The notes under the pieces were generated by a model that saw nothing but the letters and a program-made list of their open reading frames with translations, had not been told where the DNA came from and did no database searches. DNA of 64,000 nucleotides from Chrysogorgia sp. JL179-B06 (Eukaryota; Cnidaria; Anthozoa; Scleralcyonacea; Chrysogorgiidae), in contig JAYKKM010000501.1 of the NCBI GenBank assembly GCA_035772405.1, forward strand, positions 1,416,001 through 1,480,000. The letters are read 5' to 3'. How positions within the stretch are numbered: position 1 is the first letter of the stretch; each line of letters opens with the position of its first letter. Position numbers and translations under genes: made by a program. Shown here piece after piece: positions 1 to 64,000 of the stretch.

Positions 1-35
1 GGGAGAATAAAATAAAGAGCATCACGGAAAGTCTT

Positions 36-203
36 TGCCGTTGCTTGCAGCTTAACAAGAGCCTCTACCTTGAGATCCTAACCAGCCTTAATACTGCCGA
101 GTTCCTGCAACCTATGAAACGGAAACGGCTTATAGCGAGACGTGGTCGGCCAGAGGTAATTTATTCGGACAACGGTTCAACCTTCGTTAAGGCGGCAAAA
201 TAG
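36..203 (+). pseudogene. BEL/Pao-type integrase core fragment
   Basis: The plus-strand frame ending at the TAG at 201-203 reads a short integrase piece with the motif RRGRPEVIYSDNGSTF, which is the form this core motif takes in BEL/Pao retrotransposon integrases (the D of SDNG is the second catalytic acid). The frame stops right after KAAK, and from about position 205 the sequence switches to an unrelated gypsy-type integrase on the other strand. It is therefore a truncated fossil. The left end lies at or beyond the window edge. Family assignment rests on motif memory only. Confidence 0.6.
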
Positions 204-204
204 C

Positions 205-820
205 TTCGGAGAAACTGTGTAAAACCTGTGGTTTCATGGATTGAGGTGTTGTATGCTAGCATCAGTTGTTTCAAATGATCGTCCCATTCATTTCCAGACT
301 CTGAAACGTGCTTCGATATCATATCCTTTAGGGTGCGGTTGAACCTTTCCACTTGCCACTTGCCTGTTGGGGATGATATGGCAATGTCCTAGTCTTCCTG
401 ATGCCAACTGCATCGTTGAGTTCCTTCACCATCTTACTTTCAAATTGCTTACCTTGATCTGAATGCAGTGATGAATTCATCGAGTGATGAACTCTTTGAA
501 GATCTATGCGACAGATGTAGCCTCTTGGTCTGGATGGGCATAGAGATCTACACACTTAGTAAAATAATCTTGGACGACCAGTATGTAACTGTTCCCTCGT
601 TTAGATCTTGGCATTTTGGTTAAGTCAGCCACCAACTCCCTAGGTGTGTTGACAATGATGGGCTGTAGTGGGGATGTTTCGGCGGCATCTTTCTAGTGGC
701 ACAAGATGGACAACGATCACACCACTGTTTAGCATCCCTGTAGAATCCTGGCCAGTAGATCACCAAAATCACCAAAGTGACCTGCCAGCATCCCAGAGTA
801 ACTCTCAGTAACTCTCCCAC
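205..820 (-). pseudogene. Ty3/gypsy integrase, decayed
   Basis: Three minus-strand frames give, in order, an H2C2 zinc-binding region (WPGFYRDAKQWCDRCPSCA, about 785-690), the integrase core with LHSDQGKQFES (about 470-440), and the part after the catalytic Glu, MERFNRTLKDM (about 352-320), ending at a Thr-rich ETTGFT stretch near 205. That is the usual order of a Ty3/gypsy integrase. The pieces lie in different frames and internal sequence is missing, so it is a broken copy. No LTR, protease or RT was found next to it. Its downstream end abuts the BEL/Pao fragment. Confidence 0.75.
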
Positions 821-1189
821 AATTTCGGGGACTATAGCAGGAGGGATAACTTGGTGATAATGTCCACTTTGCTGACATCTGCCAAGAAGACCTTTACTAC
901 CAGTTCATGGTACTTATGCCAAAATATTGGTATTCTGTACCCTTTTTGTTTGATTGCCTCGTACGAAGGTAGAGTTCTTTTAGTTATCCACTGCAGCTAC
1001 ACCCGGGCCTACCTGGGCCTGTGTCAGTGGGCGCTGATGAGTAATATGTCGAAGCGCAATGTCAGCAAGGCAGTTGTCATTGTTTTTCACTGGTTTTTGT
1101 TGTTAAAACTGCCCAAAAATGCAGGAAATATAATTTCTGTGGCTTAAAAAATTTTCGGGGCGAGCATGTTCACACCCCAGATGTTTCTC
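821..1189. other. No recognised gene
   Basis: An open plus-strand frame (851-1147) is rich in hydrophobic residues but shows no motif I know and no splice context. It may be decayed upstream sequence of the polymerase fragment that follows. Confidence 0.3.
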
Positions 1190-1789
1190 GCATGTTTGGC
1201 ACTCTGAACTGCCACTACCAACTGGGCATACTTCAAAATTGGTGCCAATAAATACTGTTCGTATCCACTGGGCCAACCTGAGATCATCACAGAGAACTTT
1301 GGTAATATCACGCAGTATTTTGGTTTGGTCAAATGTACCGTTCTACCCCCACGTCAACTTTTCCACACTGTCCTCCCGTATTAAGCTCATGGAAAACTTA
1401 TGTTCCCATTGTGCCAACTTTGTGCTGATGGCTTGAATTAAGAACCATGCGACCATACAGATCAAGAGCGTGTAATTCAGGGAACCTGGGTAACGAATGA
1501 GTTACAGAAAGCGTTGGAGAAAGGTTATCGTTTGATCGGCGTTCACGAAGTGTGGCACTTCCCCCAACAGAGCACCGAGCTCTTCAGTGATTATATCGAC
1601 ACATTTTAAAAGATCAAACAGGAATCCAGTGGTTTTTCCGAGGGCTGTGACACCGAGGAAAAGAAACAGCAATACATCGACGAGTACTATCAATGCGAAG
1701 GTATTCTGATGGATCGGAGCAAAATAGAGAAGAATCCCGGCCTACGTGCTCTGGCAAAGGTGATGTTAAACTCGTTTTGGGGTAAGTAA
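1190..1789 (+). pseudogene. DNA polymerase type B fragment (Polinton/Maverick or linear-plasmid type)
   Basis: A plus-strand reading with in-frame stops (near 1380, 1440 and 1609) carries blocks found in order in protein-primed family B polymerases: a GQPEIITENFG block, a LPPRQLFH block, a KLMFPLC block with paired cysteines, a TDQER..QGTWVT block, and finally the fingers motif NSFWGK. The palm motif A normally just before the first block is not recognisable. The last codons run straight into GGTAAGTA, a strong splice donor at about 1785-1792, so the gene appears to have had introns. Such polymerases occur in Polintons and related virus-like elements and in linear plasmids. The copy is inactive as it stands. 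Confidence 0.7.
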
Positions 1790-1835
1790 AAGTAAACGCA
1801 AACGTTATGAATAAGAAAGGGAAGATTAATTTATT

Positions 1836-1862
1836 ATGGGTACCGCGGTCAGCGGTACCCAT
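1836..1862. repeat. Perfect 11-bp inverted repeat, 5-bp loop
   Basis: ATGGGTACCGC at 1836-1846 and its exact reverse complement at 1852-1862 enclose ggtca. It is GC-rich in an AT-rich setting and lies between the polymerase fragment and the TTAA element. Function unknown. Confidence 0.8.
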
Positions 1863-2014
1863 ATAGTCACGGCGTTGAGGTGGCAAGGTAGGGAGGTATT
1901 TAGGGGTTCAACATCGAAAAACTGCGCAACTCAGATACTCATTCGTAATTCATCGGAAAATGTCGTCCCATTGATCATCGAAACAAACTATACGGTAGAA
2001 AATATCGAAAAATC

Positions 2015-3022
2015 TTAAAGAATGAGTATCAACCGTTATGCATTGCGCACTTGGAGGCCATTTTAGGGCAACCCGAAAATGGCGACTTTCTTTAACAAAG
2101 TGGGAATGCGAAGTCATCCGTAAATATTCAAGTCATTGTCTATATGAATTATTAAATTTTTAGTTTTTCCTGCAAATTGAATAATTGAATATGTAATTAT
2201 TGCCATATTAGCAACATCGTTGGACTGTATGCCGTTAAAATTTCCCCTGAACATGTGTGTATTACCTGGTGCGTCGCCTCCAAAGCGCGGTAGGCCTGAA
2301 AGGAATGAAGGAATTAAACAAATTAAGCTAAGAGATCACGTATATGACATGTGGATTACCAAAAGAGATCGACTTGGGTTTTCCACCATGACCCACAGTG
2401 AATTTGCTGAATATTTATTAAATAATCACGAAGAACGACATCAAAGCCAAAATCAAGTTATACGGCAGTTATAAGGATAGAAAGGTTATATAATCCAGGT
2501 GCACTCAATGGGTGCTTGAAATGATAAGTGATAACGTGTCTATCATTTATATCCGAAAATTAGCAAATACAACTATAAAATATACGGTAGAATGTTTACT
2601 TGAAATAAACGTGTATTTACCGTAATCTGTTGCCTTGCTTCGCACCTTCGCCAACAGCGATTTGATGCCGTTCAAAAGCATTTCTTCCAGCAATTGCATC
2701 TCCGCTGGTTGCCTGTTCTTCTTGGGTCCTGTTTTTACATGCTGCTTTTTTATATCCGCATGAACATCTCACTGGGATTCTTCTTGCGGTGGCGGTGGTT
2801 GTTGGCAAACTGGTGATCCGTAAACGTTTAGATTATCTTCTGGGCCATAGCGCAACACAGTTAAATCTGGGTCCGAATCAGACAGTGAAAATTTTAAAGC
2901 TAAATACTATGATTATGTTTGAAGTTTGGTGAAATGAAACCAAGGTAAAACATGCGTAGAATTTCCGTATGTAAACATAAACACAAGCGCGTAATGCATA
3001 ACGGTTGATACTCATTCTTTAA
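2015..3022. mobile_element. 1-kb DNA transposon with TTAA target duplication and ~38-bp TIRs
   Basis: TTAA at 2015-2018 and at 3019-3022 flank inverted repeats that begin AGAATGAGTATCAACCGTTA (2019 onwards, and 3018 backwards). The arms match over about 38 bp with a few differences. TTAA duplications are the mark of piggyBac-type elements, but the ends do not start with the usual CCY triplet, so family placement is open. The interior holds one small open frame (2220-2474, +) and a minus-strand Cys-containing frame (2617-2808) that I do not rely on. No transposase was recognised, so it is probably non-autonomous or carries only a cargo remnant. Confidence 0.7.
2220..2474 (+). CDS. Small basic protein with AT-hook-like KRGRP, inside the TTAA element
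   Basis: The frame opens with TTG; the first ATG downstream is at about 2229. It encodes a KRGRP AT-hook-like motif around residue 22 followed by a charged helical region containing HSEFAEYLLNNH. A KRGRP plus 'S-EFA-LL' arrangement is familiar to me from uncharacterised multi-copy proteins of cnidarians and fishes, where it usually forms the N-terminal part of a longer product. Here it ends in a stop at 2474, so it is either a truncated exon or a short cargo protein. It lies wholly between the element's inverted repeats. No function is assigned. Confidence 0.35.
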   Translation: MDCMPLKFPLNMCVLPGASPPKRGRPERNEGIKQIKLRDHVYDMWITKRDRLGFSTMTHSEFAEYLLNNHEERHQSQNQVIRQL

Positions 3023-3086
3023 CTTGTCGACAAGTTCAACGTACAAAGGTCGTGTCGTTTAAGTTGGCAATGCTCGTGATCTAATT

Positions 3087-3173
3087 CGTGGTGTCTTCTG
3101 ATCGAGTGCGTTTTAATTTTGGCTTAATAATTCGGTCTTCCTCGTGGCGTGTGTCTTCTGATCGAGTGCGTTT
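3087..3173. repeat. Two direct copies of a ~27-bp unit, 60 bp apart
   Basis: GTGTCTTCTGATCGAGTGCG occurs at 3091-3110 and 3151-3170 with matching flanks on both sides. Purpose unknown. Confidence 0.8.
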
Positions 3174-3691
3174 GGCTTGTGTAGTTTACATTGAAGGTAT
3201 TAAGTTGTATCTTTCTCGTTTTCACTTATTTACTGTACTAGGTATTTCTTTGATCATAAAATTATGTGCTTAATAGCTTCGCTCCTCAAATTCAAATGTT
3301 ATACAGTATATCCATCTGACAGTTTCAGGTGAGGAAGTCAGTCTAAATTTGGCGACAATTATTATTTTTTATTTATTTCGTCCCATGCATTTGAACTATT
3401 TACATAATGCTGGTATACAGTGTATAGCAAATCATTGACTGCTATAATTTTTGCATAAGGTAAACATATTTATGCGCTAATTGCATGAATGGCTTGAACA
3501 ATATTTTGTTACATGGGAATTGTTTGTATGGTTGCATTAAAGTCATTAAAGGTTCTGTAAATAAAGATGTTTTGTTGTTAACTGATGTTCCTGTCATGGT
3601 ATCAATAAATGAACTTATAGTGAACAATTAGCTGGAGAAATTGCATTTACAAATTTATTTTTTGGTTTAGAAACCTACTATGAATATTTAA

Positions 3692-3805
3692 CACTTAATA
3701 TTTACTGGGACCGAGGGAAACAGTATGTGGTCCCAGTATGAAAGACCGTCGATGAAAGCAGTATGTCAAAACATACTGCTTTCCCAATGTCCCAGTAAAT
3801 AAGTG
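3692..3805. repeat. Short palindromic MITE-like foldback with internal perfect hairpin
   Basis: An outer inverted repeat (3692-3710 against 3790-3805, both containing the TTTACTGGGA motif) encloses a perfect 13-bp hairpin: 3754-3766 pairs with 3771-3783 around a CAAA loop. It ends exactly where the next MITE begins. Confidence 0.7.
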
Positions 3806-4095
3806 CTTTATTATCATACCAAGTGTCAAAGAAAAAACAAAACGTAAAGACATGAAATATTTTATTCTTCAAACATTAAACTAAATATAATTAAGGCGAA
3901 GGAGAGTTCATTCCAAAGGTTGCATTTTCACGTGGTATTTCACATGATTTTTTCATTATTGATGGTCGACAACATATTATTACCTTCTCAGAGCTATTGC
4001 AGGGGAAACAGCTAAATTTTGTCATTTTCATGTGATATACTCTCGACTAATAACACTAGAAAAAGGGAACTTTGACACTTGGTATATAATAATGC
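3805..4095. mobile_element. MITE, 291 bp, ~26-bp TIRs
   Basis: The left end (3805-3831) and right end (4070-4095) are inverted copies sharing the core ATACCAAGTGTCAAAG plus an outer GC.TTATTAT segment. No coding capacity. No convincing target duplication was seen. Confidence 0.65.
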
Positions 4096-4151
4096 TTGTT
4101 AACAATTGATTGTAACAGTGTTTCACTGTTCGCAGTGTCAGAAAATACTTT

Positions 4152-4848
4152 ATCATTGTATTTGAAAGAACACGAAAAATAATGAAATATAGCTTTTACA
4201 TGACCTTATGTCGTTCTTGAGTTACATTTCATGTAACTTGAGATATGACGTCATAAGATGGACACAGCATTACATCAAAACTCAAAAACAGGCTTATCTT
4301 TGGATTGGTTTGACTAAATTGGCTCAAACCATACAGACTTACTGAGTCAACAAGACTCAGCATTGAGATTGTTGTTATTAGGTTCCCATGGTAACAGATT
4401 CATTCCCAGGCCACTTTGTAAAGAAACAACATGTTGTACTTTTCGTCATTGCAGTTACTTTTTTATTGTTTTAAACAGTATTGTCACATTGGAAATCATT
4501 GAAAAAGGATGTCAACTTCCTAAAACTCGATAAGTTGCTGTAAACGTGGTCGAAAACAAATAATTCATAAAGGAAGAGAGTAATCTGGAAACTCTGTTAC
4601 CATAGCAACCACATTAGAACCATGACAATGTTTAGTTTTCTTGATTGAGTTAGTCAGCAAGGTTTGAATCTCTTTAGTCAAACCAGTCTGAAGATATGCC
4701 TGATTTTCAGTTTTGGTGTAATGCTGTGTCCATCTTGTGATGTCACAGCTCAAATTATATAAAGCGTAATAATTCAAGAACGGAATAACATATGAAAAGC
4801 ATCTAAAAGCCATTTTTCATTATTATAAGTGTTCTTTCAAGTACAATA
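4152..4848. mobile_element. Foldback element with ~290-bp imperfect inverted arms
   Basis: The left arm (about 4152-4445) and the right arm (about 4560-4848) match in inverted orientation. Shared blocks include TTGAAAGAACAC, GATGGACACAGCATTACA, TGGTTTGACTAAA and ATGGTAACAGA. About 110 bp of unmatched sequence separates the arms. No transposase is present. A minus-strand open frame at 4565-4813 lies inside the right arm and is treated as chance. Confidence 0.6.
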
Positions 4849-5012
4849 AAAAACTGGGGCGAATTTTCATTTCATAGACACTTTAAAGGCACCACATGAA
4901 TATAATGATAAATAGCCTCCATGACAATAATACTAATATTTCAGTTAGTATCACAGATTTGGATTTTTCTTTGGTTACTAATTTCGTAATATTTGTAAAT
5001 AATTGTAAATAG

Positions 5013-5350
5013 TTTGAAATATACACACAAAAAAAACAACAGACGTTTTACGGCCGTTTTCCCCGCTTACGCAGGGGTTGGCCGGTGGTTCCCCACGACA
5101 GTTTTTTTTTATGATCGGATGCCCTTCCTGACACCAACCTTTTCTGTTAGGGGAGGACCCTTAGCCTTTGTCTCAAGAGACCAACCTACAAGGCAGCAGG
5201 TGGATTTTGAATCAGAGTTGCCTTCTCCTAGCCTTTGCCTAAAGAGGCATTGCCCTGCAAGCCAGCAGGTGGATGCAGTTTAATGTCATACCAGGACACA
5301 TGTCATACCCAGGACACATGTCATATACACACATTTGAAATATACACACA
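5013..5350 (-). mobile_element. 5'-truncated non-LTR/SINE-like insertion with 17-bp target duplication
   Basis: The direct repeat TTTGAAATATACACACA at 5013-5029 and 5334-5350 flanks a 304-bp insert (5030-5333). Read on the minus strand, the insert ends in GGCCAACCCCTGCGTAAGCG, then an AAAACGTCTGTTG segment and a T-rich run. The same 3' segment ends the plus-strand RT element at 7217. The insert is thus a truncated copy, or a SINE that borrowed that tail. It contains two related internal segments (each with CACCTGCTG) and ends with a duplicated GACATGTGTCCTGG stretch. Confidence 0.75.
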
Positions 5351-5361
5351 TTTGAAAATAT

Positions 5362-5628
5362 TTAATTGAATAAGTCAATGTCTAATAATTCAATAATTTC
5401 GTCAATTTCCTGTTGTCCGAGTCCTTGCGGCTGCGTTTGGTGTTCTTGCAGATGTGGTTGGTGTTCTTGCAGTAGAGATTCCCCTTTGCACTGCTGCCAT
5501 ACCTCTGGATACCTCTCCAACATGAATTTTTTAAATTTTATAGAGTCCTGACTATCCCGTTTGACTTTTTCTCGGTACCTTCTAGCACGCTCAGCTTCTG
5601 CAGATAATTGTTGATTTCTCTCAGCCAT
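5362..5628 (-). CDS. Small Gln-rich helical protein, 88 aa, function unknown
   Basis: ATG at 5628 to a stop by 5362. Residues 10-40 form a charged helix with RRYREKVKRDSQ and MLERYPEVWQQ. Residues 55-75 are Gln- and His-rich with repeated LQEHQ units, and the end is acidic (DEIIELLDIDLF). The helical motif resembles the short 'RRYREKLK.DP' stretches seen at the N-termini of uncharacterised mobile-element ORFs in cnidarians; this is recollection and not a domain call. Upstream of the ATG lies unique-looking sequence with no obvious promoter. It could be a first exon, but no strong splice donor is visible before the stop. Confidence 0.35.
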   Translation of the reverse strand: MAERNQQLSAEAERARRYREKVKRDSQDSIKFKKFMLERYPEVWQQCKGESLLQEHQPHLQEHQTQPQGLGQQEIDEIIELLDIDLFN

Positions 5629-5933
5629 TGCAGTCCTGAATGTTTATGGGAGTGCGTGTTCGAACTGTACTTATTATACCTATGCGTGATGTGCGTTTCT
5701 TGGCATCCGATTGGGTCTATTATGAAAAATGGCGCCAATTTTAAAAATACTTCAGCGTGACGAACGGAAGTGTGTTGAACTAATATTTTACTAAGGGATT
5801 ATCTGAGGGTGGGTGGGTATCAAGTCGTATTTATGAAACGGGACGCCAGAGCCTAGGAATTTCCCTCCACGGGACTTTGTCGAAAAAAATTATATTTAGT
5901 TTCGAGTTCAAATGCAACCTTTCATTTGTTATC

Positions 5934-6028
5934 ATGCCTCGAATGTGTAAGGACTGCCCTATCTGTGGTAAGCAAGGTTTGCTTAAATTATCTAACCATT
6001 TGGGTGATTTCCACCAGTTATCTTCGAA
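5934..6028 (+). CDS. Partial exon: small zinc-finger N-terminus (CPICGKQ..LSNHL..H)
   Basis: From the ATG at 5934 the frame encodes MPRMCKDCPICGKQGLLKL and then SNHLGDFHQLSS. Two Cys and two His are spaced like a C2H2/C2HC finger. Motifs of this type begin many uncharacterised transposon ORFs in cnidarians. At about 6027 the frame runs without a stop into the reverse transcriptase fragment, so a retroelement insertion has fused to it. Whether the fused 117-aa frame is ever expressed is unknown. Confidence 0.35.
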
Positions 6029-7217
6029 AGATCTGGAGAAAGCATTTGACAGAATTCCCAGGGAGGTGGTTAGGTGGGCGTTGAGAAAGCTGGGGGTTGA
6101 AGAATGGTTGGTGAAAGCAGTGATGACAATGTATGAGAAAGCAATAACTGTGGTGAGAACAAAGCATGGGAATAGTGAAGAGTTTGAGGTGAGGGTTGGG
6201 GTCCATCAGGGGTCGGTCCTATATGCGTGATGGAGGCGCTGACGCAAGAAGTTAGAGGGTATGCCATGGGAGTTGTTGTATGCCGATGATCTGGTTTTGA
6301 TGGCTGAGAGCATTGAGGAGCTTAAGGAGAAAGTGATGCGATGGAAAGAATGCATGGAGGCAAAGGGTTTGAAGATGAACACTGGTAAGAGTGTCAAGGA
6401 AGAATAGTGGTCATGTTGAAAAGTTAGGGAAGTGGCCGTGTAGTATATGTGGGAAGGGTGTTGGAAATAATTCTATTCGATGCACAGGCTGTAGTGGATG
6501 GGTACACAAGCGGTGCTCAGGCGTGAAGGGCTCACTGGCTAGAGTTGTGGATACGTTTGTTTGTAAGGTGTGTGAAAGAGCAGAGGATCGTAGATGAGAG
6601 CATGGATCTGGGCAATGGGGTGCATTTAGAGAATGTTAAAAAGTTTTGTTACCTGGGGGATATGCTGAATGGGGGTGGAGGAGAAAATTCATCATCTGTG
6701 GCAAGGGTACGTTGTGCATGGGGAAAGTTTAAAGAGCTCTCTGGGATCCTGACAAGGAAGGAAGTGTTGCTAAAGCTGAAGGTGTATGTGGCCTGTGTGA
6801 GGAGTGCTATGGTGTATGGAAGTGAGACGTGGGCCATGACTGTGGAGCTGAATAATAGACTGGAGAGGACAGAGATATGGATGGTGCGGTGCGGTGGATG
6901 TGTGGCGTATCGCTGAGGGATAGAGTGTCTAGTGAGGAGCTGAGGGAAAGAATGGGTATTGAATCGGTGTCTGACGTGGTAAAGAGGAGCCGATTAAGGG
7001 GGCTGGGACATGGCTGCGGAAAGATGATGGTGACTGGGTGAAGAGGTGTATGTCACTTGAGGTTGATGCCAGGTAGTGGAGAGGGATATGAGAGAGAGTG
7101 GGCTGAAGAGGGAAGATAACACATGATCGTGGAAAGTGGAGGAAACTGTCGTGGTGAACCACCGGCCAACCCCTGCGTAAGCGGGGGAAACGGCCGTAAA
7201 ACGTCTGTTGTTGTTGT
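6027..7217 (+). pseudogene. Non-LTR retrotransposon 3' half: RT palm, zinc finger, RT thumb, 3' tail
   Basis: The copy starts mid-RT with DLEKAFDRIPREVVRWALRK (about 6030-6090), followed by the palm motif YADDLVLMAES (about 6280-6315). Frame changes follow, then a Cys-rich segment WPCSICGKGVGNNSI..C..CSGWVHKRC (about 6430-6520), and then the thumb and C-terminal region with FCYLGDML and MVYGSETWAM (about 6640-6840), decaying to an end at the (GTT)n tail at 7217. The zinc finger between palm and thumb is an unusual domain order that I recall from RTE-like elements of marine invertebrates. The 5' end is truncated and there are several frameshifts. The 3' tail matches, in inverted orientation, the insert at 5030-5110. 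Confidence 0.75.
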
Positions 7218-7439
7218 ATAGACAACCTTTAATTATTTAATGCAAGCAAAAACATTTCCTGTGGATCTCAATCAATCTTCAAAATCGCCAAAATAGCGTT
7301 ACGCCGCATAAGTTGTTCAGTTAAGCCATGTATTCGTTACAATTAACACATCCTTTTGGACTCCTTGTCTCGGGTGGAACTAAAACAGGGAAGATAGATC
7401 AGGTTATGATAGATCCTATGGAACGCCATGTGTCCAAAA

Positions 7440-7860
7440 TTTATTTAACGTTTATTATATGATATAATGAATTAAAATGTCATATATAAATAATTGATAA
7501 ACGAAGCTATTGTTTGATATAATGTAGATTAACTTTAGCATTATATCATATAATGAATTTCCGCTACAGTCATGATATGATATCATTATTTAAAAAATCA
7601 TTATTTAAGAAATCATTATTTAAAACCATGAGAGTGTGTGTAATTCCTGATATCATATAATGTTTACGTTACACTATGATTTCAAATAACGACGTTTCAG
7701 TTCATTCATGATTTGATATAATGCAAAAGAACTTCACATTATATCATATCATGAATTCCGCCGAAAAGTCTTTATTTGATATAATGTAAAAGAACTTTGC
7801 ATTATATCATATCATGAATTCCGCCGAAAAGTCTTTATTTGATATAATGCAATAGCGTAG
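7440..7860. repeat. AT-rich palindromic satellite (TTTGATATAATG / CATTATATCAT)
   Basis: Short blocks reading TTTGATATAATG and CATTATATCATATCATG alternate so that each pair can form a hairpin. The last copies (about 7711-7855) are in tandem with a period near 62 bp and share GAATTCCGCCGAAAAGTC. Earlier copies are more scattered. The array ends about 100 bp before the left end of the large integrase/HECT element. Confidence 0.75.
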
Positions 7861-7963
7861 TGCGCCATCTGTCCAAAAATTCAAAACTGTCCAAAAATCA
7901 ATTAGTGCCGGAGTAATAGCTTCTGGTCTCGACTTCCGGTTCATGGGAGGCGGCAAAATTATC

Positions 7964-8307
7964 TTCTGTGACCTTTTGGCCTCGCTTTTGGCCTCGCTTT
8001 TGGCGGATTCAATATGGCGAGTGGTTTGGAAGAGTCGATATCCCGAGCTGTTCAAGGGGCAATTAGATCCGTATTGTCAGAAACATCAAGCCAGTCATCC
8101 AACGTGCCGACTAGCACGTCGACTTCAAGCTCAACCGTAAATTATGAGGTGAGTTTAATATTGTTATTCATTTTATATTTTCATATGATGACTTGCTATA
8201 GCCACAATCTCGTTCCCACTTAGTCTTCCCACGACTAGGAACGAGATTGCTATAGCGATAAAGATATTAAACTTTGTCTTTATGAATATTTATGAATCTT
8301 TATTTTG
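7964..8307. repeat. Left terminal inverted repeat with exon 1
   Basis: It matches 25120-25425 in inverted orientation from TTCTGTGACCTTTTGGC through exon 1 to the intronic TTTATGAATCTTTATTTT. The left copy has an extra tandem CTCGCTTTTGGC near 7980-8005. The first-exon proteins differ at only two of 45 residues. Confidence 0.8.
8211..8249. repeat. Hairpin in intron 1, present in both TIRs
   Basis: AATCTCGTTCC and GGAACGAGATT form arms around a loop. The right TIR has the same arms at 25182-25206 with a shorter loop, so the hairpin is a shared trait of both ends and its loop has changed. Confidence 0.75.
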
Positions 8308-8381
8308 CATAAAGTTTGTGGGAAGTAGCAGAGAACGGCTTGAGCACTCCACACAAATATCCCCATCGAGCTCAACCGTCA

Positions 8382-9320
8382 ACCAGGTGCGTGTCAGGGT
8401 TGTAGTACACACATCGTATATATATTTATTATATAGTAGGAAATACACAATATCTTCGCTAGTGAAGATATCCATCACGTGTTTAATCGAATTAAACTTT
8501 TATCGTGATGTTTCTATAATATAATAAAAAGAAAATTATAAAGTATTGCTAATTCCCCCACCCCGGGCTGGTGCCATGGATATTTTTGGTTTTTTGACCT
8601 TCATTTGTGACTTTAAGTCTTCATTTTTTGAGACCAAGGGAAAATATTTTTCTATACACACCGACCAAAAACCGTGAATAACATATTAATTTCTGATCAT
8701 GGTTATGTTGTGACATGTTTTCGCCCATTGATTTTCCACAAATTTGTGGCATTTGGATAATGAAATGGCTCCTTCGTAATAATAATAATATTTATACAAT
8801 TACAGGTGCTTAATGCACTGATCCTGTTTATCGTGTAATCACTTTTCCTCTGAATCTATTTTCCTCAGTGCCAAGTAAAATAGTTCATTCAATCAACAGT
8901 ACATTCTTAATTGTAAAAAATATCACTTTCAGACCGTGGTTAGATATCATAAAAACTGCCCGCTCACGTAGCCAATCAAATTGCAGCATTGGCTTAGATT
9001 TCACCCGCTCAGCTCATGATTAACAAAAAAATAAATCTACAGTAAGTTATTTCTTCTGTTTTAAAGTTCACTCATGAGTTATGTGTTTGTAGAGAAAGCT
9101 TCAATGTTTCTTATATTGCAAAAATTCAATTTTTGTGTCTGTTCTGTGACGTCATTTTCCCGCCATAAACCGTTAAAAACAAAAACATACGATTTTTTGT
9201 TAATTAGAGACTAAATAATGCATAAGCATTCAGATTTTGGTTGACTGTAACCTCTGCACAGTGTTTCAAAGTATAAAAAGACCAACAATCAGAAACAGAT
9301 TGTTTTTGATCATTTTTCAG
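8382..9320. other. Intronic AT-rich sequence of integrase 1
   Basis: No coding frame or repeat was recognised beyond a small AAT run near 8780. It lies between the candidate second and third exons. Confidence 0.4.
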
Positions 9321-10703
9321 GTGGCTAGTGATCAATTTGATGATAATGACAACCAAAGGTATGTTAAAAAATATATATTATATTAAATTCTAAAGAACTG
9401 AAATGCATGCCACAAGACGGCGACTCTAAATTATTGTTCTGTTGGTGTTGTGGTGTCATATGACATGATATGTGATCAATAACAGCATTTATAGCAATAT
9501 GGAACAATTTATAGCAACTATATTTTGACCAGGGACACCAGAATTCTGTGGGCGGGTCTGGTCCCTGATAATTTTCTACAGTAATATAATTTTTTCTTGG
9601 TTGTAGGTCTGCTGGACGCCCTCAAAGTTATGTTGGTCGGAATAATATAAAGCCACTACTCGACCTTAAAGTGCCATTAATTGTCATTGCTACAAGATTG
9701 GGTATTTCTCACTCAACCTTGTACAACAAGATAAAAAGTTTTGGACTGGAACTCCCCAAGTTTTACACCGCTACCAAGGAAGAACTAACTGCTCATATCC
9801 AGTCCATTAAGAAGAACCTCATCTTCGTTCTCACGACATGCACGTGCAGCGTGCAAAGGTTCGGGAAACTATTCGCCAGGTTGACCCAGGCCCGGCGCCA
9901 AAAAGCTTTACGTAGGAGGGAGTATAGTGTTCCCTGTCCTCTGTAGTTGTGGCATGTGGATGGGAACCACAAGCTTATCCGATACAGGATCGTCATTCAT
10001 GTTGGTGTTCATGGCTACAGCCGTACTATTGTATTTATTGCTGCTAACGATAATAACAGATCAACCACTGTAGAACGTTTGTTTCTGCAAGCCACCGAGA
10101 CGTATGGATATCCAATTAATGTAAGGACTGATCTTGGCGGTGAAAACGTCTTGGTGTGGAGACATATGAATTCGCATTGGGCCACACAGAGAAGATCGGT
10201 AATCGTGGGTAGCTCAGTTCACAACCAACGGGTGGAGCGATTGAATCGAGACTTGAACGTTAACATCGCCCAGATCTTCGGCCTCAAACTTCAAGAGTTA
10301 GGAGTTTGGTTTACTTGACATAAACAATGAAACTGACATGTTTTGCCTGCATTATGTTTTGCTTCCACGCGTGAAAAAAATAGTGAAGGAATTCGCACAT
10401 GCCCACAATAACCATGGTCTTCGTACAGAAGCTAACCGAACTCCTCTTCAGCTACTGAGCTTGAATTCCCATCTGACCGAACTACACCGAGCAACGATCA
10501 CTTCTGATCCAGATGCAAATGGTGCCGAATCTTCGAACAACTTGTCTGTAGTTGATGTCCCTCGAACACAGTGTCCTCTTACTGATCAAGAGTTTTACGA
10601 ATTACAACAACAAATCAATCCATTGTCGGACATCCCACCGATGGAGATATGCAATACTGTGTTGCAGTTTGTGGGTCCTAAAATGATCGCTCGGCAATTC
10701 TGA

Positions 10704-11690
10704 ACATACTGGTATCCGTTAAAAATCTTCGCTACACTCACACAATCTTAACATGGGTCGCACCACGAAAAACGTTTTTAACTCTGGGCTCGATTTTTTT
10801 GTTCGTAAATAAATGTGCATATTATTATTAATTATATACTCCGAATAGCAGCATCTTGTGCACTCAAGATTTGCGTAATAAACAAAAACAGTGATTTCGA
10901 CTTTTGTATGGCCAAAGGGTTTGACAAAGGTTTGCTATTAGGAGTATGCTTTGTTTCTATTTTTTTAAAATTGTCGACTGGAAATGGTTTCCCACTGTGA
11001 ATGTTATGTGCAAAATTTTACCAAGTTTGCAGTGTTATTACTGTATTAAAGACATATTTCTAGTTAATAAACAAAGCTGTATACTGGCGAGTCTGCTGCA
11101 AATTCTGTACACATTTAACTATTTAAGCACTTTGTACCATGCACGATTTAGGCCAATTCTATAGGAGTCAAGTGCCTAAAGAACGAGGCAACTATATATA
11201 AATACAATTGAGTCGAATGCATAACTCATTAGTATACATTATTTTACTCCGAAACAATAGAAACGCCTAAATCGTGCATCATATGTAGCACTTTATACGA
11301 AACAGAAAAATTGTTGGCGTTGAGCGTTTTCGAAGTAACACAATTTTCATAACTATTTGTACGGTTGTCAGAAACGAATCCGTTGATTGCGAACAATTAA
11401 GACTAACTGCTCCTGCACGTATCTATATTGAACCACAGTTAGAATAGAGAACATAGTCTTAGAAACGAACATAGAAACCAAAACAGGCAATTACTTACAG
11501 CAGTAACAATAACATAATATGTACGATTACGAGGTCATTGGTCTTCATACAATCTAAAGCACATTCTGGGAAACCATGCATAGTTAATATAGCACACATT
11601 TAGGAAATTAAAACGATCACGTTAATGTCTGCATATCAATTATGCCATTCCAAAAAAGGAGAGCAATTATGCCATTCCAAAAAAAGGGGA
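10704..11690. other. Spacer between convergent integrase 1 and HECT 1
   Basis: An AT-rich stretch where the two genes meet tail to tail. An AATAAA-like signal lies near 10806-10812 and another near 10875. It contains the inverted repeat at about 11110-11305 and, near 11640-11690, two copies of TTATGCCATTCCAAAAAA. No gene was recognised. Confidence 0.5.
11110..11305. repeat. Imperfect ~50-bp inverted repeat (MITE-like)
   Basis: GCACGATTTAGGC (about 11142-11154) and GCCTAAATCGTGC (about 11266-11278) form the core of longer imperfect arms that also share an AAGCACTTTGTA-like block and a TCTATAGGAGT/ACTCCGAAACAATAGA-like block. Confidence 0.6.
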
Positions 11691-13801
11691 GTTCATGATT
11701 CAATCGTCCATCATTTCTTTAAATCTCTCAAAATCTTCCACCTTCGTTGGGAGGTACAACACAGTACCACATGTGTTTGCCTTCGGGCGAACATCTTCCC
11801 AAAAACATAAAGTGGGTTGTGGGAAAAATCCCATTGGTGGTATCCGGCTTGCACCAGTGGCAAAGACAAGTATGTCGCATAAAGAGACTTGTGTCAAACC
11901 AGCTACAAAATTTAATAAAGGAAAAAGTAGATTTTAAAAATATCGTATAGTAGCAACCGGAATGGGATTGAAAACACAACAAATTATTTCCTTGTTTCAT
12001 TTGGCCTTTTGGGCATAATTTAAGTACAAGTAACAGTTTGAAGTTTTCATGCATGTCAACAAACGCGATTTATTTTTTAAAGTATATCTTATACCTGTAG
12101 CAACACGTGATAAGTGTTTATTTATACCTTCGCAATTCTGGAGATAGTCCCTCCAATTCATGACAGCGCAGCGTCAAACTGGGGAACAAAGGCTTGGTCG
12201 ATGTTTTCGGATGTGAGCGTGTTTTCCGAATTGCAGAATATTCCCCTGAAGGCAGCAGGATATTTCTGGATTCAAGAATACCAAGTGTTGTAAGGCCCTC
12301 TTTAAACATTTCAATTGCTGTGCGGACTCTGTCCATGACGAAATAATGACACAGTTCTGCAACAAGCTCTTCCCTTTTCTCAAATGTGGGTACACAGTTG
12401 TAGCCACAATTTGACAAATGGTCTTGAACAGATGAAGACCAAATCAACTCCGTAAACTCCTCTTCCTTGTCGACATTCTTTAACTGAGAATGAAAACATA
12501 TTGTTATAAAGATAAGAACTAATACGGTTGATTAGGGAAGACTCAAATCGATTTGGCCCACGCGAAACGTCATATGGACGTTGCGGTTGGCGGGTGTGGG
12601 GCGAGCGTTGAAAATTTCCGACAAAAGGGCTTGGTAAAATGAGCGTGGCTGGCTTATAATCGAATGAAGACGGATAGAAAGTAGCCTGCATAGCAAATGA
12701 AAAAGCTGAATTTTAAACTTTTAGTACATCACTCAGTGCAAATAAATAAATAATGGTAGTAAATAATGGTATTATATGAATCGAGTAAGACACTTAAAAT
12801 ATTTACAAATTGTGCACACAAATATTTGAATAGTAAATAGAATAGTATATGCCATTTTTTCATCATTAAATTAAAACGTCATTGAAAAATTCTTGTTTTT
12901 TCATTTAAAAATGGTTGTTGAAGTTCTCGAATCGAAATATGAGAAACAAGTTCGTGATTGATAGAAATACATGCCAGATTAGAGAGGCAATTTTCGGTCA
13001 TTGTGCTGCGCCGGCCGGGGGCATGCTCCCCCGGAAAATTTTGAAATTAGGGCCTCTGAAATTGCTAGAAATTTTGGGCCTCCATTTTGCTAATATAGCC
13101 TCAAACATCTTTCAATTTTTACATCTTACCTGCTCAAGTGTATGCCGGACATCAGAATGTGCTACTTCGTTTATGGTTGGCTTGCATGCGTGCTCCCCAA
13201 TCCCAATTAAATTGAAAAGACATTCTGCGAGAGAATTGCCAGCTTCTCTCTATCTGCCAGCCCATTTGTATTGGTTATCTCTCCTTGCTAAAAGGTTTTA
13301 AGGTTTAAAAAATTACGTTAAATGTGCAAGTAATCACTGGTCAAACACCATGACTTTTTCGCTAATCAAAACCAAGACGCCCATTACACTGATAAAGTAT
13401 GTTTGTTATTGAACAAGACGCTCTATTGAGCGTGTAGTCGCTGGGGTATCAAATGTAAATCAGCTTTTCATTAGCTGACTATAACATAGATTATATTGCA
13501 AGGAACCATTGCTTCACCTTATTAGTCTTATTATAGTAATATATCCGATGATCAGTGATGAAGTCATGGGGGAATAGAAGTACAAATGTTCCAAGTGAAC
13601 GCAGTAACAGCTTTTGGTCTTATGCAATGCAATTAATACACTTGAACAGATAGGTATTTGCATTTTCGACACAAAAGCCTTTGCATGCTCTTGCATGCAA
13701 GATGTACAGTTGATGTCTTTGGATAACACATATTAGATCTTAAGACTCAACGGCATGCAGCCCTTAATACAAGAATTTCAGTCTTCGATATATTTGTGAG
13801 C

Positions 13802-15902
13802 CAGCCCACTTTATCCTTCCTTTATCAATATATTTTTCACATGATCAAACCTAGTACGGTCGCCATCTTTAATTTATTTCCTAGAGTGCCTTCTTTGATA
13901 AGTCCAAAATTGGAATTTGACTTCAAAACGCCAAGTATATTTATTGCAAAAACGCGCAGAGATGACGTTATTTTCATAAAAAATCACACTGGTTAAGGCA
14001 TACGATATTCTGCAGTATGTATTTGCTTTTCTACACTTCGAACTTCCTTCAGAATTTGCTATATTCCTTCGTAGACCATTAAGACCTATATTTTGCTTAC
14101 ATGAAGTATGTCATTTTGTAACATACGAAATTTGTTTGGAGGGCGCTTAAGCGCCCTGGTTTGGAGAAAAATGTCAACCGAAAGCTACAGTCGTTGTTGC
14201 CCCAATGACTAATAAGCTATATTTTCCATGTCAAGCCTAATGGGACCAGCATTGTCCAAGCCTATCAGACACAATATTAAACTTGTGGCCCAGTAGGCCT
14301 GTATCTATACTGTGGGCCTAACATGTTCTATATACAGTTTGGTTTATTGAATTCAGACCAGCTAGTAAACATGTATGATACATGTTTTATTGAACAGTAC
14401 TAATGTTGTTTAGTGTACTGTAGACACTATATATAGCCAGGCAGTGTAGAAATACAGTTTTAGAATGCAACGAAATGTTAATCCGAATATCAACCAAAAA
14501 AACTATGCTGAAAAGGCATATTTTAAATGTTTATCCAACTCGACCGGAAATCGCAGGTTGAGACGAACGCCCTGTTTATATCTCCTGTCCTAAGACACTT
14601 AAAAGTTGATTACGAAAGGGCCTTCGCTCAACACAGACTCACAGTGTACTATTATTAGCCATCATTTAAGAAAACTAATTTATTTACCTGTATTCGTGTC
14701 CGAGCAAAGTATCCACAGGCATAGATGAAATTTCAAAATAAAACTTGCTTGTCCGTCAATAACTGATCAGTGTTTGTTCAAAACAAACATTACTGCATCT
14801 GCTGATTTTGTCCAGAATACGAGTTGTTTTGATGATCTGGTATTGCAGTTACCAGATCACGCCATATACCATATTCCCCTGTATGTATTTGCTTTTCTAC
14901 ACTTCGAACTTCCTTCAGAATTTACTATATTCCTTCGTAGACTATTAAGACCTATATTTTGCTTACATGAAGTATGTCATTTTGTAACGTACGAAATTTG
15001 TTTGGAGATTGGAGTGGAGAAAGGAGAAAAATGTGAACCGAAACCTATAGTCGCTGTTGCCCCAACGACTAACTAACAAACCAACGAGTTCAACATAAAG
15101 TAGATTTACATAATTTGATTTGCAAATTAAATCTACTTTTAAATTTTGACTCGCAAATTAAAATCTATCCTCCTCCATTGCCGTATTAATTCCCTACAGA
15201 CTGCATTTAACAAATGTAAAAATTGCACTAATTGTTAAGTTGTTTACTCATTTCTAACTTAAAATTCCACTAATTAATTCAAAGCTAAAATACCTCGTTT
15301 CTTTCCTCGCACTTTGCCAACATTGTGCAAATAACTCCACCATTTGATAACTACACCTCACAGCCACAGGCGTTAAGAAATAATACATTACGAAACCTCA
15401 CCAATCATGATATAAGTCGGTTATATACCTCGACCTCGGGATATATGTTGTTTATATAAATAACATAAATCCCTTCCTTCCTTTATCAATATACTTTTCA
15501 CATGTTCAACGGCAAAAAGATAAAACCTGATATTTTCCACTCCTAGTACGGTCGCCATCTTTAATTTATTTCCCAGAGTGCCTATAAGTGCCAAAATTGA
15601 AATTTGACTTCAAAACGCCAAGAATATTTATTGCAAAAAACGCGCAGAGATGACGTTATTTTCATAAAAATCACACTGGTTAAGGCATACGATATTCCCC
15701 TGTATGTATTTGCTTTTCTACACTTCGAACTTCCTTCATAATTTGCTGTATTCCTTCGTAGACTATTAGGACTATATTTTGCTTACATGAAGTATGTCAT
15801 TTTGTAACGTACGAAATTTGTGGAGATTGGAGATTGGAGAAAGGCGAAAGGAGAAAAATGTCAACCGAAACGTATAGTCGTTGTTGCCCCAACGACTAAT
15901 AA
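13802..15902. repeat. Dispersed repeat in three direct copies (two ~420 bp, one partial)
   Basis: The segment at about 13802-14221 recurs at about 15476-15902; both contain GTACGGTCGCCATCTTTAAT, GCGCAGAGATGACGTTATTT and TGTATTTGCTTTTCTACACT. A third copy of only the right half lies at about 14876-15072. The copies contain no recognised gene. They occupy the HECT 1 intron where an N-lobe exon would be expected. Confidence 0.75.
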
Positions 15903-16602
15903 AGTAAAGATAAATATCGTAAGCGTGATTCATTAGTGTAACGAAGCAAGTCTGGTACACGCAAGTGATAAAATCAATTGCAGAACGAATGCACAGGACG
16001 ATGCATCTCTTCAAAGGTCCAATGCATTGAGCATTATAATCTACTCCATTCAATCCCCATCCGTCACAGAGGTAAACATGTACCAAAAATTGACAGTGTA
16101 ATCAGACCTTAAAAGAATTAGGAAATAAAATAAGAGATGAGTATTCATGGCTCAGTGCAAAAAAATGTCAGTACACCTTAAAGTGCACTGTACATCACAC
16201 CATCTTGGCCGCCAAGAGAAATTGTGGGCCCCTGATGCTGTCACACGGGTCGATTTGGGGACCCTGATTTTGGGGGCCCTGATGTCACACGTCATAGATC
16301 ACGTCTACTGTTCTCAATTGCTCTCCTGGCTCGGCTAGAAACGAAGAAAGTATTACTGACTTTGACGCTTAACAGCATAAACACAAATCTCAAAAATTTT
16401 ATGGCGTCCTTCTGAAATTGGGGGCCTGGGGAATATTGCCCCCAATTAATACCCTCTTTCGGTGTATATACTGCACCTTTTGCATTGGGTACTATGACTC
16501 TGTTCCCTGGTTCTCCAGCAAACATTGACGACTCGAAAAGTTCACGAACAGACAGACGTAAAAATTCGCGAGTAGGACCACCAAGGTCGACAGCACCTTC
16601 AC

Positions 16603-16772
16603 TGTAATGTTCTTTATGTTAACTTTTGTATCTTATTTACAGAAACTGTCAATCTCAATCTAAGTCCTTCTCCTCTTCCTTACTCTCTAGTGTGTCCTTC
16701 TCACGTGCTCTCTAGTTCCTTATATGGAGTCTAGTATTCATTATGTTACTTACATAAAGTATCATCATTATA
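16603..16772 (-). repeat. 3' LTR of the gypsy element
   Basis: 170 bp, identical by eye to 20844-21013. Read on the minus strand it runs from TATAATG to CATTACA, so the ends are an imperfect inverted pair and not the canonical TG..CA. Confidence 0.9.
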
Positions 16773-16837
16773 TTACTCCCCTTTGTTTTTCTAAAACAAA
16801 ACATTAACTATTTAGCTAAATGTTATATCAAGAGAGT

Positions 16838-19395
16838 TTATGAACAAATGTTATGTCCATATCTTTCTGGCTGCTTTCGGTTCCTTTCAGATCTTCGTAC
16901 TGGTCCAGGTGTCGGACCATTACCATCATGGTTTTCGTTGCTGTTGCCATTGTTATGTTGGTTGTGTGATGTTACATCGTCCTCGCCGTCCTCGGACATG
17001 TTGTCCTTGTCTGACGTGTGCGTTCGTGGTATTTCTTTGCAGTGTGAAACATTTCGTCTCATTACATGTCCGTCCTTGTTTATGGCAGTTATCTCACTGT
17101 TGTTCCTACACGTTACAGTATAAGGTGTTGTACTGAAATTAGGTGTTAATTTATTTTGTTTTTGTTGGCGTATCAGTACACAGTCTCCAACTTGAATTCC
17201 ACTCTTCTTGCAGTGCCGTCTTGTATCCGCATATTGTTTATTGTACTTTTGCTTCCTGTCCTCGTTTTTTTTTCGCTTCCCTATGACGATTAACCACCCT
17301 TTGTTTCTTCAAAATTGGCAGCTTGCCTTGGACAGTGCGGTTGAAAAGCAGTTCTGCTGGTGACACACCCGTGGTACTGTGTGGCGTGGTACGATATTGC
17401 AACAAGAATCTTTGCAACTCTTGTCGCCAGGGACGGCCTTCAATCTTGGCAGTCTTTAGGGCTTTGCCAAGAGGCTGCATGAAACGTTCTACAGGTGCAT
17501 TGCCCTGTGGCCACTTTGGGGTGGAAAATTCGGCCGTAATTCCCAAGGTTTGTAAATATCGATAATATTCTTCCCCATTAAATCGTGGACCATTATCAGA
17601 TCTGATGGTGGTTGGGATACCATGCAGCACAAATATTTTGTCTAATTTGGGAATCACCACAGAAGCTTTGGTGGACCCAACTATTTCGACTTCTGGGAAT
17701 CTTGAATAACGATCAAGTACAACTAATAAGTACTCAACGGTTGGAAGTGGTCCGTAAAAATCAATGTTTAATGTTTCCCATTGACGCTCTGGCAACTGAG
17801 TCATTGCAAGTGGTTCAGCGCGGTTGGGACGTCCTACAGCCTGGCAGGTTACACATTGTTCAAGCGTGTTCTTGACTATGTTGTCTAGCTGAGGAAACCA
17901 TATTTTTTCTCGAACTAGTGCTTTTGTTTTTTGCAGCCCAAGGTGAGCTTCGTGTGCGATATCTACTGCTCTCTGCTGGAGGCTTTTGGGTATTACTATT
18001 CGAGTTCCCCGTAGAATTAGTCCTTGAGAAGTAACCGAAAGTTCGTCTTTGACTGTCTTATATTCTTTTACTACATGGGAATCCCATTTGTTGAGCTTGA
18101 TTGCAGCCCGGAGTCCCTTTAGCGTATCATCGGAGTTTGTTGCCTTCTGTATCTCTTCCAATGTCATGGCCCTAGGAATACTGGAATTCACAACAAAGTT
18201 CATATACTCTTCAGTCATTTTCTCTTGTTTACTGGTACTTCTCGCTGTGGGGTGTCTAGATAAATAGTCGGCGGGATTTTCTGCTCCAGATTTATAAACA
18301 ATGTGAAAGTGATAAGGCTGTAATCTTAAAATCCAGCGTTCAATGCGTGCTGATGCTTTCGCAGTTCGTTGGCCATAAATAACTTCCAATGGTTTGTGGT
18401 CAGTGACCAAGGTAAAATCACTACCGTACAGAAATAGATGAAAATGTTCCACGGACCAAACAATCGCAAGGGCCTCCTTCTCGGTTTGGGAATAGCGCTT
18501 TTCTGGCTCAGTTAGAGCTCGGCTTGCATAAGCGATTATTTTCTGAGCATCTGTGCCAGGTGTCTTTTGTGATAAAATAGCCGAAATCCCCACAGGACTC
18601 GCATCAACCACTACATAGGTATCCTTGTCCTTATCAAAATAGGCCATACATGGGGAAGAGGCTAATGCAGTCGTAAGTTTTTTAAAACTGTCCTCGTGAT
18701 TTGCATTCCATTCAAATTTTGTGTTCTTTTTGGTCAACTCGCGTAGTGGTGCTGTTAATGTGGCAAAGTCTAGGATATACTGGCTGCTGTAATTAGCCAT
18801 GCCAAGTAAACTTCTCACGTCACTAACAGTTGAGGGCTTGGGTGCATGAAGAAGGTCACTAACTCGCTTCGGGTCAGGTTTCGTACCGTCCTTCGAGAAA
18901 ATTTGCCCAAAGAATTCTAATGTGTTGCTGAGGAAAACCCATTTGTCGCGATTGAGTTTCAACCCTTTCTTTGACAATCGACGTAGGCATTTGTCCAGAT
19001 TGTCATCGTGTTCAGCACGAGTAGTCCCAAAGACAATGATATCATCGGCAATGTTCTTTACGCCGTGTAAGCCTTGTAACTCTCGCTGCAACACATGCTG
19101 AAATATTTCGGTAGACGCATTGGTCCCATAGTTTAGGCGCTTGTACCTAAACAGTCCAATATGTGTGCTAAAAGTAGTGACATATCTACTCTGTTCGTGG
19201 GAAAGATCGAGTTTCGTAAAGTATTTGGCTCCATTCAGCTCGCAACTGACGTCATTCACAGTTGGTATCGGGTGTCTAACTCGCTGAATTGCCTCGTTCG
19301 CCTGGCGCATGTCAACACATATTCGTATACTGTTGTCCTTTTTCGGGACTGCTACAATTGGGGAGACCCAAGGCGTCGCTTGGTCTTCACGAACC
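16838..19395 (-). CDS. Gypsy pol: reverse transcriptase, RNase H, integrase, basic C-tail
   Basis: The main frame (690 codons, 19310-17238) shows RT (KYFTKLDLSHEQSRY; active site IADDIIVFG), RNase H (VVDASPVGISAILSQ, LVTDHKPL), an integrase H2C2 finger (HEAHLGLQKT..WFPQL..CVTCQ) and the DDE core (LNIDFYGPLP, SDNGPRF, PVERFMQ). The usual aromatic residue in Y/F-x-DD is Ala here. Upstream, the frame changes near 19390 from the gag/protease frame. Downstream, an A-run at about 17262-17270 shifts frame; the reading then continues to a stop at 16838 with an end containing RRSERNRKQPERY, a common gypsy pol tail. The product would copy RNA into DNA and integrate it. Confidence 0.88.
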
Positions 19396-20818
19396 TTGTT
19401 TCTCCAACTCTTCTAAAGCGGTTTTAACTTTGTCCCGAATATGGTATGGAATTCTACGCTGGGGCTGTACTTTCGGTGTTTTGCTTTTGTCAATGTCTAA
19501 CTTTACGCTATCGCCCTTTAACTTTCCGAGACCATTGAATACATTCGCACGCTTCGAGAGAATGTTATCTAATGCCGTATCATTCGTTGATATTTTATTC
19601 AAATGAAGGGTAATTAGTGCCAGATCTTGTGCTGTTGACAGCGATAACAAATTACCCGAGTTTTGACCTTTCACAACATAGAAGGTCGCCACTGAGACTC
19701 TCTTACGTGTCTCGACTATAGCTTCAAACTTTCCCACAAATTCGACTGGTGTCGCTTGATTGTACGCAAATGCTTTTGTCCTTGTCGATTTCAGGGTAAT
19801 TCCGTTCAATTTCGAGTAAGTCTGTTCATCAATGACATTAATACTTGCACCAGTATCAACCGTTGTGTAAAACGACGCTCCACCGACTGTCACGCGAACT
19901 TTCGCATTGTTTTTCTTTTCGGTCTGTACTTCATATAAGTATGTCTCATCAGAATCAGAACTTGAACTCTGGCATTCATCCCTTTGAAGAGGTTTTACTG
20001 ACGTGTTATACGTGCGATTTGTCTTGCGAGGTGTATAAGCGGGTAGTTTTGCTGAACTTCGACAAACGTTGGCGAAATGATTTGCTTTCCCGCAATTGTT
20101 GCATGTTTTTCCTGTGGCCGGGCAACGACTTTCATGAGGAAATGCGCGTCCACAATTACGACATGTTTGCGCTGTAGGTTGCTCAGGTTTCGTGAAAAGT
20201 TTATTGGTTTCTTCGTTACAATGGACTTCCTTTGATTCGATGTCTTTCGCCTGATATGTACTTCGTTCGTCACGTCTACCGTCCAATAACATAGCTTTAA
20301 GATCAAAGTTGGGATCCCGCAATGCCCGTTTACGGATTTTCGACGAAGTTCCCCCAATGATTATTTGTTGTTCGATTTCAAAGTCGGCATTGTCGAATTC
20401 GCATGACAGCTAGAGTTCTCAGTCTCGTGTGAAAATTGTCCAAAGTCTCATTTGGTGCTTGACCTGACTGGCGAAATCGATAAACTTCGTAGTGTCGGTT
20501 CTTTTGAGGGTCAAAGTACTCCTTCAACTTTTGCTTCGCGGTGTCATATGCATCGTCAGCGCCAGTATTTGGGAGTTGTCGGAAAATTTCTTGTACGCTA
20601 GAACCAGCTTGATAAAGTAGAAGAGTCCTTTTTCGTGTCGCATTTGTGATCCCCGTGGCTAGTATAAATATTTCGAAGTCCGATTGCCATTTATCCCAAC
20701 GTGTAGCGAGGCTTGTGCCCACTTGTGCTTCGGGTCTAAATTCAGGCATAGGCTGAATAGATACTGGGATTGGTGGACTTGCTTGTACAACATTTGGCCC
20801 TGGAGCTGGTTCCTCCAT
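19387..20818 (-). CDS. Gypsy gag with zinc knuckles, fused to aspartic protease
   Basis: ATG at 20818 opens a capsid-like region (RWDKWQSDFEIFI, YFDPQKNRHYEVYRFRQ). Near 20400 the frame changes by one and continues with two Cys knuckles (CRNCGRAF..H..RC and CNNCGKANHFANVC, about 20180-20060) and a protease motif TTVDTGASINVIDE (about 19870). The region ends at 19387 just before the RT. The knuckles would bind RNA; the protease cleaves the polyprotein. The frame change is more likely a mutation or an indel error than programmed shifting, because no slippery heptamer is obvious. Confidence 0.85.
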
Positions 20819-20843
20819 AACTACACTTTATCCTCGTCGCCAA

Positions 20844-21013
20844 TGTAATGTTCTTTATGTTAACTTTTGTATCTTATTTACAGAAACTGTCAATCTCAAT
20901 CTAAGTCCTTCTCCTCTTCCTTACTCTCTAGTGTGTCCTTCTCACGTGCTCTCTAGTTCCTTATATGGAGTCTAGTATTCATTATGTTACTTACATAAAG
21001 TATCATCATTATA
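20844..21013 (-). repeat. 5' LTR of the gypsy element
   Basis: 170 bp, followed on the minus strand by the primer-binding-like site and the gag start. Its outer edge abuts the TTCAC duplication inside a HECT exon. Confidence 0.9.
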
Positions 21014-21620
21014 TTCACTTTGGCCAATGTCATCCGCAAATTTCACCGATAACCTCCTGCTAGGGATAAACAAAGCCCTAGCAATTTTCGCAAGGCCATC
21101 TGCCAGGACGTTACTACGCCGCACATTCATTGAGTTTCTTGTCACATCCGTCTCATTCATCAGATTGGCTATATGTTCCTGCAGGATTTCCTTAATGTCT
21201 TCGCGTGTAGAGCTAATAAATATAAAGATAGTCTTTAGGAAGGTGGGTGGACACAGTGCCAAATCACACGAAAATTATTCAACGGAACCTATTATTATTG
21301 CTATATTTTTGCCCAGTCTGCAAACCAGTGTTCTTGTTTGAAGTACGTACAGTACAGGTACGTAATTATCTAAACCACAGCAGAGAATTCTTGCATCAGT
21401 AATAACCCGACCTTTTATCTTACCTGGCACTTAATTGAATTACTTCTTGTAAAATTCGATCATCTTCATCATTCAATACAGCAGGGTCAAAATCGAAGTC
21501 ATCGTCATCCAAAAGGCTGACATACGAACTAAAAGAAACAATTTTCTCTGGGTAGTATAGTTCAACTGTAGGTTAGGTATATAGTATATTGTACTGGTCA
21601 TTATAGTGGTCTATACACTA

Positions 21621-22432
21621 GCTACAGTGGCGCCCTAGTTTACGTGTAAAGTGGGTGTATTACACGCAAATACTACACGCAATTTCTGTGTAGAACATGG
21701 GAAAACGACAGCCTAGACACTAGGCCTTCTATTTTTATTACGGAACACGGAAATCGGAGCTTATTTATACTACGGGAGCCTGGTGCGTGTAGTACACAGA
21801 GAAACTACACGCAACCGTTCGCTAGACTCCGTTCACAAGATTCCGAAGCGAAACAAAGTTTTACTCACTCCAAAGCGGTGAGCAAAGCTTTTTTATCAAA
21901 TTGTGCCGTACAGACGAGCAAATAAAACTTGTCAAGAAAAAACTTGCCATTTTTGGGCCCTTTCTCGATATATGAGCAACCGAAATTTAAAATTATTATA
22001 ACATCAACCCAAGTCAGTTTTAGGGTTAGGATTTGGGTTAGGATTAGGATTAGCGATTATTTAAATTTCGGTTTGTTCATATATCGAGAAAGCGCCCATT
22101 TTTGAGATCCAAGATTATAATACACGGATGCTACGAACACAATCGCCGTGTATTATACGGAGATTAAAGAGACTACACGTAATGTCTGTGTATTACACGT
22201 ACATTAAAGAGACTACACGTAATGTCTGTGTATTACACGTACATTAAAGAGACTACACGTCATTTCCGTGTACTACACGAAGATTAATAATCTCTATTCT
22301 CTGTGTACTACATGGAGATTAATAATTTCCGTGTATGCATGGATTATTCTTCCGTGCAGTACACATGGAGTCGTTAGTCCCACACTACACGCACACGTTG
22401 TTAATAAACTTCTGGGCGCCACTGTATTATTA
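21621..22432. mobile_element. ~800-bp MITE-like element, TA duplication, TIR CAGTGGCGCCC
   Basis: TA-CAGTGGCGCCC near 21622 and GGGCGCCACTG-TA near 22428 form the ends. The TA duplication fits a Tc1/mariner-type mover. The interior has a ~40-bp tandem array and many TACACG/ACACGC words but no transposase. It lies in an intron of HECT 1 between exons at 21528 and 22839. Confidence 0.6.
22140..22330. repeat. ~40-bp tandem array (GTGTATTACACG..ACTACACGT)
   Basis: Three near-identical 40-bp units (from about 22147, 22187 and 22227) contain ATTAAAGAGACTACACGT. Two shorter decayed units follow. Confidence 0.85.
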
Positions 22433-23789
22433 ATAATAATGGTCTCAGTTATTAGAATACAACAAACGTGTATCTTTGATGAATTTCGTAGTCTTTTGGG
22501 ACTAATAGTGGTTTCTAATGGCAGTATATTTCGAGTAGCTTATACAAAGATTGTCTATTGTTCTGTGACGTATTACATTGGATAATTAGTTTGTGCGTGA
22601 GTGCACGTGCGCTTTTACAAAAACAAGTGGTATGCCAAGAACATGGCAATTAAACCTTTCATTTGACGTCCTTATTAACAACAATCTTTACAGTGGATCT
22701 GAACATGAACAGACCAAGGTAAACAGTAAGCTTACAAACACATTACAGACACACACAATGTAAATCTTCACTGAGGTTTCAAATTTTCTAGACACAACGG
22801 CTATAATTGGTACTTAATGAATATTACATAACACATACCGATAAGCTGGAGTACTTGACAAAGCAGTTGACTCGGGGGCTATAGCAGAACTGTGCCTTGA
22901 ACTATTTGTACTGAATGCAATATTCTGCTCAGGATCACCATTTTCGGGTGATGAACGTGCAGGTGCATGCACTTCAACCACATCATCCATCTTAAAAAAG
23001 AATTGCACAACAATAACAGAGTTCACAGCAGATAAACTGAAAGTGACATCTATGTATTAACTACATGGAAAGGAACATCCCACGTGTACAGATGTGAAGT
23101 TAATTTTTAATACTTTCATGAATAACAATATTTTTAGTACTTTCATAATAACTCAGCTGTTTGTTCAAATTAATTGTTGAATAGGTCACTAACGTAATTG
23201 GCTTACGCTGTGTTAGTGCTCCTAAGCTGTTGGTACTAAGACCTACACAACTTAGATGTCCTACTATCAGCTAGAGTTAATAAATAAATAAACAATTTTT
23301 TAATTTTTTAATGGTGTACAGTACTTTAATGTCTGAATAAATTATGACGTATGCAAATAATCAATTAGAATTATTTGCATAGGTTATCATCATATTAATT
23401 TGATTTTGGTATTAAATTATGTCACATATATTTTCAGTGTTGAATTAAATTACATCATCTATGTCATGTGACTCATGCACAGCCTTTATAGGCAGCAACA
23501 TCACTTGAGAAGTACATTTGTCAAAAATTTTGTCTGACAAACTGTTCCTACACCAATATGGCAAAGTGTACTCATTAAAATAATTGTTTCATCTCAAAAA
23601 CTTACAGTATATGCAAAAGATTACCTCACTTTCACTTGAACCAGCATCATCATCATCAGGTATTCGAACCAAACTTCTTATATATATTGCACCCTGTTTG
23701 GCAATGGAGCTAACCTCTGATCCATTCCATCGGAATGTTGTGGAGACCTTCGGTACAGCCAATTTTTTTGAACCAGGAACAATACTGTG

Positions 23790-24820
23790 GTAAAAGCAAC
23801 ATGCATTTGTTTTTAATTAAAAACAGAAACACTTCATTCAGTACTTTAGGATAAATTTTTAAAAGAGTTTTTGTCTCTGAAATTTGGGGGGGGAGAAATT
23901 CAAGAAAGTACACAAAACAGGACAGAATCACACTGTAGTATTGTGACATGAATATCACAATGCCAATATGTTAACAGATAAACATGGTTTATTATCCCAC
24001 TGGTATAGGCTGTAATCAACCTTGGTATGAAGAGATATAGGGAGTCTGGGGGTCCGGGCCCCCCTTAAGTCACAAATTTCATTTAGGACAATAACTGTGC
24101 ATGTGGGTAGGTCGTTTTTAAAAGTTGTTAGGACGTAATTGTCACCCTACAACAAATGGATGTGTTGATATACGTACTTGGTATTTTCCCAAAGCATTCG
24201 TGTCGATTTGTCTTTTGGAAACGCTGCAAAACTCACCAATTGGCTCTATTCTCCCAAACTTTTACAGGATTACAATTACACACGTCCCATCACACACACA
24301 ACACCTTGTTTGCAGGGGGTCCCTTACTAAATGTTTCCTTCCATGTAATTTTTCTTTCCATGTGTAAATGGCAACAAAATTAAAAGATTTTTCAGGAAAA
24401 TATTCAGTACGGACATATATTTACACCCACTGTTTAATTTTACATTAGTTTGTTTCATGTTCGAAACATAAATGTGCAGTTGATACATATTGTAAATCAT
24501 GTGTTATTTCTCATATTTTTTCAGCCTTGCCCAGCAACCTAGTTGGAATTGGGAAATTTCAAAGGGTGGGAAATTTGCTACAAACTTCAGAAAAAATACA
24601 AATCCCTGGGGCAGTGCCAGGGAGGGGGTCACAGGTCTTGAACTTAAGAGTATTTTGCCCCTCTCGCTGACCATGAAAGGGCCATTCATTTAATACACTG
24701 TACACACACAAATCATCTGTTGGTGGCGGAGTAATAATCTAATATGCAGGAGTCACTCCAACGGTGTGGGGAGTTTTGGGGTGCTTTATCCTCTGTGGCA
24801 CACTGTTTGATGACGTTTAC
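23790..24820. other. Intronic sequence of HECT 1, no gene recognised
   Basis: The stretch between the exon ending at 24821 and the exon starting at 23784. The splice phases of these two exons do not match, so a small exon may be hidden here. A few open frames (24125-24383 and 24499-24693) show no motifs. Confidence 0.35.
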
Positions 24821-25119
24821 CTCATATAAATATAGGGAAAGATCCCACCATTCATCTTGAACACTGACCGAAACACACTCGAAATTTCCTCTTTCACTTG
24901 AGCCTCCGACCACGTCGTATAAAAGGACACTTCCCACTAGCCCTTTCTCTGCAAGGCGCCCTCTGTGATTACCACGAGGGATAGCTTCCATTTCTTCATC
25001 GCTCGGGGGAAGACAAACAATGTCCTTGGTAACTTGCCGGCTTCTGCCACTGTAGCACGTTGTTGTTTTTTGCCGGCGGTAAACTCCTTGACCGACTTGC
25101 TCCACCAAATATGGAGGGC

Positions 25120-25425
25120 ATAAAATAAAGATTCATAAATATTCATAAAGACAAAGTTCAATATCTTTATCGCGATAGCAATCTCGTTCCTAGTGGGAAC
25201 GAGATTGTGGCTAGAGCAAGTCATATCATATGAAAATATAAATGAATAACAATATTAAACTCACCTCATAATTTACGGTTGAGCTTGAAGTCGACGTGCT
25301 AGTCGGCACGTTGGATGACCGGCTTGATGTTTCTGTCAATACGGATCTAATTGCCCCTTGAACAGCTCGGGATATCGACTCTTCCAAACCACTCGCCATA
25401 TTGTATCAGCCAAAAGGTCACAGAA
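25120..25425. repeat. Right terminal inverted repeat with exon 1 of HECT 1
   Basis: Inverted copy of 7964-8307. It contains the ATG at 25399-25397, the 135-bp exon, the GTGAG donor and the intronic hairpin. The homology stops at TTCTGTGACC on the outer side. Confidence 0.8.
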
Positions 25426-25856
25426 CTGTGCCATTCCAAATCTGGTTTCAGAATTGAAAACGGTAAAATTTTGATTGAGATTACGTTCAAAATAATATAC
25501 GACGAAGCGGTCGACAAATCGCTAAGTACATAAACAGTTTTTACGAATTGTACTCTCGTTCTCGTAAACAACGTATGTTATGTATTTAGACTCGGTAATT
25601 CCAAATCTGTTTTCAGAATTTAAATTGGTTAAATATTGGCCGAGATAACGTTAAAAAACTTCTACGACGAAACGATCTAAAACACGGCGTGCGAGGTCTG
25701 GTGACCAGTGATGGGAAATCCCACAGCCACCCCATTGGGGCTTCCTAGAGTTTCATCCAAAGAACAGGCGAGCGAGGGGTTATTGCGGACACGTATTTCT
25801 AGTTTTGTTTGAATTTATTTACCTGCAGATTTTTTAATTAGGCAGAGTATTGCAAC

Positions 25857-26005
25857 AAGATGGCAGATGACAGGATAATTGTCAGTTGAAATTAGTGATG
25901 TTACTATACACAAGGGTTGTTTTGGTTGATTGGGTAGCTAACATTTTTAAGGCTGCCAGCCAAATGAAATTATGATTTTTATTGCCATGTCTCCTTAATT
26001 ATAAA
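25857..26005. repeat. ~145-bp inverted repeat, partner at 29240-29395
   Basis: Begins AAGATGGCAGATGACAGGAT and continues through TTAGTGATGTTA and TACACAAGGGTT to TTATGATTTTTATT. The partner is its inverted copy. Together they bracket the HECT 2 exons. Confidence 0.75.
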
Positions 26006-26170
26006 CTAAATGTCTCAAGTGGCCATATGAATGCTCACCACAAATTAAACAATTCCCCTCTACCCTCTCCCATACCTATAAATGAACTTACATGATTATT
26101 TAATCTCATCCGGAAAGGTGTCATGCACATAAATTTCTATAATTAATTGCCAAAACCTGTTTCTGTTCAG

Positions 26171-28270
26171 TGTGCAGCGGACTATGGTGGACCAAGAAAA
26201 GAATTCTTTAGACTGGTTCTAAATGCCATTAAAGATAAATATTTTGATAAAGGATTAAAAGAACATCTCTGAGGATTACGAACTTGTTGGTATCATAATG
26301 GGTAAGTCATACTGTAGGTTAATTTATTTGCAGCCAGATCTGAATTTGCGCTTCATTGAAACTTAGTACTTTTAAAACCCTCCTCCATTACATCTTACAA
26401 TAATATTATATGTATCGTAACATGTTTAATGTAGCACAACAGCATTGTACAAAGCAGTATAATGTTAAACGATGTAATGTGGCATCTTAGGCAACAACAA
26501 ATAGCCAACCTTAAAAAAGTGGGAATTTTTCAGGTTATTTGATTAGTTTTACTTTTATCTTTAATAAATTCAGGCTTTTTTACTCCAATACTTACTCTAA
26601 GTTCAGTTTATTACTCATTGTATAACAAATTATTTCAAAATAACTCATTGTTTTAAAATGTAGATTGTCAAACAAATGCCTGTTATGAAACACATTCCAT
26701 CAAACACCTCACAAAATGACAGTGAAGAGGCTTGTGAATACCTACAAACCTAAATTCAGTGAAGAAGGTGCAAACAATCTCATCCTTGAGAAGTCAGTCT
26801 ACAGTGCATTTTTAAAGTACATCCGAGAAGTTGCAAGTAAGATTTGGCTGGACATGTATATTATGTTGCTTATTATATGCATGACAAAATTGTTGCATTC
26901 TGATTGGTTGAGGAGTGCAATTATTTTATTAACTACACAGTTTGCACTGCAGTGCAATTAATGGGGGTAATAGAATGACCAGGAGTGCTATTAATGCCAA
27001 AATCATACGAGTGATTACAAAATCGACCGACCTTGAAGCAGGAGGTTGATTTGTTAATCACAGGAACGATTTTGGCATTAATAGCACGACTTGGTCGTTC
27101 TATTACCTGTTAATTATATTCCCTATGTAATACTCTTTTAAAACAATTTATTATCAACTCAATTATCAACACTATAGTTTTTTTTGTTTTTTAAGTAAAA
27201 AGATAGGGAAAGGTGTAAGTTCTACGAACATTCCGTATTCAATTTATGTAATTGAATTAAAAATTATTGTTAATTACCAACGGAATGGGTTTTCATAAAC
27301 ATCACATGACTAGAGTCCCGCGTGACCTGTACGCTTCGTGAACGTCGTGAAACAACAACATTCAGTGATTCAGCAATGCAAAAGACCAAACAAGACTATT
27401 TATGTTGAATCTGAGGTGAATAAAACTGCAGGTTTTCTTTGGGGAATATTATCGATCGTTATTTCCATTATAATTTTGAGATACACCTGACTTTTGACAT
27501 GGATAACAGGTTTTTTCTCATTCGGTAAGAGGAAAATATTGTTGACATTGCTTATTTTGGTCGCTTTTGGCATTGCTTGTTTTTATTTAGGTCAATACAT
27601 CGCCAAATAAATGGGAAAATATTATTTTGTTTATCCAAAACTTCCATTTTTCTTTATTTTTGAAAAACCCCACCAAAAACCTATACCTTGTATACTGAAC
27701 TGTGATTGGCCAATTGTGATACTAGCCTAGTTTTCATTGGTTGCTTAAGGAGTGTGATTACAGCCCTTACAGTGTGCGATTAATGATTAATCGCACTCCT
27801 GTGAACCAATAAGATTGTGGCATTTGTGAGCTATTACATAGGTGATATAGTTAATACTATAATTGCATTCCTCCATAATTTTGTAAAAACAAACAAAATG
27901 GCAAAACACTTTTTAAACCCAAATCAATTTACTCTGGAGGACTGGGTTGTCGTGCATTCTATCATATCATTACCTTATTGCAATACCAAACTAACAAAAT
28001 ATGGTTATAAATAATGTTTGTGTAATTTGATTTTACCACTACAGGTGGCAGAAGAAGCAGTTTGACACTTGAACAGATCAGGAACCTATTCTTGGTTTTC
28101 CTTTACCACCTTCATTGAATTTTGTTGAAGTGTCATCAACTTTTCTACCGACTTGGCACACATGCACAAACTCCATAAACCTCCCACGTCCAACAAGAGA
28201 TATCCAGATTCCAGAACTGCAAAACTCTTTGATTTATACGACTACGCATTCATGAGCACATGTTTTGGAA
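26171..28270 (+). pseudogene. HECT 2: partial HECT-domain ligase gene
   Basis: Exon 26171-26301 starts after a TTCAG acceptor and encodes AADYGGPRKEFFRLVLNAIK, the N-lobe 'GGP-R-F' block, with one frame change near 26270 before a GGTAAGT donor. A second exon (about 26670-26837) has VNTYKPKFSEEGANN and ends SAFLKYIREVAS-GTAAGA, the block before the C-lobe; a stop precedes its ATG. The last exon starts at 28045 after ACTACAG and carries LPTWHTCTNSINLPRP with the likely catalytic Cys. Earlier exons are absent. A 0.9-kb foldback sits in the last intron. It points at integrase 2 on the other strand. Confidence 0.7.
26895..27816. mobile_element. Foldback/MITE in the HECT 2 intron
   Basis: The left end CTGATTGGTTGAGGAGTGCAAT-like and the right end ATTAATCGCACTCCTGTGAACC-like are inverted. 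Inside the left half is a second inverted repeat (about 26962-27005 against 27068-27112) sharing GCATTAATAGCA and GTAATAGAA. No coding frame. Confidence 0.5.
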
Positions 28271-29239
28271 ATATGTAGATTGTAGACTTAACATAAATGG
28301 TTTTATGCAGGTGTCTTGCTTGCCAGCTGATGCGCTGTCCGTTGTGTGATAGCTACGTGTGTGTCCGCATTATGGACTTATTAACATCTGTTGTTGTGTT
28401 TTGTTCTTTATCATTTTAACGTGCATAGTTTAACACATATATACATATCTACAAAATCAATGACAGAAAGCTGTCATGGTCCTTGTGATCACCACATAGT
28501 TGGGGGGTCTCTTGCATTGTTGTGATGCCAGATGACTTCCTGTCTTGGGGCTGGTTTTTCTGTCAAGTGTGTGGATTTTTACACCCACTGTAGGTCATGT
28601 TAGTTCTGTTGTGTGTGCTGCCAGTGTTGGTGACCGGTAGATTGGTGGCTTCCACCATTCTATGTCCAGGCCACTTATGGGCTCTCTACCTCCCAGCAAT
28701 TACTCCATCTTGATATCTTGGATTTACATTGGGACGGTTAGGTTTGTTCCGAATCATACCGGTAAGCTCTCTCCACTTGTTAGTGTTTCGTATAGTACCC
28801 TGGTCCATTGGGTGAATGACACCACAACACCGTCAAAGCGGTTGTGAGGGATTTGCGAGGCCTGTTCAGTTGAAAATGCTAGGCCTTTCTCTCAATAACA
28901 AGTATGCTGTGGTAGTCAGACAGGCCTGCCCCTGTTACCCTTTTCACCCCTCGCCAGGGGGACTACAACCCTCCAAAACATCTAAAACTGCACATGCATA
29001 TGCCGACGGTCCCAGCTGGCACGCAGCCCAGATAAGGGGCGTGCAGCCAACCTGTAGTAACTAGACCTAAGCACTGTTGTTAACTTTCTTTTACCATGGT
29101 TTGGTGCTTGATCCTGTTGCTTGTTTTGGTTGGGCTAACTACATTGCATAACACATGTAGGGCTTAATGAATGCTCCATCAACATATTCAGAAATATTAT
29201 ATTTGTATGGAGTAATTATCTGTTTGTGCAAAAGGTACA
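28271..29239. other. No recognised gene between HECT 2 and the inverted repeat
   Basis: A GC-richer patch (about 28650-29050) has open frames without motifs. It may be untranslated sequence of an old element. Confidence 0.3.
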
Positions 29240-29395
29240 TTTAAAGCGATATAGTAATAAAAATCATAATTTCAAATTTTTGATTTTCTGATCAACTGAC
29301 AGTCTTAAAAAGGTTATCCAAGCAACCAAAATAACCCTTGTGTATAATAACATCACTAATTGTGACTAAACACTAAATCCTGTCATCTGCCATCT
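29240..29395. repeat. Inverted partner of 25857-26005
   Basis: Same repeat in opposite orientation, ending ATCCTGTCATCTGCCATCTT. Beyond the shared block the flanks differ. Confidence 0.75.
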
Positions 29396-29685
29396 TGGTG
29401 TAAAAAAATTGTGTTTCAACTTACGTCACACGCATATCGAAAATTTGTCCAAGATGGCAGATTCACAATAGCGAGTGTCATACTACAGTCTTTTCATCAC
29501 CTTGGATCATATTTAGCAACTTTTATTTTTTATTTCCATATCCCTTTAACCTGTAATGTGAGATGTAATATAAGGGTTAGAATAAATATTGTTGAACATT
29601 GATTATACAGCCATTTACTATTTTTATGGAAAGTTGTTACAACTAATTGCAGTATTATCAGAAAATCTGTCCAGAATTATTATTT

Positions 29686-31065
29686 TCAATTGTTTGAAGA
29701 ATGTTCAATTATGCACAGTGCTCTTAAGTACCAGTCAATCCCATGGTTTGAAGATGTCCATGCAGCAGGAATGTCTGTCCTCAACTCTACTTGGCAGTTT
29801 TCACCTAATTGCACTTCAGGTGGATTTAAGAGTGGTCTCTCATCATTTCCATCAGCACCTTCTAAAACCCCCTCTGCTCCAAAGACCGCTAGATCCTCTT
29901 CGCTCAAATGCTGTCCCACAGGGTTCTGCATTTGACTTGACAACCACAAACGTAAAGGACTGATCTTGTTGTTCGCATACGATGATTTGCCCATGCAGCC
30001 ATCCACAGTTGTAACTTGTCATTAATCCTTGTTAAAAAAAATGTGGTGTAAAGCTGCAATATGCAAATCATTTAGTGGGTCTAAAATACCTTCATCTTCC
30101 ATAAAGTAAAACATTTTGTAATAATAGGACAGAACGCCAGTAAACACATCTCGCCATAATCGCTCAACTCTTTGATTATGCGTGCTTTTCCCTGTTATCA
30201 TACTTCCCCTCTCAGTTCCTCTTTTCTCGATCATATAATCAGCAATTAGAACATTCTCCATTCCCTTGTCTGAATGTACTCTGCTGGGCAGACCAAACTT
30301 GCTAACTGCACCCTTGAAATGTTCAAGTAGTGTGATGGCTTTGTTGTTGTTAGAGCATGTCAGTACCACTGGTAGATGACTAAATCCATCTATCCCTCCA
30401 AAGACGACCATATGCCAACGAATTAATTTATGGTTCATGTCTACATGCCATAAATGATTGGCACCTTGAACGTTGTAAGTTCGTCTGTGCAATCGACCCC
30501 TTGATCTCTCAGCAATCCCACATTCGTCAACTCGATGTAAGCTCTCGCGCAGGCGAAATCTTTGAATGGCAATATCCTTATTCAATAACATTTTTCCGAT
30601 CATATTCTCACCACAGTAGGGGAACTCTTGAGTAAGCTTGAAAACTTCTTGATCTAATTCACGATCACTGAGAGTTGAAAATTCTTGCTTCCTGATGCCA
30701 TAGAAAGCCATACGACGATATACAGTCCTCTCGGAAACCGACAAGAGCAATGATATTTCTCTAACAGAAAATCCCTCCTGTACGAGATGCTCTATTACTT
30801 TCTTCGGTAAATCGTACTTGGGGGCTCCAGCCTCGTGGTATATATTCTCTGGAGGTTTACATCCATATTTCACGCATTCTATTCTCAATGCCATCATCTG
30901 GCTTTTACACGTTATGCCCAAAGATTCCAGTTCATACGATGACAATTTCCCAATTATATCTGGTGTTATCTTTTCTCTTTCAAAATTCTCTAAGATGTTA
31001 TGATTTCCCATATGTAATTTCTTCAAAATGCCAAACATATCAGAAGCATTAGAAGTCGACGCCAT
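29686..31065 (-). CDS. Integrase 2: SAM-like domain, HTH, DDE integrase
   Basis: ATG at 31065. Residues 8-70 look like a SAM domain (ILENFEREKITPDIIGKLSS, YELESLGI). Residues 84-125 give a helix-turn-helix (EGFSVREISLLLSVSERTVY). The catalytic core follows: LWHVDMNHKLIRW (D209), VHSDKGMEN (D266) and HNQRVERLWRD (E301), with 34 residues between D266 and E301. The long frame ends at 30022 in a T-rich run; the conserved C-terminal part (SPLRLWLSSQMQNPVGQHL) continues in another frame to about 29690, so one or two indels separate them. Possible role: strand transfer for its own element. It converges on HECT 2. The start lies next to a tandem repeat at 31146-31272. Intact for 347 codons, so it may still be partly functional or the break may be an assembly error. 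Confidence 0.8.
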
Positions 31066-31145
31066 GTTTATATATATTATGATACTTCATGTTAGGAGCC
31101 ATGATCTGATTTCTTGGAATAGCCGCTGACCAGAATTTGATATGT

Positions 31146-31272
31146 ATAAAGAAGTGCACCATCATATAAAGAAGTGCACCATCGTATAATGAAGAAAGCA
31201 CCACATATAATGAAGAAAGCACCACATATAAAGAAGAAAGCACCACATATGATGAAGAAAGCACCACATATA
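31146..31272. repeat. ~21-bp tandem repeat upstream of integrase 2
   Basis: About six units of the type TATAATGAAGAAAGCACCACA; the two leftmost read AAGAAGTGCACCATC. The array starts about 80 bp before the integrase 2 ATG, where its promoter would be. Confidence 0.85.
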
Positions 31273-31475
31273 ATATTACCTGACCACATATAAGACAGTC
31301 ATGGCTTTCCATATATATGCTACAGCAGCATACCTTTCCTCAGTTCCAGTTTGTTTGTATCTCCATGCAGCTTGCCTAAGGCTCCATACATACACTCATA
31401 CAGTATATTGAGTAGAATAGATCGTCTATTTGTGTGCTAATTGTACTAACCATTCACTCAATTCTTCCTGCCCAT

Positions 31476-31910
31476 CTAACCGGTCCTTAATCGTTCTTCT
31501 GCTGTGATTTCCTGAATCTCCTCTTCATACTGTGCAGTCCATTCTGCATCAGCTACAGGATCATCAGCACACAAAGCGCATTCTTTATTGCTTGAATTAG
31601 TAGACGTAGTAAATTCGCGTTCAATTTGTTGTTGTTCATCGCCAGAAACCTCGTCTTCGGAGCTATCAGATTCAAAATTTCTCTCGTAATCAGAGTAATA
31701 ATTTACATCTGAATCATCAGAGTTGCAAGGCGACTCGGAATTTGATGAACTTGAAGACATAGCGAAAATTCGAGAGGTAATCCAACAAGAATGTTGTTGT
31801 GTCAACAAAAAGCAGGTATATTGCAATTGTCCGGAATTTACGTCACAGGCCCGATTCTCCCCATTCCCCTTTAACGCGGCTGTTGACCAACTATGGGTAG
31901 ACTTTAACAA
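31476..31910 (-). CDS. Acidic, Ser-rich N-terminal exon, unknown gene
   Basis: From the ATG at about 31760 the frame reads MSSSSSNSESPCNSDDSDVN, then a very acidic stretch with SDSSEDEVSGDEQQQ, a CALCADD pair and EEEIQEITAEERL. It ends at a TAG near 31476. A neighbouring frame carries on as DRLDGQEELSEW up to a possible donor (ATG-GTTAGT, about 31450), so one indel may separate an exon that was once longer. Acidic Ser-rich N-termini of this kind precede CCHC-type zinc domains in uncharacterised cnidarian multi-copy genes; that link is recollection only. Divergent from the next gene to the right. Confidence 0.35.
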   Translation of the reverse strand: MLKSTHSWSTAALKGNGENRACDVNSGQLQYTCFLLTQQHSCWITSRIFAMSSSSSNSESPCNSDDSDVNYYSDYERNFESDSSEDEVSGDEQQQIEREFTTSTNSSNKECALCADDPVADAEWTAQYEEEIQEITAEERLRTG

Positions 31911-32521
31911 GGGCTAGCAACTAGAGTATTTATCCAAATCAAAAAATGTTTTCACCAAAATTCTTCTAAAATCATGATCTATTGAATTTGTTAAAAAAAT
32001 AAAATGGTGTCAGGTGCACTTTAATAGGAAGATGTTGTTTTCGAACTTGTCGGAAATATACATTCATACTATTCGAACACAGACATTCGATTAATATACG
32101 AGTTCAAATACTTCTACTTTCGAATTCAATTTTTTTGCTGCAATTTTTCTTTCAAATTCAATTATTTTTGGGGGGGCCGAAAGCTATTCCGCCCCCCTGC
32201 TTCCGATGTAAGATGGGCATTTTGTTATGAATTGAGTTTTTTTATTATAACTTTTCTTATTTCCATAAATCATGGGGTGATGATAACATTGTCGTCCAAC
32301 ATCTGGTGGTATCTATTATACCCCCTATATTTACACCTCTGTACAGCACATTATTTTGTCAACTACTGTACATGTATGCATCTGTGCATGTCCATGCACA
32401 AAGGATTATAACTATAGTTATAATCCTTTAACTCCTACCATTTCCACATACATATTCCCTATTAATATTATCTTCGATGTTCTAATTTACCTGAACATGT
32501 CTAGTATTTTGTATTCCTATT

Positions 32522-33192
32522 AGATTGATAACCCACATAACAGAGCCGATGGTCTACTAGGAGATTATTGTGATGGTGAAGATTTCCAAGATCATCCTTT
32601 ATTCAGTACAAATCAACATGCACTCCAGCTGCTATTATTCTTTGATGATTTGGAAGTATGTAATCCACTCGGATCACGTGCAAACACCCACAAAATAGGT
32701 GAGACAAAGAAGTAATATATAAATGTTATTTTTCTATTAATTATTACATGTACAACAAAGTTTAATTATGATTGTATTATGATTGTATGTGTACATCTAT
32801 ATGTGTGTACATCTATATTTGTATACATATATATTTGTATACATATACGGTATTTAAACTTTAGATGGAACAAACCAAATCTTTGGTCAATAATTGAAGT
32901 AAGTACATGCATCTTTTAGGCAATTTCTATTATACATTGGGGAATATCTTATATGTTAAAACCAATATTTTGATTTCTTCTTTTTAACAGGGCAAGCAAT
33001 TGGCAAAACAGCTTCTTTTCCATACAAACGTATGCATGAGTTTGAAGTAGAAGGCTTACCAGGAATTACCTTTAAAAAACCTAGTGCTTATGGAACATGT
33101 CAGCTGAAGCAAATACTGGAATCAAAAGACAATATCAAGATTAGAGTAAAGGAGGTTCCATTTACAACATATTCTAATTCTACTGCTACTTA
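32522..33192 (+). CDS. Multi-exon gene piece with 'FFDDLEVCNPLGS' domain, family unnamed
   Basis: Exon 32522-32700 (acceptor TATTAG, donor GTGAGA) encodes DGEDFQDHPLFSTNQHAL and FFDDLEVCNPLGSRANTHKIG. A small exon near 32930 reads NFYYTLGNI after TTTTTAG. Exon 32991-33192 (acceptor TTAACAG) reads KRMHEFEVEGLPGITFKK, then PSAYGTCQLKQILESKDNI, and stops with TAA at 33192. I recall the combination 'DD-EV-NPLGS..HK.G..Y.TLGN' from uncharacterised multi-copy proteins in fishes and cnidarians, often beside transposon genes, without a domain name. The N-terminus lies upstream or is lost. Just past the stop begins a (CTCTAC)-like repeat. Confidence 0.5.
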
Positions 33193-33910
33193 ACTTCTAC
33201 TCAGCCTCATTCTCAATCACCTTTTACTGCTATCTCTACTACTACAACTCAAACTGTGACTACTTATGCATCTACTTGTGCACCTATCTTTATCCTCTCT
33301 TCTACCTCTACCTCCTCTTTTACCCCTAATCCTACCCCTGCCTCTACTTTTACCTCTACATGTACTTGACATCTATTCCTAATAGTAATGCTACATCTGT
33401 CTCTGCTGCTTCTACTTCCCGACCTCTGTCTACTTTTACCTCGAATCCTATACCTCTGTCGCTATCTCTACTTCTACCTCTTACTCTGCCTGTACCCATA
33501 CCTCTATGTCATCCTTTAAAATCCTTTTTACCTCAGACGAAAGAAACAGTTTATCACTTAAGAAGAAAGTCAAGTGTTAGACTAAAAATCAACACAGACC
33601 GGTACAAGAAATTGTACATTAACCGCCTGATATATAAATATGATTTATCAATTTAATAGCTTTAATAGTTTTTAATAGATTTTTTACTTTTTTGATTTAG
33701 GATTTGTAAGATAGGATATGTATTTTTATCTTATTTACTTTATTTATCTGCCTCTGACTTAGCTCTGCTTCTACTACATCCATGTCTATTTATGTCTGTG
33801 CTTCTACCCCTGCTTTTACCTCGACCTCTACTGATTCTTCTACTTCTGCCTCTAGTTCTACATCGACTCCTGCTTCTACCTCTACTGATTCCTCTAATTC
33901 CAGTCACGCT
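33193..33910. repeat. Degenerate TCTACT/CTCTAC hexanucleotide blocks
   Basis: Two blocks (about 33193-33520 and 33765-33905) are made of variants of TCTACC/TCTACT/TCTGCC. On the plus strand they read as Ser/Thr-rich peptide in open frames, which is a product of the repeat and not evidence for a gene. Confidence 0.8.
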
Positions 33911-35064
33911 AGAAAAACCAGGAAACCTTATTCAGTTGGACAAAGGCCAATGATAAAAAGGAAGTACATCTTGAACCTTAAATTATGTTATTCCATAACA
34001 TCTTGAAATGAATAACATTGATTTCTTATATATTTATAAATCATTTAACTGTACAACTTATCAAAGCAGGTAAAAAATACCCAACAGTAGTATTTCAACT
34101 TTCGAGCTTGCAATTAGGGGCCGAAATTGTTTAAAAAAATCATTAAATAAAATGATGGAATACCATGTATTTGTCATTTTTCCTCGTCGATTAATAATAA
34201 TTACGAATTATGGTGAAACGGTATAATTTTGGCGAATTTAAATCCAAATATATTGAATAATCCGACTAACAAGCGGATGGGTATTCCATAGCCAACCAAT
34301 ATGTATAATTTATTGTTTGCTTTTTTAACTAACATATCCATTCTGGTCTAAAGTATCGCTGAAGAACAGAATGAAAGAGTATTGGTGAGGGAATTATTGC
34401 ATCTGGTTTCAAAACCGAAGACAATGTAGTATCGCAACATCAGTCTCAGCAGAAAAATATTTATGACAACTGTTTGGTACGGAGATTTTTCTTTTATACA
34501 TCAGGCTCTCTTAACGTAATTCTTTCTATAATTTTCATGCAAGTTTCCTATCTAATTTTCCTTTCTACAATTTTGTATCTTTTCTAGAATGCAATGATGA
34601 TATAGAAGTAGTTAAAGGAAATCACACAATCTGTTCCTTCTACTGGCTAACACCAATAGATCAAAACTGTCAGGAAGAAGCCAGGGATTCCTTGGGGTGC
34701 CATTTTGTACCAAAACCAAGAAGATAAAACATGACACAGAAGATTAAGAGCTTTGCACGTTAGCATGCCAGGTTCCTCTGAATGATAATGTGAACTGGGT
34801 GATATGTGATGCCTTGGGTTGTGGCAAGTACGTGGTTCCATCTGGAATGTTTTGTGGCTGTTCAAAATCTAATGCACTTAGTTGTTTCAGGTAAAATGAA
34901 TAAGTTACAAAATGATAAAATAAGCAAGTGCGAGTTTCGAAAATTATTTTTCTCAACATAATTTGCTGAAAATCATATTTTTGTTTTGGATAAAACTGTG
35001 CCCAGAGTCCCCAAAAGTTGATTCATCAGTTAATTTCCAACGTATTTGTGATGTCGCTTTTTAG
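33911..35064. other. Mostly non-coding; a weak exon candidate at about 34588-34725
   Basis: After a TTTCTAG acceptor near 34587 a short plus-strand frame reads NDDIEVVKGNHTICSFYWL and stops near 34725. No domain recognised. The remainder is AT-rich. Confidence 0.25.
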
Positions 35065-35840
35065 TAAGGAAAAAGTGCAGTATCAAATACTAAAAGAGAT
35101 GCTTGCTGTTCTACGTGTTGAGGTATTTCATTCTTGTTATAATTGCCATGGCTACTTTCAATAAAATTACGTTATATGAGATCCACATGTGGTCCAGAGC
35201 TCTACTACGTTTTTATCCAGCTTCCACGTCTTCAGCTTCTTATATAAATATATATGTGGATTGTATACAACTGCATATTCAAGAATATATTACAATATCA
35301 GGAAACTTATGCAAGTATTTTAATTGTATAGGAGCATTTGCGATTAGTACTCACGAACTCTATCGCCAGCATTCACAACATTCTTTTTCTCAAGCATCCA
35401 AAGTAAATATACTTTATTAACATCAGCTCGTTAGAGGACATGAATCTCCTTTTACTGAAACATTGGTAAAAATTAGTATTTAATTTTTCAAGATATACCA
35501 CATTTGTTTTATTAAATCTTATTTTCAAACGCTAGGACGACGATTTTATGGATATATTGAGTGGACTTTTTATGCCTCCTGACCGACAACATGAGAAAAA
35601 TACAACAACGGAGTTGGAATACCTAAAGTGCTTGTCCCAGAGGTAAATCTACTACTTCATTTGTTTTCTGTTTCCATTACACTATTGCATATATAAATAT
35701 TCGTTTTACACATTTTTAGGCATATGTTCGCTTTGTCATGGAGGTCAAAGAAGTACACAGGCATATCGCGGAGAAATTGTTGTTTGACCGGACAGAACAG
35801 ATCCCCAAGCTGCTGCATAATTTTCGTAAAAATTGAGCAG
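35065..35840 (+). CDS. Two or three small exons of an unknown plus-strand gene
   Basis: Candidate exon 35065-35122 (acceptor TTTTTAG, donor GAG-GTATTT) reads KEKVQYQILKEMLAVLRVE. Candidate exon 35536-35642 (acceptor CGCTAG, donor GAG-GTAAAT) reads DDDFMDILSGLFMPPDRQHE and ends YLKCLSQ. Candidate last exon 35719-35837 reads EVKEVHRHIAEKLLFDRTEQ to a TGA, but its phase does not match the exon before. The peptides look protein-like (helical, charged) but match nothing I know. The spacing and strand would fit a continuation of the gene at 32522-33192, yet that gene already ends in a stop. Confidence 0.3.
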
Positions 35841-37028
35841 ACTTTTTCTCTATATATCCACATATCTATTTATAAAAATAAAAGTGTCTTATGCAAGATT
35901 GGTTGAGCCTCATTCTCTATCAGCATACTAAGACAAATTGGATTGCCTCTGTCGCAAGACACTTGCGATTTTATAAAACAAATAGAAATTGGGTTCTGTA
36001 TATCTATGCTGTGATAAATATGAATGACTCCATTTCAACCTCACAAATACTTGAAAACACTTGGCTTCGCCTCATGTTTGAAATGACATCATCCATGCTC
36101 CTGTCACAGCAATTTTCTATTTGTTAAATTTACTAAAAACGTACTACAATCATGGAAATTAATTCGTACACTATCTAATAATTTCCCGAATGTTCCCCCC
36201 TCCCCCTATACAATGTTGATGTGTAGTTTATGTTATGATCAACATTGTGTTTGGGGGGAAGGGGGGACTATTTCAAACTATTTTGGCAGTGAATATTTAA
36301 ATCTTGAACTGGCCTCCAACAATGCTAAAAGGACATGCTTTTTATAAGAAGTCTACGTATATTTCCATGATTGTCTAAATTTCAAGACAAAATTTGGGCA
36401 TGGTGCTTTGCACATTTAAAATGTAAATCAGCACACAAACTTCACGGCAAGGGCTATACACGTTATGAATATGCATGACAGTTTCATAATATACCGGTAT
36501 TCAAAGTATTATAAAGAGATAATCAGGACAACCGACTACTTTAACTTACATCTTAATCTGGCGCTGCTTTTCTTCATGGAGAACCTCTTGTAGAATAAAA
36601 ACGTTTACGTAGTTACGTTTGAGTTTATAAGCTTTATAGGTTTCGTAAGCATTTGACTTCTCATATTACATTACCACCACGCACATCTGGGCGTTAGCTT
36701 TTCAATTAATGTCAACATTATTTGATTGGAGGGAATTTCAAATTTTTTCGGTGTCAACCAACATTGTTGATGATGGCTGAAGTTGGAGATGAAATAAATT
36801 AATAAATAATAATAACAATGTTTACTATTTATATAGCGCAAATTAGCATGTGTATATGATCAAATGTGCTTTTACAACATCGACAATTTATTTATTACCT
36901 TCAGTACCTAGTACCCAGTACCCCAATCAATTAACCTTAGCTATTTATTTTTACAGTTTTTATCATCATTTATTTTTACAGTTTTTATCATCATTAGTTT
37001 TCCTAACTATTTATCCTAACCCACGACT
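35841..37028. other. No recognised gene
   Basis: AT-rich sequence. Contains a doubled 28-bp unit TATTTATTTTTACAGTTTTT-like at about 36940-36995, just before the minisatellite. Confidence 0.4.
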
Positions 37029-37660
37029 TAAGCACTATAGTAAGAACATATACACAAACAAACTACCAAGAGAATAAGGGTAATAAGCACTAATAAGAAC
37101 ATACACACAAACAAACTACCAAGAGAATAAGGTAATAAGCACTATAATAAGAACATATACACAAACAAACTACCAAGAGAATAAGAGAATAGGGGTAATA
37201 AGGTAATAAGCACTATAGTAAGAACATATACACAAACAAACTACCAAGAAAATAAGGTAATAAGCACTATAATAAGAACATATACACAAACAAACTACCA
37301 AGAGAATAAGGGAATAAGGTAATAAGCACTACTATAATAAGAACATATACACAAACAAACTACCAAGAGAATAAGAGAACAAGGGTAATAAGGTAATAAG
37401 CACTATAGTAAGAACATATACACAAACAAACTACCAAGAGAATAAGGGTAATAAGCACTATAATAAGAACATACACACAAACAAACTACCAAGAGAATAA
37501 GGGAATAAGGTAATAAGCACTACTATAATAAGAACATATACACAAACAAACTACCAAGAGAATAAGAGAACAAGGGTAATAAGGTAATAAGCACTATAGT
37601 AAGAACATATACACAAGGAAACGTACTAGTAAGAGAATAAGGGTAATACGGTAAAGTTCG
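37029..37660. repeat. Minisatellite, ten units of 52-74 bp with higher-order pattern
   Basis: Each unit starts AAGCACTA(TAGTAAG/TAATAAG), continues ACATATACACAAACAAACTA and ends in a variable run of AGAATAAGGGTAAT-type words. Ten units start at about 37029, 37085, 37137, 37208, 37262, 37324, 37398, 37453, 37515 and 37588. Units 5-7 and 8-10 repeat as a trio. The last unit is diverged (ACAAGGAAACGTACTAG). Confidence 0.9.
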
Positions 37661-37847
37661 CCTATCTCGTCTGGCTTCCATTAAATCGACATACGGTTTT
37701 GTGCTTTTTGCACATGCAGCTATACCGCTTTAATTATCACTTATATTAAAGATAATATTTGGCAATTTACACTCGTCAATAGATGAAAGTTAAACTAATG
37801 TGTAACAACGCTATCTACGCGTAAAACTTGGTCCATTCAAGTCGTCT

Positions 37848-39314
37848 TTGAATTCTATACATGCTGGAGTACCACAGGGAACTAAACTTGGTCCACTATT
37901 TTTCCTAGTCATGATTAATGACCTGACTACAAGAACACCAATTTATAAATATGTGGATGATTGCTCGACCTTTGAAGTTACCACCATAATCCACACAAGT
38001 GATCTCCAAGACGAGCTGAACGAAATCTACAATTGGACCACTACTAATAACATGCTGTTAAATTTAACAAAGACTAAAGAACTTCGAATATCCTTTCTTA
38101 ACTCTTTCCCTACGGGCGCAGTTAAAATGGGTCATTGAAGACCCGCAAAGTCGTCAATCGAAAAACACGGCACACGGCAACGCAAGATTAAAAATTGAAA
38201 TTCGACAAGCGCCAGGAACATGAAATCCACGCACACGCCAAGTTTGATTTGATTTCATAAACAACTCTGCGATTGGTGGCATTTTGAGTTTTCAAGATGC
38301 TACGCGGGCGTGCAAGATGGCCTTTTCTGGAAAAATGTAAATTTTTCAACCTGATTTATGATAATTAATGCTAATTTATATTAACATAATGTGTTTTGTT
38401 CGGGAAATTTAAAAGAACAAGTAAAAGCCGGTTTATTGGGCTTCCAGAAAATGTATAGCTTTTGCAACAGTTATGGTTATTTCAAGAGATATCAATAGAA
38501 CAACGTGGTCGTTCAATTTTTGATGTTTTTCAGCCGTAAGGAAAGAGTTAAACAAACTCCTACTTTTGACCATCTTTCTCTCAACGATACCCAAATTGAG
38601 AACGTGCCTCATTTTAAACTACTTGGAGTTATTATTTCATCTAACCTTACGTGGAATCTACATATTGATTATATTTGTACCAAGGCGAGTAAACGTCTCT
38701 TCTCTCTGCGTTTACTTAAACGCTCTGGAATACCAACTAAAAAACTGGTCACAATATATTGTTCTTTCGTTCGTCCCATCCTTGAATACGCCTGCCAAGT
38801 CTGGCATTTTTCACTCACTCGGAAATTAATCGACCAGGTGGAACAATTACAGAGAAGGGCTCTCAGGATAATTTTTCCAATGCTTTCTTATAATGAATGC
38901 CTAGATTCACTGAATATGGTTACTCTTTATGAAAGAAGGAGACGCTTATGCTATCAAATGTACAAATCTGCCCTCCATCCTAGTAACAAGTTGAATGGTC
39001 TTCTGCCAAAACCGAAGGTGAACAATTATTCCTTAAGAAACAATCGAACATTTCCACTTTTTAAATGCAGAACCGAACGTTTTTCCAAAAGTTTTATACC
39101 AAAATCAATAAGCACATGGGATAATTGTGCTTCTTATTAGCGTTTGTTTTTAAATATCATAGTTCTTAATTTTGTGCTTTTAATTGTTTTTACTTATGTA
39201 TTTATTGGAACATAGATAATTATCTCTTTTAATAACTCATGTAAAATCAAGTTTTTTAGATTGTGTTTTCGCAATCTACCAGTTGATTATTTAATAAATT
39301 CAATTCAATTCAAT
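37848..39314 (+). pseudogene. CR1/jockey-like non-LTR RT, 5'-truncated and interrupted
   Basis: The first part (37848-38120) carries the RT motifs GVPQGTKLGPLFFLVMINDL and YKYVDDCSTF (catalytic VDD) and reaches KTKELRISF. The second part (38520-39140) begins SRKERVKQTPTFDHL and continues through the thumb (FKLLGVIISSNLTWNLHID, FVRPILEYACQVW) to a stop at 39140. About 400 bp of unrelated sequence separates the two. The copy ends in an ATTCAATTCAATTCAATGG tail at about 39297-39314, a short tandem tail typical of this group. No endonuclease was found. It is a dead 3' fragment. Confidence 0.8.
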
Positions 39315-40504
39315 GGTCAACAAAAACAGGAAAAAACAGGTATATAACAATGCGACGCACAATGCAAAGCCACGGCGTCACACCATTTTCGCGCTTTAGT
39401 CGCACCAAAGGTCGCACAGAGCGACGTCCAAAGACTTATACACTAGTCGATATGAACTTCCAATGCTTTAAATTTGCGCGGTGCAGCGAAATCAACAACA
39501 AAACTTACAATCGTTCCAGATTTAATTTAATCGGAAATAGCAATAATGATAAGTCATGCAAATCTTTTGTGGATAATTGTGGGTGATGGAAAGAGCGGTT
39601 TTCTGGGAAGAAAAGAGGGCCCTCACTGTTGTGGACCTTGCTCTCATGTCCCAGCCGGGCTTCCCCATGGTGAAGTGACTTCAAGATCAGGGTGAAGGTA
39701 AGGGCCCTCACTGTAATGGACATTGCTCTCCGTCGCCAGAGTGTGTGCTTTACCGTGGGTGAAGTGTGGCTGAGGGGACACCACTTTTTCCGTCCCTATT
39801 TCTTTATTAATAGATAGAAATTCTATGATTACAATTTTGTTTTTGTTCTTTCGTTCAGTCACTACAAAAAGAGTAGATAGATTATATTTTTAACGATAAC
39901 CTATGTTACAACTATGTTCCGCATTTATTTTTAAATGTCGCGGTGGGTGGGATAACTTTGTATTGAATAATGTTTTGACGAAGGCAGCCAAGACGAGAAT
40001 GAGCTAGCCTGTTTTTTGGAATGCCTTAAAGCTTATTGCCTTGGAATGTCCGGTTGCACTTTTAGCAAATGTTAGGAGCGATAAGCGCGACAGACACAGG
40101 GTCAGGGGTTTGTCGGTAGATTGCGCTATTGCGTGAGAGTATTTTTAGGATTACCTTGATATCTTCAAGCGATACACAAAATCAGTAACCTGATGAATTT
40201 TTCTACATACCAATACTGACAGAACATTCTGATAATGTAGTCGCACGTGAAACTAAAATGATAAGAATGAGTAATTTCTTCTTAGCAGCATGGGCAATAA
40301 ACTGTTAGCGCATTTTTTCGTACTTGCCTAGTCTACACTATCTTTCCCATTTCTGTGACATTCCTTCAAGTCTTATGACTGCAAGATTAGTTCCACATTG
40401 TTTGCGTCGATTTCAACCTACATGTTTACTTATAGAATCCGTTTGTGTATTTGTACATTTTGAAACGTATATGTGACCATTTCTGCGTCGCGCCACCGGC
40501 CAAA
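39315..40504. other. No recognised gene; one imperfect ~84-bp direct duplication
   Basis: GGGCCCTCACTGT.(T/A)TGGAC.TTGCTCTC occurs at about 39617 and 39701. The rest shows nothing identifiable. Confidence 0.45.
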
Positions 40505-40830
40505 TATCATCCATGCACTAACAAATATATTTGTGCACTGACCAGAATATATCCGTGCACCGACAAATATCCATGCACTGACAAAATACATCGGTGCACT
40601 GGCAAAATATATTTGAGCACTGACAAAATATATTTGTGCACTGACAAAATATATCCATGCACTGGCAAAATATATTTGTGCACTGGCAAAAATATATTTG
40701 TGCACTGGCAAAAATATATTCGTGCACTAACAAAATATATCCGCATGCACTGGCAAAATATATCCGCATGCACTGACAAAATATATCCCCATGCACTGAC
40801 AAAATATATCCGTGCACTGACAAATATATG
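40505..40830. repeat. ~21-bp minisatellite TGCACTGACAAAATATATCCG, about 15 units
   Basis: Units of 21 bp (a few 22-24) vary at the A/G of CTG(A/G)CA and at the last bases (TTTG, CCGT, CCGCA). Because 21 is a multiple of three and the unit lacks stops, several frames stay open across the array (all three on the minus strand and one on the plus). They are not taken as genes. Confidence 0.9.
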
Positions 40831-41376
40831 TGCGGAGAATTAATTTTATTAGAGTATAACATCATCTTAATATATTACACGATTGCGTGGCAACCTCACG
40901 CATAAAAGGAACTACGTCATTTACATTTTGTGATAAGAAGAGTTTACGTAGGTTTGACATTTAAAAATATACATACACACGCTACACCAAGTATACTAAA
41001 CCTGTGTCTTATAGACAATACATTATAAATTTCAAACCAAAATCTAGGCGCTTTAGCGCTCTTTAAAAGATCCTCTTGTTCACAACCTGTCGTTTAATTT
41101 TTGCTGCCTCCTGTTAGAGAACAGCACACTTTAATTCCCTCCTTCCGTGCTACCTCAGAATGTGAAAATTTCGTGACTTCCGACTAGCCACACTAAGGTG
41201 TAACGGCATCAGCACACGGGCATTGGTGGAGCTATACTCACCATTCAACATAATACTGGTTGATTCTAAGTTAATTGTCACATTCGACATCGTCTTTGGT
41301 CGACTGCTTGTCTCCAAATTCTGATTTCCAAACTACCGTGTTTCCACTCGGCATTCCATAGAGGATTCCTTCTGAT
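40831..41376. other. Upstream region of the NTPase gene, no element recognised
   Basis: Sequence between the minisatellite and the candidate start codon at 41377. No TATA box or clear promoter element stands out. Confidence 0.4.
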
Positions 41377-44300
41377 ATGGCTACTCCTTCACCGAAAAAA
41401 TCTCTTTCTGTCCGTCTGCCTTCAATACACGCCAAACTGGGTGATAACAACTATAAATCCGTGGCGAACTTTTTTTTTATAATAAAGAATTTTGTCATCT
41501 TCCCTGATAACCTCAGCCAGTACAACGGTTTCATTTTGGAAGTGGAAAGAAGAGACGGTGTGAAGATGTAAGTAAAATTACACAATCATTTTATTTACAT
41601 TAATGATAAATAGTGAGTCTGAGTAACAGTCTGTAGCCGGTTGTGCCGGCAGCATGTGGGTAAAAAGCGATGGGTAAAGTTTAATCTTATATTTTTAAAA
41701 ATAGCCGTGTTTTCGAGTAAACCCGACGGTGATCTCAAGTAGAATTTTTCTAATCTAAAAATTAGTCCGTATATATTGCTTCAGAACCCCGTCAAACCAC
41801 AAGTGGTTGATATTCTTCTGCACTAATTACGGTATTACAAACATGTTTCATATAGCGTGTCACAAAAACGGCGTTTACCATCCGGCATCCCCCCTCACTT
41901 TTCGCCAGGACCGTTTTTGAGATAGGTAATATAACTAAGATGGTTGAATGGTCACTTCAAATAGCCCTTTAAGCGGTTGCTATTAATAGCTCACACGAAG
42001 CTCGCATGTTCACCTATGTTGTAGACTCACTATTACCCACCAATAGTTTTTCAAAATAAATAAAAGTTTCTATTTTGCCAACATTAATAATAGACTCCCC
42101 TCTTTGTTTTTCTACGAATTTCGCACTAAAGTATTTGTCGTGTTTCTCAGAGTGATCCTGAAGAAAATGCGACACTTGCGTCATTCACGTTACAATTGCT
42201 TCATTTTTTGTAAAATAAGTCTTAAAGTGCTGCGGTAAATGAAGGAAATAGCATTCTGCCGTGGACAACCTACATCCCCCCCAGTTTGCCAATCCTGCCG
42301 GCGCTACTGGGGCTCATGGGCAAACGGGGTCCAACGTAAGCATGGGGCTCCTAAGAAATAAACGTTTAAAGCATTGTTTATTTATTCTGAATATTGATTT
42401 TTAGTATCTATCCATATATTGTGACGATAAAATCTTGTAAAAATTACGACGATATATCCACTTTCTTTCATGACGCACAAGCATTTGCTCTATATCTGGA
42501 AACTACATTTCAAGCCCGCTTGAAGCAAACAGAAAACGTGACTCAACAGCCACTTAATCATATTTCTCTGGTCGGGCCCATAATCTGTTAATGTGGCCAT
42601 GGGTATTTAACATTATAGTTTCTGAAAGTATCTAATCAAAATTACAATTAATAATCAATTAATACAGAAAATTATAAATTGACTAAAATATAATGTATGG
42701 CAAGGTTTAAAAAATAAATTTAATCATGATTTCCTTAATACACCGCTGCAGTCAGGGGAACTTACTCGATTGAGATTTTAGCTAGCATCATTCGGATACC
42801 GGTCCGCTGCTCTACCTGAGTTTGTGCAGTGTTTAGATAATATTTTAGGATCACTGATTCTGATCGAATGGCATATGCTCGCTCGAAAAAAATGACGAAT
42901 AAAATATATTGTATACATATAATATTTGAAAAGTTATAAAAAATTATTTCAGCATGTAAACACGCAAACGAAAGTCTTTCGGAAGCCAATTTATATCCAA
43001 TTTTATTATCTTATGGCTAACAACATACATGCGAATATGAAGTGAATATATATGTGCAGTATTTCAGTTATTTGTTCATTGTGTCAGGCTGAAGAACCAG
43101 GCGAAACGCAACATTCTAAGTGATAAAAATACCCAATCAACTTGATCAATACCCATGTAGATCCAATGACCTTTTCCCAATAAAATCAACTGTCTCGTTT
43201 TCTAATGAGAATATTAGAAGAACAAGGTTACGTTGGTTCCGCAGAGACTTTATAAATCCCAATAGAAATTCGTACGAAACGCAGCAAAGTATAATCCATA
43301 AAACATACCTAATTGCCAAGAAGAATATTATTTTTCGTCTTTCTATCGAGTTTTAGTAAAAACTGACCATGGTCTATTACAAATGCTGCATTCTGATTGG
43401 CTACTCAACCGTTGTCTATTCGTGATAGACCATGATGGCGAAACGCGCTCAAAACAATGGCAGAAAACTCTCGTTTTGCAGAGGTTTCTGATGAGTTTTT
43501 GGATAATTTGTAATAGTCCACTAATTTGTTTCTACTAAAACAATTAGACAACTCGTCCTCATTGTCTATGAGCGAATAGTCAACTCAGGCTTCGCCTTCG
43601 TTGACTATTCGCTCATAGACAACTCGAACTCGTTGTCTAATTGTTATATAGAAACACGAGAGGAAGTTTGGGAGAACGAGAAATTGCAGTGGGAACACTA
43701 CTAGACCACCATGCAGGCGAGTGTCTATACACGCTATTTCGAATTCTTCCACAAGTGTTCCTATATCTCGATAGGAACACAGAAAAAATGTATTATATTT
43801 CTTTTATAAAATAATCGGCCAAAAATAGATAAAAATTAAAAGATAAAAAGAGCTAATTATTTTTACTGCCCATGCATGGATGGCGTATGATGGCGTAATT
43901 GATGACTTAGAATGGTATTTCTGTACAGTTATAATATGATGGCAGTCAGTAGCATATTGGATGGTCTAATCTTTCCATGTTTTCCATAGAGTTATGGAAC
44001 ACGGTCAGTAACCAATCACCGCGTGCGTTTTCCAAATGTTATTTTATAAGAAATCAGTTCTTTATGGCAACTGATTAAAATAATTATGTTCAACTGTCAT
44101 TTTATCAATTTACAATCTAGATTGATCATGAAGGTAGCGTCATACCATAAGAAAACCAAAACTATATTTTGATGGCACCTGCATACCTCAAAGGCATGCA
44201 AATGGCGATAAATGACAAGCAAGTGAGAGAATACTTGTCTGCATTGTCCATTAAGATTGACATCCCTCTACAAAATTTTAATTGGAAGAATTTCATTAAT

Positions 44301-47300
44301 GAAACACAGAAGGTCTTCAACAGCAACTTTTTCCCATTTGCTATGGTTCTGGCTGAAGCAATATCCGTGTTTCATCACCATGAGGTTCTCAATGTTTTGG
44401 GTAAGTTTCACATATACATCTGCATATACATGCATGAGTAGTAAAAAAGTGGAGTGCTGCTTTTCTTAAAGACGTAAAGGCGTCCAAATTGCTGGGTCCT
44501 TCCGCGAATCCTTCCCAGAGCACCAGTTCCTCCAACGAAGTCAATCGTCTAGTTTTCTAGATGATTGACTTCGTCTGTTCTGATCTGATCTGATTTCTCT
44601 GATTTGCTATTATGACCCCGAGAGATCTGTTCTTGCGAAAGGTCTCAAGTTTGTTCCCAACTCCGGGCCCATCGATTTATTTTCAGTTAAAGAGGATACC
44701 GAATCTTTTTTCCGCCGCATGCGACTCGAAGCCTTATAACAATAAGGATATTTTTGAAAAACTCAACCGCAAGTGGTGTTGCGATGGGCACCAAAATGGG
44801 TCCAAGCTATGCTAACTTATTTGTTGGTTATGTTGAAAAACAGATCTTTGAATGATACACGGGTCCCTTGCTTGATTTCTTCGGCAGGTTTATCAACGAC
44901 TGTTAATAGGAACAATGTTGTGTTCACATGTCTTTTTAGAGCAGTTCATCAACTTTATTGATGATTTTCATCCTGTTCTGAAGTTCACGTGGGAAATCAG
45001 TGAGACCTGTGTCGTTCCTTGATATTTTAATTTCGATTAATCGTGATTCGCTGAGAACGTCGGTCTCATACAAGCCTACTGACTCCCCATAGTTATATTT
45101 TATTTTCTTCCTCGCATCCCAACCACACTAAGCAATCCATCCCTTACTCTCAATTATTGCGTCTTCGCCGCTTATGTAGCGGCAACCAAGATTTTCAAGC
45201 CAAAGCAATGGAAATGAGATCTTTTTTTGTTCAACGTGGTTACCCTACCAACCTACTAGACCTCGCCATTCAGAAAACTTTTCTCGTCCCTCGTTTAGAC
45301 GCCCTTGAACCACCTTCAAACAACAAAATTCCTCTAGTTCTAACATTTCATCCTTTCAATTTTAAAGTTACAAATATTAGCAATCGCAATTTTCACATTT
45401 TACAAAATGATCCTGAGACGTAAGCCATTTTCACGGATAACCCTTTGGTATTTTTTCGCCGTAATAAAAACATTCGTGATTCCTTAGTCCAGCGGGAACA
45501 TTTTCTTGCGGCCGTTCTCGCTGCTACGCATGCCCTTTTCTATGAGGTGCCGTTACCGCCAAAATTCAGACTGCTTAATTTTGAAAATGCAGGCATTATT
45601 TTTGAAAATGCAGGCATTAATTTTGAAAATGAAGCTACGACTTTATAAAATTGTGTTAAAATTTGTGAAAATGGTCAAACTTATCGCTAAAATGGTAGCT
45701 TTGAGATTGAAAATGGTGACAAGTTTTTCAAGAATAGTGCCTTTCATTTTCAAAAATGATGATCGTTGCATGAAGTATTGTGCATCATTGTTTAAACTTT
45801 AAAAATGGTGGATTGATTTCTAAAAATGGAGATGTAAGATTTTTGAAAATGCAAGCATTAAATTTTGAAAATAGTGACTTTTTTATGCAGAGGTCTGGTA
45901 ACGAGTCTATTAGGTCACCGGAACCCGGGGTACATATCAAACCAAGATGGCGGATAATCACATTGAACTTAGGAGAATGATGGTTGAAAGGATTGACAAT
46001 GTTTATACTAATCTAACAAATGATTCTGTAGATGTTGATGATGTTCTCGAAGATGTAGATCAAATTTTAGAAGCTCTTTATATTTTGGATTCCATGGTAA
46101 GACTATCAGAAGATATATTTCGCTACATTTTATATGCAAAAAGAATACTGGAAAACATCCCAGGTCCCGTGCTAGAACTCCGAGAACCTTCAGTGGTACA
46201 CCTGGGCGGCCTTCATACAATATAACACAAGACCAGCTTCAAGGACTTATAGACGTGGGATTTAGTGTTGGACAAATCGCCGAGCTTCTATTAGTTTCAA
46301 AGAGGACAATTGAACGTCGTCTTGCGGAATATGGTATATCAGCCCGATCTTTTTGCAACATCACCAACAATGAGTTAGATGCCCAAATTAAGGAGATAAA
46401 GCTGTTTAATCCTAATGTTGGTTCGAAGAACCTTGCTGGTTATCTAGCTGCTCGCACCATTAAAGTTCCTCGGCAGCGAGTCAGAGAATCGTTGCAAAGA
46501 GTTGACCCACTTGGCGTTGCAGCTAGGAAGTGCTCTTCCATTCACCGTCGTGTATATTGTGTATCTCGCCCCTTGCCATTGTGGAATTATGACGGCAACC
46601 ACAAACTCATTAGGTGGAGATTGGTAGTCCATGGTTGTGTTGATGGGTTCAGTCGCATCCCTGTATACCTTGATTGCCATACAAACAATAGAGCTTCTAC
46701 TGTGCTTCAGAGCTTTTTACATGCTGTTCATCAGTGGGGATTACCCTCGCGTGTTCGCTCTGATAGGGGAGGTGAAAATATCGATGTGATTGAGTACATG
46801 TTAAATAAAAGAGGCACTGGTAGAGGTTCTGCGCTGGTTGGTAGAAGTGTTCACAATCAGCGTATAGAACGTCTATGGAGAGATGTATATAATGATGTGT
46901 TGGATCTCTTTTATGGCATCTTTATGTCAATGGAAGATATTGGGATACTAGATCCCATTAATGAAATAGACTTATGGTGTTTGCATTTTTGTTTTTGTGA
47001 TGTAATTAACAAAAAGTTGACGTCTTGGGCAAATGCTTGGATAAGGCATCCTCTGAGCAGTGAACAAAATCAAACTCCATTACAATTGTGGTTACAAGGT
47101 CAATTTGACAATGCTGAACGACTAAATTTAGATCAGACGGATGGGCCTGCAAGTGCATATGCTGATACTGAAGATGATATTCATGATTGTAGCAGATACG
47201 AACTGTCCATTGTGTCAAAGCAGTTGGATCAGCTCACTGCCATGTTTGAGCTAAATTATCCTGAAAACCCTAGCCCTTGCGAGTGTGTAAGGAGTTACCA

Positions 47301-50300
47301 AGTTGTAAAAAACTTTACATTGCAATATAGCTGAACTATTCTTATACAGTAAAACCCTACAAATAAGAACTTAAATTTTTCCAAGTTAGCCTAAACAGGT
47401 TTTTATATAAATAGTGCTATACCACGAAATTGGGCTAGACAGGTTCTTAACTAGGCTCTTATTTTCTTACAAAAAATTAAAGTGACCTATTTTCACTGGT
47501 AAGTGGTATGTGCTAGTAGGTATATAAATTATATACAAATTATTTCCAAAATAACAGTATTTCAATTACTTTTTGAAGAGCTTATTTTCTTTAATTTAAA
47601 AATTACTATTTTTGACTCTTTGATAAAGTAAGAAACTGATCTAAAAATCAGTGGTTATAATACTGTTTACTTTGCTAACATGGTATATATTTTATAAGTT
47701 AATGACAGTCAATATTCCCAAATCTTAACAGTTGAATTCAAGTCAATATCAAGTCTTTCATAATAAACTACCAGATTGCATCCGGTATGTGTTCTGTAAA
47801 TATATGAACTTTAATTAACAAAACATGAACATAAACGTTTACTTTGATAATTTAAACATATGTTTCTCAAAATCTATCCTTTTCCAAAACCATGACAATC
47901 TAGAAGAGCTTCTTTCAGGAAATTGGAAAAATCCGATGGGTTTTCAAATTCTCTTGGTAGAAAAAAATATAGCCCACAAGTTGATGCATAAGGACAGCGA
48001 CGAGTATGTTCTTCAAAATCATAGAACTCGATAATAATCAATTTGTCAAAACCAAGAGGAGGCACACAATCGGCTCCAGTAGTAAAAACAAGCAGATCTT
48101 CCAGGGTTAATCCAACCACCTGACCTTCTTCCAGATCTTGGAGAAAAAGTTCAAAATAATATATGGTACTGTCTTCTTTCTCCCTCTTTTTGATCCTTCT
48201 TCTGACCGATTCAGTTCATAAAGTGACATGAACAGTGTCTTGGTTAAACATGGATGCTGGTTGCTCAGGATTGTATCAAACAATGCCTTGTTTTCCATAA
48301 TGATATCGCCAATATTTCCAATACTGTTCAGTCCTTGAAAAAACTGAGTAACTTCTGCATGGACGCCATACACAAAACACTGCTTCAACAACGACGCCAC
48401 CATTTCATCTCTATCTGATAGCTTGCATGTGTATATCTTTGGGTACCCATACTGTGCAATCTTGTAACCATATTTGCTTTATTGTATTTTTTGCGATAAA
48501 TGCCATAAAATCTACATCGGTGAAACTGGGCGACGCCTTTCATACAGGTTTGCTGAACATCTTCGTTCCGTGAGGGACAATGATGTTGACAAACTTGTAG
48601 CCCCCATTTAAACAGCTCTAACCATTTGGTTTCAGACATGAAAGTCTGTGCCATCCTTCCCATCTCAGGTGGTAACGATAACCGCAAACGGCAAGAGAAG
48701 CGTCTCATTTTTAAACTTGGTACCACACATCCTCTTGGTCTCAACGAACGTTTTTCTTTTATTTAATTTCCTACAATCTTTTTGATATTTTAGTTTGCTT
48801 GGAACTTTTTTATTATTAGCTCATGCACTTTCATTCCTTTTCAAGTTTTTTATTTCTTACCGCTTTACTATCGCCTAATCCCCTTGAATATTGGACCTGT
48901 AATTTCTCCCTCCCGCTCAGTCTGTTTGCTGATCGACTGTAAAAATAGCAAATGATTTAACTTTTCGTATCTATTAATTATTAGTTTGTTTATCTCCCGT
49001 GTATTTGATTGGCTACTTTCTACTTGTGACACCCTTTTGGCATATATATATAAGCCCTACTTATTTTATTTCATCTCATCTTACTCTGATGATGGGTTCA
49101 GCTCAATGTCAGTATTTCGTCACTAAAAATCTTGGCAGTTTACCATCTTTTCACTTTGCTATATATACATATATATATGTACTTGTACATTAAACTCATA
49201 TAAGCCCCATTTATGTCACGTTAATATGAAAATAGAAAATGTGTAAAATTAACATAATTATATTTGAAATAACTGTATTTGCAGACAAATAAATTCAATC
49301 TGAATATCAGTGTCTTTTTTCTATTCTAAGGTTCCTGTTCTGTTCCAATGGCTGTTGGCAATCCATCAAGTGGAAAGTCAACATCACTCCAAGTGATTAA
49401 CAAGCTTTTTGGAGGAAAGCTTGTTTCCCAGACATCCAGTGAATCACTTTCCACAGAGCTAATGAAGACAACGGTGCCAGTTTGTTGGGACGACCCAACT
49501 CATCCGACAACTCTGAAAAAGGTTTTAGTGTCCACCTTTCGAAGGGGTGGTAGACAAACTAAACTAGGTGGATCAGAATTGCCAGAAACATCATTCCTGC
49601 TCACGGTGAACTTTTCACTGGATGATGACATGATGTACTTGTGGAATATATTACTTGATTAAGCAAATGATACACTGATAGGTTATGTAATTGAATATAT
49701 AAATAACTGGTCAATCATAATCTAAAACCATACAGTATTGACAGCTTGAATAATTAACAGAAATATTCAATCAATCTATTATCTTCATATTACAGATCAT
49801 TTGAGAGAACTGCACCTATATGGTTCGAGAAGATGGTGGAAGGAGCGTCCGACTTCTTGGATCAGAAACAGGTCGTTTTTCAGTTGGCAAACACATCATG
49901 CATACCTGATCTAATTCGCATGGTAAAGGTTTAATTTCAACGATCTGAATGAACATGTTGAATTTTTCAATCGACATATGGAAGGACTACCAAAAAGATT
50001 GTCCAGTATTTATTCTGTTTGTCGCTTCTTTGCCAGAAAGGTATCGTATAATTTGGATAATTTACTAAAGAACAAAAAATTACTTCACACTAAACAGAAA
50101 ATGTCGGTACCCTTTTTCCTCCTGTAATTTTTTAGGGGAAGGGAGGTGGACTATCTAAGAAATAGAAAACATTTTCTGTGTTTACATACAGTTATAGAAA
50201 CACGAGTGGAAGTTTGGGAGAACGAGAAATTAGTGGAAACACGAGCATGCAGGCCGAGTGTTTCCACGTTGTTTCGGAGTTCTCCCAAACTTTTACGAGT

Positions 50301-53164
50301 GTTTCTATAACGTATCTAAACACGGGAAGATGTTTTCTATTTCTTTTATAAAATAAAACTGAGGAAATAAGTAATAAGACTCTTTTATTAAACTTTTATT
50401 CTCCTTACTCATGCTAGACAGCGTCGTTGGTGCTCAACTGTGAAGAAAAGCACCCAATCTTCTTGTTTTTCTTCTTCGCACAAAAGAAATTCAGTTTCGC
50501 GCAAAAAAATGTGCACATTATTGGACAAAATACAAGTGATTTTAGTATTTTTGTTTGTACTCCTCTTTTTGAATACATAACTTTTGGGGCACAGTGACCC
50601 TTACTGATTTTACTGATTTTGAATTTGAATATCATAAGCAAAATTTCTTTATTACTTTTTTATTCTTAGATCATTGATTTGGTAGATGATGCTGTTATCA
50701 TCAGCACAATAGATTTGGATGAATACCGGGTGGCCCAAAAAAAAGTACTCCGGTTTGATTCATAATACTTCTAAACGAGTGAAGCTATTAAACTGAAATA
50801 ACTTTCATTAGATAGAGGGAAGACTAGCTTAGATTTTGATATATTACAGTTGTATTTTACTTACAAATTCACGGAGATATTAATGTTCAAAATAGGTAGC
50901 ATATTTCTGGATGTGTCTAAAATATGCAAAAAACGCCGTATCAAATACTTAATGTTGGATGTCTCTGGGGAGTTGCATGTTATGTCTTATGGAGTTATGG
51001 TTTGATTGTGTTTCATTCTGAGTTTATTCTGAACATGAACAAATTTGGAATGTACCACATGATCAGCAACCGCAGAATTTAGAAGAGCTTCGCAACTCAA
51101 TTGTGACAGCATGCCGTAATCTAGAACAACGAATGATCCATGACTCCTTCGACGCAATGGTGTCACGGGCTAGGCAGTGCATTCGTGCTAGAGGACACGC
51201 GATTCCGAACGAATAAATCTTGCTTGTATTTTGTAAATAATAATACTTCGTTTCATAATAAACAATTTGTCAAGTGTCATTTATTTACTGCTAATAGTGC
51301 GTGTTTCAGTTGAGCAAAGCTTGATTAATATTTGATACGGCGTTTTTTGCATATTTTAGACACATCCAGAAATATGCTACCGAGTTTGAACATTAATATC
51401 TCCGTGAATTTTTAAGTAAAATACAACTGTCATATTTCAAAATCTAAGTTAGTCTTCCCTCTATCTAATGAAAGTTATTTCAGTTTAATAGCTTCACTCG
51501 TTTAGAAGTTATTATGAATCAAACCGGAGTACTTTTTTTTGGGCCACCCGGTATCTGGAAACCAAATTCATCCCATATGTAAAAGACGTCTATACAGGAT
51601 CTTCCACTGGTCCAGACAAAATTAATTCGTTGATGACGGCCATCAATACTATCCAGTTAAAGAAGACGAGTATTGTCGAGGTGTGTTCAAAATTCAAATG
51701 TTCAGTATAACCGTTTGACAATACTTAATAGGATATAAATAAAACATAATTTTCTCAAAATCTATTTCAGGTTTCTGGTTGGTTAAAATGCAAAGCAGAT
51801 TGCAGACAATCGATTTATGGAGATACAATCCATATGAACATGGCAAAAGCCCAGGAATATCCACATAAAGGGGGAGTTACAATAAATAGAGCAATAAAAG
51901 CAGCTATTTCTGTAATTCCTGGTTCTAATTTGAAATTCAGATCCTGTTTTGTGGGTGGAAACCAGGATCCGTGTGTAACGATTCCCAGACGTGCATTAGA
52001 AGTTAATGTTCTGAATGTAAAGAATATACTACTTCTTTTATTTTAGTCTTTGCTATTAGTATTGAACCGCATGAAGAAGCAACAGCCACAATTACTGAAC
52101 CAGGGGAAGTGGAACAACTGCAGCGGGAACTTCATGCCACACAAACGTTTGTGCAGGAGATGGAAACGAAGCAAGAAAGGCAAAGTCAAGAGATGAAGGT
52201 CTTGGAGAAACGTTGCTCTGCAGAAGTGTCAACTAAAGATAACATTATAAGAAATTTGAAACAGCAATTGGACGAAGCGTGTCAAAAACCAAAAGTGTCA
52301 GAGAGAGAAACACAGACAGATAGGTTACCTGGTACAACTAATGCAGTTGCTGCTGCAACATTGAGTGCTTTAGTGGTTGAAGGTAGGTGTTGTATTTTAT
52401 TATTAAAAAAGGAAATTTGCATGTTGAGATTGAAAGCCAAAAAGCTAAAGGTTTCAAATACCGAGTAGAGCTCTAGCGTAGAACAAGAAACGCTTTAGTT
52501 TTGTATGTAAATATATGGCCGAATCAATAAAAAATTACCTGTAGATCATTCAAAAAGCACTGACATACATAGAAAATGCTTTTATAGTTTGCCAATATAT
52601 TATCATTTGACATATGAAATACAACGACTTCTCCTATTAGATTCAAGAACATGTGTGTGGAATTGGGAAAACAATATGCATGTAAATGCTTCCTTGAAAT
52701 TGCTGGTGAGGTTCAACACATCTGAATTTAGCATGGCTAAATTACAGGCACACTAGTACAACGAGAACCACCAATGGGTTATGTGGGAACGGGTCAATAC
52801 CCTTCCTTTACATTTACTGGCCACAAAACACATTATTTCTCCAAAGTAACTGTAAATACATGTACATCGTTTTCACGGTCCTTGAAAATTCTGAAAAGTC
52901 CTTCAATTTGCAAAAAAGTAATTATATGCCTGAAAAGGATAGTTTTTGAGAATCAATAAAAGTCTAGTCAAATTGTGTAATTTTCTTCCATTTACTTAGC
53001 ATATCTTAATTTCATTATTTTTTTATTTTAAATCTTTTTGTGTTGGTTCTAAAGCATCATCTCCACCAACTACAACTAAAATCCACTTGGAAGATGGACT
53101 TAGTGAGACCTTTCGTCCAACCAAAGAAAAAAGACAATGTAAACAGCGTCAGGCTAATGCATGA
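41377..53164 (+). CDS. Multi-exon P-loop NTPase gene with coiled-coil C-terminus, family unknown
   Basis: Exons seen: 41377-41567 (ATG, ends VERRDGVK, donor GTAAGT); 42405-42570 (YPYIVTIKSCKNYDD); about 44152-44400 (MAPAYLKGMQ..FHHHEVLNVL, donor GTAAGT); 49331-49634 (MAVGNPSSGKST Walker A, TVPVCWDDPTHP Walker B-like, LLTVNFSLDDDM); 49796-50040 (SFERTAPIWFEKM); 50670-50725 plus 51554-51680, split by a mariner element; 51771-52016; 52047-52382 (coiled coil, QQLDEACQ); 53055-53164, ending TGA. Phases agree at 41567/42405, 44400/49331, 49634/49796 and 52382/53055; one frame slip lies near 49928 and the 52016/52047 junction does not match. The ATP site resembles AAA/SF3-like or DUF927-like helicase ATPases, but I cannot name the family. 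A 4.9-kb intron carries nested mobile elements. Confidence 0.65.
43548..43646. repeat. Long hairpin, ~40-bp arms
   Basis: TTGTCTATGAGCGAATAGTC and its reverse complement lie on either side of a short TCAGGCTTCGCCTTC loop; outer arms CAATTAGACAACTCG and its partner extend the stem with small mismatched bulges. It lies in an intron of the NTPase gene. Confidence 0.8.
43647..43815. mobile_element. Palindromic MITE copy A
   Basis: Starts TATAGAAACACGAG, contains GGAAGTTTGGGAGAACGAGA and ends in ATTTCTTTTATAAAATAA. The same element occurs at 50159-50356. It is partly diverged on its right half. Confidence 0.7.
44605..45515 (+). pseudogene. Penelope-like element: reverse transcriptase pieces
   Basis: Plus-strand pieces in several frames: an N-terminal block with LAKGLKFVPTPGPIDLFSV and SFFRRMRLEAL (about 44620-44735), the RT block GTKMGPSYANLFVGYVE (about 44790-44840), FHPVLKFTWEISE (about 44970), YKPTDS (about 45080), and a thumb region RLRRLCSGNQDFQAKAMEMR to FFRRNKNIRDSLVQRE (45157-45510). 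This order is that of Penelope-like RTs of the Neptune/Poseidon type. The RT centre is partly deleted. The reading is cut at about 45515 where the third integrase/HECT unit begins; the matching GIY-YIG part resumes near 48440. Confidence 0.8.
45947..47334 (+). CDS. Integrase 3: HTH + DDE integrase (IS3EU-like), nearly intact
   Basis: ATG at 45947 inside AAGATGGCGGATAA. A 50-codon first exon ends at a GTAAGA at 46097; the next block starts near 46144, giving either a 47-bp intron or a one-base slip. The main part opens GTPGRPSYNITQDQLQ, then a helix-turn-helix (GQIAELLLVSKRTIERRLAE). The catalytic core follows: LWNYDGNHKLIRWR (D113 counting from 46255), VRSDRGGEN (D170) and HNQRIERLWRD (E205), with 34 residues between D170 and E205. 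The C-terminal region has WIRHPLSSEQNQTPLQLW and ends at a TGA at 47334. The 359-codon frame is uninterrupted, so this is the best preserved integrase here. Its 3' end points at HECT 3, 540 bp away. Confidence 0.85.
47335..47870. other. Spacer between convergent integrase 3 and HECT 3
   Basis: AT-rich, no gene. Candidate 3' signals (AATAAA-like) for the integrase are not distinct. Confidence 0.45.
47871..48412 (-). CDS. HECT 3: C-terminal part of a HECT ubiquitin ligase
   Basis: The minus-strand reading starts near 48412 after a CAG acceptor-like site and gives RDEMVASLLKQC, FFQGLNSIGNIG, then (after a frame change near 48190-48165, in an AAAAGAGGGAGAAAG run) EKEDSTIYYFELFLQDLEEG, LEDLLVFTTGADCVPPLGFD and the C-lobe ACPYASTCGLYFFLP-like block (CPYASTC, likely catalytic Cys), ending LLDCHGFGKG and a stop near 47874. 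The 'LL-F-TGA--VPP-GF' and 'STC---LP' blocks are standard HECT C-lobe marks. Upstream exons of the ligase are missing; Penelope-like sequence lies there instead. Confidence 0.8.
48430..48765 (+). pseudogene. Penelope-like element: GIY-YIG endonuclease
   Basis: Plus strand: after a decayed Cys-rich lead (about 48450-48510) the frame reads KIYIGETGRRL (GIY-YIG motif), FAEHLRSVRDNDVDKLVAP, NSSNHLVSDMKVCAIL and RKRQEKRLIFKLGTTHPLGL, ending NERFSFI and a TAA. A catalytic-type Arg (GRR) and a Glu (QEKRLI) are present. This is the C-terminal nuclease of Penelope-like elements and probably belongs with the RT at 44605-45515, the two being split by the third integrase/HECT unit. One frame change is near 48500. 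Confidence 0.8.
49081..49125 (+). ncRNA. Decayed hammerhead-like tail of the Penelope-like element
   Basis: About 320 bp past the nuclease stop the sequence CTCTGATGATGGGTTCAGCTC followed by ATGTC occupies the place where Penelope-like elements carry a hammerhead ribozyme (box CTGATGA, stem, GAAAC). The second box is not intact here, so self-cleavage is not expected. Tentative. Confidence 0.25.
50159..50356. mobile_element. Palindromic MITE copy B
   Basis: Ends AAATAGAAAACATTTTCTGT and ATGTTTTCTATTT are inverted; inner arms TATAGAAACACGAGTGGAAG and ACTTTTACGAGTGTTTCTATA-type are also inverted. It matches copy A at 43647-43815. It lies in the NTPase intron between 50040 and 50670. Confidence 0.7.
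50724..51553 (+). mobile_element. Mariner/Tc1-type element, 826 bp, ~225-bp TIRs, TA duplication, inside an exon
   Basis: TA at 50724-50725 and 51552-51553 flank a unit beginning CCGGGTGGCCCAAAAAAAAG and ending in its inverse. The inverted repeats match over about 225 bp with few differences. The centre keeps only the last 60 codons of a transposase (51033-51216). The frame of the interrupted NTPase exon continues across the insert when the element and one TA are left out. Confidence 0.9.
51033..51216 (+). pseudogene. Mariner-type transposase, C-terminal remnant
   Basis: The frame reads QNLEELRNSIVTACRNLEQ and MIHDSFDAMVSRARQCIRAR, ending PNE and a TAA. The pattern 'P-L-EL---I-----------A---M--R---CI-A-G-HF' is the usual end of mariner-type transposases. 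All catalytic residues lie in the missing upstream part, so the element depends on another copy for movement. Confidence 0.7.
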
Positions 53165-53240
53165 TTTTTAATGTTACAATTGGTAATTAATTTATTATTA
53201 ACAATTAATTGATAATTCTGAGAAAAAAACGTATTGTAAA

Positions 53241-53918
53241 GACGGATTTCCAGACCTCGCACGAAGCAACTCGTAGCTCGCTGCAGGTACTTGCATGGTT
53301 TCCACCTATCTCCTCCGCAGAGGCTTATTTTATTAGAGGAAGGCGTGTGGGCAAAATCGGGATGCGCGCGGGTAGTGGATCGAGGAAAATCGTAAGCGCT
53401 CGGTGGAAGACGGATTGCGCGCCTCTGATTTTCCTCCCGCTACGCCTTTTCTAATAAAATATATAAGCCTGTGCAGAGGAGAGTGGGTAATGGGTTTCCA
53501 CTGTATTTCTACCACAGGCAGCTTGTTGCGATAACTCGCGGGCGTTCCAAGACTGATGAAGCGATAGCGCAGTTTTAGCAGAGTTTAAACAAACATCGAG
53601 GTGTTTGGATATCCTGATGAATCACTCTTCTGAGTGTTTCAGATATTGCACTTCAAACAAATCGGTATTTACGAGAAAATCGAGGTGAAAGTTCGATTGA
53701 TATCCATTGTGCCGTTTTCGCTATGAAGTACTAATGATTTGAAATGTTGACATAATTTGTTTTGATTGGTTATATTTACTGCGAGTACTTGCCTTGAGTA
53801 AAAAAGTTTTAAAAATAATTTCCAACTATCTGCCACGAGGGCTAAAACATTTGCAGCGAGCTTGCGAGTGCTCGCAGAGAGCTGCGAATTGCTTCGTGGA
53901 AGGACTGGAAATCCGCCT
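53241..53918. mobile_element. Nested MITEs (outer ~680 bp, inner ~173 bp)
   Basis: Outer ends: GACGGATTTCCAGACCTC..ACGAAGCAA (53241-53285) and its inverse (53866-53918), with GAGCTCGCTG/CGCAGAGAGCTG-type inner parts. Inner ends: CTCCTCCGCAGAGGCTTATT (from 53310) and ATATAAGCCTGTGCAGAGGAG (to 53482), sharing the TTTTATTAGAGGAAGGCG arm. The inner one appears inserted into the outer one. Confidence 0.65.
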
Positions 53919-54026
53919 GATTACATCTTGTTCTTCAAAAATTTAATAATTTTGCATTGTTGCTAGTATTTACTTCAACTTTAAACAAGAAATATGCCAT
54001 TAATACAGTAACTACACTAATCTAAT

Positions 54027-54232
54027 TTTAAAGGTGCCGTCAAGTCCGTTCTGCCCATGTCCACGTTTCTGTTTACATTGTTTGTTTACATTTCATTATA
54101 TAAACATTGAACATGAAGTATTGTAGATTTGTTTTCCACGCTTGAGCTTTTCAGCCTAAAAAGCGTGTTATAAGAATCAAACTTTTGAAATTTCACACAT
54201 GCACAGAACTGACTGTACGGCACCTTTAATTA
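54027..54232. mobile_element. ~200-bp MITE with TTAA ends
   Basis: TTAAAGGTGCCGTCAAGTCC at the left and its near-inverse ACTGTACGGCACCTTTAA at the right; the TTAA at each end could be the target duplication. No coding frame. Confidence 0.65.
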
Positions 54233-54773
54233 TATGATTTTGTATAAGTTGAGAAATTTCTCCATATTAAAAATATCAAATTAAATTCAGAGTAGTACCT
54301 GTATGTAATATCTTGTTTATTCTGTTACCATTATGAAAGAAAATATTCATTTTAGTGTTTTTCAATAAATTAGTGTTTGCACCAGATCTTATAATGTGAG
54401 GTACTGGTTATAAATTACCGGGGCGAGGGAGGGTGGAGAAAGTGGGAGGGTCACATAAATTTAAGCTCACACTCTATGATAGTTTCACTTTACTCAAAAT
54501 TCCAAACAGATGACAGTGATTGTTGTAAAATAGTGTAATAAAATAGTAATTAATAGTAACGTGAATTTATTCATAAAATACATAAAGCAACACATGTTTT
54601 ATATATCCTAAAGTTTTACATACATTTTAGAAGGAGCTATTTTGTGCAGGGGGAGGGTCATGATATTTTTAGCTATTGGCAGGGTCACGCTATTTCATGC
54701 TCATCGTCATGGGAGGTCACATATTTTAAACTTTTTACTTCGAACCCCAACCCCTTGAGTATTCTGAGAATAA

Positions 54774-55834
54774 TAACTTTAATAATAATAACTTTATTTC
54801 TTAAAAATGCGCATTTAAAAATGTTCTCAATTCTCATTACATGAATAGATTAAAACTAGGAATAATGCTGAGTGAATAAAAATGTTTTAAGATTAGATTT
54901 TAAAAAGGCAATCGAGGTCACCATCCTCAACTCATTCGGTAAGCTGTTCCAGAGAGCTGGGCCAGCACAACTAAAAGCTCTATCACCATAAGTTTTGGTC
55001 TTCGATCTAGGCTGATATCATAGGTTCTTAGAGGATGATCTTAAGCATTGTGTATTCTTAAGCGGTTGAAGAAGTTCTATCAGATACTCCAGAACTAGAT
55101 CATTTAAAACCTTAAAAACTAGCAAGCCAAGTTTAAACTTGATACGACTTTGTACCAGTAACCAATGGAGTGATTGTAAAATCGGAGTAATGTGGTCCCG
55201 TCCCTTGGACCTTGTGACAATTCTCGCTGCAGTATTTTGCACTCGCTGCAGCTTCTTAATCTCAACCTGTGGTAAGCCATAAAGTAGGATGTTACAATGG
55301 TCAAGGCGAGATGTAATAAATGCATGTACCAGTTGCTCAGTGGTTGAGTCGTCGAGGTATTTCCGGAGCTTGCCAATGTTCCTTATAGCAATGTAGGCTG
55401 ATTTACAAATCGCATTTATGTGACTCTTCATGGATAAGGTTCCTATCAAAAATAACACCAAGGTCACGTACTTCATTCTTCACACAGTGGGAGTAGATGG
55501 AGGTGGCCTAGTGTAGGTAGAAAACATGTGAACAATCTCAGTTTTACCATCGTTCAAAAACAATTTATTTTAGAGACACCAATATTTAATATCATGGATA
55601 CAACTCTCCAAACGCTGAACAGCAATAGACGTGTCCGATTCCTTCAGCATGATATATAGTTGAGTATCATCAGCATAAATCATGGCATCCAGTCCATGGG
55701 CAGCAATGATATCTTCAAGTGGCGCGACATAAAGTGAGAATAGCAAAGGTCCCAGCACAGAGCCTTGTGGAACACCTTGTAACAGCGGGGTTGAGGCCGA
55801 CCTTTTATCATTCACTTTCACTTTCATCATTATC
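54774..55834 (-). pseudogene. L2/CR1-like non-LTR copy, 5'-truncated, 13-bp target duplication
   Basis: ATTCTGAGAATAA at 54761-54773 and 55835-55847 flanks the copy. Minus strand: GVPQGSVLGPLLFSLYVAPL and MIYADDTQLYIML (RT palm, catalytic ADD), a frame break near 55570-55500, then the thumb (AICKSAYIAIRNIGKLRKYL, RVQNTAARIVTRSKGRDHIT) and the C-terminus (GDRAFSCAGPALWNSLPNEL) to about 54858. It ends in a TTA/AATAA-rich tail (about 54774-54800). The layout and the tail are those of L2-like elements. It starts exactly at the duplication with an RT piece, so 5' truncation happened on insertion. Confidence 0.88.
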
Positions 55835-55847
55835 ATTCTGAGAATAA

Positions 55848-56607
55848 GGATAACAAAGTATACAATTAATGTACTGTAATACTGTATGTATTCATCCTGT
55901 CATATAGCACACAAATATCAATAAAACAGTTTTCATTTTTCTTATTTACAGACTACCATTGTTTTGTATTACAGTATCAAGATAATATTTGTTTTCCTTA
56001 ATTGTATAGCTTGGCTCAGACAAAATTTCTCACAGTTTAGGAATTATTTTCCCACTAACATGTAAGAATATTTTAAGATAGTTAATCAATAGTACCCTAC
56101 TGTATGCAGCTCATGATCACATTTGAGAGCATGTCATTCTCATATTGGAAATTTAAGCTCTTGCTACTGTTACAGCACTTGAATTTATATATAAAAATCC
56201 TGGAAATTCAATCCATATTTTTTCATCTGGACATTACACAGTATAGCTTTGGGGAACATTATCTGCTCATGCAAAACCAACTTGTAAAAAACTATTAGTA
56301 AAAAATCTGCTGGTTCAACAATCAATTAGGAAAACATTGAAATGAAATACTACAATCACCCATGACTACACAGGTCAAATATTTATTTTCAATTTTGCAG
56401 CACTGACTAGCCAGCATGCAATCCTAAGCATGAAAGGGTCAATTCCCCCTTCTTGATGCAGGATTACACAGGTCCGAGTACCCATCTAAAAAACTAATTC
56501 CGATGTGGTCAAGAAAATTGCAATGGATGCTAAACTCTAATAGGATCAGTTTGGGCTAGCTAATATCACAATTAGTTCAATAGAAAAATGTTTGTACAGT
56601 AATTATT
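55848..56607. other. No recognised gene
   Basis: AT-rich sequence with short chance frames only. Confidence 0.45.
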
Positions 56608-58057
56608 CTATTTATTTCCTGCAGTATAATGATCCTTGCTGAGTTTTGGTAGAACAGCGTTCTTGTTTTGTTTATAACACCTCTCTGTATAGGCATTGCG
56701 CCTTTTGATAGACCGATGTAAATAAAATAAATGGTGAAGTCGTTGCATTGCACAGACTATATTCTTCATTCGACTTGCCCACACAAATGTCTGCTCGGCA
56801 GCCATTGAGTTGAACTCTTTTGGTACTTTTCCATCAGGGTTATAGTCCTTCTTGCACCTTGGATCTTTGTGATTTCTCAAGTGCAATCGGTCAATCACTT
56901 TACCAAAATCCTTCCATGCAGTATTTAGTGGTGCTGGGAGTGGCAAATCTTGCTTACAAATTTTCATATTGTCAACATGGCACATATTGTCATAAAACAA
57001 GGTTGACTTAATTGCCATGGTAACCTTCTCATTCGAACCATTGGCCAGCATGGGCTTGAATTTCAACAGGAGCCATGACATGAAAATAACAAAAGCGTGA
57101 GTCAGAGATTCAGACCTGAAAATAATTAAATGAAAAAAATTAATTTTAATTGACTAAAATGTAAAATAGTTAAGTCATACTTAGTGACTTATAATATGTC
57201 ATCCTAACTTTTTGCCTATTTTGGTCAGAGTGTGAATAATCCATTCAGAAATTATTCATATGTTAATGACTGACCTGTATAGAGGCTGGAAGTACTCAAT
57301 AATCCATCCACATAGATCCTCTAGACCAACTTTGCAACGTTTTCTTTCCTCCAGTGTCTTTATTACAAAATATTTATCCAACTTGGTCACTATTGTCACC
57401 ATCAATGACATCATGATGTTTTTCAAAATAACAAATAACAGCTTTAATTACAATTATTAATCACAGTACGAAACTGTTAGTCCCCAAAATATATATAACC
57501 CAAAATATATATAACTGGCTTTTTTTATTAGGCACGTGTAAATTCCAGAGGCATAGGGTGTTTGACACCAAGAGTGGTGGGTCATTATGCTTGATTGCTA
57601 CAGTGTAAGAAAAATCTGGTGAAGTTGGGGGTACTTGACAAATTGCCTTCCTTCGGGAGTTATGTATATATTATTTTTAAACTGCACATTGCTACAGTAC
57701 CACATACATGTAATATTTACTGTTTAAGAAAATAGAAAATGGCTGCCTGTGTTTATATAGCCTGAAGCGAACATGAGAGTGAATGGGATAACACAGGGCA
57801 TCCAATCTCTTTTATGAAATAAGACTAAGAAATGTGCCATGACATCACAACCGTGTTTGCATAGCATGATATAAACCCGGTTGACCGGCATGCAACCTAT
57901 TTTATAAATATTTAATCATTAGTACACACTAATTTTTTTTTTACCATACATGTATTACCTTGAAAGGTTGTTACATTTGCAGGACTAGATTTAGTAGATT
58001 CTGACAACTTGTCAAGCTGTTGCTCCACTTTGTCATGGCTTCTTAATACCATTCCTT
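56608..58057 (-). CDS. KDZ-like transposase C-terminal exons
   Basis: Minus-strand exons: about 58057-57960 (RSHDKVEQQLDKLSESTKSS, donor CAAG-GTAATA), about 57418-57273 (TKLDKYFVIKTLEERKRC..FQPLYR, donor GTCAGT), and 57115-56608 (after TTTTCAG). The last exon has FYDNMCHVDNMK, IDRLHLRNHKDPRCKKDYNP, NSMAAEQTFVWASRMKNI and LHRSIKRRNAY, ending at a stop at 56608. The run 'DN-CH..D..H-RNH..C...YNP..N---AEQ----R' is what I know as the RNase-H-fold part of KDZ-type (Kyakuja/Dileera/Zisupton) transposases. Upstream exons with the first catalytic acid were not identified. Confidence 0.55.
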
Positions 58058-59922
58058 AATCATCAATAAAAATGTTGTCAGTAATATATTGCTAGTTAAT
58101 ACAGTAGAGTTCTGTAGTGTTTCCTATGATTTTTTACAATCACACGTTGACCACAATCACACGTTGTCCACAATCACATATAATAATATTGACTTTAATA
58201 TAAAACTTTTTATTACTATATGAACTGCTGGTAACTTCTGCATTCACTATAATAATTAGGTTTTGAGATTGTCATATGATAATGATCATTGTAGTGATCT
58301 TGATTGGTAATGAAATTGGTATTTCATGGTTATGGTAATGATAATTGTGGTTTTCACAATGCATTACGAACAAACTATATTATCAATTGAGCATGCTGCC
58401 AGCTTGGCATTCTGGTCATGGAAGTGATAGAGAGCGAGTCTGCTGTAATAAAGAAAGATCAGTTGATTGTATTGTATTGTATTGTATCGAAGATGTGGAA
58501 AGAAATTATGTTTTTAGCACGGCAACTTCATTTTGCTTATATGCTCGCGTTGCTCACATGAGTTTCATCGAGAAATTGGAAGAAAGGAGAACGGTATTAC
58601 TGTATGATATAGATGACGAGGAGGTTCAGCGACTTCAACAGATGCCATATCCACTTTGTGTAAATGTTCAATCTTGCTGTGATTTCAGTGTTTTTTAAAT
58701 ATACAGTGTATGTAAAATATACTTGACTGTTAGTGTGTTCTTGACTGAGCTTGTGTTAAAATAGTATTATATAAAAGACTGTGTGAACGATTCATTGTTT
58801 CTGGACGCGCTTTATTTAAATTAAATTATGTATAAAAATAGATTATCACCGAGCACATATATTGAGATGTATTCACCGATTTTCTGCGTTTGTTTGTTTG
58901 TTTCATTTGTATAGCGTAGTGAGCGCACTCCATTTTAAATATGAATATTATAACATTTCAGCAACGAGATATACATTTGTCCTTGTAAACACATTAAACT
59001 CTGTTTACTTACTGCGAATATTTATCATCTTTAAATATTTCAGTTTTTACACGACGGCGAAAAACGTGATAGTTCTTATAGCCAAGTTCACCAAATTTCC
59101 GTCGGTTATAATTGAACCAATCCAGCCTACTGATTCGTATGTAGATGACATCTTTGATCGTCTCTTGGGGCATGTTGATGTAGAAATTCACAGAAAGGCC
59201 AATAGAAATTGTAATTTGGGCAGAATGCCCATGGTATTCAACCTGAGCCTTGGGTGAGAATAATACAGAAGTAGGCGAATAAAGTGAAGACAGTACTTGG
59301 AAGGGTGATCCCCTGACGTCCTTCGTACCAGGAGATCACGTTTGGTGGTCAGTTCAAGGGATGGATCTTAACCTGGATCCAAGTACCGTTATTCGCCCCA
59401 GGCCCCATCACTGGGCTACGGCTTGCCAACATCCAAAATGTTAAGTAAAAGGTGAACGCAGATGTTAAGTGAGGTTATGCAATAACCAAGGTTAACAGCT
59501 AGGTAACAGCGCGTGGTGCAAGACCGAGGGCATAGTCAAGGGAGAATGGACCGGTTGAGTAACATCATTGTTGTGCCGACAAGGTAGGAATCGGACACGA
59601 GATTGTTGGAGTCCGAGGAAAATAGCGCTCCCACCTTCCCTCCCTTTACTCAAGAATATAATTAATTACTTTCCACCAATTTATTGGTGTGACCGGTGCA
59701 AGCTATACCAAGAGGGGGTAGGGGCTGGTGGTCAGTTCAAGATCGGGTTGCTTCTTATATGCTATCTCATCCAAGGCGTGGCCCAGGGAGAGGTAGCATG
59801 ATTACAGGTACAGTACACCCATATAATTTTGTACTATTTAAAATTGTGCAAATGGCAAAGGTTTGTTAAGAGTTAATTTGAATGGAAAATTAATTTATTC
59901 TTTCATATGTTTCTTTATTTAG
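58058..59922. other. Mostly non-coding; short open frames and small direct repeats
   Basis: An ATTGT pentamer run lies at about 58467-58487. A 46-codon frame from the ATG at 58559 (MSFIEKLEERRTVLLYDIDD) could be a first exon but lacks a donor. TGGTGGTCAGTTCAAG occurs at about 59345 and again at about 59728. Nothing can be assigned. Confidence 0.35.
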
Positions 59923-60840
59923 GGAGAAGTACACATAACCAAAGGATAGAGAGACTTTGGCGAGATTTGTTTAGCGGATGCCTGAGCCTTTTCTATGACC
60001 TCGTTTATCATATGGAAAACCAAAGCGTGCTACACCCAGACAGTGAACACCACTTGGTGTTTACATTATGTTTTTTGCCTATAATTAACAGGCATATAAG
60101 GAATTGGAAGAATGCATGGGTAAACCATCCACTGCGCACTGAGAAGAACAAAACTCCAATTCAATTATGGGTAACTGGATTACAATCAGCTGGAATCTTT
60201 CAAGGTTATGATGATGAAATCGTACAGGTACATGCAATAAACGTATAGTGTGCTGCGTAGGCAATGTTAAGATACAAATCTAAATATAAAAAGGTTGTTG
60301 AACTGCCTATATACGGATAGTGATGTCTAACGTTTCGAGCGTGGGCCCTTCATCAGATGAAAACCAACTACATGAACATGTACTGATAGAGCAGGTTACC
60401 ATACTGTCATTGGATGATTTGTTTGGTGCAGGATCACCAAAACTTTGTGTCATAAATGCAAAGGACTATGGGATCAACTGGGGTACTAATTTGTTTTTGA
60501 TACTGTGCATGTGCATAGAAATATACATGTGCATAGAAACATACATGTGCATAGAAACATACTGTGCAATGCAAGGAACTTGTAACCAGCTACTGTACTC
60601 TTGACTTCCATTGTTATTTTAATGTAGTACCGTAATGTAATTTTCTTCCTCAAGGGCGATGTTAACATCTATGGTGTTGACTGGCATGGTCCAATTCCTG
60701 AATCATGTACAGATGTAGTTCAGGTTGCAGAAGTACCATGTCCATTTAATGCAGACAGACTAACTACTCTTCCACAAACTATGAATATGACTTATCTAGA
60801 AGGCATTGATGCATTTAACAACCTGGTTACATTAGTATGA
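59923..60840 (+). pseudogene. Integrase 4: C-terminal exons only
   Basis: Exon 59923-60227 (acceptor TTTATTTAG, donor CAG-GTACAT) starts just before the catalytic Glu: RSTHNQRIERLWRDLFSGCL, then MENQSVLHPDSEHHLVF and WVNHPLRTEKNKTPIQLW. The last exon, 60656-60840 (after CTCAAG), reads IYGVDWHGPIPES and ends NNLVTLV with a TGA. Both blocks match the region after the core in integrases 1-3. The exons for the HTH and the two catalytic Asp residues are absent from the 5' side, so the copy is truncated on its outer side. It converges on HECT 4. Confidence 0.75.
60318..60365 (-). ncRNA. Hammerhead ribozyme-like core
   Basis: On the minus strand CTGATGA (60356-60350) is followed by A, a 4-bp stem GGGC/GCTC with a CCAC loop (60348-60337), and GAAAC (60336-60332). 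That is the conserved hammerhead core in the order expected for Penelope-like elements, which are known to carry it. The short stem III and the closing stem I are weak by eye. It lies in the intron of integrase 4. Confidence 0.45.
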
Positions 60841-61240
60841 AACAGAGGGCATTGCAATATGATATTACACTAGATCAATCACACATGTATACTTAGTTTC
60901 ACATTATATTAGTAAATTGTTTTTTGATATGGTTATGGAAATAATGTAAAACAACATGAGCAATAAACATGAATAGCTCAATCTTTAATTTTTTACAACT
61001 TATAATAAATATATATACACTGTTCAATAGTGATATATAACACTGTTGTACTTGTAAACACTGAAGCCATTTTTCCCCACAATATTTTAGTCCTTGTAGT
61101 GGATAAGCCTTTTCTGGCAACATGAACAGAACAAAACAGATAAAACATAACAAAGGCAAGCTCTGTTGCAATTGTTATTGGTAACACCAAAATAATAAAC
61201 AAATAAAACAACTGAGAAATTGCACTACAGTACGTACGTA

Positions 61241-61472
61241 CATCATACGAAGCTAAATCCTCGTGACCCAAACTTCATAGCTATGTCCATATTCTGTTTG
61301 AATGATTGGTAGTCTGAATGTTTTGTAGGCAGTCTGATTGATCCGAAACAGGTCTCTGATAATGGAAGATCATTAACCCCATCATCAAACTTGACCAATA
61401 GTTTTCCATTCTTGCCTCTGACTCTGTTCCCGCCAGTCCAAAAGCTCAAAAGATCTAACATTTGAGCACCGT
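61241..61472 (-). pseudogene. HECT 4: C-lobe exon of a HECT ligase
   Basis: After a TTTTCATAG acceptor (minus strand, exon start 61472) the frame reads DGAQMLDLLSFWTGGNRV, then KLLVKFDDGVNDLPLSETCF and GSIRLPTKHSDYQSFKQNMD, ending FGSRGFSFV and a TGA near 61241. 'LL-FWTG', 'LP-S-TCF--I-LP' and the C-terminal aromatic end are HECT C-lobe marks; the Cys in SETCF is the likely catalytic residue. Only this last exon is present; upstream (to the right) lie a foldback and an L1-like element. It converges on integrase 4, 400 bp away. Confidence 0.75.
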
Positions 61473-61654
61473 CTATGAAAATACATGAAATCCAATTTAA
61501 AATGTTTGATTGCTATATACTGTACATGTTTCCATTATAACCTAATATAAACCATTAAAATGTTTTAACTAAAACAATATAACAATATAATTAGACGACA
61601 ACCCAATGCACCTTCTATTGTCAGGCTGTCATCAGCAACTGTGGACAGCTGTTT

Positions 61655-61937
61655 CGCTCTCTTGGAAGCACATCAAAAAGGTATATACTCATCACAGTCA
61701 AAGACTTGATGTGGGATATACCACACTGCATAAATTATAAACCATCAAGAATGTTATAGTCTATAACAACTCAGTGTGCATTGCGCACTTTTACTGGCTG
61801 AAATAACAAAACATAATTGCAGTGTCTGGTATATCCCACATCAAGTCTTTGACTGTGATGAGTATATACCTTTTTGATGTGCTGGTTTATATCATCAGCT
61901 ACACTGTGCTGACTCCAAGAGAGCGAAACAGCTACTT
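61655..61937. repeat. Inverted duplication upstream of the L1/Tx1-like ORF1
   Basis: The left arm (about 61655-61730) and right arm (about 61820-61937) share CTGTTTCGCTCTCTTGGA, AGGTATATACTCATCACAGT and GACTTGATGTGGGATATACC in inverted orientation. The right arm has about 30 extra bases (GTCAGCACAGTGTAGCTGAT and on) absent from the left. The right arm probably belongs to the 5' region of the retroelement. Confidence 0.75.
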
Positions 61938-62052
61938 AACGAAGAGTTCTACAAAGGTGCTTGTGGTGGATTCCATGCTCCATTGTCGCTGACCTGGTAA
62001 CACTGCAACACCTCTTCGAGTTTTCAACAACGTGTCAGGCAGAGGACAAGCG

Positions 62053-63181
62053 ATGGCGACCATGTCATATGCCGCAGTCGCACAGTCCGGCAGTGCAGAG
62101 CCAAGATGGTCCTGGTGGGCGCACGAGAAGACCAAACACCGTGGTTCTCCATACTCAGCGAGTTCCGGGAGTGACCATCTATGTCGTGGCAGATCGAGTG
62201 ATATCCTATGTTGGTGATACTTCAGTCCAGGCTGTACAACAAGTACCTGGTCCTAGATTTCGGGTCACATTCCGATCCGGGGATGCTAAGCAGGCATTCC
62301 TACGTGTGTCGCCGTTTACTGTATTGGAGGAAGAAGTGGTGGTTCAATCCATAGTTAATCCGCTTACAGAAGTCAAAGTTTACGCCGTTCCCGTCGAAAT
62401 TCCCAGTGCTGCAGTGGCTGAGTTGTTGGGTCCATATGGCAAGGTCAAGTTGGTCAAACGTGATATGATGACAAAGTTTCCAAACATGCAGAATGGTGTA
62501 CGGGTGGTTACTATGGAAGACCTATGCAACGATATCCCTCGACGTCTTCGTATTGATGGCTTCCCCATTGAGGTGAAATATCGAGGGCAAACACCCCAGT
62601 GCTTCCGCTGTGGGCAGATGGGTCACTGCGTTGTGACGTGCGTCGAAGATGTCCGCTGTTTTAAGTGTGGTGAAACAGGGCATATGCAACGGGAATGTTT
62701 CAAATGCTTTCACTGTGCCAAGTTTGGTCACGTTAAGCGCAATTGCCCAGAACTGCGCCAACCTAACATGACGATAGAGACGGTGCCTGACAACGCTATG
62801 GATAATTCCCCGGAGACCAATAATAGGTCGGCGGAAGTTAATATTCCTAAAGTGGTGGATGCCAACGGCGGTACCTTGCCGGAGATTAATACTCATGCAG
62901 GAGATAAGGCTAATAGCCCTACACGGGATCAGAATGACATTAATACGGCAGGGAATAAACCTGGCAACCCAGCACCAGGTACGTCTGATAATACTCCTTC
63001 CTCGACAGAGGTCGTAGTAGAGGAATCGGACAAGGGGAATATAGATCTATCATCGGATCCGCAAAAGCGGTCACATGATTCCGACAATGAAGAACAAGGG
63101 GAGATGGAGCTGGAGAACCCCGGCGTCACCGACGATGGGTTTACCGTTGTTGTACGGAGAGACAAAAAGAAAAAACAATGA
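62053..63181 (+). CDS. L1/Tx1-like ORF1: RNA-binding protein with three CCHC knuckles
   Basis: The main frame runs to a TGA at 63179-63181. It has an RRM-like region (GVTIYVVADRVISYV, FRVTFRSGDAKQAFLRVSPF), three zinc knuckles in tandem (CFRCGQMGHCVVTC, CFKCGETGHMQREC, CFHCAKFGHVKRNC; about 62600-62750) and a long acidic, Ser/Asn-rich tail ending KKKKQ. The first in-frame ATG is at 62069, but a neighbouring frame starting at 62053 (MATMSYAAVAQSG) looks like the true ORF1 start of such elements, which would need a one-base slip near 62110. The protein would coat element RNA. Its stop overlaps the ORF2 start. Confidence 0.8.
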
Positions 63182-64000
63182 CTACCAACCCTCTGTCAAT
63201 TGTATCGTTGAATGTTGATGGCATACGAACTATACGAAAGCGACGATTGGTTTTTGACTATCTGCAGAAACAGAAATGTGATATTATTTTGTTACAAGAT
63301 ACCCGGATTACAAGCAAGAAAGAATGTATCCAATGGAATATTGAGTGTGGTTGCCGTGGGTTTTGGAGTTTAGGTACTATCCATGTTGGTGGGGTTGGCA
63401 TCCTTTTGCGAGATCCATCCCGATTCCACCATGTCCATTTCATCCCGGATTATGAAGGACGTATCGTGAGGTGCGATCTGTCATTCGAAAACCAGCAATT
63501 TCGTATTGTAAATATCTATGCTCCAGCAGTTGGTAGTGAACGGCACGATTTTTTCCCTAAACTTGATGGTCATTTACTTACCAGTCGTATGGTTATACTT
63601 GGAGGAGATTTTAACTGTATGTTGGACTTACCGTTGGATAAGACAGGTGGTTGCCCGACGAACGGCGGAATAGGTAGTATAGAATTGAAGCGCCTCCTTG
63701 AGAAGTTTCGATTGGTGGATGTATGGAGACAACAGCACCCCTCCCTTAAGACCAGTACCTGGCAAAATGCGAATAACTCAATCCGATGTCGTTTGGACAA
63801 ATTTTACGTGTCATCTTGTTTAGCTAAAGATGGAGTAGCGGCCAGCGGTATTGAATCATGCCATCTTTCCGATCATGATCTTATTTCTCTTCATCTTTTC
63901 AACACTAAGAACACTCCAACATGGGGGCGTGGAGTTTGGAAGCTGAACACCAGTTTGTTAAAAGATGCCAAATTTCGTGATAAAATTACGTCGTTCTGGA
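63178..64000 (+). CDS. L1/Tx1-like ORF2: apurinic-type endonuclease, cut by the window end
   Basis: ATG at 63178-63180 overlaps the ORF1 stop as ATGA. The frame opens with SIVSLNVDGIRTIRK and shows APE-type endonuclease blocks in order: IILLQDTRI, GVGILLRD, IVNIYAPAVGS, ILGGDFNCML, RLDKFYVSS and CHLSDHDLISLHL (catalytic SDH). In L1-like nucleases the second block is usually QET; here it is QDT, an Asp in place of the catalytic Glu. After it comes WGRGVWKLNTSLLKD, the link towards the RT seen in Tx1-like elements. Still open at 64000; the RT lies outside the window. The endonuclease nicks target DNA to prime reverse transcription. Confidence 0.85.
   Translation, partial: MTTNPLSIVSLNVDGIRTIRKRRLVFDYLQKQKCDIILLQDTRITSKKECIQWNIECGCRGFWSLGTIHVGGVGILLRDPSRFHHVHFIPDYEGRIVRCDLSFENQQFRIVNIYAPAVGSERHDFFPKLDGHLLTSRMVILGGDFNCMLDLPLDKTGGCPTNGGIGSIELKRLLEKFRLVDVWRQQHPSLKTSTWQNANNSIRCRLDKFYVSSCLAKDGVAASGIESCHLSDHDLISLHLFNTKNTPTWGRGVWKLNTSLLKDAKFRDKITSFW

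Follow-up and report, generated by a model that had tools for sequence, protein, structure and literature searches.

IS3EU elements encode an integrase-like DDE transposase without an HHCC zinc domain, in which the first catalytic Asp lies 100–300 residues from the N-terminus; IS3EU and GingerRoot elements have terminal inverted repeats, TA..TA (sometimes TG..CA) termini and 6-bp target duplications (described in the available sections of PMC10045372). Rust-fungal TET+ IS3EU elements carry a TET/JBP dioxygenase, interpreted as a means of evading silencing by methylation, together with an alpha-kinase gene whose orientation is opposite to that of the transposase (available main text of PMC12730594). 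Kolobok lineages each have a distinct accessory enzyme: an exonuclease, a RecQ helicase or a His-Me nuclease (available sections of PMC9587614). The elements described below apparently resemble the fungal ones in combining a transposase with an oppositely oriented enzyme gene, and the Kolobok lineages in being DDE transposons marked by an accessory enzyme; however, the enzyme is here a HECT ubiquitin ligase, whereas the fungal elements have an alpha-kinase and TET/JBP, and Kolobok represents another transposase superfamily. The words 'HECT' and 'ubiquitin' are absent from the available parts of all three sources (for PMC12730594, its main text), including the description of IS3EU, and a literature search found no paper naming both 'IS3EU' and 'HECT'.

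The window analysed here, a 64,000-nucleotide stretch of the genome of Chrysogorgia sp. JL179-B06, holds four loci, each with a PF24764 (rva_4) integrase lying tail to tail with a HECT C-lobe. PF24764 proteins are presumably IS3EU. The 3′ ends of the two genes are separated by about 0.95, 1.4, 0.55, and 0.4 kb in copies 1–4 (range 0.4–1.5 kb), and copy 2 has the reverse order relative to the other pairs. When four integrases and four HECT genes were placed at random, all four pairs were convergent within 1.5 kb in 0 of 2,000,000 trials. Window searches with 11 HECT and 8 integrase queries, all picked among relatives of copy 3, revealed no unpaired integrase or HECT above 28 bits; thus, all four integrases and all four HECTs seen are paired. 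Profile matches, strands, 3′ gaps and the random-placement control therefore confirm the four convergent pairs of the original prediction, and its claim that every HECT C-lobe keeps the T-C motif is borne out by the catalytic Cys codons (11769–11771 and 47976–47978 on the minus strand in copies 1 and 3, 28163–28165 on the plus strand in copy 2, and 61348–61350 on the minus strand in copy 4). The four loci are probably decayed copies, belonging to distant lineages, of an IS3EU/GingerRoot-like DNA transposon in which the standard pair of convergent genes encodes an integrase-type transposase plus a HECT E3 ligase.

The wide divergence that had been claimed for the copies also held, the four integrases being only 32–46% identical to one another. 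It bears on the idea that the four pairs, which lie within 64 kb, arose from a single locus through local duplication and hence count as one event. Besides the low identity, this very improbable account is opposed by the DNA between pairs, which matches only over two short integrase-core stretches (53 and 120 bases), by the reverse order of copy 2, and by the position of copy 3, which is nearer to copies in other genomes (integrase 79% identical to P0003; up to 72% identity in a nine-pair matrix) and far from its window neighbours.

Terminal inverted repeats, a feature of IS3EU/GingerRoot, are present for copy 1 only. Its left repeat (7964..8306, plus strand) holds an exon-1 ORF, a splice donor and part of intron 1; the right repeat (25122..25425, minus strand) is its inverted match: without gaps it aligns in stretches of 177 nt (98%), 73 nt (97%) and 50 nt (82%), with gaps it aligns over 312 columns (92%), and an outer 17-nt match is exact. 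Integrase 1 and HECT1 are both enclosed by this one pair of repeats. An ATG, a 45-codon ORF and a splice donor are common to both ends: the left ORF (8014..8148, plus strand), the proposed exon 1, reads towards the integrase, and the right one (25265..25399, minus strand), which differs in two residues, reads towards HECT, each being followed by GTGAGT. The proposed exon 1 is not in phase for direct splicing to the first recognisable integrase exon, so another exon would be needed. Integrase 1 (9590..10703, plus strand) has an HTH plus a PF24764 core with D, D, and E kept (core piece, E = 2e-38), and is damaged by a stop at 9944–9946 and, near 10.3 kb, by a change of frame. The proposed HECT1 gene (11660..25399, minus strand) would begin with the repeat ORF (25399–25265); N-lobe pieces at 21208–21023 and 16600–16415 are followed by a piece at 12489–12280 and by the C-lobe at 11897–11676, with a PF00632 match (E = 3e-5) barely over the cut-off (24.1 vs. 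23.9 bits). HECT1 is split by a Gypsy LTR retrotransposon with a pol ORF (16603..21013, minus strand), which is inserted in the N-lobe exon and is not a part of the transposon; its LTRs are 99.4% alike and a 5-bp target duplication, TTCAC, was recognised by eye. Two collinear pieces within the proposed span, near 25.0 and 23.7 kb, are not above chance, and a P0143-like piece upstream of HECT1 was rejected, being collinear yet at chance level (E = 1.2 and 4.7).

The outer repeat end of copy 1 is TTCTGTGACC at both ends, and TA..TA termini are absent there; TGTGACC..GGTCACA is readable three bases inward from the repeat edge, without a target duplication. A search for exact duplications of 5–9 bp, in which 7 or more of 12 end bases had to match, gave nine candidates: a single 6-bp one (7703/25881) and eight 5-bp ones. 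None exceeded the required 7/12, and they were read as chance level; nothing was convincing as a 6-bp duplication, and none lay at the outer repeat edge. For copies 2–4, local and whole-window inverted searches found no terminal repeats. Two matches were rejected as element ends: that between 43.5–43.8 and 50.2–50.35 kb is a palindromic short repeat occurring in both orientations, and the second arm of that between 25.85–26.0 and 29.24–29.4 kb falls between the copy 2 genes.

The remaining copies are damaged to different degrees. In copy 2 the HECT remnant (26147..28275, plus strand) has a weak basis: PF00632 is under the cut-off (E = 0.0017), and it is recognised from relatives that match the N-lobe (26153–26296; individual matches start at 26126–26153 and end at 26233–26296, E = 0.001 to 0.025) and, collinearly, the C-lobe (28061–28234, E = 0.007 and 0.008). 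Its integrase (29689..31065, minus strand; PF24764, E = 3e-61) is nearly whole and keeps D, D, and E, with a stop at 30022–30024, where matching residues lie in another frame (by eye). Copy 3 likewise has a nearly whole integrase with D, D, and E (45947..47334, plus strand; E = 2e-78) and one frame change near 46.15 kb; its HECT (47877..48478, minus strand; PF00632, E = 6e-8) comprises 200 aa of the C-terminus that share 80% identity with P0123, with a frame change at 48185, and the N-terminal half was not found when the window was searched with relatives. Copy 4 retains the third catalytic residue and C-terminus of the integrase (59741..60837, plus strand; E = 2e-30 for the C-terminal part only), the region of the first and second catalytic Asp not being found in the same kind of search, and a HECT remnant of which only the C-lobe is seen (61246..61512, minus strand; E = 2e-7). 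All four window copies are thus broken and none is intact, which the original prediction had not mentioned.

The integrases fit the described type in their core. The catalytic residues D218, D275, and E310 of the relative P0003 were compared across 30 sequences, the two Asp being invariant and the Glu nearly so; an HTH-like region precedes the PF24764 core, and a domain scan gave no match to an N-terminal HHCC zinc domain. Structure comparison of the predicted P0003 model gave matches to retroviral intasomes, IstA and TnsB (E = 8e-7 to 3e-5). Like IS3EU, the window-type integrases combine a DDE core lacking HHCC with a first Asp at D218 (in P0003) and an HTH-like region before the core. IS3EU had been named as the nearest integrase type; the core and the inverted repeats of copy 1 agree with this, and the TA..TA termini and 6-bp target duplications of IS3EU were not found at the repeats of copy 1.

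By profile and fold matches, HECT relatives comprise an N-lobe and a C-lobe with the catalytic Cys. The predicted model of P0123 matches the structures of RSP5, SMURF1, NEDD4-2, and HUWE1 (E = 4e-8 to 1e-7), with modest TM-scores to solved HECTs (0.33–0.47 by query length among the matches listed) and a confidence below 50 at the catalytic loop. The T-C motif is kept in 25 of 28 relatives; P0148 and P0149 have another residue for Cys, and P0147 ends before it. Precomputed Pfam annotation gives PF00632 alone in 27 of the 28 and nothing in P0135. A UIM motif was rejected: of five relatives scanned, one matched PF02809, below the cut-off (E = 0.12). Two relatives of HECT3 (P0134, Dendronephthya; P0150, Holothuria) bear the name G2/M phase-specific E3 ubiquitin-protein ligase, which could indicate G2E3-type host genes beside which integrases inserted by chance or preference. 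True G2E3 has PHD/RING fingers, and, unlike it, the eight HECT relatives scanned showed no PHD domain. The window pairs are always close and convergent, the two genes co-evolve (see below), and HECT1 sits inside the inverted repeats of copy 1, which leaves a host-gene origin barely credible.

Pairing outside the window was examined with these 28 HECT relatives and the best 120 of 3,998 integrases (117 with a listed longest contig). For five of the 28 the longest contig is exactly as long as that of a listed integrase relative, against a mean of 0.15 and a maximum of 2 in a control run at 400 offsets; among HECT contigs longer than 10 kb the figure is 4 of 14, against a control mean of 0.0025. 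One of the equal lengths is short (3,946 bases) and, taken alone, could be coincidental, and 23 of the 28 have no partner among the best 120 of 3,998 integrases. Equal lengths of longest contigs indicate that the two genes very probably share contigs in other genomes, and HECT therefore looks like a regular second transposon gene. No integrase or HECT relative was found among IMG/VR contigs. Among GTDB genome contigs, the integrase occurs on two sponge-host contigs (L001 and L002) in a symbiont assembly; no HECT was found on either, and both end shortly past the integrase match (L001 after 1.1 kb, about 0.5 kb past the apparent last exon by eye; L002 after 60 bases).

Integrase and HECT trees have the same topology for six taxa (the five equal-contig pairs plus copy 3); a Mantel comparison of these six pairs gave r = 0.88, equalled in 3 of 720 permutations, and all nine pairs gave r = 0.92 (3 of 20,000). 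The congruent trees, kept layout and T-C motif suggest long selection on HECT inside the element. HECT might instead be a passenger that hitchhikes without helping transposition, as transposons can acquire host genes, all window copies are broken, and the Cys is replaced in 2 of 28 relatives. Such a passenger is improbable given tree congruence, the retention of T-C in most relatives, and a convergent layout that persists among such dissimilar integrases. Assignment of the HECT gene to the transposon is supported at the level of sequence because both copy 1 genes lie inside one inverted-repeat pair, and because the pair recurs elsewhere (by equal longest contigs) with congruent trees and T-C kept. 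The earlier proposal that the ligase is a working part of a transposon thus stands as regards belonging; the working role finds no intact copy in the window to support it.

The integrase would bind the element ends and insert them by retroviral-type strand transfer, and the HECT ligase, through its conserved Cys, would pass ubiquitin to a protein that limits transposition. The favoured substrate is the stable integrase–DNA complex, which would be marked for removal so that gap repair by the host could proceed. A silencing or repair factor of the host has roughly the same likelihood of being the substrate. The reading in which HECT is a transposon part directed at a host defence or repair protein, such as a silencing factor, has somewhat less than an even chance in its own right; it differs from the preferred explanation in substrate alone, and the odds of the two overlap. 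The fungal IS3EU elements offer a parallel in their dioxygenase and alpha-kinase genes (available main text of PMC12730594), whereas no sequence feature indicates a host target. Viruses, in addition, commonly use ubiquitin ligases against host defences. In copy 1, the possible shared N-terminal ORF rather suggests a partner common to both proteins: since start codon, ORF and splice donor occur in both repeats, both proteins may start with the same repeat-encoded peptide, and this would take them to a common location. A comparison of the 28 HECT relatives with the 120 database integrases and two window integrases showed no shared N-terminus, as the best similarity (E = 0.004) lies away from the N-termini; the 45-codon repeat ORF matched none of these proteins. 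Tentatively, and with considerable doubt, one may envisage a widespread animal lineage of integrase-type transposons with a standing HECT gene since before its subfamilies split, in which, in at least one subfamily, the repeats serve as twin promoters and first exon and the shared peptide brings both proteins into the same complex.

If confirmed, this DNA transposon would come with a ubiquitin ligase of its own, and it could be tested directly whether transposition depends on ubiquitin driving the removal of either the transposase or a silencer of the host. At least some animal genes named 'G2/M phase-specific E3 ubiquitin-protein ligase-like' would then be transposon genes, so that gene counts for expanded ubiquitin ligase families could be too high in animal genomes.

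The window's sequence is eukaryotic, AT-rich, and rich in transposable elements, and it contains four loci (copies 1–4), each combining an integrase matching the rva_4 profile (PF24764) with a remnant of a HECT ubiquitin ligase (PF00632). These genes lie at 9590–10703 (+; integrase) and 11.66–25.4 kb (−; HECT) in copy 1, 26147–28275 (+; HECT) and 29689–31065 (−; integrase) in copy 2, 45947–47334 (+; integrase) and 47877–48478 (−; HECT) in copy 3, and 59741–60837 (+; integrase) and 61246–61512 (−; HECT) in copy 4; HECT2, the weakest of the four HECT remnants, scores under the Pfam cut-off. The original observation of four convergent pairs is borne out, with 3′ ends facing each other 0.4 to 1.5 kb apart in 4/4 pairs. 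A tblastn search of the window, using 11 HECT queries and 8 integrase queries, revealed no further integrase or HECT copy above 28 bits; all queries were drawn from relatives of copy 3, a set that very distant copies could escape. When 4 + 4 genes were placed at random on random strands, all four pairs were convergent in 0 of 2,000,000 placements and at least two in 17,910 of 2,000,000. Because the finding was picked after the pairs had been seen, evidence from outside the window weighs more.

Several other features share the window: an 832-bp element at 50723–51554 with inverted arms of ~230 bp (97% alike), suggestive of a foldback or MITE-type repeat; a minus-strand ORF at 56611–57153 with no significant Pfam match, reminiscent of a Kyakuja/Dileera/Zisupton-type transposase; and two minisatellite arrays (36960–37655 and 40430–40850; spacings of 54–107 and 21 bases, respectively). 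Upstream of the HECT4 remnant lies a LINE-like ORF pair (61940–64000), comprising a gag-like ORF with CCHC knuckles (PF00098, three stretches) and a second ORF, endonuclease-like by eye, that runs past the window end.

Copy 1 is bounded by an inverted repeat (7964–8306 and 25425–25122; ungapped blocks of 98, 97, and 82% identity, 92% with gaps) that encloses the integrase, HECT1, and a later insertion. This insertion, a young Gypsy LTR retrotransposon (16603–21013; LTRs 99.4% alike; 5-bp duplication TTCAC, by eye), interrupts the N-lobe exon of HECT1. Each repeat end carries the same ATG, 45-codon ORF, and donor GAG|GTGAGT, in the orientation of the neighboring gene; the two encoded peptides differ at two residues, and the inner limit of the repeat falls within the would-be intron 1. 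The integrase and HECT genes of copy 1 may therefore have twin promoters and a common first exon, a prediction drawn from the sequence of one copy; no such sharing was seen among the database integrase and HECT proteins at hand. Since the exon-1 donor is in phase 0 and the first recognizable integrase exon requires two preceding bases, at least one further exon would lie between them.

A protein search with integrase 3 returned 3,998 relatives, and the figures given here rest on the best 120, for 117 of which a contig size is given. Those bearing names, among the matches listed, come from octocorals, stony corals, a sea anemone, sponges, and fish; one further gene model we take, from its naming style, to be a jellyfish's. 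Two contigs in LWTN01, a published assembly of a Cycloclasticus symbiont of a sponge, also hold integrase genes; they are probably sponge-host DNA remaining in the bacterial record. The HECT3 fragment returned 28 relatives. For five of the HECT clusters, the longest contig equals in size that of an integrase cluster among the matches listed: P0123/P0018 (422,679 bases; HECT named first), P0126/P0006 (232,778), P0133/P0012 (128,226), P0130/P0009 (27,746), and P0139/P0014 (3,946). Control sizes offset by 1 to 200 bases in either direction gave a mean of 0.15 matches (maximum 2); for HECT contigs longer than 10 kb, 4/14 equal an integrase contig in size, vs. 0.0025 in the control. The 3,946-base match, taken alone, could be due to chance; if real, it places HECT and integrase side by side on that contig. 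Shared contigs are inferred here from equal size, and 23/28 HECT clusters had no partner among the best 120 of the 3,998 integrase relatives.

Integrase and HECT identities are correlated across a set made up of copy 3 and the five linked pairs (Mantel r 0.88; 3/720 permutations as good), and likewise when copies 1, 2, and 4 are added (r 0.92; 3/20,000). Maximum-likelihood trees of the initial six-taxon set have one topology common to integrase and HECT (ultrafast bootstrap 100/77/100 and 100/83/100, respectively). Including copies 1, 2, and 4, which are fragmentary, lowers the supports to 24–91 and 37–92 and leaves copy 1 in different positions in the two trees, making these larger trees uninformative.

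The model predicted for integrase P0003, with a mean pLDDT of 83, starts with a helical N-terminal domain, continues with helices that take in the HTH region, and has D218, D275, and E310 in its core. Compared with the PDB, the model matched retroviral intasomes, IstA, and TnsB, while the integrase sequence profile found no match there. Simple patterns for the three catalytic motifs were present in 97/120, 117/120, and 114/120 of the best 120 of 3,998 integrases. N-terminal regions seem to vary among subfamilies: that of integrase 2 (30828–31065) is SAM-like in look (PF00536 E 0.15, not significant), and the start of P0098 is similar to it. In the HECT relatives, the catalytic T-C precedes LPR in 25/28; P0147 stops short of this position, and P0148 and P0149, with TR and TS instead of TC, would be decayed copies or ligases lacking transfer activity. 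By sequence profile the nearest HECT proteins are AREL1, RSP5, HUWE1, TOM1, and E6AP. The P0123 model, with a well-predicted N-lobe and a catalytic loop of pLDDT <50, matches HECT structures over about 350–430 columns with modest TM-scores.

IS3EU/GingerRoot is the closest named kind of DNA transposon, in line with the earlier naming of IS3EU as the nearest integrase type. These elements have TA..TA termini and 6-bp duplications and lack an HHCC domain (PMC10045372); in fungi, some encode TET/JBP and an alpha-kinase, the latter oriented opposite to the transposase (PMC12730594). Neither "hect" nor "ubiquitin" occurs in the main text of PMC10045372, PMC12730594, or PMC9587614. No report of a HECT gene in IS3EU elements was found in the papers searched, which agrees with the earlier remark that no named transposon family is known to have this pair; Repbase entries may describe one. 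IS3EU-type termini and target duplication were looked for at copy 1 and not found there; the window elements are therefore not filed as members of IS3EU/GingerRoot, and the resemblance claimed is one of mechanism only.

The strand-transfer complexes that such integrases assemble are very stable, and in some transposition systems a protein remodeling step is needed to clear them, as with Mu transposase and ClpX. Alongside the observed two-gene layout, linkage, congruent trees, and largely conserved catalytic residues, we propose that the ligase would ubiquitinate one of two substrates, considered about equally probable: the strand-transfer complex, or a host factor by which the element is blocked or silenced.
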